A program made the translations under genes and the position numbers. The notes beneath the pieces are model-generated. The model was not told the DNA's origin. It made no database searches and was given only the letters and a program-made list of their open reading frames with translations. From contig JBBPFI010000002.1 of NCBI GenBank assembly GCA_037974965.1, positions 1,116,001-1,180,000 of the forward strand: 64,000 nucleotides of DNA. The letters are read 5' to 3'. Below, piece after piece: positions 1 to 64,000 of this stretch (the stretch's first letter is position 1; every line of letters starts with the position of its first letter). The DNA comes from Dacryopinax spathularia (lineage: Eukaryota; Basidiomycota; Dacrymycetes; Dacrymycetales; Dacrymycetaceae).

Positions 1-1793
1 TGTATTCCATGGCGTTGTCCCCTGGCTCTTCGAACATCCTGCGTGGAACGACCTCATGAGCTTCAACGCCATCAATGAGATGTGGGCATCTGAGGGACGC
101 GATGTAAGTTCTCTGGCTTTGCTGGGGCAAAATCAAGAGCTGAATTTCAACGTAGATTTTCTACACGCACGCCCTCTGGATGGGTAACTTCTTCTTGCGT
201 CCCGGCCGCTGGACCTTTGGTGCGGAGGGCGAGAGCTACAAAGAGATCTTTGACTGGCGCTTCATGCGCATCTGTACCGATGTTTTTCTCGAGTGGCAAG
301 AGGCGCTCACAACATGGGTCGAGAACCCCCTTCGCAAGGCCACGGAGAAGTTCAAGGACAGGTACTCCGCCCGCATTATCAAGCGCTGCGTTGATATCTA
401 CTGCACTCAAGACCCGTCGTCCCTCCCGTTTTTCGTTCCGGCAAATCACTTCAACTTTGGCGACCAATTCGTGCAGGTCATCAAGGAGTTCTTCCTGCAA
501 TTCCCTCAAGCAATTATCCTGACTCCGCGAATCATTTCGACCATGAGCAAATATCTGGACACCTTCGAGGACATCTTCAAGGAGGTAAGAAATCAACAAC
601 TGAATTTCGATGTTGATTTTGACTGGCTCTAGGTCGCTCGCTGGGTGGTACCAGTCTACAAGCGCGTAAGCAAAGGTACTGGGTCTCAAGCTGATGGCGC
701 CCGTCCACCCACATTCGCTGTCCTGCATGCCCAGAAGCGGCTTCTGAACCGAGATAACGATGCTCTGCTGGATGCGTACATTACCTACGTAAGTCAATGA
801 CATGGTTACGCTCCTTCCATAAGCTGACAAGGACCAATAGTTCGCCAATTCCCTAAGCCCTTACACCTGGATTGTTCCCTCTCTCATTATGCGCCGCGCC
901 CTTTCCTACGTCTACAGCGTCAAGCTGAATGCTGTCCGGTACGGGAAGCCCTCACCTGTGTCCAAGGGCGATCTTCGCAAACATATTACACCCTGGGTGC
1001 GATGGAAGCTTCGATGCTGGCAGGATCCCCAGCATGCAGAGCGAGAAGAAGCACCGTCCGTCCACCCTCTTTTGCAGGAATGGTGGCCTATTATCCAGGC
1101 GTCACTTGACTACCGCGATGTGGACTGGATAGGCAAGAAGGAAGGGCAGTCCTCTCGGATCGAGCCAATCATCATGAAGATTATGGATGCTCACACGACA
1201 GCCATGGAGTACTTCCCTCTGTTGTTAACGGATCCGGACTGGTACGAAACGTACATCGAGGCAACGACGTATATCTTGCCATCCGATACCGAACTTGACC
1301 CCAAGGACCTAGCGCTTGGTTATGCGCACAACGCACCAGGCGTTCCTCCCTATCCCCCTACCGAGGAGAATGCACTGAAGGTCCCCGATGACTTCTTGGA
1401 CGTGTTTGAGCAACTGCGTGCGTGATATTGTCCAGGTTCCCTGCCATGCTAACAAGAATAACCAGGGGAGCTCGATCGCCTTCCCCCCGAGTTCGAGAAT
1501 AAACGGGAACCTGAGACCGATCGCCTGAAAGGGCTTGTCAACGAACACGTCCTCAACACCATTCCTGAGCAATCCAGAACTTTTGCTTCCCAGCTTTTCG
1601 AAGCTGTACGTGTGATGTTCTTTCTGTACAGCTGGTGCTAACCTCTGAACAGGCCATTCAGAAGGTGGTACAACACCAGCTTCAGCGCGAGATGGATATT
1701 CAATTGGGCCTTCAGCCTGAGGTGGCTCCTTCCGCACGCCAGCGGGGCATTTTCAAGAAACAGCAACGTATTCGCGCGCGCCCCAGGATGTAA
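1..1793 (+). CDS. Unrecognised protein, 5' end outside window
   Basis: I do not recognise this protein. The frame is open from the window edge and can be spliced as exons 1-103, 156-584, 633-788, 841-1417, 1466-1605 and 1653-1793, each bounded by GT..AG with the frame kept, ending in TAA at 1791-1793. The product (over 500 residues here) is rich in Trp, Phe and Tyr, has no clear membrane segment or repeat, and ends in a basic Arg/Lys-rich tail. No catalytic motif was seen. The first two introns (52 and 48 bases) are largely made of a small palindromic repeat that recurs downstream of the gene. The neighbour at 2143 is convergent. It may be a lineage-specific gene. Confidence 0.6.
129..620. 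repeat. Two ~31-base palindromic repeats in introns
   Basis: Copies lie at 129-160 and 590-620. The shared pattern is AAATCAAC, a short centre containing GAA, then GTTGATTT, so the two arms are inverted repeats. The first copy overlaps the 3' splice site of intron 104-155. The second fills most of intron 585-632, starting just after the GTAAG donor. Two more copies lie at 2013-2113. Confidence 0.6.
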
Positions 1794-2012
1794 TGTTTCT
1801 CTGTACTCCCGATTAGTCTGTCCCACCTTCATGTCCCGAAATCGAGTGTTTCTATATCCGCGTAGTTCTAGTGTCTGCCAATGAATGTCATGAGCCTATA
1901 TCGTAATGACCGCCACAATCACGTGAATGATATCCAAAGCACATGAATGATATGATCATTACCCATTTGGGAAACTACGCTACTTACAAGGGAAAATGGA
2001 ACTACAGCTGAG

Positions 2013-2113
2013 AAATCAACATCCGAAATAAGCTGTTGATTTTCGCTTTGAAGTGATTAGCGGCTTCTAGGTATATCTACCAAAATCAACAGCGGAAATC
2101 TGGCGTTGATTTT
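2013..2113. repeat. Two more copies of the palindromic repeat, intergenic
   Basis: Copies at 2013-2043 and 2082-2113 have the same inverted arms (AAATCAAC / GTTGATTT) as the intronic copies at 129-160 and 590-620. The copy at 2082-2113 has perfect 9-base arms AAAATCAAC / GTTGATTTT. They sit in the 349-base gap (1794-2142) between convergent genes. Nothing else was seen in that gap. Confidence 0.6.
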
Positions 2114-3799
2114 GCCTTGGCAGTGAAGACGATCAGGATCTACTATAGCTTTCCGTTTGTTGCAAACGCCTGAGTGTCATAACGTGCATAGTTCAGCAGA
2201 AGAATTGCTGTTCCACGGGGTAGCTTTGGTGATGAAGTAGGACCATATGCATCTAGTAGCTCGTCCACGTTCGAGAGAGCTGCCAACTCATTCAGTCGAT
2301 AAAAGCCAGCTGAATTCAAGCCTTCCAGGAACTGCAAGAATGACCGACTATCCTGAGTTCGAGCTGGACTGCCACCGACATGCTCTTCCAACCAGTCTTT
2401 GATCATTGGATAGCGAATCGAATTGTTGATGACATTACGAGATCCTGGATCTTGCGGCACCATAGAGAAGCCAGGGAAGGGTGTAGGTGCGCCCCACATT
2501 GGCGCTGTCCATGGCGGCGACATTGGAGCAAGAGCCGAAGGTGGAAAGAAAGGCACAGAGGGATTTTGCATAGTTGAAGCCGGGGGAAGCTCATCTGCAC
2601 GCACAGGCCGACGTGCTTGACGCACAGGTCCCTCAGGACGCCGACTGCCGCTGAGAGTGATCCATTTATCAAGAAGGTTCTTGGGTGGTTGACTTTCGGT
2701 AATATCTGGAACCTTGCGTTGCTGCAATGTCATCGTTAGTGTCACAGTACTCCCAGCACGTAGGAAAGCTCAACCTACCAAGGCAAGGTTCCACAATGAC
2801 CAGTCTGCATCGGAAGGCTCATGATGAATACCCCCAGGAAGAAGGACGTCTGGACGGCCGTGCAGATGACAATGGTTTGCACTCTTCAAGAGGCGGAATT
2901 GTTGGGCATCGAGGACGGCACTTTTGGCCTGTTCTTCATCGCTATCATCGCTTCCTAGTGACGTTGTCCTCTTCTTCTTCTTGGACTATGGAATCATTAG
3001 AAGGGAAACAACTATATTTGCCGAAAAGCTCACCTTCCCTTTCTCTTTCTTCGTTTCAGCCTTGGCGTTGGACCCGGAGTTGTTTGTGTTCGTAAGAATG
3101 ACATATACTTTTGTCGGAGTCGCGCGCTTGGGCATCGGAGGTGGTTTTGAGCCACTAGCACTTGCTTTCTTGGCCAGCTTGGTCCAAGCAGTATGGGCTC
3201 GTGAGTAGGCTTGGTCGACTTTGCTGATTTCTTTCTCCGTGTTGCTTCTCCACTGCTGGACCATACCGATGAATGTCGCAGGTGAATCCAGCAATACAGG
3301 CATCTCTTTTACCTTTGCAGTGGACAAGGTATAGGCCAGCGAAAGTCCTTCGGGAAAGAGGTCGAGAAGCTTGCCGACCTCGTTACGCAGTGCTTTCAAT
3401 CCTTTATCGGACGAAAGCGTGAAGAGACGTGCGGCAGAGCCGACCATGATCTTGTAGGGAATGGATTCTTGATGACAATTAGCATAGATCAACTTAGCAA
3501 GGTAAGAAAGACGTACCGATCTCTTCCTCCTCAGGCTTCCCATCGCTTGCCGTGTCCTCAATATAGGCTGACAATACTCCAGACTCCTCGAATGTTTCTT
3601 CCATCTCAATGTCAACCCTTTCCGGATCATGCGGCTCGATATTCTCCTGAGTTGAGTCGGCGGAGAGTGCTCCATCGGCTTTCCTTTTCTTGGCAGATGT
3701 TCTTCCCTCTTGTTTCGTAGCCGGTACGCCTTGGGGAAATGTGAGGGAAGAGTCCGGGGTTAGGTTGCTCTCGACCTGTGTGCGTGTTACAAGACCTTG

Positions 3800-4513
3800 T
3801 GTCAGGGGACGTACCTTTTTCGGCCTTGGAGCCTAGCCCCTTCCTTGCTTCCATGCCTTCCCGAACACCTGGTCATCGGATTCCCTGGTTATCTCCACCG
3901 ATCTATCGGGATTAGCACTATCCCCAGTGCCGCTCAGGAACCAAGAAGCATGGTCGGCACAATGACGCGCCGCACATACTGTTTCAACCCCTGACGCCGC
4001 CCATGCCCTTGTGGCCACTCATGCCATTGTGGCCACCGATCACTAGCTTCTCTGCCTTACCGCCGCCGTAGCATGGGGTTACCCGCCATCACCGCCGATG
4101 CCAAGGTCCTGGGCCACCGGCAACTGGCAACCACCGGTGCATTCCATGGGCCGCCGGTACCTTCCGGAATACTGGAGCGCAGCCTTGTAGTAAGTGACGC
4201 TTACTCATCAAGCGCAGCCTCGGTCCTAGTATATGCCGGCACCTTCCGCCATAGGGCGTAGCCACACCTCTGGATTATGCCGGTAGGTTCCCTAGGCAGG
4301 CGCTGCCACAGTTACTGTAGGGTATAAATAGACGGCCTGTAAGGCCTAAGGCTCCTCAGATCCGGTCTCTGAGGATTTCCACCACTGTAACTCCTAGGCA
4401 CTCGATCTCACTATCCACTCTACTCTTATCCTCTACACCCTCTACTCTACTCCAATCGCTATCCTGTCTCTCTGTCACCCGCAGTAGCCTTGTTATTGTG
4501 GTGTGCCCTCACA
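3800..4513 (+). repeat. 5' LTR
   Basis: 714 bases, beginning TGTCAGGG and ending CCCTCACA, so the termini form an imperfect inverted repeat with the TG..CA ends standard for LTRs. It contains a TATA box at 4323-4330 and a CT-rich downstream part. It appears identical to 10351-11064. Confidence 0.95.
4323..4368 (+). promoter_or_regulatory. LTR core promoter and probable transcript start
   Basis: TATAAATA at 4323-4330 is a strong TATA box. A start about 30 bases downstream would fall near 4353-4358, and AGATCCGGTCT at 4358-4368 is the exact reverse complement of the sequence just inside the LTR (4516-4526). The same TATA box recurs in the 3' LTR at 10874-10881. The transcript start is inferred from spacing only. 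Confidence 0.6.
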
Positions 4514-4515
4514 GA

Positions 4516-4526
4516 AGACCGGATCT
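4516..4526 (+). other. Primer-binding site, probably self-primed
   Basis: AGACCGGATCT begins two bases after the 5' LTR. It does not start with the TGG expected for complementarity to a tRNA 3' CCA end. Instead it is a perfect 11-base complement of AGATCCGGTCT at 4358-4368, close to the expected RNA 5' end. The Tf1/sushi group of Gypsy elements primes reverse transcription in this way, from the folded 5' end of its own RNA. Confidence 0.65.
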
Positions 4527-4580
4527 CTCGACAACAACCCTACTGCACCACTCGACTCGACTCGACAACCACCAACACAC

Positions 4581-5588
4581 ATGACGACTCCTACACCCAC
4601 TGCTGCTGCTGATCCTGCGGTGACCCAGGGCACTGTCCCAGTCGCTCCAGCATTCGCAGCAAGCGCTACCATTCCACCTAACCCGGCACAACAACTGTCA
4701 ACCCTTACGGAAACGCTGGAAGCACTACAGGCACGCATTGCCCAGCTGGAAGGCAACCCAACGACCACTCGGGAACCTCGCGTGGCAACCCCAGACGTCT
4801 TTGATGGCAATCGTGCCAAGGCAGCCACCTTCCTACGCCAGCTGCACCTGTACTTCCATGCACGCCCATCGGAATTTGCAACCCCACGAGAGCGCATCAT
4901 CTTTTCACTCTCCTACATGAGGGGAGGCACGGCAGGCACTTGGGCAGATCGGGTAGCCATGTACAACCTGGATCCCAACCCTGATCACCCAGAGACGCTT
5001 GTCTACACCACCTGGGAGGCCTTCAAGGATGCCTTTGACAAAGCCTTTGTCGACCCCGACCCGGAAGGCTCTGCACGCTTTCGCATGGAGCATCTCAGCC
5101 AAGGGACCAAGACAGCTGATGAGTACATCGCTGCCTTTCAAGAACTGGTCCCATGCACTGGCTACAACGATGTTGCTCATATTGAAAGGTTCGAGCGTGG
5201 CCTCAACCGCACCTTGGCCAGCAAGATATATGCACTGCCCGAAATGCCTACAACTCTGGATGGGTGGTACAAGTATGCCCTTCGTTTCGACCACCAGCAG
5301 CGCAAGCTGGATGCTCGTAAACCGGTTACTGGCCAACCCGCGCGGTTCACTCGTACCTTCAACCGCCCTTTCAACCTGAACTCCCCTGCACCTCGACCTG
5401 CGCCACCGCCACGTCCAGCCAGCCCTCCTCTGCACCCTGGAGAGCCCATGGACATTGACTCCAACCGTCGCACTGGTCGCAGGATCACCTGCTACAATTG
5501 TGGCCAACCAGGACACATCAGCCGTAACTGCCCCAAGCCTCGTCAGGCTCGTAGCAGCCGACAATGCCATAGAGCCTGGACCACTTGA
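4581..5588 (+). CDS. Retrotransposon Gag
   Basis: Gag forms the particle and binds the element's RNA. I chose the ATG at 4581, since the frame upstream has no ATG and runs back into the LTR. The protein has a Thr/Pro/Ala-rich N-terminus, a short coiled-coil segment around residue 40, a central retrotransposon Gag region and a Pro-rich linker. A single CCHC zinc knuckle (CYNCGQPGHISRNC) lies near residues 304-317. The frame ends at TGA 5586-5588, shortly after the knuckle. A Gag-like acidic tail continues in the +1 frame to 5700, so the end of gag seems to have shifted frame in this copy. It is in the same frame as pol but separated from it by stops. Confidence 0.85.
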   Translation: MTTPTPTAAADPAVTQGTVPVAPAFAASATIPPNPAQQLSTLTETLEALQARIAQLEGNPTTTREPRVATPDVFDGNRAKAATFLRQLHLYFHARPSEFATPRERIIFSLSYMRGGTAGTWADRVAMYNLDPNPDHPETLVYTTWEAFKDAFDKAFVDPDPEGSARFRMEHLSQGTKTADEYIAAFQELVPCTGYNDVAHIERFERGLNRTLASKIYALPEMPTTLDGWYKYALRFDHQQRKLDARKPVTGQPARFTRTFNRPFNLNSPAPRPAPPPRPASPPLHPGEPMDIDSNRRTGRRITCYNCGQPGHISRNCPKPRQARSSRQCHRAWTT

Positions 5589-5700
5589 CGCAGAGGCTGT
5601 CAAGGCCATCCTGTGTGAAGAGATTGGCAAGATCCTCTTACAGAACAAGGCCCTTCCTGCGCCACCCAAGGAGGATGAATCAACCAAGGAGGATTTTTGA
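5560..5700 (+). other. Out-of-frame Gag tail and gag-pol junction
   Basis: In the +1 frame relative to gag this stretch encodes an acidic helical segment (AADNAIEPGPLDAEAVKAIL and onward) ending at TGA 5698-5700 within GGATTTTTGA. The pol frame is -1 to this tail and open from 5679. A -1 slip on the run of five T at 5694-5698 would join the tail to pol. No slip is apparent that joins main gag to the tail, so a one-base change near 5550-5570 is the simplest reading. Confidence 0.5.
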
Positions 5701-8700
5701 AACGGTCGACCAAGAAGGACACATTGCGTTCGACCAATCGTTATGCAGTACTGGCTCAACCCACAATAGGCACCTCCTTCGATACACCTGATAATGATGA
5801 TGCCATTATGCCCATGAGCCAGGCTGCTACTGTGTCCAAACCCTCCTCGGCAGTGGATTCACCCCTACCACCCAAGATCTACATCCGATCCGCCTCTCTC
5901 CCTCGATCCACAGAACTCCACCTCGGTCTACGCGCATTGGACTCAGGTGAATACTTCACCACCTCCGCACTCCTTGATTCAGGAGCAACGGGAATGTTTA
6001 TTGACTCGGAATATGTCAAACTACGCAACCTCACCACGCGACGCCTACCCAGGGCAGTACCCATCTACAACATCGACGGCACCTTAAATGAGAGTGGCTC
6101 CATTCGAGAAGAGGTAGACCTCATCATGAAGTTCCAAGAACATACGGAACGTACCACCTTCCAGGTCACCAATCTGGGCCACCATACGGTTATTGTGGGG
6201 CACACCTGGCTGCGGCACCATAACCCTGAAATCAACTGGGCTACCGGACAAGTTAGCATGTCTCGTTGCCCAACCCAATGCAAGGCCGGAGCCAGCACCA
6301 CCCTTCAGCAGCGTCCGTTGACTCCCTCTACACAGGTGCTCTTCGCGCTGGACACCACTGAAGCAGAAGAGGCCCCAGAACCCTCGCTCCCAAACCTGGC
6401 CAAGGGTGATCGCCTCCTCGTGGCCTGGCTGCCACCTCTACCCCAAGCTATTCGAGCCACTGAAACCGCCTCTACCCGACTGGCCGCAGAAGAGGCCAAG
6501 CACCACCAGCAAGAAGAAAGTTTTGAAGCCCTGGTCCCACGCGAATATCAAGACTACCGCGACGTCTTCTCCAAGGAATCCTTTGATGAACTGCCCGAGC
6601 ACCGTCCATGGGACCATGCCATCGAGCTGAAGCCTGGCTCAGAACCCAAGGGCTCTCGAGTCTACCCATTATCCCTGGATGAGCAAAAGGAACTGGACGA
6701 GTTCCTGCGAGAGAACTTGGCCACTGGCCGCATCCGACCCTCGAAATCACCCATGGTGGCCCCTGTCTTTTTTGTCAAGAAGAAGGATGGCCGACTGCGC
6801 CTCGTACAGGACTACCGGAAACTCAATGAGATGACCATCAAGAACCGGTACCCAATACCGCTGATCTCCGACCTGGTCAACCAGCTGCGCCATGCCCAAT
6901 TCTTCACCAAGCTGGACATACGCTGGGGATACAACAACATCCGCCTCAAGGAGGGCGATGAGTGGAAGGCAGCCTTTCGAACCAACCGTGGCCTGTTTGA
7001 GCCGTTAGTGATGTTCTTTGGACTCACTAACAGCCCAAGCACCTTCCAGACCATGATGAACGACATCTTCCGGGATCTGATTGATGCAGGACGCATTGTC
7101 GTCTACCTAGATGACATCCTCATCTTTTCAGAAACCCTAGAAGAACATCGCCAGACGGTTCGTGACGTGCTGGAAGTCTTGCGACAGCACAAGCTCTACC
7201 TTCGACCCTCCAAGTGCGAATTCCACAAGGAGACCATTGAATATCTGGGCCTGATCATCGGAAGAGGCACCGTCGCTATGGATCCTGTCAAAGTGGAAGG
7301 CGTTTCTAAGTGGCCAACCCCTACAAATGTCACAGAAGTCCAATCATTCATTGGATTCTGTAACTTCTATCGTCGTTTCATTCGGGACTTCTCCACCATT
7401 GCACGACCACTGCACGACCTCACCAAGAAGGAAACCACCTTTGTCTGGGGACTGAAACAGCAAGAGGCCTTCGACCACCTCAAGCGCGCGATTACCTCTC
7501 ACCCCGTATTGGCCTTCCCAAATGAAGACAGGCCTTTTCGGGTTGAAGCGGACAGCTCAGACTATGCCACGGGGGCTGAGCTCTCACAGCTGGGGGACGA
7601 TGGCAAATGGCATCCCATTGCGTTCATGTCCAAGAGCCTCTCACCGACGGAGCGCAATTATGACATCCACGACAAGGAGCTCCTGGCCATCATTCGTGCT
7701 CTGGAAGAATGGAGACATTTCCTGGAGGGGGCCAAGCATCAATTCGAGATCTACACCGACCATCAGAACCTCAAGTACTTCACCACGGCTCAGAAACTCA
7801 CCAGGCGACAAGCACGATGGTCATTATTCCTCTCGCGATTCGACTTTGTCTTGATCCATCGGGCAGGAAAGCAGAGTGGCAAACCAGATGCCCTCTCGAG
7901 ACGAGCGGACCATAAGAGGGGGGAGAGCGACAACCAAGACCAAATTTTGCTTCGCCCTCAATGGTTCAAGATTGCCGCTGCCCAGCGTGGTCACACACTC
8001 ATCAACGGATCTGAACGGGACCTGCTTCGTGAAATTCGAAACTGCAAGGACCAAGATGAAGCAGTTGTCAAAGCGATTGCAGAGCTGAAGCAAGGGGCTA
8101 CCAACCGCCTCATTGGCTCGGAATGGGCAGAAGAATCAGGACTTATCCTCTTTAGAGGAAAGGTCTATGTGCCCAAGAACGACCAACTGCGAACCAAGAT
8201 CGTACGACTCCACCATGATACGCCGATTGCAGGCCACCCAGGACGATGGAAAACCCTTGAACTGGTCTCTCGGAATTACTGGTGGCCCAACATCAGCCGC
8301 TTTGTAGGCCGCTATGTGGCCACCTGCCATGCTTGCAACCGAACCAAGGTCTATCCCCAAGCACCAGCCGGCAGTCTCATGCCCAACCGGATCCCTACCA
8401 GGCGCTGGCAATGCGTCACCACCGATCTGATCACTTCCCTGCCTCCATCCCAGGGCTATGATGCTATCTTTGTAGTCGTTGATCGACTCACAAAGCAGGC
8501 CCACTTTGCACCAACTCAGAACGAAGTCTCTTCAGTGGGTATTGCTCGGCTCTTTCGGGACCATGTCTGGCGATATCATGGCCTCCCAGAGGAAGTTATC
8601 AGTGATCGGGGCACCCAATACATCTCAGCCTTCATGCGGGAGCTCAATACCCTGCTCGGCATCAAGACCTCTGCCTCAAGCGCCTATCACCCACAGACAG

Positions 8701-9590
8701 ATGGTCAGACAGAGAGGGTCAATCAGGAGATAGAGCAGTACCTCCGCCTCTTTGTCAACTATCGTCAGGATGACTGGGTGGAGTGGCTGCCACTTGCAGA
8801 ATTTGCCTACAACAACCGCATCCAGGCCTCGACACGCATGTCACCCTTCATGGCCAACTATGGACAGAACCCTCGCATGGGCACAGAGCCCCCACGTGAC
8901 TCGCCTATTGAAGGAGTCAATGACTTCCTGGAGCACATGAGCAAGCTGCAAGATGAGTGCTCAGCCGCTCTGAAGCAAGCAGCCGAGGATATGGCACGGT
9001 TCTATGACAGTCACCATGGGCCTACTCCCTCTTACAAACCAGGCGATAAGGTCTGGCTGGACTCGCACAACATCAAGACAACTCGCCCAGCCAAGAAACT
9101 GGATGACAAGTGGTTTGGTCCCTTCGAAGTCCTGGAGAGGGTCAATCCCAATGCCTATCGACTCAAGCTCCCGACCAGCTTCCTGATACACCCAGTCTTT
9201 CATGTCAGCAAGCTCCGTCCATATCAGGAAAGCGACCTGCCAGGACGACATCAAGAGAAGCAACCACCACCAGCGGTCATTGAAGATGGAGTTCCCCAAT
9301 GGGAGCTAGAGCGGATTGATGACAGTCGCCTACGGCGTGGAAAACTGGAGTACCTGGTCAAATGGAAGGGATACCCCAACTCGGAGCGCACTTGGGAACC
9401 GGAAGCTCAGCTTCGTGAAGACGCACCCAAGGCTGTCAGGGAGTTCCATGCCAGGCACCCCTCTGCTCCATCCCGCATTTCAGCCCTATCTTTCGACCGA
9501 CTCCCTTTTCGGCAACTGGAGAACTTCACAGAATCGCCCAAGAAGGTCTTGTTCGACTGGACTCAAGGCCGCCTATCGCCACAGCTCTGA
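5697..9590 (+). CDS. Retrotransposon Pol: PR-RT-RH-INT-chromodomain
   Basis: A polyprotein of about 1297 codons without a stop. There is no ATG near its start, so it is probably made by frameshifting from gag. Numbering from 5697, the aspartic protease has DSGATG near residues 94-99. Reverse transcriptase carries LDIRWGYNNI and the YLDD catalytic box near 469. RNase H has VEADSSDYATG and YTDHQNL. Integrase has an HHCC zinc finger (HHDTPIAGH, then CHAC) near 845-885 and a D..D-35-E core (TTDLI, ISDRGTQY, QTDGQTERV) near 909-1005. A GPF motif follows. A chromodomain (EYLVKWKGYPNSERTWEPE) lies near 1220-1240. Chromodomains of this branch can bind histone marks and guide integration. All catalytic residues looked for are present, so the enzyme part may be active. 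Confidence 0.93.
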   Translation: MKRSTKKDTLRSTNRYAVLAQPTIGTSFDTPDNDDAIMPMSQAATVSKPSSAVDSPLPPKIYIRSASLPRSTELHLGLRALDSGEYFTTSALLDSGATGMFIDSEYVKLRNLTTRRLPRAVPIYNIDGTLNESGSIREEVDLIMKFQEHTERTTFQVTNLGHHTVIVGHTWLRHHNPEINWATGQVSMSRCPTQCKAGASTTLQQRPLTPSTQVLFALDTTEAEEAPEPSLPNLAKGDRLLVAWLPPLPQAIRATETASTRLAAEEAKHHQQEESFEALVPREYQDYRDVFSKESFDELPEHRPWDHAIELKPGSEPKGSRVYPLSLDEQKELDEFLRENLATGRIRPSKSPMVAPVFFVKKKDGRLRLVQDYRKLNEMTIKNRYPIPLISDLVNQLRHAQFFTKLDIRWGYNNIRLKEGDEWKAAFRTNRGLFEPLVMFFGLTNSPSTFQTMMNDIFRDLIDAGRIVVYLDDILIFSETLEEHRQTVRDVLEVLRQHKLYLRPSKCEFHKETIEYLGLIIGRGTVAMDPVKVEGVSKWPTPTNVTEVQSFIGFCNFYRRFIRDFSTIARPLHDLTKKETTFVWGLKQQEAFDHLKRAITSHPVLAFPNEDRPFRVEADSSDYATGAELSQLGDDGKWHPIAFMSKSLSPTERNYDIHDKELLAIIRALEEWRHFLEGAKHQFEIYTDHQNLKYFTTAQKLTRRQARWSLFLSRFDFVLIHRAGKQSGKPDALSRRADHKRGESDNQDQILLRPQWFKIAAAQRGHTLINGSERDLLREIRNCKDQDEAVVKAIAELKQGATNRLIGSEWAEESGLILFRGKVYVPKNDQLRTKIVRLHHDTPIAGHPGRWKTLELVSRNYWWPNISRFVGRYVATCHACNRTKVYPQAPAGSLMPNRIPTRRWQCVTTDLITSLPPSQGYDAIFVVVDRLTKQAHFAPTQNEVSSVGIARLFRDHVWRYHGLPEEVISDRGTQYISAFMRELNTLLGIKTSASSAYHPQTDGQTERVNQEIEQYLRLFVNYRQDDWVEWLPLAEFAYNNRIQASTRMSPFMANYGQNPRMGTEPPRDSPIEGVNDFLEHMSKLQDECSAALKQAAEDMARFYDSHHGPTPSYKPGDKVWLDSHNIKTTRPAKKLDDKWFGPFEVLERVNPNAYRLKLPTSFLIHPVFHVSKLRPYQESDLPGRHQEKQPPPAVIEDGVPQWELERIDDSRLRRGKLEYLVKWKGYPNSERTWEPEAQLREDAPKAVREFHARHPSAPSRISALSFDRLPFRQLENFTESPKKVLFDWTQGRLSPQL

Positions 9591-10350
9591 TTCCTGCCTC
9601 AACTACAGCACCAGTAGTCATCAAGCAGGCAGAACAGACAGCAGGAAAAGCCCTCCACCCGCACGCACTGGCGACACTGCAGCTTACAGCTCAGACATCG
9701 CTCCCATGCCCATCCCAACCGACCTTCCTCCAGAAACCAACCCACCGCCCATTGCACCCCCGGACGCAGGCGACCAACATCGATATCCCCCAAGTGCTTC
9801 CATCGCTTGGGCACCCGTCGCTTCAGTCTTGGCCGCACCCCTCCAAGACTGGCCAAGATCCTAGTCAAGGGTGAGATCCAGCTCAACGAACGCTAGAGAT
9901 CCAGCACGTACTCGGGACGACACGGGCCACATTCACTCCACGGGTCCCTCAGGCAACAGAAAAGGCAACTCGGCCACTCAGGAAGCCGCACACACTCCTT
10001 CCATCCTACCACGCAGTGGCAACATCGACTCAACCCCTCCTGCGTCTCTCCCCTTGCCAAAAACCGCCCTATTACCAGCTGCAACCAGGCCGTGTTTGGC
10101 AGCCGTGCCAACACCACCTGAGATCGTTCCTTCCAATGCAGGGGCGCCAGCGAGCAGCAAGAGGAGGAGGGGACTAGACAGCCAGTCAGAAGCGGAGCAA
10201 GACAGACGAGGGGTACGCACCCATGTCCATGGTGGTCAAGAGGACAAGAGGTGTCAAGACCCAACTGGCCGAGACACAGTCACCGACTGCTTATCAACAC
10301 TGCCACCACTGCCACGTGCTCTGGGACATAGCACCTTGAGGGGGGGGTGA
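9591..10350 (+). other. Retrotransposon 3' region with polypurine tract
   Basis: 760 bases between pol and the 3' LTR. Open frames on either strand here are Pro/Ser-rich and show no recognised domain, so I treat it as non-coding. The last bases, TTGAGGGGGGGGTGA at 10336-10350, form the polypurine tract that primes plus-strand DNA synthesis, directly against the LTR. Confidence 0.75.
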
Positions 10351-11064
10351 TGTCAGGGGACGTACCTTTTTCGGCCTTGGAGCCTAGCCCCTTCCTTGCT
10401 TCCATGCCTTCCCGAACACCTGGTCATCGGATTCCCTGGTTATCTCCACCGATCTATCGGGATTAGCACTATCCCCAGTGCCGCTCAGGAACCAAGAAGC
10501 ATGGTCGGCACAATGACGCGCCGCACATACTGTTTCAACCCCTGACGCCGCCCATGCCCTTGTGGCCACTCATGCCATTGTGGCCACCGATCACTAGCTT
10601 CTCTGCCTTACCGCCGCCGTAGCATGGGGTTACCCGCCATCACCGCCGATGCCAAGGTCCTGGGCCACCGGCAACTGGCAACCACCGGTGCATTCCATGG
10701 GCCGCCGGTACCTTCCGGAATACTGGAGCGCAGCCTTGTAGTAAGTGACGCTTACTCATCAAGCGCAGCCTCGGTCCTAGTATATGCCGGCACCTTCCGC
10801 CATAGGGCGTAGCCACACCTCTGGATTATGCCGGTAGGTTCCCTAGGCAGGCGCTGCCACAGTTACTGTAGGGTATAAATAGACGGCCTGTAAGGCCTAA
10901 GGCTCCTCAGATCCGGTCTCTGAGGATTTCCACCACTGTAACTCCTAGGCACTCGATCTCACTATCCACTCTACTCTTATCCTCTACACCCTCTACTCTA
11001 CTCCAATCGCTATCCTGTCTCTCTGTCACCCGCAGTAGCCTTGTTATTGTGGTGTGCCCTCACA
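10351..11064 (+). repeat. 3' LTR
   Basis: 714 bases beginning TGTCAGGG and ending CCCTCACA, without noticed difference from 3800-4513. It is followed at 11065-11069 by CCTTG, the second copy of the target duplication. It abuts the 5' half of the interrupted minus-strand gene. Confidence 0.95.
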
Positions 11065-11600
11065 CCTTGCTTGTGAAGCGTCTTGATAAGGGCTCGTAGC
11101 TCTTCAGGATTGTCGGGCAGGACCAGGCTGGTATCGGCAAGATGAACCTCAGAATCAAGCTGCAAGCCCATCGACTTCGGAGTCGAGCTTAGCACTGTTG
11201 ACCAGAATGGACTCGTGTGCCAACCATCCCCTCTCTCCTTGGCAACCTCAGCTGAATCAACTCCAGGACTCGCAGGCCGCTCCATGTCAAAATGAGACTC
11301 GTTCGTCAGTGGGTCTTGACCACTATTGGGTATCGTATCCGTGGTCGTGCATGTAGGTTTGGTAAGATCGGAATCCGAAGGGTTCGATAAGTTCTTTCTG
11401 ACAAGAGGACGAGCTTTTGGCTGCTGACCTGCAGGTTTAGTGCTTTTTGATGTTGTAAAATGTTCATTCGAATCGACGTTTTTGGCCGCTCGTTTGGATC
11501 TCGTGATGATCCCAACATTGTCTGTCGGTGCGGGGGTTTCTCGAGCAGCCTTGCGAGCCTCTTTAGGAAGTCTAGATATCTTGGTCTTCCGATTCCCCAT

Positions 11601-12704
11601 TGAGTAGTTCGGGGTAAGGATGAAGCCAAATCTGGCCGTGACCTTGTTCTACTATGTGTCATGCGGAAGCAGTTGCCTCAGTCCTTCAACTTGACGTTAG
11701 CCCACCATGCAACATCTGTTCAAAAAACTCTATATTTGACCATTCCATGCCCTTCCCAATACTCTTGCCTTTATGCCCAGCAGCGTTTTGCAAAATTCAG
11801 AACCAAATTCCGCTCTGAATTTCTCCCCGAGACCCTTCAGCACGAGAAAAGCAATGAACCTGATACATTAGTCTAGGCACAAAACGTACACCACAGTGCC
11901 CTTCGTAGTCATATCCTTACCATTTCCGCTCTTTAGAGCAAGCGAAAATATGTAGAATTCATCGAGATATGGCTCCCCGAAAATCAGCCTGTTTTTTGAC
12001 AAAAAGTGCTCCCTGTGGCGCGCGCCATGAATTACGTAAGCAGCAATAATCTTACTCTGGTCCTGCGAACGACTAGATCGCAGCAGTCATCTTCGAATAC
12101 CGAGGTACAAATCGCGAGGAGAGTCTTCCTGCTCGCTGCTGATCGGGCGCGAACTCAGGCGCCACGTAGGGTACTTGCGGGGTCCTCGACCAGAATCAAA
12201 GCCCTGACCGTCATCACGAATCTGGCGACTATCACCTGAACCATCATCATCCGTGTTTACGCGTCTTATAATCAACCACGGCAACAACAGCTGGTACATG
12301 TCATTCGTCCTCGAGCGCTCACATGGAGAATAGCTGTGCAACCTGCGGTGCCGACGCTGTCTACCTTGGAAAGGCGCTGACGACTGTTCTTCGCAAGATC
12401 CCCTAGTCTGTCTTTGGCATTCACAGATATGCCAGCGTCGTCAGCTTCTGGAAGCCTTGGTGTGCCTGGTTTGATCTTCGACCGCATCCGGACGAGAGTG
12501 CGGACGTATGTTGACTGGTTCGAAATCTGGTCATCGCGCTCTGTGCCATGCAGCATCGGCGGTTATTAGCTAACGTCGTGCGGCAGCGTCGGTGTCTGTA
12601 TGCTGCAATGCTGTGATTATGGTATTCCAGCACTCTCGCAACCGGTTATATAGTCTCCTTGTCTAGGCCTCATCTGGCTATCCTCTGCCTGAGTTTGAAG
12701 CGCG
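11601..12704. other. Intergenic, no gene seen
   Basis: About 1.1 kb between the divergent starts of the interrupted gene (11600, minus) and carboxylesterase 1 (12705, plus). Short open frames on both strands lack recognisable features. It presumably contains the promoters of both genes. Confidence 0.5.
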
Positions 12705-14709
12705 ATGCATTCCTATCGTCTCTTGCTACTCGCTCTCTTCGCGCTCTGCGTATCCGCTTCGCCGGTCATTGAGAGGGACGACGGCACGCTCGTTCAAACA
12801 GCTCAAGGACCCGTCCAAGGCACTCTAGTCAGCTCAACGGTCCGCCAATGGCTCGGCATACCGTATGCAGCCCCACCTACCGGAACGAGCCGTTTTCAGC
12901 CTCCTCAGCCTGCCGCTTCACGAGCTTCTACTCTCGAGGCGACGTCCTTCGGCCCTTCGTGCCCGGCTGTGCTGAGTACTGAGTTCCTCACGCTGGTGGG
13001 GCTGTTGCAGCAACAGGAGAGTGTGACATATGACGAGGACTGTTTGTCGCTCAATATTTGGGCGCCGGCGACGAATAGGCCGCAGGGTGGGGCTGTCATG
13101 CTGTGGGTGTATGGAGGCGGAGATATGTTTGGTACCGTAAGCACGATTCACTCCAAGGCTAAATGAATGGGCGCTGATGCGTCGCAGAGCAACACGCCGT
13201 ACTATATCGGAGAGAACTTCGTTCAGGAACATGACGACCTCGTCCTAGTGACGTTCAACTACCGGTAAGCCAGCCCCTTATCCTCGCATCTCTTACAACT
13301 TTGCATCTCATTGCTTATTTCCGCTCCTAGGACGAACATCTTCGGCTTCCCGAACGCCCCTCAGCAGCTTACCAATGTCGGCCTCATCGACCTGGACGCG
13401 GCGATCGCCTGGGTATACGCGAACATCGCCAGTTTTGGAGGGGACCCGGAGAGGATCACCATTTTCGGCGAGAGTGCGGGTGCTTTGGCCGTGGATGCCT
13501 ACGCGTTCAGTCATGTTGGTGATACGATCGTGAAAGGTGGGTTTCCCGACTTTCCCCGAGAGATGTGTACCGAGAGGTTCGACGCAGGGATCATTGCAGA
13601 ATCCGGGACGTACGTCTATGCCGCATACACCTCCCATACTTGAACTAACGTCGGTATAGTGCTCAGCTGACGGCTGTCCTTCAAGCCGGATCCGTGTCTC
13701 CCAGTCAGCCAAACTCGTCTTGGAATACGGTGGCGAATGCCCTGGGTTGTGGCACTGGTCAGTTCAATTTTCCCTTTTCGATACCCGGTCGCTTGCTGAA
13801 AACCTTCCAGCCGGGGACGCGGCGCAGCTTGCTTGTATGCAGGCTGTCCCGTGGCAGACGTTGCTGAATGAAGTAGTCTCAAGTGGAGAGAGCTTCACTG
13901 CCTACCCTGACGGTTCGTTTCCCCTTCGCATTCCACATTCTTCGGCGTTGATGAGATGTACATCAGGCCAGACTATTTTCTCCGACGTCGAAACGCGTTC
14001 CTCGAATGGAGAATTCCTGAAAGTCCCTTTTCTTGTCGGCAATAACGCAAACGAAGGCGATATATTTGTCGTGGCCCTAGAAGAGGGTGACTTCGGAATC
14101 ACGATCCCTGTCGCAACGACCGTACTGAGTGACGCGGTTACGGAGGTAAGCCGTCATACCTTCATACCGTCTCATGTCCCCTAATGCCTTGTATAACAGA
14201 TTGTTTTCCTCTGCCCGGCCTCTAAAGCCGCCAACGACCGCACTAGTGCCGGTGTACCGACGTGGAGGTACCGATATGAACCGGTCTACCCCGATGCCAA
14301 CGACGACAATTCGAACCTGCGGGCGTACCATAGCTCGGAAGTACCGATCATCTTCGGCACGTACGAAGCATCGCCTTTCCCTTATGCACCGACATCGTAC
14401 GCTTTGATATGATAACTGCGTCGATGAAAGCTAACGCAAGTCAATAGGAGCGAGATTGCCTTGTCAAGCTGGATCCAAGGGGCATGGGTCGCCTTTGCTC
14501 AGAACCCTTCAACTGGGCTCACCTCCTATGGCTGGCCACAGTACTCCTCCAACGCACTCGCGTCGACCATTGCGGAGCTTGGAAATAGCAATCATCCGAA
14601 TGGAGCGACGTACTCGCCGCCAGTTGATTTCGATGTGGGATGTACGGCTGTCACGGCTCTAACGCCGCTCGTATTGGAGGTGGTGGGTGCGCTGGGCAGT
14701 ATCCTGTAA
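12705..14709 (+). CDS. Secreted type-B carboxylesterase 1
   Basis: A member of the carboxylesterase/lipase (COesterase) alpha/beta-hydrolase family, which hydrolyses carboxylic esters; the substrate is unknown. Nine exons: 12705-13136, 13188-13264, 13331-13536, 13588-13609, 13660-13757, 13811-13912, 13967-14145, 14200-14396, 14448-14709. The protein starts with a signal peptide (hydrophobic core LLLLALFALCVSAS), so it is secreted. Family marks are EDCLSLNIWAP, the oxyanion-hole region YGGG, nucleophile elbow GESAG near residue 216, a catalytic Glu in NNANEGD, and a catalytic His in AYHSSEVP. The triad is therefore complete. Exon 4 is only 22 bases. A paralog with the same exon structure follows in tandem at 15560, and a fragment of a third copy lies at 23350. 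Confidence 0.92.
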
Positions 14710-15559
14710 GCAGAGCACAAGGCCATCCGTGCAATAATATTACTGCTCGACTTTTCCTTGAACATGGGACCCCTCTAGCCCACGAGTCTGTTCCATAACG
14801 GCTTCATCAATGTCTACGGCACGGGGATTCTCCCAGGAGCCGGGCTGCGTGCCGACTTGTCCACTGCAGCCGTTCGCGTAGATCCAGGCGAGCATTGCCT
14901 CTTGTTGAGGAGGTGACGCCGCTTCACAACAAGCGGTCCGCTCTCGAGTCGCTCAAACCGGTACCGTGAAGTGTTCACTGACAAGCAGTGGTGGGTTAAC
15001 CGACTGCCTTATCGTGAGGCATGTACAAGGAAGGCGACAACGGTTTTGGGCTCTTCGATAGAAACCACCCCCGCACCTCATCTGAACTTTCTGACATCAA
15101 GACTGACCGTATCCCAAAGCGCTATAGGTCTTGATGATCGAAGTAGGCTGCGACCGGGGTCCTAGCGGGTAAACAACGCGCGCGTTTGTGGAGTCACGGC
15201 CATCAGATTTCGCTTCTCCCGCTTTTCTTTCCCTGCCGGCAACAGATCGTTGGTCACCTTGGTGTGAGTATCGCGTGGGCGGGGAGTTGCGGTACCGACA
15301 AAATGACTGCATTGCTCTGGAAGGGTTCCTGTGCCTGACTCGTATGTCCAATGAACTCGCACTCCTGCTTATGAAGATATGGCGCGCAGCTTCTCCGTAG
15401 CACGCCAAGCTGACACTATGACTTCTGGCCGACATCGAGTGGAGAATTGCTTCTCTCGAATTCCCTACCTTGCTGATTGCCACCGGCCCTACATTCAACT
15501 AGATATAAACATCGGGGTTGCTCGTCTCATTGAGGCACCTTGTCTCCGCCTCTGAAACC
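14710..15559. other. Intergenic between tandem esterases, no gene seen
   Basis: 850 bases holding the 3' flank of esterase 1 and the promoter region of esterase 2. No open frame here has recognisable features. ATATAAA occurs near 15502, about 58 bases before the esterase 2 start. Confidence 0.5.
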
Positions 15560-17563
15560 ATGATATCTCTGCGCCAGCTCTTCTCTTTTTCTTCAGCCAT
15601 TCTCCTCGTCTGCGCCTCCCCGGTGCCCGGGGGTGATGGGACGCTGGTTCAGACGGTTCAAGGAGCAATCCAAGGCACGCTAGTCAGCTCGACTGTCCGC
15701 CAGTGGCTCGGTATTCCGTACGCTGCTTCACCCACAGGAACATACCGTTTCCAACCACCTCGGCCCGCAACCTCCCGTGCTTCGATTCTGGAAGCGACTT
15801 CCTTTGGTCCCTCCTGCCCCGCCGCTCTTGGTACAGAGTTCCTTGCCCTGGTCGGCCTCCTGGAACAGCAGGAAAGCGTAATGTACGACGAAGACTGCTT
15901 GTCCCTCAACATATGGGCGCCGGCGACCACTCGACCCCAGGGTGGTGCAGTGATGTTGTGGGTGTATGGAGGTGGAGGTATGTTTGGCACGGTATGTTCT
16001 CTATTTGAAGCTGTGGAGGTGATTCATCGCAAATCAGAGCAACACGCCCTACTACTACGGTCAGAACTTGGTTCAAGACCACGATGATCTCGTCGTTGTG
16101 ACCTTCAACTACAGGTGCGCGTCTGGTCTTTTTGTGGCTCTCGTTCCTGACTGGTATCATCCGCCTGTTCTCTATTCGCCTCTTTATAGGACCAATATCT
16201 TCGGCTTTCCGCACGCACCTCAGCAGCTTACTAATATCGGACTGCTTGATCTGGACGCCGCAATTGCCTGGGTCTATGCGAACATCGCCAGCTTTGGTGG
16301 TGATCCTGATAGGATCACAATTTTCGGCGAGAGTGCCGGTGCCGTTGCAGTGGATGCGTATGCCTTCAGCCATGTAGATGATACGATTGTGAAAGGTGAG
16401 CTAAAACCGTGCTACTTGATAAGGCTACTAAAAGTATATATGCAGGGATCATTGCGGAGTCTGGAACGTATATGTGCTCCTGCAACTATAAGAAGTCTTG
16501 GGCTGACACGCCTAAGTGCGGAAATGACTGCTCTACTTGAAGTCGGTGCGGTATCGCCTTCCCAACCCAATTCATCATGGAACACGGTTGCCAACGCCGT
16601 CGGTTGCGGTACAGGTTCGTTTCAGCACCTCATGCCCATGATGTGATCGCTCAACGGTATTAGCGGGGGATGCTGCCCAGCTTGCGTGTATGCAGGCGAT
16701 TCCCTGGCAAACCTTGCACGACGAGGTGGTCACAAGTGGACAAAGCTTCGGTGCAGGTGTAGACGGTACGCCTTTCCCCCCTACCCATCTTTTAGCTCAC
16801 ATCGTGGAGCAGGACAGACTATTTTCTCAGACGCGGAGACGCGTTCTACGAACGGGGATTTTCTTCAGGTTCCTTTTCTTGTGGGGAGCAATGCCAACGA
16901 AGGGGATATCTTTGTCGTCGCTCTGGAAGAGGGGGATTTCAACTTTACTATTCCCGTGGCCACAACCGTATTGAGTGATGCGGTAACTGAGGTGTGCTCT
17001 TGAATTATATGTTAAAGCAAGATGAGACTGACTGTCCTCTGCCGCTTCAAGATTGTCTTCCTATGTCCAGCATCTAAGGCGGCAAACGACCGTGCTAATG
17101 CCGGGGTGCCGACCTGGCGATACGTCTACGAAGCCGTCTATCCAGATGCGAACGACAATAACTCGAATCTCCGGGCATACCACAGCTCCGAGATACAGAT
17201 GGTGTTCGGCACCTATGCGTCGTCTACTTTCCCTTACGCGCCAACGTCGTACGTCCTGAGCTGATATGTTCTCTTCTAATTGACTGATCCAAAGAGCGTA
17301 GGAGCGAGACCGCTCTTTCGGCATGGATGCAAGGCGCCTGGGTTGCTTTTGCTCAGGACCCCGCAGCCGGTCTGACATCCTACGGCTGGCCACAGTACTC
17401 ATCTTCCTCACTTGTGCCTGGGATTGCCGAGCTGGGCAATAGTAATAATCCAGGTGGGGCAGTTTATTCTTCGCCAGTCGATTTTGATGTAGGATGTGGA
17501 GCCGTAACAGCCCTGACACCGCTCGTTGTTGAAGTGCTCGACGTGCTAGGTGGTATCCTGTAA
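15560..17563 (+). CDS. Secreted type-B carboxylesterase 2
   Basis: Tandem paralog of the esterase at 12705, with nine exons at matching positions: 15560-15991, 16038-16114, 16200-16395, 16446-16467, 16517-16614, 16664-16765, 16813-16991, 17052-17248, 17302-17563. I chose ATG 15560 over the in-frame ATG at 15518 because it directly precedes the signal peptide (LFSFSSAILLVCAS). EDCLSLNIWAP, YGGGG, GESAG, NANEGD and the His-containing AYHSSEIQ are all present, so the enzyme should be active. Protein sequence is highly conserved with copy 1 while introns and flanks differ, which suggests an old tandem duplication under selection. Confidence 0.92.
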
Positions 17564-17799
17564 ACTATCGTAATACCGAAGATGCACGCCTGCGCAGTTA
17601 CGATCTCCCAGAATTGCTCACGAACGATGACATAATTGGGCTGCATTCAGCTTCAGCTTCCCGCGTCTGATCCATCCGCCTGTAACCAACCCCTTTTGTT
17701 ACCTCATCACCGCGGAAACTCTTGATGCCGCACCGATGTTTGCGCTGAGCCGTGGCCCAGCCCATGCCGGTAGTATTCCACGCCTCCACAGCCGGTTGA

Positions 17800-18777
17800 T
17801 CAAACCTCCCGGTCCGACACCCGCGTGCCGTCGCCCTCGATCACCAAATTCGGCCGCTCAGACCATTGCGGCAAATGCCCACTTCGGAGCCCGCGGAGAG
17901 CCATGATATTCTCTCTTTCCGTCTCGTAGTCCTCCGGTATGGCGATAGCCAATATCTTCTGTAGGTCGCGGACCGGCGGTGACCAATCCTCCCACCTCCC
18001 GTTCACCGCCGCGACATACTCCCAATAGACGGGCAGCCACCCTGCCGTTTCCCAGTCAATGATTCCCGACAGCCTGCCGTCTTGTACCAGTAGGTTATGT
18101 GTGTTGATGTCTCCGTGGGTAAACACCGTTTTGGTACGTTCATAGCGAATGAACATTGGCTGAATCCTGAACTCAAAGTGGGGCCAATATGATCCGATCC
18201 ACGTCCGAAGGGAAGCGTGGAAGGCAGCCATGTCTACAAAACACGGAAGGCCATCGTAATCGTCCCAATGCGGGCAATCCAGATCTTCTCCTGAAGCGCC
18301 GCAAATCATTTGGGGGTAGGGGTTTGGGATCGCTCGAAGGGAAGCGAGATATCGCCGAAGATCGGTCCCCATGGTCTTAAGTTGTTCGCTCGATAGCTGA
18401 TCGTGGACCTCGTAGAACATCTTCCCGGGTACTTCAGTTGTGATCAAGAAGCAAAAGTCACGATCTGCACATTTCTGAACGACGAAGTCCAGTACCCTCG
18501 AAGCCGGAATGTCGGTATTGCGCTCGATGAGGAGTAGTGCCGCTGGCTCGGCACTTTTCACGAACCAGCCACTCTTGAGATATAACCCGAAAGGCAGTTT
18601 CTGTACCCTCGGTGACAGACGCGTTCTAGGTAGTAGCCATCTCTTCAGGGGTCCAGTCAACAAGTTATAAAATGCCGCCCTGAGGCGTAAGGGCATCAAG
18701 AGCCACGCTTTGGCGAGAATAGGTAGGTTGGCTCTCCAAAGTGGGATCGGGCATAGATAAGGTCCTCCCCGCTCCAT
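17800..18777 (-). CDS. APH-family kinase 1 (intact)
   Basis: A protein-kinase-like fold of the phosphotransferase (APH) family, which phosphorylates small molecules; the substrate is unknown. I start at ATG 18777, where similarity to the paralogs begins (MERGGPYLCPIPLW). The longer frame from 18918 would add 47 unrelated residues and run up to the conserved upstream element. 325 residues, no intron. Visible motifs are the N-terminal WLLMPLRLRAA region, KLPFGLYLK, the catalytic loop HGDINTHN near residue 220 and metal-binding IDWETAGW near 241. IPEDYETER closes the domain. No signal peptide was seen. It lies tail to tail with esterase 2. Unlike copies at 19406 and 24160 it has no small-protein partner upstream. 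Confidence 0.85.
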   Translation of the reverse strand: MERGGPYLCPIPLWRANLPILAKAWLLMPLRLRAAFYNLLTGPLKRWLLPRTRLSPRVQKLPFGLYLKSGWFVKSAEPAALLLIERNTDIPASRVLDFVVQKCADRDFCFLITTEVPGKMFYEVHDQLSSEQLKTMGTDLRRYLASLRAIPNPYPQMICGASGEDLDCPHWDDYDGLPCFVDMAAFHASLRTWIGSYWPHFEFRIQPMFIRYERTKTVFTHGDINTHNLLVQDGRLSGIIDWETAGWLPVYWEYVAAVNGRWEDWSPPVRDLQKILAIAIPEDYETERENIMALRGLRSGHLPQWSERPNLVIEGDGTRVSDREV

Positions 18778-18935
18778 ACGGGGTACTGACGGAGTGCAGG
18801 ATCGCGAGGATACTCGTGAGCCCAAGCAGACTTGTTGATACGCACGACTTACAAAGAACGCTGTACGTGCGCCGCGAGCTGAGCGATGAGGTGATGGGCG
18901 ATGAGTGAACCACTGCACAATGGGGTCCTATGGGT

Positions 18936-18954
18936 GCGTCTCGGAACGGAAGCA
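18936..18954 (+). promoter_or_regulatory. Conserved APH-upstream element, copy 1
   Basis: GCGTCTCGGAACGGAAGCA lies 159 bases upstream of the APH kinase start at 18777, on the strand opposite to that gene. Near-identical sequences occur in the same orientation relative to the APH genes at 20513, 25281 and 50386, with a weaker one at 22919. Likely a transcription-factor site or part of a duplicated promoter. Confidence 0.6.
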
Positions 18955-18963
18955 CAGTCAATG

Positions 18964-19014
18964 TTCCATCAGCCGTTCGAAGGCCAGTATTTCGGGACGC
19001 TTGCTATCCTTCTC
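18964..19014 (-). pseudogene. Short APH-kinase fragment
   Basis: About 50 bases closely match 24271-24321 near the 3' end of APH kinase 4 (the part coding RPEILAFQRLMQ). It starts about 10 bases beyond the conserved upstream element of APH kinase 1, marking a rearrangement breakpoint. The rest of the gap up to 19405 holds no recognisable gene. Confidence 0.6.
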
Positions 19015-19405
19015 CACAACAAGTGTTTTACCAGTACACTGAAGCTCCACTGCAGCCGGCGGTCGCGATGAGGTGAATGGATCCCTTATTGGAGCCGAGT
19101 CGGAGGGTCACACCCTTCTTCTCTGTCGAGCTTGGCAAGTTGCGGGACCAAGGGCTGCTTGAATCCGGAGAAGCCCGAGGGTTGTGCAAAGCGAGGGGCG
19201 TCGATTCGTGTGCCACACGGAACAGCTCGTAAAAGATTCGAAGTAGAAGACGTTGAGGACTTAGCTAGCACACTAGAATTATATAGCTGGAGACGGCACA
19301 GTGAGCAAGCAGTTGACCCGCCCGTCATTTTCACTGATGGCGACCGATTAATAAACGACAGCCTCCCCCCACTTACCGCGCCAAATCTCCTAATAAGGGA
19401 TGGCT

Positions 19406-20350
19406 CTAGACGCCGGCCTCCGGCGCATCAGCCCACTCCGGTAGCCTTCCCATTCTCCATAGCATATTGACCGCCATGATGTTCTCTCGCTCCGTCTCGT
19501 AATCTTCAGGAATCGCAATGGCAAGCACCTTCTGTAGACTGCGAAAGGCAGGTATTCCCTCGTCCCACTTTCCGTTCACAGCGGCGAAATATTCCCAGTA
19601 GACAGGCATCCATCCGGCTGTTTCCCAGTCGATGATAGCCGACAGTTTGCCATTGTGCACCAATATATTGTGCGTGTTGATGTCTCCATGCGTGAAGACT
19701 GTTTTCGTATGTTCGTAGCGTTGGAACATTCGCTGGAGCCTTGACTCGATGCGCGGAAGGGTTGTCCCGCACACTTCGCGGAGGTGAGCGTGGAATGCGG
19801 CCATGTCCACGAAAGATGGCAGGCCGTAATCATCGTGCCAGTAAGGGCAATCCAAGTCTTCACCTGACGCTCCACAAAGAGCTTGGGGGTACGGATTGGG
19901 GATCTGGTGTAGGGCATTGATGTACCGCCCCAAATCAGTGCCGATCGTTTCGATCTGATCGTCCGATAGCTGATCGTGTACCTCCTGGAACATCTTCCCG
20001 GGAGCCTCCGTGGTAACCAAAAAGGCAAAGTCGCCATCAGATGTCTTTTGGATGATCCAATCCAGTAGCTTCGGAATCGGAATGTTCGTGTTCCGTTCGA
20101 CCAGGAGCAGGGCATGGGGCTCCGCGCTTCTTACGAACCGGCCGCTCTTGAGATATAGGCCGAAAGGCAGTTTTTGTACCCTTCCAGACATACGCGTTTC
20201 TGGGGCTACACGTTTCCTCAAGGGACCGACTAGCAAATTGTAGAGCGCGGCCCTAAGGGGCACTGGCACCAAAAGCCACGCTTTGGCGACAAGAGGCAAG
20301 CCCGACCTCCATAATGGGATGGGGTAGACGTACGGTCCATCCCGTCGCAT
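19406..20350 (-). CDS. APH-family kinase 2 (intact, module A)
   Basis: 314 residues in one exon, a paralog of the gene at 17800. The start MRRDGPYVYPIPLW aligns with the paralogs. It carries WLLVPVPLRAALY, KLPFGLYLKSG, IPNPYPQALCGASGEDLDCP, the catalytic loop HGDINTHN near residue 220, IDWETAGW and IPEDYETEREN. All expected catalytic residues of an APH phosphotransferase are present; the substrate is unknown. It is divergent to the small gene at 20688, with 337 bases between starts. That gap holds both conserved elements (20513-20530 and 20608-20619), so the two genes may be co-regulated. Confidence 0.87.
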   Translation of the reverse strand: MRRDGPYVYPIPLWRSGLPLVAKAWLLVPVPLRAALYNLLVGPLRKRVAPETRMSGRVQKLPFGLYLKSGRFVRSAEPHALLLVERNTNIPIPKLLDWIIQKTSDGDFAFLVTTEAPGKMFQEVHDQLSDDQIETIGTDLGRYINALHQIPNPYPQALCGASGEDLDCPYWHDDYGLPSFVDMAAFHAHLREVCGTTLPRIESRLQRMFQRYEHTKTVFTHGDINTHNILVHNGKLSAIIDWETAGWMPVYWEYFAAVNGKWDEGIPAFRSLQKVLAIAIPEDYETERENIMAVNMLWRMGRLPEWADAPEAGV

Positions 20351-20512
20351 GGCGTGAGCTGGGATATAAGGTGCTGTAGGCGGTTATGGTAAGAAAGAGA
20401 AATAAGTGCTACGGTCCAATTACTCACGTTCAGGTTTCGCCCCTTGCGCTAACTTATGAGGAGAGCGGAGCAGTGTGACTGGAACCCGATCCGGTGAGAG
20501 TCTCTGGTGGAG

Positions 20513-20530
20513 GGTCTCGGAGCGGAGGCA
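20513..20530 (+). promoter_or_regulatory. Conserved APH-upstream element, module A
   Basis: GGTCTCGGAGCGGAGGCA, 163 bases upstream of the APH start at 20350. It differs at two positions from the 17-base core at 18936 and lies in the shared intergenic region of module A. Confidence 0.55.
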
Positions 20531-20607
20531 ATTCGGACTCCAAGCTCATGGGTGAATCCCAGAGCATGGGTTAATGTGGGCTCCTTATCCCCGCAAATCG
20601 CAGCGTT

Positions 20608-20640
20608 GCCAGCATGGCAGTCTCGTTCCTTATAAACCAC
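20608..20640 (+). promoter_or_regulatory. GCCAGCATGGCA element and TATA box before small gene A
   Basis: GCCAGCATGGCA at 20608-20619 is followed by TTATAAAC near 20630, about 55 bases before the ATG at 20688. The same 12-mer lies upstream of small gene B (25370-25381), and a close version precedes small gene C (50281-50292, other strand). GCCA..TGGC is a short inverted repeat. Confidence 0.5.
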
Positions 20641-20687
20641 CACCAACCGTACACCTCGTTTGACAACCACGCATTCCAACTCCAACT

Positions 20688-21140
20688 ATGTCTGACGGAG
20701 AGGAATATACCGACCATACCCTATACCTCCGGTACCATAACTACGGTAGCTTCGACCTTGTCCTCACTCAGACGGGGCTCGACAGCCTTCGAGGATGTTT
20801 CGACCCCGGCGACAAGGATCCCAAGTTTAAGTGGCGAGTCCGCACCGCTAAACGAGACCGGACGACTGGAACGGTTACGGTCTTTATAAAGCTTGCTGTG
20901 CTGGACAGCACGAAGCAAGCCAAATTTCTCGAGATCAACAACCTCAACAAGGATACACTCGAGGCTCCTGCCGATAGGACTAAAGGCAAGGATATCATCC
21001 TCATCCTCGATCAGCTGTATGCGAACGGTATTGTGGGGGCAAACGGCGCCACGCTTGTTGAAGAAGGCCTGACGGAAGGGGAGAAGAGGGTCGGGAAGAT
21101 TAAGCACGGAGACATTGTCAGGTCGAAGTACTACATCTAA
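20688..21140 (+). CDS. Small protein of unrecognised family, copy A
   Basis: 150 residues in a single exon; I do not recognise the family. It has an acidic start (MSDGEEYTD), HTLYLR near residue 10, a basic centre, VFIKLAVLD, ILDQLYANGIVGA near 105-117, an acidic stretch and the end HGDIVRSKYYI. Copies B (25461) and C (49719) share LYLR/LHLRV, the hydrophobic IKLA-type strand, the LL..GLV segment and the [DE][IV]V[RQ]S ending. Each lies head to head with an APH kinase. There is no signal peptide or membrane segment, so it is probably cytosolic or nuclear. This is the only copy of the three with an intact frame. Confidence 0.6.
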   Translation: MSDGEEYTDHTLYLRYHNYGSFDLVLTQTGLDSLRGCFDPGDKDPKFKWRVRTAKRDRTTGTVTVFIKLAVLDSTKQAKFLEINNLNKDTLEAPADRTKGKDIILILDQLYANGIVGANGATLVEEGLTEGEKRVGKIKHGDIVRSKYYI

Positions 21141-21782
21141 GTGAGCAGGCTCTCAGTAGCTCGGACATCATACCATTGTCTCACATGTTGGTCCTTGTAG
21201 GGTTTGTTGCCGATTCGAACATGAGCGATGGAGGGCGGAATGATCGAGCTTCCGATGGTTCCTGGGGCGGAATGAGTTGTAGGCTTGGACCGTGTAAGAA
21301 TAGGGTTTTGATCGCCGAGCGAATCCTGGAGGAGAATGTGAAGCTTAACTGAACTGAAAGAATGTTACCGAATTCAATTGGGACTGAGGGAATGGTGCTA
21401 TTGCTTGCCAAGTTACGCACGGGATGTTCAACTCTTTGGCTATCGAGCTTACTAGCAGGGGCCACTGTGCCATTGCTTGACTAGGTATGTGCTGACATGC
21501 ACCGAACAAATATATCTCAGCGAATCAAGTAAGACTCTAACCCTCCCGGCCTCCCACCAGAGAACTCTTCCTGGCTCTTTCTCTATTCTGGATACCGCTT
21601 TCTCCATTCGCTCTCGCCGTTGATCCCTTGTTCCGCTGCGTGAGCCAGAGGTGCCTCCGCTTTCCGGCAGTTACACCGAGGAACGTTCTCTTGATGCCTG
21701 ATGAAAGGCCCTGAATGGATCGGCAGGCGGTTGATTGTACGAAAATGCTTCCAAGCATGACCGAAGTCATGTCCACCTACGG
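21141..21782. other. Intergenic, no gene seen
   Basis: About 640 bases between small gene A and APH kinase 3. It holds only short open frames without recognisable features. Confidence 0.45.
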
Positions 21783-22747
21783 CTACGTTGACGCGGATTG
21801 GAGCTCATTCGGCGTCGAGCCGCACGCAACCTGTGACGCCAGGAGTAGCGTCTTCCTTTCGTCCTCGTAATCCTCCGGGATTGCAGTTTCCATGAGTCGA
21901 TTGAATGCAAGTATATCGGGACGCTTGCTCTCTTTCCAAATTAGAGCGGCGAAGTATTCCCAATAGAGGGGCATCCAATCTCGCGGTCTCCCAATCGATA
22001 AGGCCAGATAGCCGGCCATGGTCAACCAGTATGTTGTGAACATTGAGATCGCCGTGAGTGAATACCGGTTTGGAGCTGTCAAACCGATCGAAAATGGGTT
22101 CTAGTCTGTCTTGCATGCGCAGCCAGAAACAACGGAATATCATCCCATCGCGTATCCATCGGCGGAAGTCGACCATGTCGTCCTGCTCGGGCAGATCATA
22201 TTGGTTGGACCAGTGGGGCGCGTCAATCCTCCCTCCCGCGGCACCACAGATAGACTTAGGATACGGGTTTGGAATATGCTGCAGTTTTTTGATGTAGTTG
22301 CCCAACTGCAACCCCATCGTGTCGAGTTGTTCGGGTCCTAATTGATCGTATACGTCCTGAAAAGAGTTTCCCGGGGATTTCGGTCATGAGAAGATAGATG
22401 TATGGCATGTCTGGTCCTCTTTGGACGATGTAGTCAAGTAGAAAGGGTGCCGGAACCGTGGTGTGTCGTCGGACGAGATATAGTGCGTGTGCCTCATCTG
22501 GCCGTATGAACCAGCCGATCTTGAGGTATAGCCCGAAAGGGAGCTTGAACACCCTTGACGACAACCGATCCGAGACTCCCATCTTCACGGATTTTGCGAG
22601 CCATGCATGAGCAAATCTATAGACCGCCGCACGTAGTCGGAGGGGCAGCAGAAGCCATATTTTGTCCCACAGAGGAACGTGGCCCCCTATGGGAAGGGGG
22701 AAGATGAGTGGACCGATTCGTCTTGGCCCGCAGTGCTTGCGCCGCAT
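21783..22747 (-). pseudogene. APH-family kinase 3, two frameshifts
   Basis: Similarity to APH kinase 4 spans the full length but in three frames. The first segment (22747 to about 22360) carries LPFGLYLKIGWF and TEIPGKLF. A one-base gain in a T run near 22365 breaks the frame. The middle segment carries IPNPYPKSICGAAG and the intact loop HGDLNVHN. A second shift near 21990, just after DWETA, separates the last segment (WMPLYWEYFA to the stop at 21783). Neither break looks like an intron. The gene is therefore a recent pseudogene, or the frameshifts are assembly errors. It has no divergent small partner, but the APH-upstream element remains at 22919. Confidence 0.75.
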
Positions 22748-22918
22748 CTATCAGTACTTCGTGAATGAAGAGGCACCTGAAGACGGGCATCTCGCACGAC
22801 TCACTTCTTAGAGATGGCTATTGCCAGATTGGGGGTGGATGTGAACCTAAAAACGGAGTGTGGTGGCTCAGAGTGCCTAAAGGAGCCAAGGGACTACAGT
22901 ATGATCGGTCGAGCACAA

Positions 22919-22936
22919 GGTCTCGGTGCGGATGCA
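22919..22936 (+). promoter_or_regulatory. Degenerate APH-upstream element, APH 3
   Basis: GGTCTCGGTGCGGATGCA, 172 bases upstream of 22747. It differs from the core at few positions. The surrounding gap 22748-23349 has no recognisable gene. Confidence 0.45.
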
Positions 22937-23349
22937 AACATGTGGAGGGGCCCCAGAAAAGGCAACCTGTCGATTGTGCACACTTACAAGGGTTAGAGGC
23001 GTGCTTCGGAGCCAGACTCGGCGGGGATCGTCCGGTCCAAGCATTCATAACCATGGACACAGCGTAGGAAGTCGAACGAGGTGAGCTGTCCTGCTCTCCC
23101 CCTCTCCTCCGGACATGCTTATCACCAAGCTGACTCAGATCATGCCGACAGTTCCCCAATCATCTGAAGTTTCGTACGCCTTCAAGGCCCAGAGCGATAA
23201 CGGGGAGAGACCAGAGGGAGACGCAGAAGGAATTTCCTAGAATCATGCGGCCAGGAACAGAAATGTGAAGAATGTACAGGTAGGTTCGCGATCCTCGACA
23301 GATGGAATAACCAGTGTTTTGTTTTCATACATCAGTATGAGCTGAACAA

Positions 23350-23645
23350 AAGTATAGTGCCCAGCTGACGGCTGTCGTCCAAGCCGGATCCGTGTCACCC
23401 AGTCAGGCGAACTCGTTATGGAATACGGTCGCGAATGCCCTGGGTTGTGGCACATGTCCGTTCGATTCCCTTGTCGAATAGCCGAATACCTGCTGAACCC
23501 CGTCCAGCCAGGGACGCTGTTCACCGCGCTTGTATGCAAGCTGTCCCGTGGGAGACGTTGTTGAAGGGGGTAGTCTCGAGTGGAGAGAGCTTCACCGCCT
23601 ACTCTGACGGTTTGCTTCACCATCCACATTTCCTCATTCTTCAGA
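23350..23645 (+). pseudogene. Carboxylesterase fragment
   Basis: Nearly 300 bases strongly resemble 13653-13950 of carboxylesterase 1: the intron end before exon 5, exon 5 (CAGCTGACGGCTGTC onwards), the following intron, and exon 6 to the next donor. Nothing of the rest of the gene is present, including the GESAG exon. Because introns are retained, the copy arose by DNA duplication and not through mRNA. Confidence 0.85.
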
Positions 23646-23679
23646 TTCGACCATCGGAAGAATAACAGCATACTGTCAT

Positions 23680-24110
23680 GTCATCCACTCGCCGACCGAA
23701 CACCCCCGAATCCTCCCCATCCTAGCACCCATATCCTCTCCGCGCTCCTAACTTGCTCATCCCTCGCCCTCCTCCGCTCCAAGGCCTCAACGTGCCTCTT
23801 GTGAATAAGAGCGGGGGCGCGGGCGGCGCCCGTGAGTGGCTGAGCCTGTCGGTGTTAGGATTGGGGGCCCGTGTCTTCTGGGGTGGCAGAGCGGCCGGAA
23901 GGGGAGGGGGAGGGTTGATGTGTGCGAAGAGCGGAGTGACGAGAGGCTCAGGATGGAGCAGAGGCTGGGGACGGGGCCGGGAATAGGTCGGAGTTGTGTT
24001 GTGATGATAGGTGGAGGGTGGATTCCCTTCTCAGCTCGGGAAGGTGAGCCTCCTCCCCGTATGGCGATAACTGCATTTGCGGCCGCTCTGGAACCTCGTC
24101 TCTCCGTCCT
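23680..24110 (-). pseudogene. Fragment copied from the RRG9-like gene 3' end
   Basis: This stretch matches about 26430-26870, the 3' part of the RRG9-like gene, at the level of many runs of 10-25 identical bases. The GGGGGA-rich segments are shorter here than in the intact gene. The reading frame is not kept. It directly follows the esterase fragment, so two unrelated gene pieces were joined between APH kinases 3 and 4. Confidence 0.75.
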
Positions 24111-24159
24111 TCTTTCATATGCATCTCGCAACCACGCGCATCGAATGGAGGGTTTACAA

Positions 24160-25116
24160 CTACCTCGACTTGGCTGTTCGGAACTCCTTGGGTATCGAAC
24201 CGCAGGCAATGCGTCGACTAAGCAAAACCGACTCTCTCTCGTTCTCGTAATCTTCCGGAATTGCGATTTGCATCAGCCGTTGGAAGGCCAAAATTTCGGG
24301 ACGCTTGCTGTCCTTCCAGTTGATGGCGGCAAAGTACTCCCAATACAAGGGCAGCCATCCCGCCGTTTCCCAATCGATCAAGCCTGAAAGTCGCCCGTTG
24401 TGGATGAGAATGTTGTGCACGTTGAGATCCCCATGGGTGAAGACAGGTTTCGTATGATCGAATCTGATGAAGACGCGTTCTAACCTATCTTGAATTTTTG
24501 GCCAGTAACCGCGGCACATCTTGCGGATCCATGCATGAAAGGCGACCATGTCATCCATCGCGGGTAGATCAAATTTGTCGGTCCAGTGAGGAGCATCGAT
24601 ACCCGCTCCCGCCGCGCCACATATGGCCTTGGGGTATGGATTTGGAATGGTTTGAAGCTCTTTGATATGCTCGCGCAGTTCCAGACCAATTGCATCGAGC
24701 TGCTCGGTCGACAGCTGATCGTATGCCTCGTGAAAGAGCTTTCCGGGAACTTCCGTCATAAGAAGGTAGGTATACGTCATCTCCGGTCCTTTCTGGACAA
24801 TGTAGTCGAGTAGAGCAGGAGAGGGAACGTTTGTATGTTCCCGAACGAAGTGAAGTGCGTATGCCTCGTCGGGCCGGACGAACCAGCCAAGTTTGATGTA
24901 CAGCCCGAAAGGGAGCTTGAAGACTCTTTGCGAGCGGCGGCCCGTTATGCCCATCACCACGTATTTGGCCAGCCATCTTTGAGCGATGCGATAAACTGCC
25001 GCCCGAATTGATACTGGAACCAAGAGCCAGACTTTGGCCCATGTCGGCACCTTGCTCCAAAGAGGGATAGGGCAGACCAACGGGCCGACCTGTCTAGGAG
25101 GAGGAGGAAGGTTCAT
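24160..25116 (-). CDS. APH-family kinase 4 (intact, module B)
   Basis: One exon, 318 residues from ATG 25116 (MNLPPPPRQVGPLVCPIPLW). An in-frame ATG at 25176 would add 20 residues that are not shared by the paralogs. It carries VWLLVPVSIRAAVY, KLPFGLYIKLGWF, LMTEVPGKLF, IPNPYPKAICGAAGAGIDAP, the catalytic loop HGDLNVHN near residue 225, IDWETAGW and IPEDYENERES. All core APH phosphotransferase residues are present; the substrate is unknown. It is divergent to the small gene at 25461 with 344 bases between starts, containing both conserved elements. It is the closest intact relative of pseudogene APH 3. Confidence 0.87.
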   Translation of the reverse strand: MNLPPPPRQVGPLVCPIPLWSKVPTWAKVWLLVPVSIRAAVYRIAQRWLAKYVVMGITGRRSQRVFKLPFGLYIKLGWFVRPDEAYALHFVREHTNVPSPALLDYIVQKGPEMTYTYLLMTEVPGKLFHEAYDQLSTEQLDAIGLELREHIKELQTIPNPYPKAICGAAGAGIDAPHWTDKFDLPAMDDMVAFHAWIRKMCRGYWPKIQDRLERVFIRFDHTKPVFTHGDLNVHNILIHNGRLSGLIDWETAGWLPLYWEYFAAINWKDSKRPEILAFQRLMQIAIPEDYENERESVLLSRRIACGSIPKEFRTAKSR

Positions 25117-25280
25117 CTGCGATTGTTTGGCGAGTAAGCGGTGTGCGAGTGTGACCTGCTGCATCCTCACCGTCATGTAGACTAGTTTCGGGCTAGCAGT
25201 GACTGTTGTGGCTTAGACCAAGAACGCGCAGCACGATGACACACAGTGCCAAGTCTTGAACCTATCTAGCTCCATCGATT

Positions 25281-25299
25281 GAGTCTCGGGACGGAAGCA
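25281..25299 (+). promoter_or_regulatory. Conserved APH-upstream element, module B
   Basis: GAGTCTCGGGACGGAAGCA, 165 bases upstream of the APH start at 25116. A GGGGTTAATG sequence follows at 25311-25320, and a similar GGGTTAATG lies at the equivalent place in module A. Confidence 0.55.
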
Positions 25300-25369
25300 A
25301 AATGGGTGGAGGGGTTAATGCCCATTGTCAGTAACTTAGCGGAGCTTGCTGATTTTTCTTATAATCGGT

Positions 25370-25381
25370 GCCAGCATGGCA
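25370..25381 (+). promoter_or_regulatory. GCCAGCATGGCA element before small gene B
   Basis: Exact 12-base match to the element at 20608-20619, 80 bases upstream of the ATG at 25461. TTATAATC lies just before it at about 25359. Confidence 0.5.
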
Positions 25382-25460
25382 ATCACCCTTGCAGCTCCTG
25401 TTCCCAGCCGACAACCCGCCCTCGCAGCCATATCAGACTCGTCTACTGAACTCGCTAAGC

Positions 25461-25942
25461 ATGTCGCAGTCCGACGACGATGACTGGGCGGCAATACCCT
25501 GTACCTCCGTGTCAATAAGGCGGATGAGTGGGAGCTCGTATTGCCTGAGCCTGGAAACTTGACCTACAACTACCGCACCGGGCTTTCTCTCTTCTCGGAC
25601 GGCAGTAGTGCATGGGAACACAACTTTTGCTTCATGGACCGTACGACGCTCAGCATCCTCATCTTCCTCAAGGTCGCAACGTTACAGGGGCAAGCCCTTA
25701 CTGAGTATCACCAAGCCGCAACACAGTTCGGACAATATGTGGAGCAGATGGGATTTGAAGAACCACTGGATGCGATCATCGCGTTCCTCGATCTCCTCCA
25801 CTCGAAAGGCCTTGTCCCCGCATCCGGCAAGACGTTGACGGATGAAGCGACGACCGAAGCCAGTAGGAGGCGGGAGGAAGAGCCCTATCCGGGCGAGGTT
25901 GTCCAGTCCGAGCACTTTGCGATTATAGGCACGGATCAGTAG
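25461..25942 (+). pseudogene. Small protein of unrecognised family, copy B, frame broken near start
   Basis: The start MSQSDDDDW aligns with MSDGEEYTD of copy A. The conserved part that follows (NTLYLRVNKADEWELVL and on to the stop at 25942) is in another frame, closed upstream by TGA at 25481. The shift falls between about 25482 and 25490, and no intron of normal size explains it. The long second frame (LFSDGSSAWEHNF, ILIFLKVATL, FLDLLHSKGLVPASG, GEVVQSEHF) is otherwise undamaged. It may be a young pseudogene, may use an unseen start, or may contain a sequencing error. It lies head to head with intact APH kinase 4. Confidence 0.55.
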
Positions 25943-26426
25943 GCCAGAACTAGGTGAGCTTCCACTTATTCATCCCAGCGCATGCTTTTGAACAAAGGTG
26001 ACTGATGATGTCGACAGGGTCGGAATGACCCAGATACCAGATTTCTCTTCGATCGATATGATGAATTGAAAGGGCGCCGAGATGTGCTCGAACGTAAGCA
26101 CTTCCATGACAGATACCGCAAGAATGTACAAGTAGCATACGTGTGGATGAAAGAATTCACTGACCCATTTCCGAAAATGACCGACAAGCTCGAGCTCGCA
26201 AACGGGGTATAAAGGGGTTCGATTGCACATGATTGAGGTGATGGGGGAGTAACAGCGAGTGCCGGATAGCGTGTATAAGGAGCTGGGCAAAGCGTCGAAC
26301 ATGCACGACATGGCGAGCGAGCGAAGTCGGCGATAGTGATTCTTCAGTCTTGATTCAGAATGATACGATAGCCTCCTTCCACTCTGCCCGTTCTCTGGTA
26401 CGAGGTCCAGCTCCAATGACTTGTTA
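25943..26426. other. Intergenic, no gene seen
   Basis: About 480 bases between convergent genes. Open frames here lack recognisable features. Confidence 0.45.
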
Positions 26427-28064
26427 TCATCCACTCGCCGACAAACTCCCCCGAATCCTCCCCATCCTAGCACCTAAGATCCGCTCCGCACTCCTAACCT
26501 GCTCATCCCTCGCCTTCCTCCGCTCAAGAGCCTCAACCTGCCTCTGCTGAATAAGAGCGCGTGCGCGAGCAGCTCCGGTGAGTGGCTGGGATTGTGAGCC
26601 GGTTTCTTCTCGGGTGGAGGAGCGGCCGGAGATGGAGGGGGAGGGGGAGGGGGAGGGGGAGGGTTGATGTGTGCTGGGAGGGGAGTGACGAGGGGCTGGA
26701 GATGGAGCTGGGGAGGGGGATGGGGATGGGGATGGGTCGGACTTGGATTGTGGTGGTGATGATTCGGTGAGGGTGGAATCCGCTCGACGCTCCTCGGGGG
26801 GTTGTTCCTCCTCGACATAAGGCGACAGCCGCGCCGCCCGCCTCTCTCGAGCTTCCCGTCCTCTACCTTCCACACCTCCCTCGTCTCGTCTGCGACCTTG
26901 TCCCTCCCTCCCCCTCCCAGCAGCTCGCGACTCCCTTCGCTCAACCCATTCCTCCCAACTCATCCTCACTCGCCCTACCCCCAGCAAAGGAAACCGCTGG
27001 TCCATCCTCTTCTCGTATGCTTCCCTCAGCTCTCTCATGTTCTCATCTAGGGGTTCGACATCTTCTCCTTCTTCTTCACTGGTAGCAGAGCGGGTAGAGA
27101 GCAGCGTACGGAGGGGGGCGGAGAGGTCCGGTATGTGGGCGGAGACGGGCAGACGGCGTGTGCCGTACGTTTCTGGCCTGGGGGCGGCGGTGGAGGGCGT
27201 TGGGCTGCTCGTTGAAGAGGCCGAGGAGGCCGGACGAGTAGTTGTAGAGGAACCCATAATAGCGGATTGTTTTGCGCCCCTTTCTGGGCTGGGAGCGCTT
27301 GGCTGGACAGCCTTTTCCGCTTCTTCTAAAGCCTCTTGAGCTGCTCGGAGGCGTGCAGCACGCAAGCGATCCTCCAGCGTCACCTTCACCTTCCTCCTTC
27401 CTTTCCTCCCTTTCCTTTCCTCCTCCGTCACGACCTCCACATCCCCTTCCTCCTCTCCTCCCTGCTCAGCCTGCTCAGGCGCACGCACCACACTCCCGCC
27501 CAACGCCCTCACCGCCCTCCCAGCCGCTACAAGCGCCCTCCGCCTCTCCCTCTCCTCCCTCCACACCTCCCTCCTCTTCTCCCTCTCCTTCTCCTGCACC
27601 CTTTCGTCCTCCCACTCCCGTCTACGCATCCTCATCTCCCGCTCCGGACTCGGCTCCCAGCTGCTCCTCAATATCCGTCTCACCGCTTCCGGGGAAATCT
27701 TGAACTTCTCCGCTAACATAGGCACGCTGAACGTATCGGGATTCTCGGCGTTAAATAGTCTAAGGGCGGCCATAGCCTCCCTTGAGATCTTTTTGGGCGG
27801 GTTCCACCCCTCCGGAAACCGCTCGCGGAGAGCAGCGCGGTGAGCGGCCCATTCTGCCGGTGTGGCAGGGCGGGAAGGCGGACGGAGGGCTTGGTTCTCG
27901 AGTGTGCGGGGTTGGGTGTTGCGGGATGTTGATGTGGACGGGGAGGGAGAGGAGGTGGGAGGGGGAGAACGGGTTGGACGACGGTTGGCGGGTGAACGGA
28001 GGCGCGGGTGGAGGGTGAGGCCTGGCGGGGCGGGGGGGAGTCGGAGGGTCGTACGGCCGGGCAT
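26427..28064 (-). CDS. RRG9: RRG9/neugrin-like mitochondrial protein
   Basis: Resembles Required for Respiratory Growth 9, a fungal mitochondrial protein needed to maintain mitochondrial DNA. One exon, 545 residues. The N-terminus is rich in Arg, Ser and Thr with few acids (MPGRTTLRLPP...), as in mitochondrial presequences. The conserved segment lies near residues 85-135: WNPPKKISREAMAALR, then FNAENPDTFSVPMLAEKFKIS, then PEAVRRILRSSW. A long charged helical stretch and a Pro/Ser-rich low-complexity tail follow, making the protein much longer than the yeast one (roughly 200 residues). Part of its 3' end is duplicated at 23680-24110. Family assignment is good; the length of the tail is unusual. 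Confidence 0.75.
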   Translation of the reverse strand: MPGRTTLRLPPAPPGLTLHPRLRSPANRRPTRSPPPTSSPSPSTSTSRNTQPRTLENQALRPPSRPATPAEWAAHRAALRERFPEGWNPPKKISREAMAALRLFNAENPDTFSVPMLAEKFKISPEAVRRILRSSWEPSPEREMRMRRREWEDERVQEKEREKRREVWREERERRRALVAAGRAVRALGGSVVRAPEQAEQGGEEEGDVEVVTEEERKGRKGRRKVKVTLEDRLRAARLRAAQEALEEAEKAVQPSAPSPERGAKQSAIMGSSTTTRPASSASSTSSPTPSTAAPRPETYGTRRLPVSAHIPDLSAPLRTLLSTRSATSEEEGEDVEPLDENMRELREAYEKRMDQRFPLLGVGRVRMSWEEWVERRESRAAGRGREGQGRRRDEGGVEGRGREARERRAARLSPYVEEEQPPEERRADSTLTESSPPQSKSDPSPSPSPSPAPSPAPRHSPPSTHQPSPSPSPSPSISGRSSTREETGSQSQPLTGAARARALIQQRQVEALERRKARDEQVRSAERILGARMGRIRGSLSASG

Positions 28065-28437
28065 TAGGTTGATCTACTTGCTTGAAGGATTATAGCCCGT
28101 ATTCCGTATTGAATTCCGTTGTTTTGATGGTATAAAAAAGGTTGCGATATGGCAGAGATGAAGAGTGCGGCAAAAGAGCAAAGCAGACAAGCGCCCAAAA
28201 AAGTCGACGTCGGTCCCTTACGATCACCGATCGCCGATCACTGATTTCGTGGCTGTGCCCTGGAACTCCGCAACTCCGAGCCCGTACCAACGACGCCAAA
28301 CGCGTTGCTGTCCCCCAAACCCCGCATACATCTCCCTTCCTGCTTTAGAAGCTCTTGTAGCTCGGCTCGGTTCTTCTTCGCTTTACTTTCTTTGTCTTGT
28401 TCTTGTCTTGTCTTGTCTATATTGAGGTTGAGGTGAG
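28065..28437. promoter_or_regulatory. Shared upstream region of RRG9-like and coactosin-like genes
   Basis: 373 bases between divergent starts. It includes a TATAAAAAAG sequence near 28131 on the plus strand and TTTGTCTTGT/TCTTGTCTTG pyrimidine-rich repeats at about 28390-28418, shortly before the coactosin start. No gene was seen. Confidence 0.5.
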
Positions 28438-29198
28438 ATGGCTGATGTGAGCGATCCTGCTATTGCAGAAGGTACGCCACCAGCCGTCGTCTCCTGCTGG
28501 CTGCGCCTGATGTGAAGCACACGACAGCGTACGAAGACGTCCGCTCGGACAAGACAGAGACGAACTGGCTTCTTCTCTCTTACGAGGTACGCGACACATT
28601 CACCCCTTTGCCGGGCAGATGTGTTATGGTGAGCGCTGACGCGCTGTTGTTAGGGGGACAAGAGCGATAAGCTCGTTGTGAGCAAGACGGGCACCGGAGG
28701 GCTGAGTGAGCTGGCAGAGGCGTTCGACGATGCTCAGTATGCGTCCTTTCCCTCCCTCCTCTGCTCTTCTTCTCTCCTCACTGTTACACCTCACTACTAT
28801 CCTCTTCTGCACCCACCTCCTTGTTCGCTCCCGCGGATATGCCCCCAAGAGAAGAATCCTGTGCTAACGCACCCCCTCAGAGCGCAATTCGCCTACTCCC
28901 GCGTAACATACACCAACGACACCCAATCCACGCGTCAAAAATTCGTGCTCATCACCTGGATCGGGCCCCAAACCAAGATCATGAGGAAAGCGAAAGTGTC
29001 CGTACATGCGGCGGACGTGAAGGGCGTGTTGAGGCAGTATGCGCTCGAGCTGGCGGCCAGGGAGAGAGGGGACTTGGAGGAGGAGGGGGTTGTTAGGCGG
29101 TTGAGGAAGGTGCGTTGTGCTTGCTTGCTTTATTCAGCTAGGGGATGCGAGGCTGATTGCGTGTACAGGCAGGTGGAGCGAGCTACGATGGTGTATAA
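28438..29198 (+). CDS. Coactosin-like actin-binding protein (ADF-H domain)
   Basis: Coactosin is a small protein of the ADF/cofilin-homology class that binds actin filaments in the cytoplasm. Five exons: 28438-28471, 28528-28586, 28654-28736, 28881-29109, 29169-29198, giving about 144 residues, the usual family length. Recognised parts are AYEDVRSDKTETNWLLLSY, the FAYSRVTY strand, the signature KFVLITWIGP with RKAKVSVHAADVK, and the end LRKAGGASYDG, which matches the KAGGANYD ending of animal coactosin. The last exon has only 30 bases. It is divergent from the RRG9-like gene and convergent with the gene ending at 29280. Confidence 0.9.
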
Positions 29199-29279
29199 TC
29201 GCACACCCCTGCTTAGGACGAGATATCATGTAGACTCCAACAAATGTCCATTCCCACCGCGTGTGTATCCCAAGCGAGA

Positions 29280-31595
29280 CTAAAGACTATCCTCCCCCAC
29301 CCCAAGCTGCGCCAACCTCCGCCTAACAACAGCAACAGCCAACGCATACTCAGCCGTCATCTCCCCCACAGTCGCCTCATCCACCCTAACCTCCGCACCA
29401 TCCCACTCCTCCACCTCACCATCGTCCTCCTTCCCCGGCCCTGTCTTCCCATCCCCCGCCGGCCTCCCCTTCCCCCTCCCCCTCCCTCCCCCTCCTCCGC
29501 CCCGAGCTGCAGGCGCAGGGAGATGCACAACCTGCCCCCTCCCCGCTTGAGCATTAAGCGACTTGGTGACCATTATGCTTCCCAATAACGCAGAAAGTGC
29601 GTTTCGCTGGCTGTCGGTTTTGGGTGTGGGGAGGTATAGGCCCGGGCGGAGTGTTAGGCGGGATAGGGAGAGGAGGTGCGAGCGGGGGAGTTCGAGGTCT
29701 ATTGCGCGCTGTCAGTCTCTCGTCCCGACTACATGATACATAACATGAAGTACCGCCCCGCGCCAAGCAGGACGGAGTGAGCTACGAAAGAAGCGGGAAA
29801 GGAAGTGGGAAGGAAGCGGAAGGAAGCGGCAGGGTACAGTAAGGACGACGCACCTCCCAAACGCTGCTGCATCGCCCGCACCATCCTCCATATCGTCCGT
29901 AACTGGCTCAGCGCCTCCCCTACCCGACTCCAAGGGAGCTCTTTGGCGAGGGAGAGCCGGTAGCGTTCGTGGTCTCGCATTGTGAAGTATGTTAGGAAGC
30001 GCGAGACGCGGAGGATGTTGTTTTCTGGGGTGTGGTTGATGTAGTGGGGTCCTGGGGGTTGGACGCTGGTATGTCTCAAATCAGCTCACGCAGCTCAGAA
30101 CAGGCAGTCTCCAAGAGGCGAGTGATGACAGAGAGTCAGAGAAGAAGAAGCAAGAGAGATGAAAGAAGACAAAATAGGGAGGAAGGGAAGAAGAGGCGGA
30201 CGCACAGGACCTCCCCCGGCCGAACTACAACAACAAACCAATTCCCCATCCTCTCGTAATCCTCCATCTTCAAGACAGTTTCCGCATCTTCCTGCTTCAA
30301 TCCCAAGTACTCCCTACTTGGCCGGCTGTAGAACACCAGCCTATGCCCGCAGCGCTGATAGCTTGCCGTTATGAACCCTGACGGGTCGGACTTGAGGCCG
30401 GAGAAGGTGTGCTGTTGCTGGAGGAGGTGGACGTTGTGCTGCGCGACGCATTCCGGCGGGATGGATGGGGGCGAAGAGGAAGATGGAGATGCGGTGGAGG
30501 TGGAGGGGAGAAGCCAGGCGTTGTAGTCGTCGGCCATAAAGCTGCACAGATATAGAGTCAGCTCTGCTACGCTTGGCCGAGGGGAGAAACGTTACCTGAG
30601 CAAGGGAGGAGCAGCTTTCGAGAAAGGGATCGTTGCAGATCCCCATTGGATTGAGCCCTCCGCACCGAGCTTATGCAGCTCGCGGAGTGTGACGAGGTTA
30701 TCCATCTGCAGCTTTCCGATCGCATGGAACGGATCTAGAGGGCATGATCAGCCAAATCCCATCACAAGGCGCACAATCGTGTGTCACTTACATTCAGTCG
30801 TGAGTACCTCATCTGGCCCACCCAGCTTGGCTAGCTCGTCCCATGAGCAGACGTTCAGTCCTTGTTCGTCGGTGTAGCCGTTTATGATCGCTATATATCC
30901 TTCCTTGACGTGCTGCGCCAGCGAGTTCCTCACCGCTTCTGATGCGGAGAGGTCACGCCAGTGTAAGCGCTCAAATTGTCTATCCGCGGTGGATGGGCGA
31001 GAGATCCGGGACAATACCTGAATTTTTGCCCGTGCTGTGGACTATGAGGATGTATGAGATGTGATACAAGAAGATGGAGTTAGGAACGTACGAAAGGCCG
31101 CTCGGGCGGGAGCTTCATGTACCTCACATGGCCAGCAGGCAGCTTGACAAGGAAAGTATCCTCTTCCTTTGTCGCATATCCAGGTAGAGTATGATCCGTC
31201 GGAGGCTCAGGAACACGTGCACGCTTGGATACAGGCGCGCCATTGCTCCCTTCACCCGGCTCGGCCGTTGCTGGCCGTTTCCCGAGCCTTACAGCGACAC
31301 GTGCGGGTTCGTCCGCCGTTTCGTCCATCGTGTCGCTGGACGACATCGTTATATCGACGACTTCACTCGTCGGAGCTGATCTTGTATTGGGCTTTGGGGC
31401 GCCTTTGTTCGCATTGATTGGCGCAGACGGGCCAGGCGCGCCAGGTCCGCGTGCTTGAGTAGGGGATGACGAGTGCGGTCGACCGTAAGCCGGTGCCAAC
31501 CCATTAGCAGAAGTCGGCGATCTCGTCACAGCATCCATAGCAGAAGAGAACGCAGGAGGACGAGGAGCGGCGTGCGAAGCCGCAGTCTCAGACAT
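29280..31595 (-). CDS. Unrecognised protein with disordered N-terminus
   Basis: I do not recognise this protein. Six exons keep the frame: 31595-31092, 31041-30792, 30734-30596, 30541-30206, 30065-29854, 29698-29280, about 619 residues. The first ~130 residues are rich in Ala, Pro, Ser and Thr and include a basic stretch resembling a nuclear signal (SKRARVPEPP). The middle has ordered segments such as DTFLVKLPAGHVRYMKLP and FHAIGKLQMDNLVTLRELHK. Later segments include FITASYQRCGHRLVFYSRPS, MEDYERMGNWFVVVVRPG and RVSRFLTYFTMRDHERYRLS. A Gly/Arg-rich linker lies near the end. The composition suggests a nuclear protein. The last acceptor (after 29699) was chosen because it alone keeps a long sensible frame. 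Confidence 0.6.
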
Positions 31596-31992
31596 GGTTC
31601 GAGAAAGGATGTGAACGGGAACAAGGCCTGGACGCGACGTCTATCAAGAAGGCTCCGAAGTCTTTGGCCGTTCCGCGGAGGCAGATGCAGCCGCATTCCT
31701 TGTTCTTCCCGCAGATACCCGTCTGTGTACACGTGGACTACATCAAGGGCCGATCGGACGCCGAGAACATCAACCGCTGGGATACGAACACTCGTTGTTG
31801 TGTGGATGGAAAAAGGCAATTCATAACATCGTAGAACAACAATCTAATCCGAGGACAAGGGTGATACATGAAACCGCAGGGTCACACCGCGAGCATCGGC
31901 ATGATAAAGCGAGTTCTTAGCTGTTCGTCAAAAGCGTGCGTACGTCAAGTCAGCCTACATGATAACATATAGACTCCTCCTTTGATTTTGGC
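31596..31992. other. Intergenic, no gene seen
   Basis: About 400 bases between the start of the unrecognised gene and the 3' end of peroxidase 1. No supported feature. Confidence 0.45.
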
Positions 31993-33525
31993 TCAGAAGG
32001 TAAAGAGCTCGCAGCCCACAGGTTCGTAAGCTGGGTTTGCCTTGTCGATTATGAACTGGAGCATCGCGTAAGGTTGAGGTCCGGTTTCTGCGCGACAAAA
32101 GTTAGAGCTCGAAAACTATGATCTCGCAGAACCATCACCCACGGGCGGTTTCGATAAGCGTCTGGTAAGAGCCACACAACACACCGGTAGGATCGTTCGG
32201 GTTGGTCTGCCGTTTGCGGGTCACGGTGGAATTCGTTCCAGTCGAATTACCTATCGGGAACCAGGTGCCATTGACGTTCGTGCCGAACTCCTTGGGATAG
32301 GCATTGTACAACGAAAAGATACCCTGACTGATCTCGATATCGGTGAGGGATGTCAGCCGATTGTGCCAGTTCGGAGGCGGACGTTCGCCAATATGAGCCC
32401 ATGATCCGTCGGACGCCGGAACCGCACCGAAGAACGAAGCAATCGTCTCAAGGTCGGGAGTATTGTTCTTGGCGGAGGAGGGAAATGCAGTGAAGAGGAA
32501 CGTAGCTGCGCCGTAATTGTGCAGCTGACTTGGGTGAGAATATGTCCTTATGCGAGTTGCCAAGACATACCCCGAGCTGTGGGAAATAGAGCCAGGGGTT
32601 CTCCACCCTGAGAGTGTCGTAACGCTGCGCGCGATATAACGCCAAGGCGTTGAAGTCAAAGAGACTGTTCCTCTATCAGCACAGCGAGAAATCACGGCAG
32701 ACCACCGTGACTCACGGGTTCTCGGCAGAGGAAGTCGACTTGGCCGTTTCAAGCATCATTCCGAACAAGGTTCCGTTGAAGCTGTGAGAGTCGCCAGTAA
32801 GATAATAATCATTTCGAGTGAGGGAAATATCTCTGGAACACCGGTCAGACCCCAGGGCAACCCTTCATGGAGAGGTCGTACAGTTCGAAGGTTCCGTGAC
32901 GACTGATCCCACCATAATCGCCGGTGAACTCGCCGTACTTGCCGGTCTGGAGAGGGACCGAATCTCCGATGGAAAGGAGCTCCGAGACAGGATCACCGTC
33001 GAGAACGAACCCGAGCATGGCAAGACCGACCGCCGCCCGAAAATCGATCTGCAGACGTATGAGGATCATTTGCGTACGAGAGTAGGAAGACGGCTCACGT
33101 TGTAGACATTCTGTAAGGCGGCAACCAGTTCATTGTAGGACGTGATGCCACCCCGAGAGATAAAGCCAAGGTTGGCCAGCGTGTTCAACCCTGGACTGAT
33201 GCTCTTTCAGAATGTACGACGGGAGCGTCAGGAATGCGATGACGTACCACGGACCACGCTGAGCACCGAGAGGGGGATCTTGGTAGTAGTGGGCATAGTC
33301 TCCAGGCGCAGGCACTTGTACACCTCCCTTGCCTGTACCAGCTTTGCCATCCATAAGCGCGCCTGTATACGGGAACTCGGAGGAATAGGGCTCCGCTCCA
33401 CGGCGCAAGAGGGGACCGTTGGCAGAGTTCTCAGGTGCACCAGTGAGTCGAGCGCCGTAGCCTGGGAAGGCACCCACGAGTACTGGAGCAGCAGCAAGAA
33501 GAATCGTGGCAGCGGAGGAGAACAT
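31993..33525 (-). CDS. Heme-thiolate peroxidase 1 (Peroxidase_2 family)
   Basis: A secreted member of the chloroperoxidase/unspecific peroxygenase family, in which a Cys thiolate binds heme and H2O2 drives oxidation or halogenation. Seven exons: 33525-33248, 33195-33099, 33048-32882, 32832-32716, 32664-32571, 32524-32143, 32087-31993. A signal peptide (MFSSAATILLAAAPVLVGA) precedes a short pro-region. The first intron splits the heme-ligand motif PCPGLNTLAN. The usual NHG or SHG after it is NLG here. Further landmarks are LGFVLDGDPVSE, FELDISLTRNDYY, GDSHSFNGTLFGMM and VENPWLYFP. The motif is ELD where short and long peroxygenases have EHD or EGD, and NYGAATF has Ala where the acid-base Glu is expected. 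Activity is therefore uncertain. Same exon plan as the copies at 35906 and 47945. Confidence 0.85.
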
Positions 33526-35905
33526 GACGAGCTGTATTCTGCTGGCTTGCTGAGATTTTGTTTGTTGAAATGGCGAGCCTTTATACGTGAAGGACGTGAC
33601 CTGGGGTCAGGCAGAGACCGACCCAGACGCCGGGCGTCCACGCACTCGGCATGGTGGATTACTGAGGCAGCATGGTCGCGCAGCGCGGCCAGCCATGGAA
33701 GATACGGGTGAGCGCTTGCCTCTTGATCTTGCACGCTCAGATAGTGCCTCGAGTGGCCCGGTAGAAGCCTGTTCACTTACTCAGGCCAAGCTTCCCCTTG
33801 GAAAGTGCGCCTCCTCCGTCCGGAAATGGAGCAATCTCTCAGCAGTCAGGCCATAGGAAGGCAAGAGTACGTGATCAAAGCCGCAATAGAAGACCGTATT
33901 GTCCACGTCGTAAACCAGATGGGCCCTATGAAGGCAAGGCAAGGCGCGGCGAGTCAAGCTATTGGGTCCGAGCTCCAGGATAGAAAACAGATTGCCAAAG
34001 AACAGTACGCAGTGTTGACTTGGCGCTGGCAGAAGATTGAGGTTCTACACAGAAAAGAAGCCCAAACGTAGTCCCGGACAGTTGGATAGAGGCCTGGTCG
34101 ACACGGAGTTGGCGCGCATTTTTATCGAGTCCGCAGTTGGGGTTTCATTGACCATACATAGGTGCGAAAAGGTGTGCTCTGTACACTGTACCGTTCAAAT
34201 TGTGATTGCGTCCTTGTTTATAAATCAGAAGTGCTTGCTTCGAGACCAGCACAATCAATGAGACTTACCTAGCAAGTCACCATTGCAGGGGTTGCTAAGC
34301 ATTCCAACTCAATGCATGTCCGAAGGCTTGAAGCGAGTGCCAAAACAGAGCGCTGTTGGAATCTCCTTTCTCCATCAGTCCGCAACGGCAGCAAGATTGG
34401 ACCAGCGGCACGGTAGCGCGCTTCGGCACAACGAGAATGCCGACATAGTCTCGGCCGACATGAGCTGCGAGTCACAACGCGACGTGCCTTCCGCAGTGTC
34501 GCCGCCCGCTCCTGCCGGGGCGCCAGCAATACGGTAGTAGTGGGTGGCAAGTTGTGTCCAGCTATACCAATTAGGCGGCGAAATGGTGCATTGCAGATGG
34601 TGTGTTCCTGCACTTTCGACGATGAACACCGCCAAGGTGCGGCTTCGGCGCCGCCGCCTCAAAACGAAAATGTTGACCCTGACACTATCTGATCCCGATC
34701 AGTTCGGATCGGGATCCAATCTCTGCCGTCCGCTTCTCCTGGCGCCGACCAGCGTGGCCAGCGCTCGCCCTTCAACTAGGACACCATACACTATTCACCC
34801 CTTCAAGGCGCGCCCTGCAGGACGAAATGCGGGGTCAGTGCTCTAACCTGTATCCTTTGCGTATGTGCTGATCATGGGGTTGACCCCCGAAACATACAAT
34901 TTGAGCACGTATTCAAGTTCTAATTACGTTCTCCACTGCGCGGCTTCAATCTCATTGCTCAGGCGTGCGCCGCACGTATTCTAAAAGTACCGAATGCACA
35001 GGGCACTCGTACCTAAAGCCTCCGAATGAACCTGCGCGCCTACCTCTATATCATCCGAAATAAGAAGTGGCCGTTTCGTGTCAAAGGTCCGCGGCAGCAA
35101 GCTATCGGAGCCCCTTATATACCAATAGTATTGCACATGTTCTCCTAATACCAGGAACCACGGCATATGAGTCACACGGAAGCGGGCCACGCTGCCCGAA
35201 CCGGGAGGAGACGACCGTTGTTGTTGCTATTATATCCGCTGCAGAACAGCCTGTTGGTGAGCTCTCAATACTTACTCTGTCGAGGGGTGCGAACCTGTTT
35301 GGTTCTGTATACTCTCTATCCTGCAGTTGTCGACATACTTGCCGTAGCTGGCAAAGCAAAAGGGCACGGAGCAACAAGAAAGGGAAGAGCCGGGCGCAGC
35401 CCCATCTGAGCGCCTGCCTGCCGGGTCCACTCCAATCCTTCCGAAGTTCACAGTCGAGACATACGAGGCAATAGCGCGATACCGCAAGGCTGCAGAGTAT
35501 TTCGATCCCTTCAACGACATTAGCCCGAAAAGGACACGTAGGTACGTAGCGGGTAGCTAGGTGGACGAGCACTGGTTTGGAGGCGGGGCGCCCTCTTTGT
35601 GATCATTGTTTCTGCAAAAGCATGCGTCAGGTTTAGGCAGCATATGGTCTAGGCCTGCCCGAACCATCGCGAACAAGGCCTCAAAGAAGGCTAGACGGGG
35701 CCCGGTGAATGCGGAACCGATGTTCCTGAGTTTTCGGAGCCGACCGATAACCGAGATTGGGCATCGTGTGCCTGTCTTCTGAAAGGAGATAACGGCCCTA
35801 AAACCCCATGGTTTCTCCCTTCGTTCCCATGGTGCCAGCTGGTATCACACCATAATATATTATAAGGATGCAATGAATAATTAGATGCGCAAGGAGCAAA
35901 CGTCC
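33526..35905. other. Long intergenic region, no gene seen
   Basis: About 2.4 kb between two peroxidase genes. Short open frames on both strands lack recognisable features. One perfect hairpin, GATCCCGATC (34691-34700) with GATCGGGATC (34707-34716), was noted. Nothing else was seen. Confidence 0.45.
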
Positions 35906-37438
35906 TCAAAGCGTGAACAGTTGACACCCAACCTGCGCGAACACGGGATTGGCTTTCTCGATGACAAATTGGAGCATGGCATATGGTTGAGGAGCAGCCT
36001 CTGCCGGATAGTCAGTCTATGTCGGCGCATCTGCACGAGACGATGCTTACGAGCATGCTGAAGAATCTCATCATAAGCGCCGCAGAGAACGCCGTTCGGG
36101 TCCAGCGGGTTAGTCTGACGCTTCCGCTGGCTGATGCTGCTCGTGTTGCTCAGGGGGTACCAGACGCCATTGACATTTGCGCCGTATTCCTTTGGATAGG
36201 CGGCGTACATCTCGGTGATGCCGCTGCTCACGTCCGCGAGGCCGAGAGGCGTGACCCGGTTGAACCAGTTCGGCGGAGTACGCTCGCCGACGTGTGTCCA
36301 AGTACCATCAGGGAGCTGGACAGCACCAAAGAACGAAGAGATCGTCTCCAGGTCGGGCGTATAGTTCTTGGCGGAAGACGGGAAGGTGTTATAGAGGAAG
36401 GTCGCGGCGCCGTAGTTGTGGAGCTGTCGGATAATCAGCAGTGCTCTTCTAGCAGGAAGAATGAAAGACTCACAGCAAGCTGCGGGAAGTACAGCCACGG
36501 GTTTTCCACCCGAGCACGGTCGTACTGCTGCGACCGGTAGAGCGCCATAGCATTGAAGTCGAAGAGGCTAGAGTATGGTTGGCATGACCCTCACGGAAGG
36601 ACAGCGGGGCTCCACTTACGGGTTCTCGGCGGAAGACGTCGACTTGGCGGTTTCGACCATCATGCCGAAAAGGGTGCCATTGAAGCTGTGGGAATCGCCG
36701 TTGAGGAAGTAGTCGTTACGAGTCAAGGACACGTCCCTGGGTCGATGATTAGCGTGAAGTATACTTAATCCGCAAACAGGGACATACAGTTCGAAGGTAC
36801 CATGGTTGTCGACTCCCCCATATTCACCAGTGTACTCGCCTGGGTGTCCGGTCTGAAGTGGCACCGACGCGCCGATGGACATCATCTCCGAGACGGGATC
36901 ACCATCCAGCACAAAACCAAGCACGGTGAGAGCAACGGCGACCGAGAAGTCGACCTGCCAGGGCGATCAGTATGCAGACACGCATGAGCGGCTCGCAAGA
37001 GCGTACGTTATACGCGTTCTGCAATCCAGCGACCATCTCGGTGTACGTTGTGATACCGTCTCGGGAGAGGAAACCGTGGTTGGCAAGCGCATTCAGACCG
37101 GGGCTAATCGTAGGTTAGGACAGAGTTGTCTGCACATGACGAGAAGCGTCAACGTACCAAGGGCCCCGCTGAGCGCCGATGGGTGGATCCTCGTAGTAGT
37201 GGGCATAGTCGCCCGGCGCCGGTACCTGCACACCTCCCACTCCCGTACCGGCCTGCCCGTTGAGCGTGGCGCCGGTGTAGGGGAACTGAGGGGAATACGG
37301 TGCAGCAGCCCGTCTCAGGATGGGATATTTCCCCGTGTTATCGTTACGCGGACCAGCGAATCTCCTGGCATAGGCGGGAAAAGCCTCAACCGCGACAGGC
37401 GTGGACGCCAACAACAGGGAGATAGCCGAGAGCAACAT
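35906..37438 (-). CDS. Heme-thiolate peroxidase 2 (Peroxidase_2 family)
   Basis: Paralog of the gene at 31993 on the same strand. Seven exons: 37438-37158, 37103-37007, 36954-36788, 36736-36620, 36567-36474, 36423-36051, 36000-35906. Signal peptide MLLSAISLLLASTPVAVEA. The heme-ligand motif PCPGLNALANHG is complete and again split by the first intron after PC. GFVLDGDPVSEMMS, FELDVSLTRNDYF, GDSHSFNGTLFGMM, VENPWLYFP and NYGAATF follow. It shares the ELD and NYGA variants with the other two copies but keeps the NHG His that copy 1 lacks. Asn-X-Ser/Thr sites (NGT, NYT, NTS) suit a secreted glycoprotein. The substrate is unknown. Confidence 0.87.
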
Positions 37439-38693
37439 GGTAACTGAGAGAGGGCGCTAGAGGACAAGCACCTTAGGCGACAAGGATACCGTCGACAGGC
37501 GACCTTTATACCGCCTTACAGCCAGGAACGAGGACCGGGTATAGCTGAAGAGCTACATAGATCCATGGACTGTCCAACGATAGTCCCAATCGCCTGATTC
37601 AAGGATTCGGCAGAAAACAGCAGGCTGCAGCACTTCGCGAAGACTGTTCTGCCGGTTGTCCATGGGTTGTTCATGATGAGAAGCCATTTCTCGGCGGCCG
37701 TGTTGGTGGTGAGCGGCCCGATGGTAGCATTGTCGAGCAGGGTGAACAGCATATGCAACCTTTCTCAGGACATGCGATAGAGCGGCATGTAGGGCGGGAG
37801 CGCCCCGGGACGAACGCTGGCCCAAGAGAGCAAGAGCAAGAAGGGACTAATGAACTAACGTAGAGTTGTGGCGGGGAATGCATCCAATGATACTGATGTA
37901 GATCATCGCAGCTCCCAGGTACAGATGCGGAGCCAGTGCTGGCACCTCTCCGAGCCCTCTTCGTGATCCGCTAAGCTCAAGAGGCACAATGCCGCTACGC
38001 ATGTAATACGAGCTTTGTCACTTGCAATCGTTCGTCGTACGAGACATTGCCAGTAAAGCTCGGGGCCGTGGTCAGAAGAAAGGTGAAAGGTGTTTTCAGA
38101 TGCAATAGGTGGAAGTTCCATTGACCAGAAGGTGAGGTCGTTGTCTTGCTGGCAGGGCAGCCGGCAAGGTTCCTTGGTTCCCATTAGCAAAATCCTGAGG
38201 GCCCTCATGCGCGGCCCAGGAAATGAGCGGATGGGCCAACGTCTTTGTGCATCCCGCTGATGGAGGTGAGAAAGTCCAAAGGCGAAGACAGAAAGTAGGA
38301 GGCAGGGTCGTATGGCTAGACGCAAGCGTGTCAAAGGGAGCAAGCCCGTGTATGCGCCGCTGGAAGACGCAGGTCGTCTATGCATAAATGCGGCAACTCC
38401 TCTGTAAAAGCAAGTTTCGGCGCCCGTATCACTAACGCGTCGTTGGAGGCAGGCCCGCGGACAGGACCTGGCCGAGAACGTCATACAAAGAGGACGTCGT
38501 CTGACCCGGGATTAGGACCAGCGGCAGCGCAGTCTACTACGACCGAACAGCAAATGGATGTGATGATGGTGCATTAGACGCATGGGCATAGACTGCATAT
38601 CACATGTAATACCGCCTGCGGACAGTGCCGCTCGTACCATGCATCCTTTTCCCGTAATCAACGCAGTAGACCCCAATAACCCGAAGCGTGAAT
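37439..38693. other. Intergenic, no gene seen
   Basis: About 1.25 kb between the start of peroxidase 2 and the 3' end of RPS6. No open frame here has recognisable features. Confidence 0.45.
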
Positions 38694-39584
38694 CTACGCG
38701 GTGTGGGCATGGGCCTTGGCCGTAACGGCGTGGCGGTGAGCCAGGACCTTCGCCTTCTTCTCCGCAACGCGCTTGGCCAAGAGAACCTCGTACTCCGCCT
38801 TCTGCTCCTTCTGGGCCTCGGTCCGGCGCTTCTTGAGCGACCGGAGGTGACGGCGGCGTTGGAGACGGAGGGGAGTGACGAGACGCTGGATCTTGGGACT
38901 GCACAACAGGATGAGAATCCGGAGTAGCACTTTTGAAAATGATAGACGTACGCCTTCTTGTATGGTTTGGCTTCCGGGTTCTTCTGGCTCTTAACCTCTC
39001 TCCGCACAACGAACTTCCGGACATCATCCTCCTTCGACAGGTTGAAGAACCTCCGGATCTTGGTAGCCCTCTTGGGCCCAAGGCGCTGGGGAATGACGGT
39101 ATCGGTCAGGCCGGGGATCTCCTCATCGCCCTTCTTGACGATGATGACGGAAAGAACAGCGATGTCGGGGCCGACGATGCAGCCACGCACGGACTTGCGC
39201 TTGCGCTCACCAGTGCGCCGCGGGCGGTAGCAGGAGTGGCCCTCGGAGAGGAGGAGGCGGACACGGTACGGCAGCAGAACACCCTGCTTCATAGGGAAAC
39301 CCTGCTTGTCGTTGCCACCAGTGATGCGGAAGACGTAGCCCTTCCACTCGTCACCGATCGAGTCGGCGGGGACCTCCTGGCCCATGCGCTTGTCGAAAAA
39401 GATACGGCTGCGGCATGCGTCAGCATTTCAACATAGCATTCCCTTGAGCACACCACGCACTAGTTGCGCTCATTCTCGACGTCGATGAGCTTTTGCGCGC
39501 CAGTGGCGGGGTCTGAAGAGTAACATGAGCATCACAAGCAAGCTCGCTGTCCGTAGATAACATACTGGCAATGTTGAGCTTCAT
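38694..39584 (-). CDS. RPS6: 40S ribosomal protein S6 (eS6)
   Basis: A structural protein of the small cytosolic ribosomal subunit and a TOR-pathway phosphorylation target in fungi and animals. Four exons: 39584-39566 (MKLNIA plus one base), 39512-39461, 39407-38952, 38898-38694. Recognised segments are [69 protein letters not shown] and [10 protein letters not shown]. About 243 residues, the family's usual size. The long basic C-terminal helix is present. Its end ([15 protein letters not shown]) lacks the Ser-rich RRRLSS phosphorylation cluster of yeast and animal S6. It is divergent to RPS13 with 325 bases between starts. Confidence 0.96.
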
Positions 39585-39909
39585 ATTGCCGGAGTCGGTC
39601 TACCCGTCGAAGGTCGAAGTCGGTGCAGCCGAACGAAACTGGTGTATGGGATGGGCGACGACGACACACTGAGAGAGGGACCGACAACGAGCGGAGCCAA
39701 AAGTTGGTGCTGTACAGTTGAGGCTGCACTCAGCGAGGAAATTGCTTCCGAGTGACATTCAGCTTCCATCCGTATACTGCCCTGACCGCTCGTCGCCGTA
39801 CGCACGCTATTGCTCGCTGTCAGTAGGTCCCTCCCTTCCTCCCAAAACTAATCAGTGAGTACATCGGTTGGAATGCGTCGATGAGGTACTTACAACCGTC
39901 CAGGCAGCC
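39585..39909. promoter_or_regulatory. Shared upstream region of RPS6 and RPS13
   Basis: 325 bases between two divergent 40S protein genes. No TATA box was seen, as is common for ribosomal protein genes. A shared promoter would give balanced expression of two subunit components. Confidence 0.6.
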
Positions 39910-40474
39910 ATGGGTCGTATGCACGCGCCCGGAAAGGGCATTTGTACGTCGTTCTGCTCGCGGAAAGACGTGAACGAGCGCTGACGGGTGGTTTACAGCG
40001 TCCTCCGCTCTCCCCTACTCCCGCGCTCCCCCTTCCTGGAACAAGACCACTCCGGAGGAAGTCTGCGACCAGATCTTCAAGCTGGCTCGCAAGGGCCTCA
40101 CCCCCTCCCAGATCGGTGTCCAGCTGCGTGATTCCCAGGGTATCCCCCAGGTGAAGACGATCACCGGTAACAAGATCCTCCGTATCCTCAAGTCCAACGG
40201 TGCGTGCGCTTGAACCTGCGAACAAACACCGTTTGCTCATGTGCGATGTGCAGGCCTCGCTCCCTCCATCCCTGAGGACCTTTGGCACCTGGTCAAGAAG
40301 GCCGTCGCTGTCCGGAAACACCTCGAGGTGAACAGGAAGGACAAGGACTCCAAGTTCCGTCTTATCCTCATCGAGTCCCGTATCCACCGTCTCGCCCGGT
40401 ACTACAAGACGAAGCAGCAGCTCCCGCCGACGTTCAAGTATGACGCGGCGACTGCTTCCACCCTGGTTGCATGA
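39910..40474 (+). CDS. RPS13: 40S ribosomal protein S13 (uS15)
   Basis: A core protein of the small ribosomal subunit that binds 18S rRNA. Three exons: 39910-39943, 39999-40199, 40254-40474, giving 151 residues, the family length. The start [12 protein letters not shown] is diagnostic. [70 protein letters not shown] and [20 protein letters not shown] follow in order. The only notable difference from other fungi is the short Ala/Thr-rich end. It is divergent to RPS6 and convergent with the SPC2 gene. Confidence 0.97.
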
Positions 40475-40943
40475 GGTGTTGTGGGTTGTGATGTGCTCGT
40501 GTGTAGAGAGTTGGTGCAGATGATGATGATGGGCCGTGGGCTGGGTTCGGTCTATGGCTTATGTTTTGGGAGACGCTTGTGTGTGCTATGTCTATGCGAG
40601 CAAAATGAACCATGCTTCTATCCCAAAATGCTGGCGCCGTGCGCTCTCTGCGTTTCGGCTACGTGAGCTTCAGAGTTGATATATGGACCCAGTGAATGTA
40701 TCACCGCCACTTTCACTCGGTGTCTGGCGTTTCCGTCTGACGTGTGCACTACTACGGCGGGAGGGATGCTGCATTAGAGAGGAACGCGACGTCTCTGAAG
40801 GACACACAGGTGTTTAGTAGAACGCAGCAGGTGCGCCGAACACGGTGACAACAAGGGTGGTTCACGATCCTCACAAAGCCAGGGATATCATACATTTTCG
40901 CTCAACCTCACAACGAGCGGGTATACTCGCCCCACAGCCCAAA
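40475..40943. other. 3' flanks of RPS13 and SPC2, no gene seen
   Basis: About 470 bases between convergent genes. No supported feature. Confidence 0.5.
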
Positions 40944-41802
40944 TCACGTCCTAACCCCCATAGCACCCGCCACCAAATCCCCCACCATCCTCTCAAAACC
41001 CCCAACATCCATATTCCCCTCCTCATCAAACCACCTCGCCACGGGCGTCTCCAGGACGGGCTTAGGACTCGCAGAATGGAGGAGCGTCTTGCCTGAGTTC
41101 GTTGTGCGTTTGTAGGAGAGTGTGAGCGTGTAGGTGGGGTTTGTGCGGGGCTTGGGGTTGAGCTTGGAGGATACGGTGATGCGTTCTGTTTCGATCTGTG
41201 TGGTGTTGTCAGAGAGCGTGTAATATCAGCTTGCGGACAGGCACGCACCCGGCCGGCGACACTTCGCCGTTTGCCGACAAAGATGATGTCTTTCTCTACG
41301 AACCACTGATAGAGGTAATGCAGCGTGCTCAGCAGGCAGTATCTTCCCACCAGTCAACAATCGCCTAGGGCGGGGTCCAGACAGGATGCTCACATTGCCA
41401 CGCCAACAGCGACGCCAAGCTTCGACTTCTCAAACTCCACAAAGTAGCCATACGCGCCCGTCGCGCCCGCTACTAGGACCGCTCCCCACCCCAAAGCAAG
41501 CTTGATATCCGTATGTCTATGATTCTGCTTAAACTGGTCGGGCCGAGTGAGCAGCTATCCAAAACAACACAACAACTCGTCAGTCCATCTTCGTACTAGA
41601 GTGTGAGTTGGAGACGTACGCGCCGGACAGCATCATCCAACGCGTCCTTCACTTCCCTCAGATGCGCGTTATTGACCTTCACGGGCTCAGACTCGGGGAG
41701 GACGAGCACGGCGGTCGGGTCGTTCCCAGCGTCAGCAGTATCGACCTTGACTTCTGCGGTCGATGTCTCGCCCGAGCCGTTCTTTCGTTTCTTCGCGGCC
41801 AT
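40944..41802 (-). CDS. SPC2: Signal peptidase complex subunit 2 (SPC25)
   Basis: A subunit of the ER signal peptidase complex, which removes signal peptides from secreted proteins. Four exons: 41802-41620, 41554-41394, 41342-41249, 41195-40944, about 229 residues. An acidic/charged N-terminus leads to VNNAHLREVKDALDDAVRR and then HTDIKLALGWGAVLVAGATG. Two hydrophobic membrane spans follow (LALGWGAVLVAGATGAYGYF and LGVAVGVAIYCLLSTLHYLY). Then come the family segment WFVEKDIIFVGKR and a C-terminal beta-rich domain (PTYTLTLSY, SGKTLLH, VARWFDEEGNMD). Length and topology fit the family. The window's secreted peroxidases and esterases would be its clients. Confidence 0.88.
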
Positions 41803-42151
41803 GCCTGCGCCGTCTCCGGTGTATTGTACGGCAAGTCGAGTGAGGAGAGCTGGAGTCCCGAGTCGTCGACGACGACAACAGCTTGTGAGGTTATGCGTCC
41901 GGAGCCTATTTTCGGTGTCGGTGTCGTGTCGAGGGATGGCGACGTGTCGCGAGTTTGTGAGGGATTAGGAAAGCAAGGGTCTTCTTCTTGGCAACTCTGC
42001 CCGGTGTCATCGAGCAACTGGTCGCCCCCACACGGTGCAAGGCGGGGAGGAGTCATCTCTGTCCGCTTCCTTCACCTCAACATGCGGCATACATAACCCA
42101 CGCTCATTTCTGTCAGCTTTGCTTGGTTGATCGTTCCCCCCTAACGAAAGG
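41803..42151. other. Shared upstream region of SPC2 and the GFA gene
   Basis: 349 bases between divergent starts. No gene seen; presumably holds both promoters. Confidence 0.5.
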
Positions 42152-43267
42152 ATGCTCGAGTTCCCCGCCTCTGCTGCATGTTACTGCGGCGCCTGCGAAT
42201 ACCCGCTCACGCTCTACGCGCCCTCAAACCCCGTCTCATGCGACCTATGTCACTGCGACTCCTGCCGCGCCTGGTCCGGCGGCCTATCCACCGCTGCCAT
42301 CCGCTCGTCCCCTCCTCCATCATCGCTACTCTCCTCGGGTGCCTTAACGGGCTACTCCACCAGCTCGGGGACGACCCGATACTTCTGCACGAAATGCGGG
42401 ACGCATGTGCAGGGCCACCATCACAAGCCGGAGCAGGGCGAGGCGTATTGGATCGTCAATGTTGGAGCTGTGAAGGACTGGGGCGAGCTCAAGGTCGTGA
42501 TGGACGAGCATTGGTTTGTGGAGGATACGAAAGACGGCGGTGGGGCCGAGTTTTGGAGGAAGGGGAGGTGGTGGACTGGTAAGGCGTCGGAGAGCGAGGA
42601 GCTACCTCGAGACTGGCGCGCTCCTACTGCCCAGGCCGCTACAGAGGGAGGTGAGAACGAAAGGTTGCATGCGGAGTGTCATTGTGGCGGGATATCATTC
42701 TACATCACTCGCCCGACCGAGGAGTCCAAGTCTGCCTCCCGCCCCGGCTGGGGCTACATGCTCGGCCCCTACCCCCTCTCAGCCACACGAGACGAAAAGA
42801 ACGAACTGTGGTGGCTGCGCCCGTTCGGAGCAGAGAAACGTACGCACTACCTGACGGGTATATGCGCGTGCGAGACGTGTCAGCGCGGGCTTGGGTTCTG
42901 GGGCCCTGCATGGGCCTACGTGCCGTTGTGCAATATGGAGACTGCTGAGGGTGCGAGGCTGGAGCTGAGCAAGTTGCCGACGCTAAGGTCGGCTAATAGG
43001 GGCGATTATAAGGACGTGCACCGAGATTTCTGCGGGAGGTGCGGCGCGAGCGTGTTTTGGTGGCAGGAGTCAAGGGGAACGGTGATCGATGTTGCTGTTG
43101 GGCTGCTGACGGCGCCGGAGGGCGCGAGGGCGGAGAACTGGTTGGGGTGGGTTACGGCGGGCGTTATGAGGGAGGAGCAGGGGAGGCCGGAGAATGTGTA
43201 TAAGGAGCTGGGCGATGGAATTAGAGCATATGGGAAGCGGTTGAAGGCCAAGGAAGCTGCGCACTGA
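42152..43267 (+). CDS. Two-domain GFA (CENP-V/Gfa-like) zinc protein
   Basis: The GFA fold is named after glutathione-dependent formaldehyde-activating enzyme. Most fungal members have unknown substrates. One exon, 371 residues. Domain 1 (about residues 8-140) has CYCGACEYP, CDLCHCDSCRAWSGG and FCTKCGTHV, the expected Cys-X-Cys and CXXC zinc ligands. Domain 2 (about 175-345) repeats the pattern: CHCGGISF, CACETCQRGLGFWGPAW and FCGRCGASVFWW. A tandem GFA protein of this kind could hold four zinc ions. No signal peptide was seen. Divergent to SPC2. Function beyond the fold is not clear. Confidence 0.87.
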   Translation: MLEFPASAACYCGACEYPLTLYAPSNPVSCDLCHCDSCRAWSGGLSTAAIRSSPPPSSLLSSGALTGYSTSSGTTRYFCTKCGTHVQGHHHKPEQGEAYWIVNVGAVKDWGELKVVMDEHWFVEDTKDGGGAEFWRKGRWWTGKASESEELPRDWRAPTAQAATEGGENERLHAECHCGGISFYITRPTEESKSASRPGWGYMLGPYPLSATRDEKNELWWLRPFGAEKRTHYLTGICACETCQRGLGFWGPAWAYVPLCNMETAEGARLELSKLPTLRSANRGDYKDVHRDFCGRCGASVFWWQESRGTVIDVAVGLLTAPEGARAENWLGWVTAGVMREEQGRPENVYKELGDGIRAYGKRLKAKEAAH

Positions 43268-43487
43268 CGGAATAGGCGAAACGAAACACATGTCGGGTTG
43301 AAGGGATTTGGTCAAGTTTGTAATTGAATAATTTGCTCGAGGTGCAGTCGAGCGTATGCATAGTCTGACGAGCGTTCGCACACGGTATATGCCGATATTT
43401 CAACAACCCATTGAATAATGGAATACCCGAATGATGGTATAGACAATGTAGCATCTCCTCTCCTCTCCCGTCCCAACCCCATCACGC

Positions 43488-44349
43488 TCAATCAATGAGG
43501 TACTTCCGCCTAAAGAACGCCCTCAGATGGAAGATCTGCCATACACCCAATGCGATCAAGCTGAAGAGGGTGAACAGGGAGAAGTTTTGTACACGTCGGT
43601 TTGTCGACTCTGCACCAGGGATGAGCGAGCCGTGAGACGGCAGGAGGGAGGAAGGGGGCAGACCATTGGTGTCGCGCATTTTAATTTCTCGCCGCTTGAG
43701 GTAGGCCATCTCGTCCGTTATCTCGCGCACTATCCCTTCTATCTTCCGCATCTCTACCTCCAGTCCCGAGAGGGATTCTTGGTTTGCGATCGCGCTGCAT
43801 GGAGGTCAGCAGAGGCACCAAGGGAACAGAAGGCGGGAGGCGCACTTGTAGTCAATCGCCTCCTCTCCAATGTCCACATCTAGGTCCACAGCACGCGAGT
43901 ACTTGCCAATGTCCGGCACTGGCACCTCTGCGAAAGTATTAGCCTATCCTTCTTCCAACATCTACGACGACGAAGCACGCACTCGCGTCAATGGTATTCG
44001 TAAAGCACACCCCCAAGTCTCCCTCCGCATGCGTCGTGATCGCCAACCGCGTCTCGCCCCTCACGTTCCGCTTCATCAAGTACACATTCTGGTGATCGCT
44101 CCCGTCCACCAAGCTCACATCTACTCTCTGGTTCGGCCCCGGCGCCACGTTCGCAGTAACGATAACCAGCACGTTCTCGTTCGCGTGGTTCCATATGCAC
44201 TTCTCGGTCGGGTAGCGCACGGCAGGAAGTTCGAATTTTATAGCAGAGCTGAGAGGGGCGAGAAGGAGGAAGAGGAGGGCGGTAAGCATGGGGAGCGCTC
44301 GTAATCGTGGTGGTCGCCGTAGTGGCATTGAGGTCGACGCCGCAGACAT
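43488..44349 (-). CDS. ERV25: p24-family cargo receptor (Erv25-like)
   Basis: p24 proteins (emp24/gp25L) cycle between ER and Golgi in COPII and COPI vesicles. Four exons: 44349-43983, 43927-43846, 43794-43664, 43609-43488, about 234 residues. I start at 44349 since the upstream frame to 44484 is not p24-like. A signal peptide (LTALLFLLLAPLSSA) is followed by a GOLD domain with IKFELPA, a Cys pair (EKCIWN, DLGVCFTN) and VSLVDGSDHQNVY. Then come a coiled coil (LEVEMRKIEGIVREI) and MRDTNESTNRRVQNFS. A membrane span (LFTLFSLIALGVWQIFHL) precedes the cytosolic tail RAFFRRKYLID. The FF plus basic tail matches coat-binding signals. The delta class (Erv25) fits best. Head to head with the PWI gene, 187 bases apart. 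Confidence 0.88.
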
Positions 44350-44536
44350 TCTTGTCGACAAGACCGTCTGAAGCAAGTCAGGTATGGGAGACAAGACGTG
44401 GATGTATGCGCTCAGAAATGGGAGCGCTATGCGGTGTCGCGCGCGCCTGAAGTTCGCCTTTGCTTCCGGCATATATTGGCCCAACTCAACCTCTGCTGGT
44501 CGTCTTCAACTCTGACGCTGCTTGTTGTTGGCCATC

Positions 44537-46143
44537 ATGGATAGTACATTCTTTAAGGGCACGTCGACAGAGCAGGTACGGCTATCTTGTCTAGCGTCGC
44601 GCGCGTGGAGGATTGATGGTTGGTACTAGGACCGTCGGTTCTCCGATAAGGAGATGCGTCTCCTGAAGACGCTCAAATTCCCGCCAGAGTTCGATCGCAA
44701 GGTCCGTTTGGGTGTCTTCTATGGAAAGCCCAAATCGTGCTTACAGTGCGACGTAGGTGGATCTCAAGAAGGTCAACTTGTCCGTAATGCGGCCCTGGAT
44801 CACCAAAAAGGTTACCGATCTACTCGGTTTCGAAGACGAGGTGGTCATAGAGTATGCCATGGGTTTGCTGGAAGATCCCAATTCCAGCGTGCGCTTATCT
44901 CTTCAATTGGCATATACAAGGCGACTCACAGATCACCCTTAGACTCCCGATCCCAGGAAGATGCAGATAAACCTGACTGGATTCTTGGAGAGCAAGACGC
45001 CTGAGTTCATGCTCGCTCTATGGAAGCTGTTGCTCAGCGCGCAGGAGTCCACCGCTGGCATACCGGCCGAGTTCCTCGAAGCGAAGAAAGCCGAGTTGCG
45101 GGAACGGCAACTTGGGGACCATCCCGCGCCTCCGTCGCAGGACCGATATGGTCCCGATGAGCGTCGGCCTTCGCGGTTCGACGACCGTGGAGATGGCAGA
45201 GACCGTGGGCGCGGTCGCGGACGAGGTGGTTACGGTGGTGGACGGGACGATTTCAGAGGAAGGGATAGAGATAGTGGCTGGGGGGGAAGAGGGAGAGGAG
45301 GAGGAGGACGCGGAGGCTACGGGGAGCGTCCACGGTATGATGACCGGGACCGGGATCGCGAGCGAGACGCTCCACCTCATTTCCGCCGGCGTTCCCCCGA
45401 CGACCGGGATCGTTCGCCGCCACGTCGTCGTTCTCCGCCTCCCAGACGCCGCTCTCCAAGCGACAGTCCCGCAACGAGGCGGCGCCGTTCTCCTTCCATC
45501 ACCCCCCCACGCCGCCGCCGTTCTCCTTCTATCACACCTCCCCGCCATCGTCGTCGGTCTCCCTCCGTGACTCCCCCTCCTCGCGCTAGGAGGGGCCGAA
45601 GTGAGAGTCGGTCTCCCAGTCGGTCAGCCAGTCCACCTAGTCCGCCTCGACGTGGTGGTCGCGATCGGAGCCCTCCTCGCCGACGTCGCTCACCCAGCGA
45701 TGACTCTGACTCGGACAGCCGCTCTCCATCTCCTGACAGGAGAAGAAGGCGGCCTTCACCACCACCCAGAGAGCGGCGAGACCGTTCTCCTCCTCGTAGG
45801 AATGTGAAGAGAGACGATTCCGCAGACTCTCGTAGTCCCTCTCCTGACAGGAGAAAGCGCTCCTCGAGAAGGAGCCCAACTCCTGATTCCGATGCCGAGC
45901 GTAATTTGAAACGACCTCGCCGCAGCAGTCCTTCGGCATCTCCGGTCGAGGAAAAACGCCGTGAGTCTGGAGAGAATGGTGGAACCACTACCGTAAGTCG
46001 CATATCATCTAATCAAACCGCAGCTAATCGTGAGCTCACGGCAGAGCTTCCGTGACCCGGCCAGAGCAGAGAGCGAGCTGAAGGAGAAGCTCCTGCGTGA
46101 GAAGGTCTTCAATAGCCGGAGGAACCGTCGGGACTCTTCCTGA
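44537..46143 (+). CDS. PWI-domain SR-rich splicing protein (SRRM1-like)
   Basis: Resembles SRm160/SRRM1, a nuclear splicing coactivator whose PWI domain binds nucleic acid. Five exons: 44537-44575, 44640-44701, 44757-44888, 44943-45992, 46045-46143. The N-terminus MDSTFFKGTSTEQ, then LLKTLKFPPEFDRKVDLKKV, MRPWITKKVTDLLGFEDEVV and MQINLTGFLESKTPEFMLAL make up the PWI domain (about residues 10-120). PWIT is the name-giving motif. A Gly/Arg/Asp region and then a long Arg/Ser and SPPRRR repeat tail follow. The short last exon codes ELKEKLLREKVFNSRRNRR. Length is about 460 residues. The long RS exon explains the many antisense open frames here. Confidence 0.9.
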
Positions 46144-47944
46144 GCCCGCGGACAATGGCTAGGAGGTGTAGTTCTTACAAGGCTTCATTGCCATTCTGTC
46201 CTTGATTGTATGCCCTGTGCTCATGGAAATCCAGCTCTCGATGTTACAGCGAGTGGCCGGCTCGGACTCGGCTGTCCGAAACGATTCGCTTGTCTTTCAT
46301 TTCAGAGATCCTTGCTGCATAGCTGATGCCTTCTTGAAGGTCGGCGGGCGAACTATTACCCCCTCGGTCCGCTCAACAAGTTGCCGAACCGCATCTTAGC
46401 CCGCTCCGTAAGAAGTGTGTTCGGCATTGATTGCTATGCTCTGTTGTCCAGGTAAGCCCAATTGCGCAGCTTTCGGCGGAAGCTCCTGTCGGGGAAGCTC
46501 CTGTCGGCTTGTCGCACCGATACTAGCACGACAACATGAACTTGTCCGTATTCGCCCAAAAGGACTGAGTGGTGTGACCAGAATTTGCGCTACTCCTGGA
46601 CCTCGTACCGTATGCAGTTCGAGGAGGAAATAGGCTACTGCGAGCATGCTCAGGGCTGCCACGGACCTGAAGTGCCTAGGCTTTGGCCTGTCTAGTCAAT
46701 CAACAAATTCATTATGTTCTCATGCCCCCGCCGGAGTCTGCAGAAATCTGCCGATGTCCGTCCGGCGGACGCCGTGTGTCCGAGAAACCCCGAGCGGTAA
46801 GGTACTTGTTTATTGGTCACACCGAAATCTCCACGATGTTATAGAGTACCTGGTTAGGGGCCATTAGGCGCATGCATGTGTCGCTCCCGGGTCTGCTCAT
46901 GGATCGTAGACTGCGCACTTCAAGCAGGAAATGGCACTCAGGCTCCTGCTCAGAAGCATACAAGAGGAACCTTCGAAGTCCTATAGAAAAGGCGCATGAG
47001 CTTGCGCTACACACAGCAATTGGTCAATGGTTCACGTGCCCAAGACTGCTCCCGCGTAACGCGGATTCAGGGTCTCACCGTGGACACCGCCTTCTTGCCT
47101 TCCTTGGTCCGGATTCTCAACGTCACTCTGTCAACATCTGACTGCGCAGATGCCCAGACATCATCAGCGCTTCTTGCATACAGGGCCGTTCTGATTGGAT
47201 TACACAACGGCAACGAGCATCGCCTTCAATGACTCCGCATGTTGAGGAAAGCTTGCTATTCTGGTCATCAGCGGCAGGTACCGCCAAGCGCAGTTACCCT
47301 TCTGAGCAGCCTACTTCCTTACAATTCGCCAAGAAAGATCCATTCTGGCTCCAAGGTCCGGCCACCTTTCTACGGGCGGCAATCCAGGTCTTGATGATGC
47401 CATTCGGCAGCGGATGGGGGAATACAAGCCAACATATGCTGTGACCGGCCGGCCGGTCTGTTTGTGGCGCGACACCGACGAGAGACGCGTGTAGCTCTAC
47501 TCCAACAGAATCGGTGTATTGGACCATGCCATCTGTTGCATCGAATGGACATCCAGCCTCTCACGATGCTCGGTTGCTCCTTGAGAAGTTCTGTTCAATG
47601 CGCCAGGGCAATCAGATGCAGGACGATTGGATTTCATCCAATTAAGAAGCATCCCATTCCGCTGCCTGTTCGTGCGTCTATACGGCTGCGGGCATCGCCT
47701 GCCGCAGTTCGATCCATCACAGAGTCAACTCCCCTGCGTCAAAGCCGGCGATGGAGATCACACATGGTTGAAGTCCGCCGGGAGAGCGTCTACTAATGCA
47801 ATGCGGTGGTTTTGTTGTCACGCAGTACTATTGCACTTCCGGAAGATCGAGCACGGACCGTGCCTGGAGGTACTTAAGCCGTCAAAAGTAGCAACCTCTT
47901 CAGTCAACAGAGCTCACCAGCCAACAAACAACAAGTCTACCGCC
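46144..47944. other. Intergenic, no gene seen
   Basis: 1.8 kb between the PWI gene and peroxidase 3. Short open frames on both strands lack recognisable features. The part before 47945 presumably holds the peroxidase promoter. Confidence 0.45.
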
Positions 47945-49443
47945 ATGCGTTTCGCAGCTACCGCAATCGTCCTTGCGGGACTCACCTTGGTGGTCGACGC
48001 TTACCCTCAATACGCCAAGCGCTTTCAGGTCCCTCGCATGGAACGCCGTAGTACCGCTACCAAGCCAGTACTGCGTCGTGCAGCAGCCCCTTACTCCGAC
48101 CAGTTCCCCTACACTGGCGCCAAACTCGACGGCAAGGCCGGCACTGGCAAAGGCGGCGTCCAGGTGCCTGCTCCTGGTGACACCGACCACGAATACCAGG
48201 ATCCTCCGCCCGGTGCTTACCGTGGACCTTGGTGGGTGAGCCGAAATCATAGTCGCAATAACGCTCATGCCTTTGACTTAGCCCTGGTCTGAACACTCTG
48301 GCTAACCACGGTTTCCTCTCTCGCGATGGTATTACGACCTACACCGAGATGATTGCCGGTCTTCAGAACGTGTACAACCTCGACTTGGGTGCGGCTGTCA
48401 TCCTGACCACCCTCGGCTTCGTTTTCGACGGCGACCCCGTTTCTGAGATGATGTCCATTGGCGTGGAGGCCGTGCAGAAGACCGGTCAACCAGGCAACTT
48501 TACTGGAGAATACGGAGGAGTCGCCCAGCACGGGACCTTCGAGCTGTAAGGCCCCTCAACTCGTCCGAGTGTAATCCTGGCTCACATCCTCCAGTGACGT
48601 GTCTCTGACTCGCAATGACTTCTACCTGCGTGGTGACGCGTACAGCTTCAACGGCACCCTGTTCGGCATGATGGTTGAGACCGCCAAGAACACATCTTCG
48701 CCTGAGAACCCGTGAGTTGGCACGTGTCAGTTCAGAGTACCGTTTCTTATGCTTGTAAAGGCTCTTCGACCTCAAGGCCCTTTCCCTCTACCGCTCGCAG
48801 CAGTACGAGCGTGCCCGGGTGGAGAACCCCTGGCTGTACTTTCCCTCCCTGGTGGTAAGCGTCTTTCCCTGTAGGTAAGATTCAAGCGCTGACCCACCTG
48901 CAGCTCCACAACTACGGCGCGGCTACGTTCCTGTACGAAGCCTTCCCTTCATCCGCTAAGAATAACACGCCGGATCTGGAAACGATCTCCTCCTTCTTTG
49001 GTGCCGTCCAGCTGGAAGACGGGACCTGGGGCCACGTGCCCGAGCGCCCGCCGCCTAACTGGCACAACCGGGTCACACCTATGACTATCGCAGACGTAAC
49101 AAGCGGAATCGACGCCATGTACAGCGCGTACCCCAAGCCCTTCGGCGCGAACGTGAACGGGGTATGGATCCCCTCGAACGAGACGTACACTCCCAGCCCG
49201 AGCCCCGGCAGCCAAGCGGGTGACGACGCCCTCTTCTGCGGGGCGTACACCGAGGTTGTCCAGACTGCGAGTGAGCCCGTTCCTCCCCAAGACTTGAACT
49301 AGTATCTGACAGTTTTACCCGTCTCAGCGCTCGCTCCTCAGCCGTACGCCATGCTTAAATTTGTCATTGAGAAGGCTGGCCCGATCGCAGCGCCATACAA
49401 CTGCACGGGCGTGCCGACCAGCCTTGACGAACTGGGATTCTAA
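47945..49443 (+). CDS. Heme-thiolate peroxidase 3 (Peroxidase_2 family)
   Basis: Third paralog, on the opposite strand and separated from copies 1 and 2 by the housekeeping block. Six exons: 47945-48231, 48282-48545, 48595-48711, 48761-48854, 48904-49270, 49328-49443. The intron that splits exons 2 and 3 in the other copies is absent. Signal peptide MRFAATAIVLAGLTLVVDA. PCPGLNTLANHGF (Cys near residue 96) is split by intron 1. FELDVSLTR lies 87 residues later, close to the Cys-to-EGD spacing in Agrocybe peroxygenase. GDAYSFNGTLFGMM, VENPWLYFP and NYGAATF follow. It lacks the Arg/Lys-rich insertion before the C-terminal domain (TVTRKRQTN, SQRKRQTN) seen in copies 1 and 2. Secreted; substrate unknown. 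Confidence 0.88.
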
Positions 49444-49718
49444 CCGGTAAGCGAGGCGAACCCATTTTAGGCCCAGTCAAAGACTCCCTTGCTTACTCCG
49501 AAACCGTCACATGAATTGATATATTCTTCACAAGTTTGAGTCCCCAGCTTGAATGCGTGCTTGCCATCTTTCATATCTTTCAGCCACTCCGAAATCCACC
49601 GTCTCCGACCATCACTCGGGAACTCCCTGCAAGAAGGTTCGGAACACGGATGCTGGACGTTTGCTCACTTTCGAATACCTCTAGAAACTAAGGTGTGTTA
49701 CTCACTCGTATGCCCAGC

Positions 49719-50167
49719 CTACATTTCGAGGAAATATTTGGACTGGACGATGTCGGCAGGAAAGTTGGGATCGGCCCGTTTGGCGGCCTCATCCGAAGCT
49801 TCCTTGACAAGCTCCTCTGCCGACGCCCCGACAAGACCGTGTGAATAGAGCAGAGCCAAGAGGCCGCGGATAGCCTTCTCAGCAGTACTATAGACATCTT
49901 GATGCTCTGCGACAGTCGTCTTGAAGGCCTCGCTGATAGTGCAATAGGACGCAGTGCCAGATTGGCCGAGAGCCGCTAATTTGATCGTCACCGTGATGCT
50001 CAACGTTAGGACGGGGTCCACACCATCTTCGACTTGTCCGGCAATGACAGCTGCAACTGCTCACGGTCGGCGTAGGCATTCTCCAGCGTCATGACAAGTG
50101 ACCACACTTCTTCGGCTGTGTGCACTCGGAGATGCAGCATGTTTTCCTCGAGATTTTCTTCTGCCAT
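49719..50167 (-). pseudogene. Small protein of unrecognised family, copy C, one frameshift
   Basis: It begins MAEENLEENMLHLRVHTAEE, which parallels the acidic start and LYLR of copies A and B, and runs to LSLPDK. A one-base loss near 50035 then moves the conserved remainder to another frame: LTLSITVTIKLAALG, LLALLYSHGLVGASAEELV and the end ADIVQSKYFLEM at 49719. Without the shift the frame stops within a few codons. Length if undamaged would be about 150 residues, as in copy A. It lies head to head with damaged APH kinase 5, 376 bases between starts. The conservation of both segments suggests recent loss, or a sequence error. Confidence 0.55.
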
Positions 50168-50280
50168 GGCAGTCTGGAGTAGTTGGAGGGGCCGGAGCGG
50201 TAGCTGGCTCAGACTCCAGAGTACGAGTTCAAAGGGTGGTCGTCGCTGAGCAAAGGGAGGCGGTGCGGTGAGTCCAAGTC

Positions 50281-50292
50281 TGCCATGCTGTC
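50281..50292 (-). promoter_or_regulatory. GCCAGCATGGCA-like element before small gene C
   Basis: On the minus strand this reads GACAGCATGGCA, one base different from the elements of modules A and B. It lies 114 bases upstream of the ATG of copy C at 50167. Confidence 0.45.
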
Positions 50293-50385
50293 ATAGATAG
50301 ATATAGTAGTCCACGAGGCCACGAAATACGAACAATGACATTGGCCGCTCCGACTCGACCTTCTGATCCGAGTCTTGATGCGCGT

Positions 50386-50404
50386 TGCTTCCGTTCCGAG
50401 ACCC
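50386..50404 (-). promoter_or_regulatory. Conserved APH-upstream element, module C
   Basis: On the minus strand GGGTCTCGGAACGGAAGCA, identical over 17 bases to the element at 18936. It is 139 bases upstream of the APH start at 50544. The whole module is inverted relative to A and B, and the element is inverted with it. Confidence 0.6.
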
Positions 50405-50543
50405 GCATAAGGGCTTTGTGATTGAACATTGATGCCCGTCACGCGCACTACCCTCGCGCAGCTCACTTTTCTATCATAAAATCGGGGGTATGAATAACAT
50501 ATTACTGTCTTCACTCGGGATGAGCTGCTGAGCCACTCATAGG

Positions 50544-51486
50544 ATGTCCTGGAGACCTACCCTCATCGGCGGACCCTATGCTCCTCTCCAGCTCAGGCTG
50601 GGTTGGAGTCACGGCGCAGCCTTCGGCTTCTTCTGGCGTTTGGTACCCGTACGATGGCGTGTTGCCTTTTACGAGCTCATGACCGGGCGCGGACGACTGG
50701 CCAAATACGTGGCGAAGAGAACGCGAATGTCGTCTATAGTGTACAAGCTGCCCTTCGGCCTCTACCTCAAGCACGGTCCGGACGTCCGAAGTGCCGAGCC
50801 GTATGCGCTATGGCGTATCCAGCAACATACCAGTCTGAGTCTACCTGCTCCGCGTTTGCTGGACTACATCGTGCAAAAAAACGAATATGGGCGACCACAG
50901 CTATGTCCTCATGACGGAGGTTCCGGGAAGAATGTTCTTCGAAGTGCGCGATACCCTTTCGACAACGCAGCTAGACACCATCGGCTCGGAGCTTCGAGAT
51001 TATCTCCAAATGCTGTCGACGATCCCGAACCCATACCCGACGGCGGTCTGCAGCGCTTCTGGGGAGAATTTGGATGCGCCGCTGTACAGCGAGAACCATG
51101 GGTTTCCGACGTTCCCGGATGTGGCCGCGTACCATGCGTACCTACGAGAGGATGCCCATTGACTCTCAGTTCCGCCTGACGTGTGGGACAAGCTCGAGCG
51201 CACGTTCGCTCGCTTCGACCATGCACCAACGGTGTTTATCCATGGAGATCTCTCCGTGGGAAACATCCTAATACAGGACGGACGGTTCTCGGGCCTGGTC
51301 GATTGGGAGACGGCCGGGTGGATGCCTGCCTATTGGGATTACGTTGCGGCGGTGAGAGGGAAATGGGCTAACGACCCGGCTTTCTATCGAGTGATTGCAG
51401 CTGCCATTCCAGAGGACTATGAGAACGAGCGGTGGGGGATCATGTCGATTCGGCTTGCGCAGACTGGCGGGAAGATGGGTGGTTGA
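50544..51486 (+). pseudogene. APH-family kinase 5, frameshift and nonsense (module C)
   Basis: The first frame (MSWRPTLIGGPYAPLQL to LLDYIVQK) carries VYKLPFGLYLKHG. It breaks at a run of seven A near 50875-50881, where the sister copy at 59190-60149 has six. The next frame carries NPYPTAVCSASGENLDAP but has an in-frame TGA at 51160-51162. After it the frame continues with the catalytic loop HGDLSVGN, VDWETAGW and IPEDYENERWG to the stop at 51484-51486. Active-site residues remain, so loss seems recent. An A-run length error could explain the first break but not the stop. Confidence 0.75.
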
Positions 51487-51944
51487 GAACAGCACTCGAG
51501 GTCAGTATGCAACTTGATTTTGTACATCATTCCCCCCTATGTGCGTAGCTGATGTCGCCCGACGATGCACTCAGTTCTGGCTCGGGAAAGCCTGTGTGTA
51601 CGGCACACGGTCAAAGCAAAAGTGTCTGAAGCCGTTTCGGAGCGTGGGCCTCGTGCCAAGGGACGCGGTTAACCAGATCTGAGAGCTCATGAGCTCTCAT
51701 GAGTGTCGGACAGCTTTAGAGCGAGATGCGACCGTGCTGGTGCGTGCCAGGATCCGGGTACGGTCAACCTGGTCCAACAAGCGTAGATGATCTGCGATTT
51801 GCATTCGTTTTCCTTGTACTTACTTGCTTCGCTTCTTCTAACTCTATCTCAAGGCACGGGAGACGCAATCTGCATCGTCCCAATTCCGGAAATTGCGCCA
51901 TGCCGCTCCGCCCCGCTGAAAGCGGGGCCCGGGTCCCAAGGCAG
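51487..51944. other. Intergenic, no gene seen; 18-base palindrome
   Basis: About 460 bases between APH kinase 5 and the MAT2B fragment. The only structure noted is the perfect palindrome GAGAGCTCATGAGCTCTC at 51681-51698. Confidence 0.45.
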
Positions 51945-52290
51945 CCTAGCTTGTCGCCTCCCTCGCCTCCTCCTCCCTAAACCACCCCTCAAACCACTCC
52001 ACCACCTCGACCCCCTGCCAGCTCCTTCCCTTCCCTCCCCTCCCCCTCCCCCTCCCCCTCCCCCTCCCCCTCCCCCTCCCCCTCCCCCTCCCCCTCCCCC
52101 TCCCCCTCCCCCTCCCCCTCCCCCTCCCCCTCCCCCTCCCCCTCCCCCTCCCCCTCCCCCTCCCCCTTCCCCTTCCCCTTCCCCTTCCCCTTCCCCTCAT
52201 CCGGACCAAGGCCAAGCAGCGCATCAGTCTCCCTCATACTGATCCTACAGTCCTTCGGCCTCACAGCCGCCGCTTTGGCTTGCTCAAGTC
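51945..52290 (-). pseudogene. Fragment of the MAT2B-like gene with repeat expansion
   Basis: Read on the minus strand, this encodes EQAKAAAVRPKDCRISMRET and DALLG, then a very long GK/GE repeat, then in another frame WQGVEVVEWFEGWFREEEAR. The intact gene at 57480 has EQAKAGAVRPKDCRLSMRET, DALLGFEEGEEGASWQG and EVVEWFEGWFREEEAR at its C-terminus. So only the 3' part of the last exon was copied, and the short acidic spacer grew into about 160 bases of hexanucleotide repeat. No upstream exons or start are present. Confidence 0.85.
52036..52197. repeat. CTCCCC hexanucleotide microsatellite
   Basis: About 20 units of CTCCCC (GGGGAG on the other strand) grade into several CTTCCC-type units at 52165-52195. 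It lies inside the MAT2B fragment at the position of that gene's GAGGAAGGGGAAGAGG spacer. Confidence 0.9.
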
Positions 52291-52746
52291 GAACTAGGAA
52301 GACCGGCTTATCACACGGAGCAACGAGTTCGTCGCCCGCGCGCGTTTGTTTCTAGCCCGGGTCATTACCCCCGGCCGTTCTATAATTTCAAGCTGATACC
52401 AGCGCCCTGATCCAGATGTCGACCCGAGATTTTCAACACAGTTGCTACAGGCCCACAGTGTCGGCAAACTGGTCTTCTCCCGGAAGTCTCATCTATGTCT
52501 TACATCTCAAGAACGCCTTCAGCCTGAATGGAGTCCGAAACGTGTCGGACGTACGAGTAGTAAGTAGGGTCGGTGGCTCCTAGGTGCCAGAATTCCCACG
52601 CAAGATGGTCATTTTTCGACAGAGCAAGGTGCAGCAAGAAAGGGCCAACTCGAAAATGGGCAAAACCTCATCGCTAGGGGGCACGGAATGTCCTGGCAGC
52701 TCCTTTCGTGCCCTGCCCAGGACGAGAGGAGAACGGTCATTGTCCT
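52291..52746. other. Intergenic, no gene seen
   Basis: About 450 bases between the MAT2B fragment and the 3' end of APH kinase 6. No supported feature. Confidence 0.45.
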
Positions 52747-53670
52747 TCAGGTTCCTTCATGAGTAGCTTCGGGGTCTTCCATCATAAGACCGCGCCAGTA
52801 CAGGCCAACAGATATGATCCCGTATCGCTCATTTTCGTAGTCTTCTGGGATTGCCGAGGCGAGGACTCGCTCGAGCACGGGAAGCCGATGCCATCTCCCA
52901 TTCAAAGCACAGACATACTCCCAATACACAGGCATCCACCCTGCCGTCTCCCAGTCTATGATGCCTGACAGCCGTCCTTCTTGGATTATTATGTTGGTGA
53001 GTGAGAGATCGCCATGCGAGAAGACCGGTTTCGTGTTGTCGAATTCCAGGGAGCGTTGTAAACGCGGCCAAAAGTTGTCCGGATACTCGCGTATCCAGCC
53101 GTGAAACGCTGCGACGTCCTGCATCGGCGGTATGCTATGGTGATGATCGAAGTGCGGCGCGTACAGGCCTTCCCCACAAGCCGAACACATGCCAGTCGAG
53201 AACGGGTTCGGGATAGTCTGTAACGCTCGAATGTGCCTTCGTAGTTCCAGACCGATGGAGTCCAGCTGCGTCTCCGATAGAGTATGACCAACCTCGTACA
53301 GCGTCTTTCCCGGTATTGCGGTCATCAGGATGTATCGGTAATCGCCGTGATCTGTCTGTTGGACGACGTAATCCAGTAGGCGCGGGGCCGGCACCGATGT
53401 GTACCGCTCGACCAACCGCATGGCGTACGGTTCCGAATTCGATCGTCCAGGACCGAGCTTGAGATACAATCCAAAAGGAAGCTTGAATACACCAGAGGAG
53501 CCGCGAACGCGTCTTGTCAACCACTTAAGGCGTCCGTAAGCAAGAAGATAATAAGCTCTCCTTCTCCACGAAGCGGGGACCAATCTCGACAGCCAGGCAA
53601 GGGGCCCTCCGTCCCGCCATGTCAGCGAGATTGGGGACACTGGTCGTCCAATTAGCTTAACAGCGCTCAT
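52747..53670 (-). CDS. APH-family kinase 6 (intact)
   Basis: One exon, 307 residues. It carries RDGGPLAWLSRLVPASWRRR, FKLPFGLYLKLGPGRSNSEP, YILMTAIPGKTLYEV, IPNPFSTGMCSACGEGLYAP, the catalytic loop HGDLSLTN near residue 218, IDWETAGW and IPEDYENERYG. It is shorter than its paralogs by a small gap before FDNTKPVF, in a helix ahead of the catalytic loop. All catalytic residues remain. It has no small-protein partner, and no clear conserved element was seen at the expected distance. The fragment at 60440 is its closest relative here. Substrate unknown. Confidence 0.85.
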   Translation of the reverse strand: MSAVKLIGRPVSPISLTWRDGGPLAWLSRLVPASWRRRAYYLLAYGRLKWLTRRVRGSSGVFKLPFGLYLKLGPGRSNSEPYAMRLVERYTSVPAPRLLDYVVQQTDHGDYRYILMTAIPGKTLYEVGHTLSETQLDSIGLELRRHIRALQTIPNPFSTGMCSACGEGLYAPHFDHHHSIPPMQDVAAFHGWIREYPDNFWPRLQRSLEFDNTKPVFSHGDLSLTNIIIQEGRLSGIIDWETAGWMPVYWEYVCALNGRWHRLPVLERVLASAIPEDYENERYGIISVGLYWRGLMMEDPEATHEGT

Positions 53671-53959
53671 CTGGGATGTCTATCAGTTTGCAAGCTCCAT
53701 GGCATGCAACAGCGCATACATACAGCGTAAGATCTCGAGGGTTCAGGAGAACGAGTCACGGCACAGGCAAGGGAAAGCGTCCGTCCCTTCTTGAGGAAGG
53801 ATGCAAAACTGTGTCAGCTTTGTCCGAGACTAGCGCGAGCTTTCCGACGAAGCTGCATCTCCAATGTTTCACTCATATGCTCTTTCTCGAAGACTCGCAC
53901 AAAGTATTCTGTGTATCAAAAGTCGCTTGATGGGACATATCTTGTCAGATGGACGGACC

Positions 53960-54900
53960 CGTTCCACCAAGGTCGCCCCTTAATGCAAGACGGCGGACCG
54001 CTCTGCTGGCTTTTGGACGCTCGTCCCTATCTATTGGCGAACAGCGATCTACGAGCTAATCACCCTCCGACGCCTGTCAAAAGACGCGACCAGACGGAGC
54101 AGCTGGTCGTCCGCTATACATATAAGCGTCCTTTCGGGCTATACCGCTCAATGCTCGTCCTAGGCTGCGGAGCGCAGAGCCGCACGCGACGCGTTTGGTG
54201 CGGCGTCATCGTAGACTATCATGCCAGCCCGGCCCCGCGTCCTCTGGACTATGTTCTCCAGAAATCATCCAACTAGGACGACTACCCATCCAATACTCTA
54301 CACCCTCATGACAGCGATACCCGTAAGGATGCTCGCCAAACTCGCCCACACGTTTCCTTTTCCCGACCCCGGAGTCGATTCCCTCGGCCAGGAAGCCCAA
54401 GGTCGGCGCGACGGCGAAATGTTGCCCACAGCCCAAGGTCCCAAACTCCTCCCGGCGGGGATATGCGCGCCTCTGGTAAACGCTGTCTGCACCCAGATTT
54501 GGTACTGAATGGATTTTGCGGTACCGATACTCGAGGACATCGCTTCGTTCCACCCTCCACGTTTGGATGAGTGAAAAAAACCGGTGATTCATGGCCATGC
54601 AGGCTTACGGGGACGACGCGAGGGCTCGAGCGCTAGGTTGGACGACACAAAGCCGGTGTTTCTGTTCTCGCATGGAGACCTCTTGCTGAGCACCATCACC
54701 ATCAACATCGTCGTCAACGAGGGATGCGTGTCGGGTATCAATGATGGATTGGGCAACGGCGGGATGGCTGCCGGTCTACATACATACTGGGACTACGTCG
54801 CCGCTCAGGCTCTGAGCGGGAAGTGGTCCCCAACCCCCAACCCCCCACTAGAGCGAGCAAGAGGCTACAGTAATAGCGGGCGCTATTCCTGAAGACTACG
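53960..54900 (+). pseudogene. APH-family kinase 7, decayed
   Basis: Recognisable pieces are in order but in several frames with stops between them: GGPLCWLLDARPY, KRPFGLYRS, PRPLDYVLQKSS, then DDTKPVFLFSHGDLLLSTIT, DGLGNGGMAAGLHTYWDYVA and the base pattern of IPEDYENER near 54885-54910. The Asn of HGDxxxxN and the Asp-Trp of the IDWETAG motif are altered. This is the most degraded of the longer copies. A weak match to the APH-upstream element (TTTGTCCGAGAC at 53819-53830) lies at the expected distance and orientation. Confidence 0.65.
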
Positions 54901-54920
54901 AGAACGAACGCTGAGGTTGG

Positions 54921-55513
54921 TCCGCATGGCCTCACACTGAAGGAGTGAGGAGCTCGAGCTGGCCCGGCCCACACTGCGGGCAGGTGCTGTACAGTACTCG
55001 AACGTCAACCAGTGGTAGCCACCGCCGCGGCATACTGGTTGAGAAGAATACGTAGTTATCATGTACATTAAACTTTCTTTCTCTTCCCTTCACCCGCCGC
55101 CGCCCAACAAACCCAATTCGTAGGAAACCAATATACCGCAAGTGACGGCAAGACGAAACCCGCAGCCGCATATCAAAACAAGAGCAAGAACATCGAACGA
55201 TTATAGGATGTACAAGAAGAATATCAAGTCGTCATGCGCGCGCCCCAGAGACCCCTAACAAAGAGGGGAGTGGGAGGGGCGGCAAGGATGTCGTGCGGAG
55301 GGAACGAGAACAAGGGTAGAGCGAAGCAAGAGGCAAGGGGGTGTAAGGTGTCGGCGAGAGGGACAAAAACGAATTACAGGCAAAACGAAATGGGTGGAAT
55401 GATGAGCTGAGCCTGAGGCGATGCGTCTAGCAGGGGGCGAGGAGATAGGGCGGGTCGAGAGAGAGAGAAGAGCGCGAGTGCGGCCCGAGAGAGGAGGGGG
55501 TAAGAGAGCGGCG
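54921..55513. other. Intergenic, no gene seen
   Basis: About 590 bases beyond APH 7, probably including the 3' untranslated region of the gene that ends at 55514. No supported feature. Confidence 0.45.
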
Positions 55514-56717
55514 TTAGAGGAGCTCTTCCCAAACGGGCAGCTTATCCCCAGCCTCTTCCCGGCTGGAAGCTTTGTGTTCTTGTGTTTGTTCAGCAAGCAG
55601 CTGCTGTAATCGTTGTTCTCCAAGTGGCTGTATGCTCCCAAGAGCTCCGTGTTGTTGTATTTCCAGCCCCGCCGGGAGACGAACAGGCGAGCCATCGAAC
55701 GTCGCCGCCCGCCTCAGCCCACCTCTCCGCGGTGCGCCTCCCAATCTAGCCCGTTTTGCGGGCGGCTCCATCGAAGGAGATGACGATCGTCTCGCGTTCG
55801 CGCCGCCTTCTGCGCCCGTAGCGGGGAGAGCGGTGTCCTCGAACGGACTAAAGATCCGTTCTTGGGCTGGAGAGGGCGGGAGGGGGATCATCGCCGGGTC
55901 GACTTCCATTTTCTCCTATGCAAAGTAAAGAGAGCTAATCAGCACCGGTCGTGAAATGCAAGTGAGATGGACGGACCTGGACACCGTAGGCCTCGCTCAC
56001 GTCTGCTAGGGGGAGGATGGTAAGATCGCGTGCGAGGCGGTTGTATTGTTCTGTTATGTCCGGAGAGAGTGTCGGGTCCAAGAGGGACGCAAGGGAGAGG
56101 GACGTGGTTGGCCAGGAGGGGGGAAGGGGAGGCAGGTCCAGCTGGATGGCGTCGGCTCCTGCCGGTTGAGGGACGACTCCGGCTGGAGGCGGGGGTGGGG
56201 ACGAAGCCGATGCCGATGCGCCGCTAGGCGAGAGGGTGGAGAGCGGTCGTTTTGTGTCGAGCTTTTGTTTGCCCTTGGCCGTCTTCCCTTCCCTGCTACC
56301 CTCAGCACCTTTCGGAGCAAGCGCTATCCTCCCGTCGGCCTTCCCCAATCCCGCGGCCCTCTTCTGCTTTCCCCCAGCAGGTACGAGGGGCGCCTTGCCC
56401 TTGCCCTTACCCTTGCCCTTTCCTTTCCCCTCTTTCCTCCCCGCTGGCAGGCCAGTCAGAGGATCGAGGTTCTCCTTATTCCCCACCTTTATTTCTCCCT
56501 TTCCGACAACATGTGCAAGGGGCGACGTAGTCGGCGATCCTTGGGGCAAGGAGGGTAGAAGAGTCGAGAAGAGTGATTTTTGTTGTCCTTGTCCTTGTCG
56601 TTGTTGCGTACGAGAGGTAGAGGCGGAGAATGAGATGTGGGATGGAGAGGGAAGGGTTTGGGAGCGGAGGAGGCTGGGCCGGGGGGGTGAGGGGTCGGTG
56701 TATATCTGGAAAGCCAT
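55514..56717 (-). CDS. Disordered protein with KEN box
   Basis: Product not recognised. Two exons, 56717-55977 and 55915-55514, about 380 residues. The protein is mostly low complexity: Ser/Pro-rich N-terminus, a GKGKGKG run, Ala/Lys-rich middle, then an ordered acidic/hydrophobic part (IQLDLPPLPPSWPTTSLSLA) and EQYNRLARDLTILPLADVSE. A KEN box, the degron read by the anaphase-promoting complex, lies in KVGNKENLDPLTGLPAGRK near residue 80. An RxxL sequence (KRPLSTLSPS) follows. A basic patch PPAKRAR could be a nuclear signal. KEN plus a long disordered chain resembles securin-type cell-cycle proteins, but similarity is by composition and motif only. Confidence 0.6.
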
Positions 56718-57479
56718 CGTTCGTGCGCTGGGGGGAGGGATGTGGCGGGAGCAGGTGGGCGATGGGTGGGAGATGATGCGGATCGGGGGAGATGCTGTGG
56801 GGTGAGAGGGCGAAGAGGGCGAAGAGGGCGAAGAGGGAGGAAAGGGACGATGGGGGCGGGGGGAGAGCAGCTGCGTGCGGGTAGGAAGAGGACAGAGATG
56901 AGCACGTCGACCTGTCTCGATGTATGTATATCAGGCGTCGTCACCTCTCTTTGTCGTCCTGCAGCACCCTCAACCCAAAGTCGATCGGAATGGCAACTTG
57001 AGAGGCGGGGAGAGAGAGAGAGAGAAGACCGTCTTCAAATCACCGCATCACCACATCTCTCCCAAACCGTAGCCAAAACAGAGACAAACAAGAGCGTACT
57101 TTGATGTGAAGAGCGCGCGCAGACGAATCAGCAAAGCAAAGTGAAACAGCGAACAGCAACCAGCAGATCACCTAGGAATTCAGATCATCCCGCTCCCTCC
57201 CTGGCGCGCACCGGAAGCTCGGTAGGGAAACTGTGACGTCCGAAAGGTACAAACTGTTGCGCGCGTCGAGGGGAGGGGTCACGTGAGATGTGAGTTTGTG
57301 ACGACATGACGAGCGCGGTGCTGGTCCCTTACGGAATGAAGGAGGGCGGGTGAATGTGATTGCGAGCGAGTGCAGCGGGAGGAGATGCTGATGCTGGCGA
57401 GGATCTTTGGCTGACGGTGAGGCTTGAATAGTCTCCTACACGCGTATATAACTCTGTATACTACCGCGACATCGAATCC
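56718..57479. other. Shared upstream region, no gene seen
   Basis: 760 bases between the divergent starts of the KEN-box gene and the MAT2B-like gene. It contains GAAGAGGGC repeats near 56809-56840, a GA run near 57010-57026, and GTATATAAC near 57445, about 35 bases before the MAT2B start. Confidence 0.5.
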
Positions 57480-58686
57480 ATGCCAAAACGTATCATCGTC
57501 ACCGGTCCGTCCCCTCCCCCCTCCCAACCCACTCTACCCGCAAGCCCCGCTAACCCCACGCGACAGGCGCATCAGGCGTCCTCGGCACCGCCGTCTACAA
57601 CGCATTCACCTCCTCCCCAACCACCTACACAGTCCTAGGCCTCTGCTACTCATCCCCTGTCCCCGGCCTCACACAGCTTGATTTGTTAGACGAACAAGCG
57701 GTCGAGAAAGTATGGAAGGAGTTCAAGCCCGATTGGGTCGTCCATTGCGCGGCTGAAAGGAGGCCCGACGTAGCGGAGAAAGACCCCGCCCGAGCCGAAC
57801 GTGTACGTCCTCCCCCCTCCTTTCCCTGTCTTCCTCGTCCCCGCCCTCCCTGCCTCTCGTGGCGGCGTGCTAGCAGCTGCTGACAAGCCACACCAGCTCA
57901 ACGCCGGCGTCCCCGCCCTCCTTGCCCGCCTCGCCTCCTCCCTCTCACACAAACTCATCTACATCTCCACCGACTACATATTCGACGGCCGTTCCCCGCC
58001 CTACCACCCCACATCCCCTCCCAACCCGCTCAATCTCTACGGCCGTACAAAACTGCTCGGCGAGCAGGCCCTAGCCCCCTACCCGGGGGTAGGGACGAGC
58101 GTGAGGGTGCCGGTGCTGTATGGACCGGTGAAGAAGCCTTCCGATAGCGCTATTAACATTTTGGAGGAGATTGTGAAGGACCAGAGTGGGAAGAGGTATA
58201 AGATGGACGATTGGCAGGTTCGGTATCCTACGAACGTCCTGGACGTAGCGGGGTTCTTGAGGCGGCTGGTCGGTGAGTGCATACATGCGCTTTTTTCCTT
58301 TGCTTTTCCTATCCTTCTTCCTCGCTTTGCTGGCGATTGCTGGCGTGTGCTGACCGTGAACTCCAGAACTGGAAAACCCGTTGCCACCAGTAGTACACTA
58401 TACAGCCCCGCACAGCTATACAAAGTATACACTCTGCCTAGCGTTCGGCAAGCTCCTTAATCTCCCAACGGGGCATATTGTACCCGACAGGCCGAACGAA
58501 GAGGAGCAAGCAAAAGCAGGGGCTGTGAGGCCCAAGGACTGTAGGTTGAGCATGCGGGAGACTGATGCGCTTTTGGGCTTTGAGGAAGGGGAAGAGGGGG
58601 CGAGTTGGCAGGGGAGAGAGGTGGTGGAGTGGTTTGAGGGGTGGTTCAGGGAGGAGGAGGCGAGGAAGCTGGGCAATAAGGACTAG
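57480..58686 (+). CDS. MAT2B: MAT2B-like NAD(P)-binding protein
   Basis: Resembles the regulatory beta subunit of methionine adenosyltransferase and its relative dTDP-4-dehydrorhamnose reductase (extended SDR family). Four exons: 57480-57504, 57567-57802, 57897-58272, 58367-58686, about 318 residues. RIIVTGASGVLGTAV is the NAD(P)-binding loop, split by intron 1. PDWVVHCAAERRPDVAEKDP, YISTDYIFDG, the catalytic-type pair YGRTKLLGE (Tyr and Lys) and VRVPVLYGPV follow. The C-terminal DCRLSMRETDALLGFEEGEE and EVVEWFEGWFREEEAR segments form a tail that was copied to 51945-52290. In animals the protein modulates S-adenosylmethionine synthesis; the fungal role is less certain. Confidence 0.88.
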
Positions 58687-59189
58687 CCTACCCAGGGCCT
58701 CGAGTCTCGGGCGGGGCGGAGCGGCGAGACGGCGTTGTCGGAATTGGGAGGAGGAAGCTGGCTGTACCTCCCGCGCTTTGAGATATATGTAGAGGAGGCG
58801 TAGCGCGTAAGCAGGACGAATACGAGTTCAGACGGCGGATGATCTACGGAGTGGCACGCTTGTTTGACCAGGTTCCTTCTGTCCGGATCCCACCGCACCT
58901 AGCAATACAGTAACGCTGTGGGATACATACACACGAGATCTGGTCGTCCAATGTTCCTTGGCATTGGCACGACGCGCAGGCCCGGTCGGGTCCGAGGACA
59001 GACCATCGTGAATGTGATACTGTAGCATTAGGTTGTCACCAACTGGCTTCGGGACGACCGAGCTCGACAGGGCAACGAGACTCCGCTTGCCTGCACCAGT
59101 TCAGTCTCGTGAAACGCATACACAGGCTTTCCCGAGCCAGAGCTGAGTAACTAACTCTTCGAGCGACATCCGCTCCGTTGTACATAGTA
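58687..59189. other. Intergenic, no gene seen
   Basis: About 500 bases after MAT2B. No supported feature. Confidence 0.45.
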
Positions 59190-60149
59190 GTCGCAAGGCT
59201 TCTCTCAACCAAACCACCCCTCTTTCCGCCGCCCATGTGGGAGAGCGGAATGGACATAGTTCCATATCGTTCGTTCTCGTAGTCTTCAGGAAAGGCCACC
59301 GCGATCACTCTATAGAAAAGAAAGTGGGCTCGTCGTCCCGTTTCCCGTTCACCGGGGCCACGTACTCCCAGTAGGGCGGCATGCGACATCCACCCAGCCC
59401 GTCTCCCAGTCGATTGTTAGCCCAGAGAATCGTCCGTCTTGCACCAGGATGTTCCGGCCGGAGAGATCGACATGCATGATATGTGCGGTGGGTGCGGTCG
59501 AACCGTGCGAACGTGCGCTCGAGCTTGTCATCGTGCAGTCGCAAAAACGCAAGGAACGCGGCTACACCCGGAAAGTTGGAAGCCCATGCTTCTCGCTGTA
59601 CACCGGCGCATCCAAGTTCTCCCCTGACGCTCCGCAGATCGCTGTCGGGTACGGTCCGTACGGATTCGGAATCGTCCCCAGCACCTGGAGATATTCCCGT
59701 AACGCCCCACCGACGCATCGCATCCAGTTCTGCCGTCGAAAGCCTGTCGAGCACTTCGAAGAGCATCCTGCCCGGAACCGCCGTCATGAGTACATAACCC
59801 TGGTCTCCCATATTCGTCTTTTGCACGATGTAGTCGAGCAACCGAGGAGCAGCGAGACTGGTATGTCGTTGTATGCGCCATAATGCATGTGGCTCTGCGC
59901 TTCGGAGGCCGTGACCCCGCTTGAGATACAGACCAAAGGGCAGCTTGTACACTCGAGAAGACATCCGGCTTCGTTTCGCCAAGTATTTCGCCAGTCGTCC
60001 ACGCCGCGCGGCGACGAGCCCATGGAAGGCAACGCGCCATCGTACCGTACGGGTACCAGCCGCCAGAAGAAGCCGAAGGTAGCACCATGGCTCCAGCTCA
60101 GCCGGAGTGGGGTATAGGGTTCACCTATGGGTGTAGGCCTCCACGACAT
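59190..60149 (-). pseudogene. APH-family kinase 8, several frameshifts
   Basis: Sister of APH kinase 5: the start MSWRPTPIGEPYTPLRL and AAPRLLDYIVQKTNMGDQGY match it closely. The frame changes after VPVRY (about 60040), again after ELDAM (about 59725), around the catalytic loop (about 59470), and near WETG. The loop region still shows a His-(Val)-Asp-Leu-Ser pattern with Asn, but altered (HVDLSGRN, with Val for Gly). The end VAFPEDYENERYGTMS is intact. Multiple breaks and an altered loop make this a pseudogene, older than APH 5. Confidence 0.75.
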
Positions 60150-60439
60150 CCTGAGAGCTGTTCAGGTCCTCGCCCGGAGTAAGAGAGTCCTAGGAAATCT
60201 ATGCTGTCGGGTCCTATGATAGAAAACGAGGCGCGCAAGAAGCACAGGCATGGACGCGTTCCCTTGACTGTGTCGTGACTCATGATCCTGAACGATCGAA
60301 ACGTTACGCTGTATGCGTTTTCGTCTGCCGTGGATTTTCTAAACTGATAGAGACCTCAGATGAGCGTTGCAACTTATTGGGCGAGCACCCACATGGCGGG
60401 ACGGACTGTGCCTCGCCTGGCTTGGGAGACTGGTCCACG

Positions 60440-60590
60440 CTCAGTACTTACGCACGTCTTACATGCTGGACAAGAAGGGTTGCCGGTTCCTCTGATGTAT
60501 TCAACCTTCCCTTCGGATTGTATCTCGAGGTCGGTCCTGGACGGTCGAATGCGGAGCCGTACGCAATGCACCGAACCTTTTCCGGCTTGC
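60440..60590 (+). pseudogene. APH-kinase N-terminal fragment 9
   Basis: Encodes LTCWTRRVAGSSDVFNLPFG, LYLEVGPGRSNAEPYAM and little more. It matches residues of APH kinase 6 (LTRRVRGSSGVFKLPFG, LYLKLGPGRSNSEPYAM). The catalytic half is missing. It lies divergent to APH 8. Confidence 0.75.
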
Positions 60591-61205
60591 GTGACTGGTC
60601 CTCACCTCTGTTTTGGTTCCCCTGAGCCGCGATCGAGCTAATGATGGCCAAGACTGCATCCTCCGGGTTGGGTGAACATATACCTCCCCCGGGCAACGTT
60701 GTAGGAGAACCTCAAAAGACAAGCGGGTACAAAGGCCGTCCAGTCTGCCATTGATGATGGGGGCCCAAGTCTGGCCTGTCGGTGAAGTACTTTTCACGCT
60801 CTGGAGCGGTGTCGTCCATACAGACCGTATATGCTGGCAGACAACATGCCAGCGCACCCCACAAAGACGAGATTGCCGTCTTCAGTAGTCAAGCGAAATC
60901 ACCATGCTCGGGAGATCGCCAGCTAGCCGTCCGAGAAAGCAGAAGGGACTTGGCCTTGCACGTATTCGGCAGTGCTCCAGATTTTGGACGGACAGCTCGT
61001 ACAGGCGCAAGCGACTGAGCGCACCAGTGCACCGCTTGAAGGAGAAGCCGACTGGAGTTGTCCCTAAGCCGGTCGAGCACTAGGTCCCCCTTATCAAGCG
61101 ATAGGAAAGTGGGAGGGACTGAGCCGTAAGACGCGTATTTCTCCAGACTTAGTCGCGTAGCGATGCAGCCACCTCCATTAATAGCCGTAGGTGGTACAAG
61201 GCTAC
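60591..61205. other. Intergenic, no gene seen
   Basis: About 615 bases between the APH fragment and the 3' end of the uS5m gene. No supported feature. Confidence 0.45.
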
Positions 61206-62255
61206 TCACAACCGTAGCAGGCTGCGGCCCCTGGCCCGCTCGATATCATCCCGATTCCTCACACCCTGGCCCTTCTCTAGCCTCCTCCCGCCGCCGCCGA
61301 CGCCGTCACCCATGAGAGGTCGTGCTCCACCATGCCACAACGCCAAACATGTTGCCTTCATGACGTTCATCCTGTTATGGCTGCCATAGATCTTGCCGGA
61401 AATATCTTTGATGCCGGCCAATTTGCAGACTTGATGCATGATCGGTCCACAACGGAGTCCGAATCCGAGTGGTCGAGGCCGAAGGACGACTGTGGTCGCA
61501 CCAAATTTGAGCGTCGTCTCGTGCCATATCGTGCGATTTTCGAAACGGTCCACCCGGTCGAGATTGTAGACAGATTCTCGGAAGGAAGCCTCCCGAGCCG
61601 ACCTGGGCTGCTCGTGCTTTCCATCTCCCCAACCTATGAGCCCATCGCCGTTGCCGACGAGTAAAAGCGTGGTTTGGCGTTGCTTCTTGCCTCTTCCCCC
61701 CTGTTTTACGGCCCTACGACTCCAGATCTTCCAGGTATGCAGGCCCATTACACCGTTGTACCCTTCAGCCCATATCGACCGTGGTAGCGCACCGATCGTC
61801 GCCCGCAACCCGAGTCGCGTGCGGCCCCCCTGGCCGTCGGTCTCGTCGTCGGTCTCGTCGGTCTCACTCGTCGTTCCCTCCTCCAGCATTTTCTGCTCGG
61901 TCGGAGTAATCAGCCGGCCCGTGCTCGGATCGATCGGCCAGAATTGCCTTCGCAGACCATGGATTGTGAGACGTAGTGGGTGTGGATTTGCCCAGTTTGG
62001 GGGTTCTTCGTACGTCAGACCGACATCGAGGTAGGGATTGGGGTGGAGCAAGCTAGGGAATTGATCAAGATGGCTCAAGTCGATGTCCCGCCGCAGCTGT
62101 TGACTCTGATCTGTCTTCTTCTCATTCGCTGAAACGGGTGGTCTTGACGCATTGGCTGGTGACGAAGGCAGAGTCTGTACTCGGCGACGTTGCAACACGG
62201 TGCCCGCCCTTCGTAGTTGCCCGACGCGATGTCCGCTTACTTGAAGCACGTTCAT
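61206..62255 (-). CDS. MRPS5: Mitochondrial ribosomal protein uS5m
   Basis: A component of the mitochondrial small ribosomal subunit. One exon. I start at ATG 62255 because MNVLQVSGHRVGQLRRAGTV begins a typical Arg-rich mitochondrial presequence (349 residues). The in-frame ATG at 62438 would give 410 residues. The S5 N-domain is seen in LLLVGNGDGLIGWGDGKHE, and the C-domain in TTVVLRPRPLGFGLRCGPIM, CKLAGIKDISGKIYGSHNRM and NVMKATCLAL. These are the standard uS5 landmarks. A fungal/mitochondrial extension with LTIHGLRRQFWPIDPSTGRL precedes them. Head to head with the mL59 gene. Confidence 0.9.
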   Translation of the reverse strand: MNVLQVSGHRVGQLRRAGTVLQRRRVQTLPSSPANASRPPVSANEKKTDQSQQLRRDIDLSHLDQFPSLLHPNPYLDVGLTYEEPPNWANPHPLRLTIHGLRRQFWPIDPSTGRLITPTEQKMLEEGTTSETDETDDETDGQGGRTRLGLRATIGALPRSIWAEGYNGVMGLHTWKIWSRRAVKQGGRGKKQRQTTLLLVGNGDGLIGWGDGKHEQPRSAREASFRESVYNLDRVDRFENRTIWHETTLKFGATTVVLRPRPLGFGLRCGPIMHQVCKLAGIKDISGKIYGSHNRMNVMKATCLALWHGGARPLMGDGVGGGGRRLEKGQGVRNRDDIERARGRSLLRL

Positions 62256-62480
62256 CCTCAAGCCGCAGTTCAATGTCGCGGTACTCGACGCCGTATGGGA
62301 TGGCGGCGCTTGGAGGGGCGACCGTCGATGGATGTGAGGACAGAAGCGGTTTCGACGGTGAGCGTTGTGCGTCGGTGAATCAAAAGAGAAAATAGATCCC
62401 GCCCCGCCACATTCCGACGCTTCCTTTTTGGGCGGCACTCTCTGTCGCGCGTTTACTACTCACTCTGAAGCAGCACAACT
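62256..62480. promoter_or_regulatory. Shared upstream region of uS5m and mL59 genes
   Basis: 225 bases between the chosen starts (only 42 if uS5m begins at 62438). Two mitoribosomal genes divide it, one per strand. Confidence 0.6.
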
Positions 62481-63277
62481 ATGGCCGCCATTCTTCCACG
62501 AACACCCAAATCACCTCTACTGTTCAGGTTCTTCAACCGAACATTAACAGCGGCACTCGCAGCACTGCCAGAAGGCCTGAAATCCGCTCAACCCGTCCTC
62601 GTTCCTGCACCTAATCCCTTCATCCCACGATACAACCCAGAATCGGGATGCTGGGCACCACCAAAGTACTCCAAGCGACGACAAAAGGAGCTGCTTAAAG
62701 CCGCAGCTGCAGAGGGACTAGAAGAATGGATGCCTCGGGCGGAAGGAGAGCGTGTGGGAGGCGGAAAGCGGGCGAGAGCGAAGGCGTTCGCCGCTGCCGT
62801 GGTGGAGCACGAAACGGCGTTAGAGGGTGGATCGGAGGAGATTGAGGTGCAGGGAGAGTCCATGGTCGTCGAGCTTTCCGGACAGAGATCTGCAATACCT
62901 CCATCCGTTCTCGCCCAAACAGCAGAGAAGATCGTCGGAAAGGTGCACGAACCAGCAACAGACACCACACCGCAGCCGGTGACGGATCCGAAGGCGCCAT
63001 TCCTCTGGATAGGCATGCCTAAGCCCGTCTTCTCCCATCCGACGGTATATGGACACAGAACTAGGGACAAGTGGTTCAAGGGGCACAAGTGGCAGAGGGA
63101 GAAGGAGGAGCGTAGGAAGGAGGTCCAGAGAAATATCGAGACGATGGACGAGCGGATCAAAGATTACCACCAGGTAAGTAGTTCCCTGCTCCATAGTTGG
63201 TCGACCCTCACAAATCCGTGCAGAACCGTGTCAACAGGAGGATATCCGGGAGGCTCGGAGGACGGATACCATTTTAG
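62481..63277 (+). CDS. MRPL25: Mitochondrial ribosomal protein mL59
   Basis: A fungal protein of the mitochondrial large ribosomal subunit (yeast Mrpl25). Two exons, 62481-63173 and 63224-63277, 248 residues. The start MAAILPRTPKSPLLFRFFNR is followed by NPFIPRYNPESGCWAPPKYS and KRRQKELLKAAAAEG, the family's hallmark: an N-P-F..G.W..P.YS.RRQ pattern. A variable acidic linker, then WIGMPKPVFSHPTVYGHRTR and a basic C-terminal helix (EEKRR-type repeats, ERIKDYHQ) follow. The end NRVNRRISGRLGGRIPF comes from the second exon. It is longer than the yeast protein because of the linker. Confidence 0.85.
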
Positions 63278-63619
63278 ATGTCAGCATGATAATCTTGCGG
63301 TATACACACCTAAATCAGAACTGCATGTCTTCGCCAGATTTGGTCTGCGGCATGTACAAAGCAGGGGTGCGCGTTGTCGATCCTCAGCAACAGTTGCAGC
63401 CGATTGCCACCAGCTGTCTTGTGCTGCAATCCGGCATGCGCGCGTCTAGCAGAAGCCAGTACTGGTCGCAAGCGTGTGAATTAGGCAAGCGTCTGTCAAT
63501 TACTCGCCCGCGTCAGCTCTCTGGGCGAGGTCCACGATGGCGGGTATGATGGTACGTAGAAGGCGAGCGGTCGTGGGGGGAAACGGTACACCACGATGTA
63601 CATAGAGGGACTAGTCGGA
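63278..63619. other. Intergenic, no gene seen
   Basis: About 340 bases between convergent genes. No supported feature. Confidence 0.45.
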
Positions 63620-64000
63620 CTACTTAAAGTCCTCCGGCAATCTTCCGTTCATAACCCCCGCCGCCAGCGCAAGGCCGCGCCGCTCCGTCTCGTAGTCCTT
63701 CGGAAACGCGGAGGTGATGATCGTCTTCGGGACGGGAGATGAAGTCCATCGGGCGCTCACGTGTTCCCAGTAGGGCGGCATCCAGCCGCTGGTTTCCCAG
63801 TCGATAAGACCGACGAATCGACCATTCTTCGTCATGATGTTGTCAGGAGATAGATCACCGTGTATGAATACCGGTTTGGCCTCGTCGTACTTCGAAAAAA
63901 TGGGCTCCAGAGTGGGTCCCACTGCTGACCAATAATCTTCGAGTAGCCATCGAAGCCACTCATGAAACGCGCGCACGTCATCAAAGGGCTGAAGCTGGTA
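63620..64000 (-). CDS. APH-family kinase 10, 5' part outside window
   Basis: The C-terminal third of an APH phosphotransferase, open to the window edge. It carries AFHEWLRWLLEDYWSAVG, KPVFIHGDLSPDNIMTKNGR (catalytic loop HGDLSPDN), GLIDWETSGWMPPYWEHVSA and FPKDYETERRG, ending at 63620. The catalytic Asp and Asn and the metal-binding Asp are present, so it is probably functional. It is more distant from the other copies (DWETSGW for DWETAGW, SPDN in the loop). Whether it has a small-protein partner cannot be seen. Confidence 0.8.
   Translation of the reverse strand, partial: YQLQPFDDVRAFHEWLRWLLEDYWSAVGPTLEPIFSKYDEAKPVFIHGDLSPDNIMTKNGRFVGLIDWETSGWMPPYWEHVSARWTSSPVPKTIITSAFPKDYETERRGLALAAGVMNGRLPEDFK

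Follow-up and report, generated by a model that had tools for sequence, protein, structure and literature searches.

An APH-family kinase gene divergently arranged with a small gene from an apparently undescribed family: a pair repeatedly duplicated and probably co-regulated within a local kinase expansion of Dacryopinax spathularia

Enzymes of the APH family act on small molecules or, in some relatives, on proteins, and to our knowledge those of fungi are widespread and mostly uncharacterised. HipBA, a kinase-type toxin-antitoxin pair, resembles the locus described here in that a kinase-fold gene adjoins a small gene; in the present case, however, the genes are divergent, they belong to a fungus, the kinase is of another family and the small gene has been lost at places where the kinase remains open. 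The kinase half itself has its closest known counterparts in the PF01636 kinase-like proteins of the fungi Calocera and Dacryopinax, which share the Pfam match and 36-45% identity. As for the arrangement, divergent gene pairs with a bidirectional promoter are reported from fungi, for example from Fusarium (PMC7012866). Our pairs have the head-to-head order in common with them, the spacer being about 250-380 bases here, whereas in our case the pair itself has been multiplied in one cluster and one partner comes from a family that seems undescribed. In the open-licence literature, judged by titles and abstract openings, no match to such a pair was found. A gene that co-duplicates with APH kinases from a shared spacer would provide a concrete handle on the regulation or the substrates of these kinases.

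The DNA stretch analysed here, referred to as the window, comprises 64,000 nucleotides (contig C2, positions 1116001-1180000) of a genome of 29.2 Mb in 24 contigs. It carries three modules, A, B and C, whose coordinates, head-to-head orientation and start-to-start distances (337, 344 and 376 bases, respectively) were given in the original prediction and proved exact on recheck (Table 1). Three additional pairs, D, E and F, are located on the same contig just right of the window, with spacers of 276 bases in D and 251 bases in E, the start of F being unsettled. All six pairs are arranged head to head with a spacer shorter than 1 kb, and these spacers may contain a bidirectional promoter.

Table 1. 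Features of the kinase cluster in and next to the window (window positions unless prefixed by C2)
Feature	Position	Strand	Remarks
Kinase p18	17803..18777	-	open, without small gene
E1 before p18	18939-18955		one mismatch
Kinase A, APH family	19406..20350	-	open; ORF to 20383, first ATG 20350; PF01636 78.3 bits
E1 of pair A	20515..20531	+	exact; 164 bases from kinase ATG
E2 of pair A	20607..20622	+	exact
Small gene A	20688..21140	+	150 aa, open
Kinase p22	21786..22747	-	broken, no small gene detected
E1 before p22	22921-22937		exact
3'-end duplicate of Neugrin-domain gene	23681..24067		73.5% identity to 26427-26825
Kinase B, APH family	24160..25116	-	open; other in-frame ATGs 25164, 25176; PF01636 64.3 bits
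E1 of pair B	25284..25300	+	exact; 167 bases from kinase ATG
E2 of pair B	25369..25384	+	exact
Small gene B	25461..25942	+	ATG 25461, frame break by 25483, family frame 25484-25942
Neugrin-domain gene (Pfam)	26430-28073	-	
Small gene C	49719..50167	-	broken; start frame from 50167, family frame 49722-50060
E2 of pair C	50278..50293	-	exact
E1 of pair C	50385..50401	-	exact; 142 bases from kinase ATG
Kinase C, APH family	50544..51486	+	broken over three frames; PF01636 57.6 bits (last fragment)
Kinase p53	52750..53670	-	open, unpaired; faces remnant p54
Kinase remnant p54	about 54575-54889	+	broken
Kinase p59	59308..60120	-	broken; inverted duplicate of kinase C (59212-60188, 72%)
Kinase D	63623..64000, continues beyond window to 64531 (C2:1180531)	-	open
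Small gene D	C2:1180808-1181305	+	

The kinase genes of the three modules belong, as predicted, to the APH family: A, B and the last fragment of C exceed the PF01636 cut-off of 23.2 bits, as do D, E, F, p18, p53, p66 and p104, and the first fragment of kinase C matches no Pfam family. The HGD...N motif and the DW aspartate, which we take to be the catalytic Asp and Asn and the metal-binding Asp of these kinases, are present in the aligned open kinases A, B, D, E, F, p18, p53 and p104; in the aligned rows, p66 has HAD in place of HGD and retains the Asp. Among 5.8 billion proteins, the best relatives of kinase A are a metagenome protein (45% identity) and the above Calocera/Dacryopinax proteins, those of mushrooms being lower (28-33%); from this one gene, the organism would probably belong to Dacrymycetes. 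The genome gives 31 APH matches, counted by open frame and not by gene, and 13 APH genes or remnants are gathered within C2:1133803-1221163, namely p18, A, p22, B, C, p53, p54, p59, D, p66, E, F and p104. In nine of these (p18, A, B, p53, D, p66, E, F and p104) a single long frame is open, which is what we mean by "open", a working gene not being implied, and four are broken (p22, C, p54 and p59). For each unpaired kinase compared, the nearest relative is a paired one: p104/E 75%, p18/A 68%, p22/B 55%, p53/C 52% and p66/F 46%, with p54 and p59 outside the comparison. The partnered and unpartnered sisters A/p18 and E/p104 offer a natural comparison within one genome.

The small genes A, B and C are homologous above chance, in keeping with the original prediction. 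Indeed, when small protein A was searched against the whole genome, B (E 6.5e-8), C (E 6.5e-7) and a fourth copy, D (E 0.029), were recovered. A profile of A, B and C, applied to the 144 kb that surround the window and to nine further stretches at other APH genes, detected D (1e-13), E (3.3e-9) and F (0.0049), all on the same contig, and no further match better than E 1.3 in that sequence. In the genome, small protein D matched E (2.5e-11), B (2.3e-9), C (5.4e-4) and A (0.010), small protein E matched D (5.5e-11) and B (0.0076), and F matched only itself; F is provisionally accepted as a member from a weak profile score together with its head-to-head place beside a kinase. Besides the self-match of F, searching the genome pairwise with the small proteins A, D, E and F recovered five of the six members and no small gene away from a kinase; a member elsewhere that has diverged as far as F would be missed in this way. 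Each of the six small genes detected here is oriented divergently to an APH gene, a proportion that holds for the copies found, since F was detected because its stretch was scanned. On both counts, alignment of the small genes and their APH neighbours, the original prediction withstood its own refutation test in this genome.

Beyond this genome, the protein collection contained no relative at E 10 or below, neither among the 30 candidates for small protein A alone nor among the 3733 for the six-member alignment; relatives at about 25-30% identity may escape this search, since it requires shared exact five-residue words. An annotated small partner of the Calocera/Dacryopinax kinase-like proteins was likewise not found in the collection. 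Sequence searches of Pfam and PDB with the small family gave chance-level matches only, including HTH_12 (0.057) and HTH_20 (0.061), each with one of the six members, for a winged-helix reading, and an ArsR chain (0.11) for an ArsR-type one. As judged from these searches, the small proteins appear to form an undescribed family, with no recognised relative in Pfam, PDB or the protein collection.

In every one of the six small genes, codon usage ranks the assigned frame above the other five; for D, E and F, the initial 35 codons were omitted. Furthermore, over 1965 codon comparisons position 2 is conserved most (47.7%), then position 1 (39.6%) and position 3 (30.7%), a pattern expected of a constrained protein. 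Seven columns of the small-protein alignment are invariant, five of them being G, A, L or T, and the alignment lacks a block of invariant residues of the kind seen at active sites. A model based on four window-derived rows (pLDDT 68, pTM 0.70) has a pair of strands plus a third one, four helices and a final strand, and a compact alpha/beta protein is predicted. No convincing fold match to this moderate model was found, which does not establish a new fold.

Kinase and small gene have been duplicated together, as was originally proposed for a pair spreading as a unit. The small-protein and kinase distances of the six pairs are correlated (r=0.75 for the columns after the C break, 0.78 when all columns are used), and in either calculation 10 of 720 permutations did equally well; the test comprises only six pairs and partly mirrors shared duplication, which passive copying would yield too. 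In the trees of both the kinases and the small proteins, A/B/C are separate from D/E and F, several nodes being weak (D/E with F has a support of 0.22 in both). Flanking sequence was copied along with the pair: the two Neugrin flank pieces are spaced by about 2.75 kb, and the kinases p22 and B by about 2.38 kb. The simplest reading would be a tandem duplication of kinase, small gene and flank, followed by loss of the small gene at p22. Such a loss is suggested by the distance from the promoter element E1, described below, to the flank, which is about 760 bases at p22 versus about 1140 at B. A 49-bp piece beside p18 (18964-19012), starting eight bases beyond E1, is 90% identical to the end region of kinase B and looks like a rearrangement scar. 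We infer that p18 and p22 formerly had small genes; in the seven stretches upstream of unpaired kinases, no convincing small-gene remnant was found.

Two more repeats were noted in this part of the cluster. The start region of p53 (53418-53788) recurs inverted next to p59 (60246-60569) with 70% identity, a further cluster rearrangement, and a proline- and serine-coding simple repeat beside kinase C (51766-52285) has an inverted relative beside p59 (58504-58874). These simple repeats may have helped the inverted duplication.

The damage to the modules is as first described, A being open in both genes, B having a damaged small gene and C being broken in both. Small gene B is out of frame near its start; its family frame follows directly after a TGA (25481-25483) and has no ATG before 25634. 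For small gene C, an intron, considered by eye, may be present, but a frame break in which about 16 bases were lost is the better fit, since this part of C can be aligned to coding portions of A and B. An assembly error may lie behind the breaks in B or C. Pairs D and E are, like A, open in both genes, and in F the small gene has an open family region. Loss is one-sided: the kinases B, p18, p53, p66 and p104, five in all, are open without a working small partner, and all four open small genes (A, D, E and F) face an open kinase, none having been found beside a broken one. The small gene thus looks dispensable to the kinase and not the reverse, a tendency that so few copies do not prove.

The spacers contain two elements that are conserved in sequence and position. 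E1, TCTCGGNRCGGANGCAA, has four exact genome matches in its full 17-base form, which precede kinases A, p22, B and C; allowing one mismatch adds p18 and six places elsewhere, and a reversed control pattern gave two matches. A scoring matrix made from these five sites, which match it by construction, gives them 28-31 bits, and the next best place in 144 kb has at most 13.8. At A, B, C, D, E, p18 and p22, the core GTCTCGG is located, in one orientation, at a distance of 142-173 bases from the start codon of the kinase, with D and E carrying the core only. In that orientation it is missing at F, p53, p59, p66, p104 and six unlinked kinases, and it is reversed at p53, p104 and one unlinked kinase. 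The core is therefore present at 5/6 paired kinases, 2/6 unpaired cluster kinases (p54 left out) and 0/6 unlinked ones, the last being a rough control since the first ATG in each open frame was used as the start, introns disregarded. As GTCTCGG occurs 29 times on both strands of the 144 kb, E1 sites included, the chance of a match is about 3% per spacer. Since E1 is present before the unpaired p18 and p22 and missing at the paired F, its role may be confined to the kinase.

E2, TGMCAGCATGGCARWC, matches the genome exactly at three places, all before the small genes A, B and C; with one mismatch there are eight matches elsewhere (reversed control, five), and D, E and F show no match. Since E2 includes an ATG, it could double as an upstream start. 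In pair B this ATG is in frame with the family frame of the small gene, the stretch running over 25376-25483 (+) up to the TGA, which is possibly an upstream frame or due to chance; the corresponding ATGs of A and C lie in a different frame from their small genes. The original interpretation is supported in part: the pair multiplies as a unit and has conserved promoter elements, and the small protein may regulate or bind the kinase or be modified by it.

Collectively, these data point to a real, repeatedly duplicated and probably co-regulated pair, with a small family that seems undescribed, in a local kinase expansion. We tentatively favour, at somewhat less than even chances, a divergent pair that was multiplied and is co-regulated from its shared spacer, with the small protein as a dispensable accessory of the kinase. 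An ancestral pair of APH kinase gene and small gene with a shared spacer would have been duplicated locally, in tandem and inverted, in one lineage. The spacer would serve as a bidirectional promoter controlled through E1 and E2, so that both genes would be made together, and the small protein would be an accessory of its own kinase, most likely a regulator that binds it and tunes its activity or substrate choice. That the small proteins form a new family of dedicated APH-kinase partners, each tuned to its own kinase, with parallel pairs arising by duplication and regulator loss, seems rather doubtful to us. On the other hand, passive co-duplication is a serious rival, and it is quite possible that neighbours with unrelated jobs were copied together by duplications covering both, the elements serving the genes separately. 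Such hitchhiking agrees with the local position of every copy found, with the loss or breakage of the small gene next to five open kinases and with the retention of E1 before p18 and p22, where no small gene was detected; but the head-to-head order is kept in 6/6 pairs despite protein identity down to about 20-35%, and the pairwise searches of the genome (A, D, E and F as queries) yielded no small gene away from a kinase.

The pairing and promoter evidence would apply equally if the small protein, instead of regulating the kinase, were its substrate or worked as an enzyme or carrier in a small-molecule pathway common to both, and the range of targets of APH-family enzymes would suit either role. 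We consider this unlikely, since the small protein is without a recognised catalytic family or fold and its few invariant columns, mostly G, A, L or T, form no active-site-like run. A poison-antidote system, in which the small protein would neutralise a harmful kinase or the kinase a harmful small protein, is in our view very improbable. The two-gene unit, its many copies, several of them damaged, and its fast divergence would all be in line with it. However, the five open kinases without a working partner make the small protein unlike a required antidote, no open small gene was found beside a broken kinase, and the copies found are confined to one stretch of about 90 kb; the conflict-type selection raised originally is thus not supported, although cross-protection between copies may occur. 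Loss of this kind would fit the accessory role that we favour.

A biosynthetic cluster is not favoured: in a neighbour scan of 20 long frames, nine are without a family and the Pfam-named ones are mostly housekeeping (ribosomal S6e and S5, mL59, Sec23, Neugrin and PWI). Several other features were observed nearby. A Ty3-type retrotransposon identified with Pfam (4488-9587, +) has separate gag and pol frames, both open, and a DDE_1 transposase-like frame lies next to small gene F (C2:1216669-1218021; 21.5 bits vs a cut-off of 22). Another gene is present in three related copies, one of them inverted (32256-33407, 36154-37318 and 48071-49173; 64-68% DNA identity). A Peroxidase_2 match at 35884-36567 is weak and below the cut-off, and the stretch 48277-48549 presumably carries a chloroperoxidase-like motif, as judged by eye.
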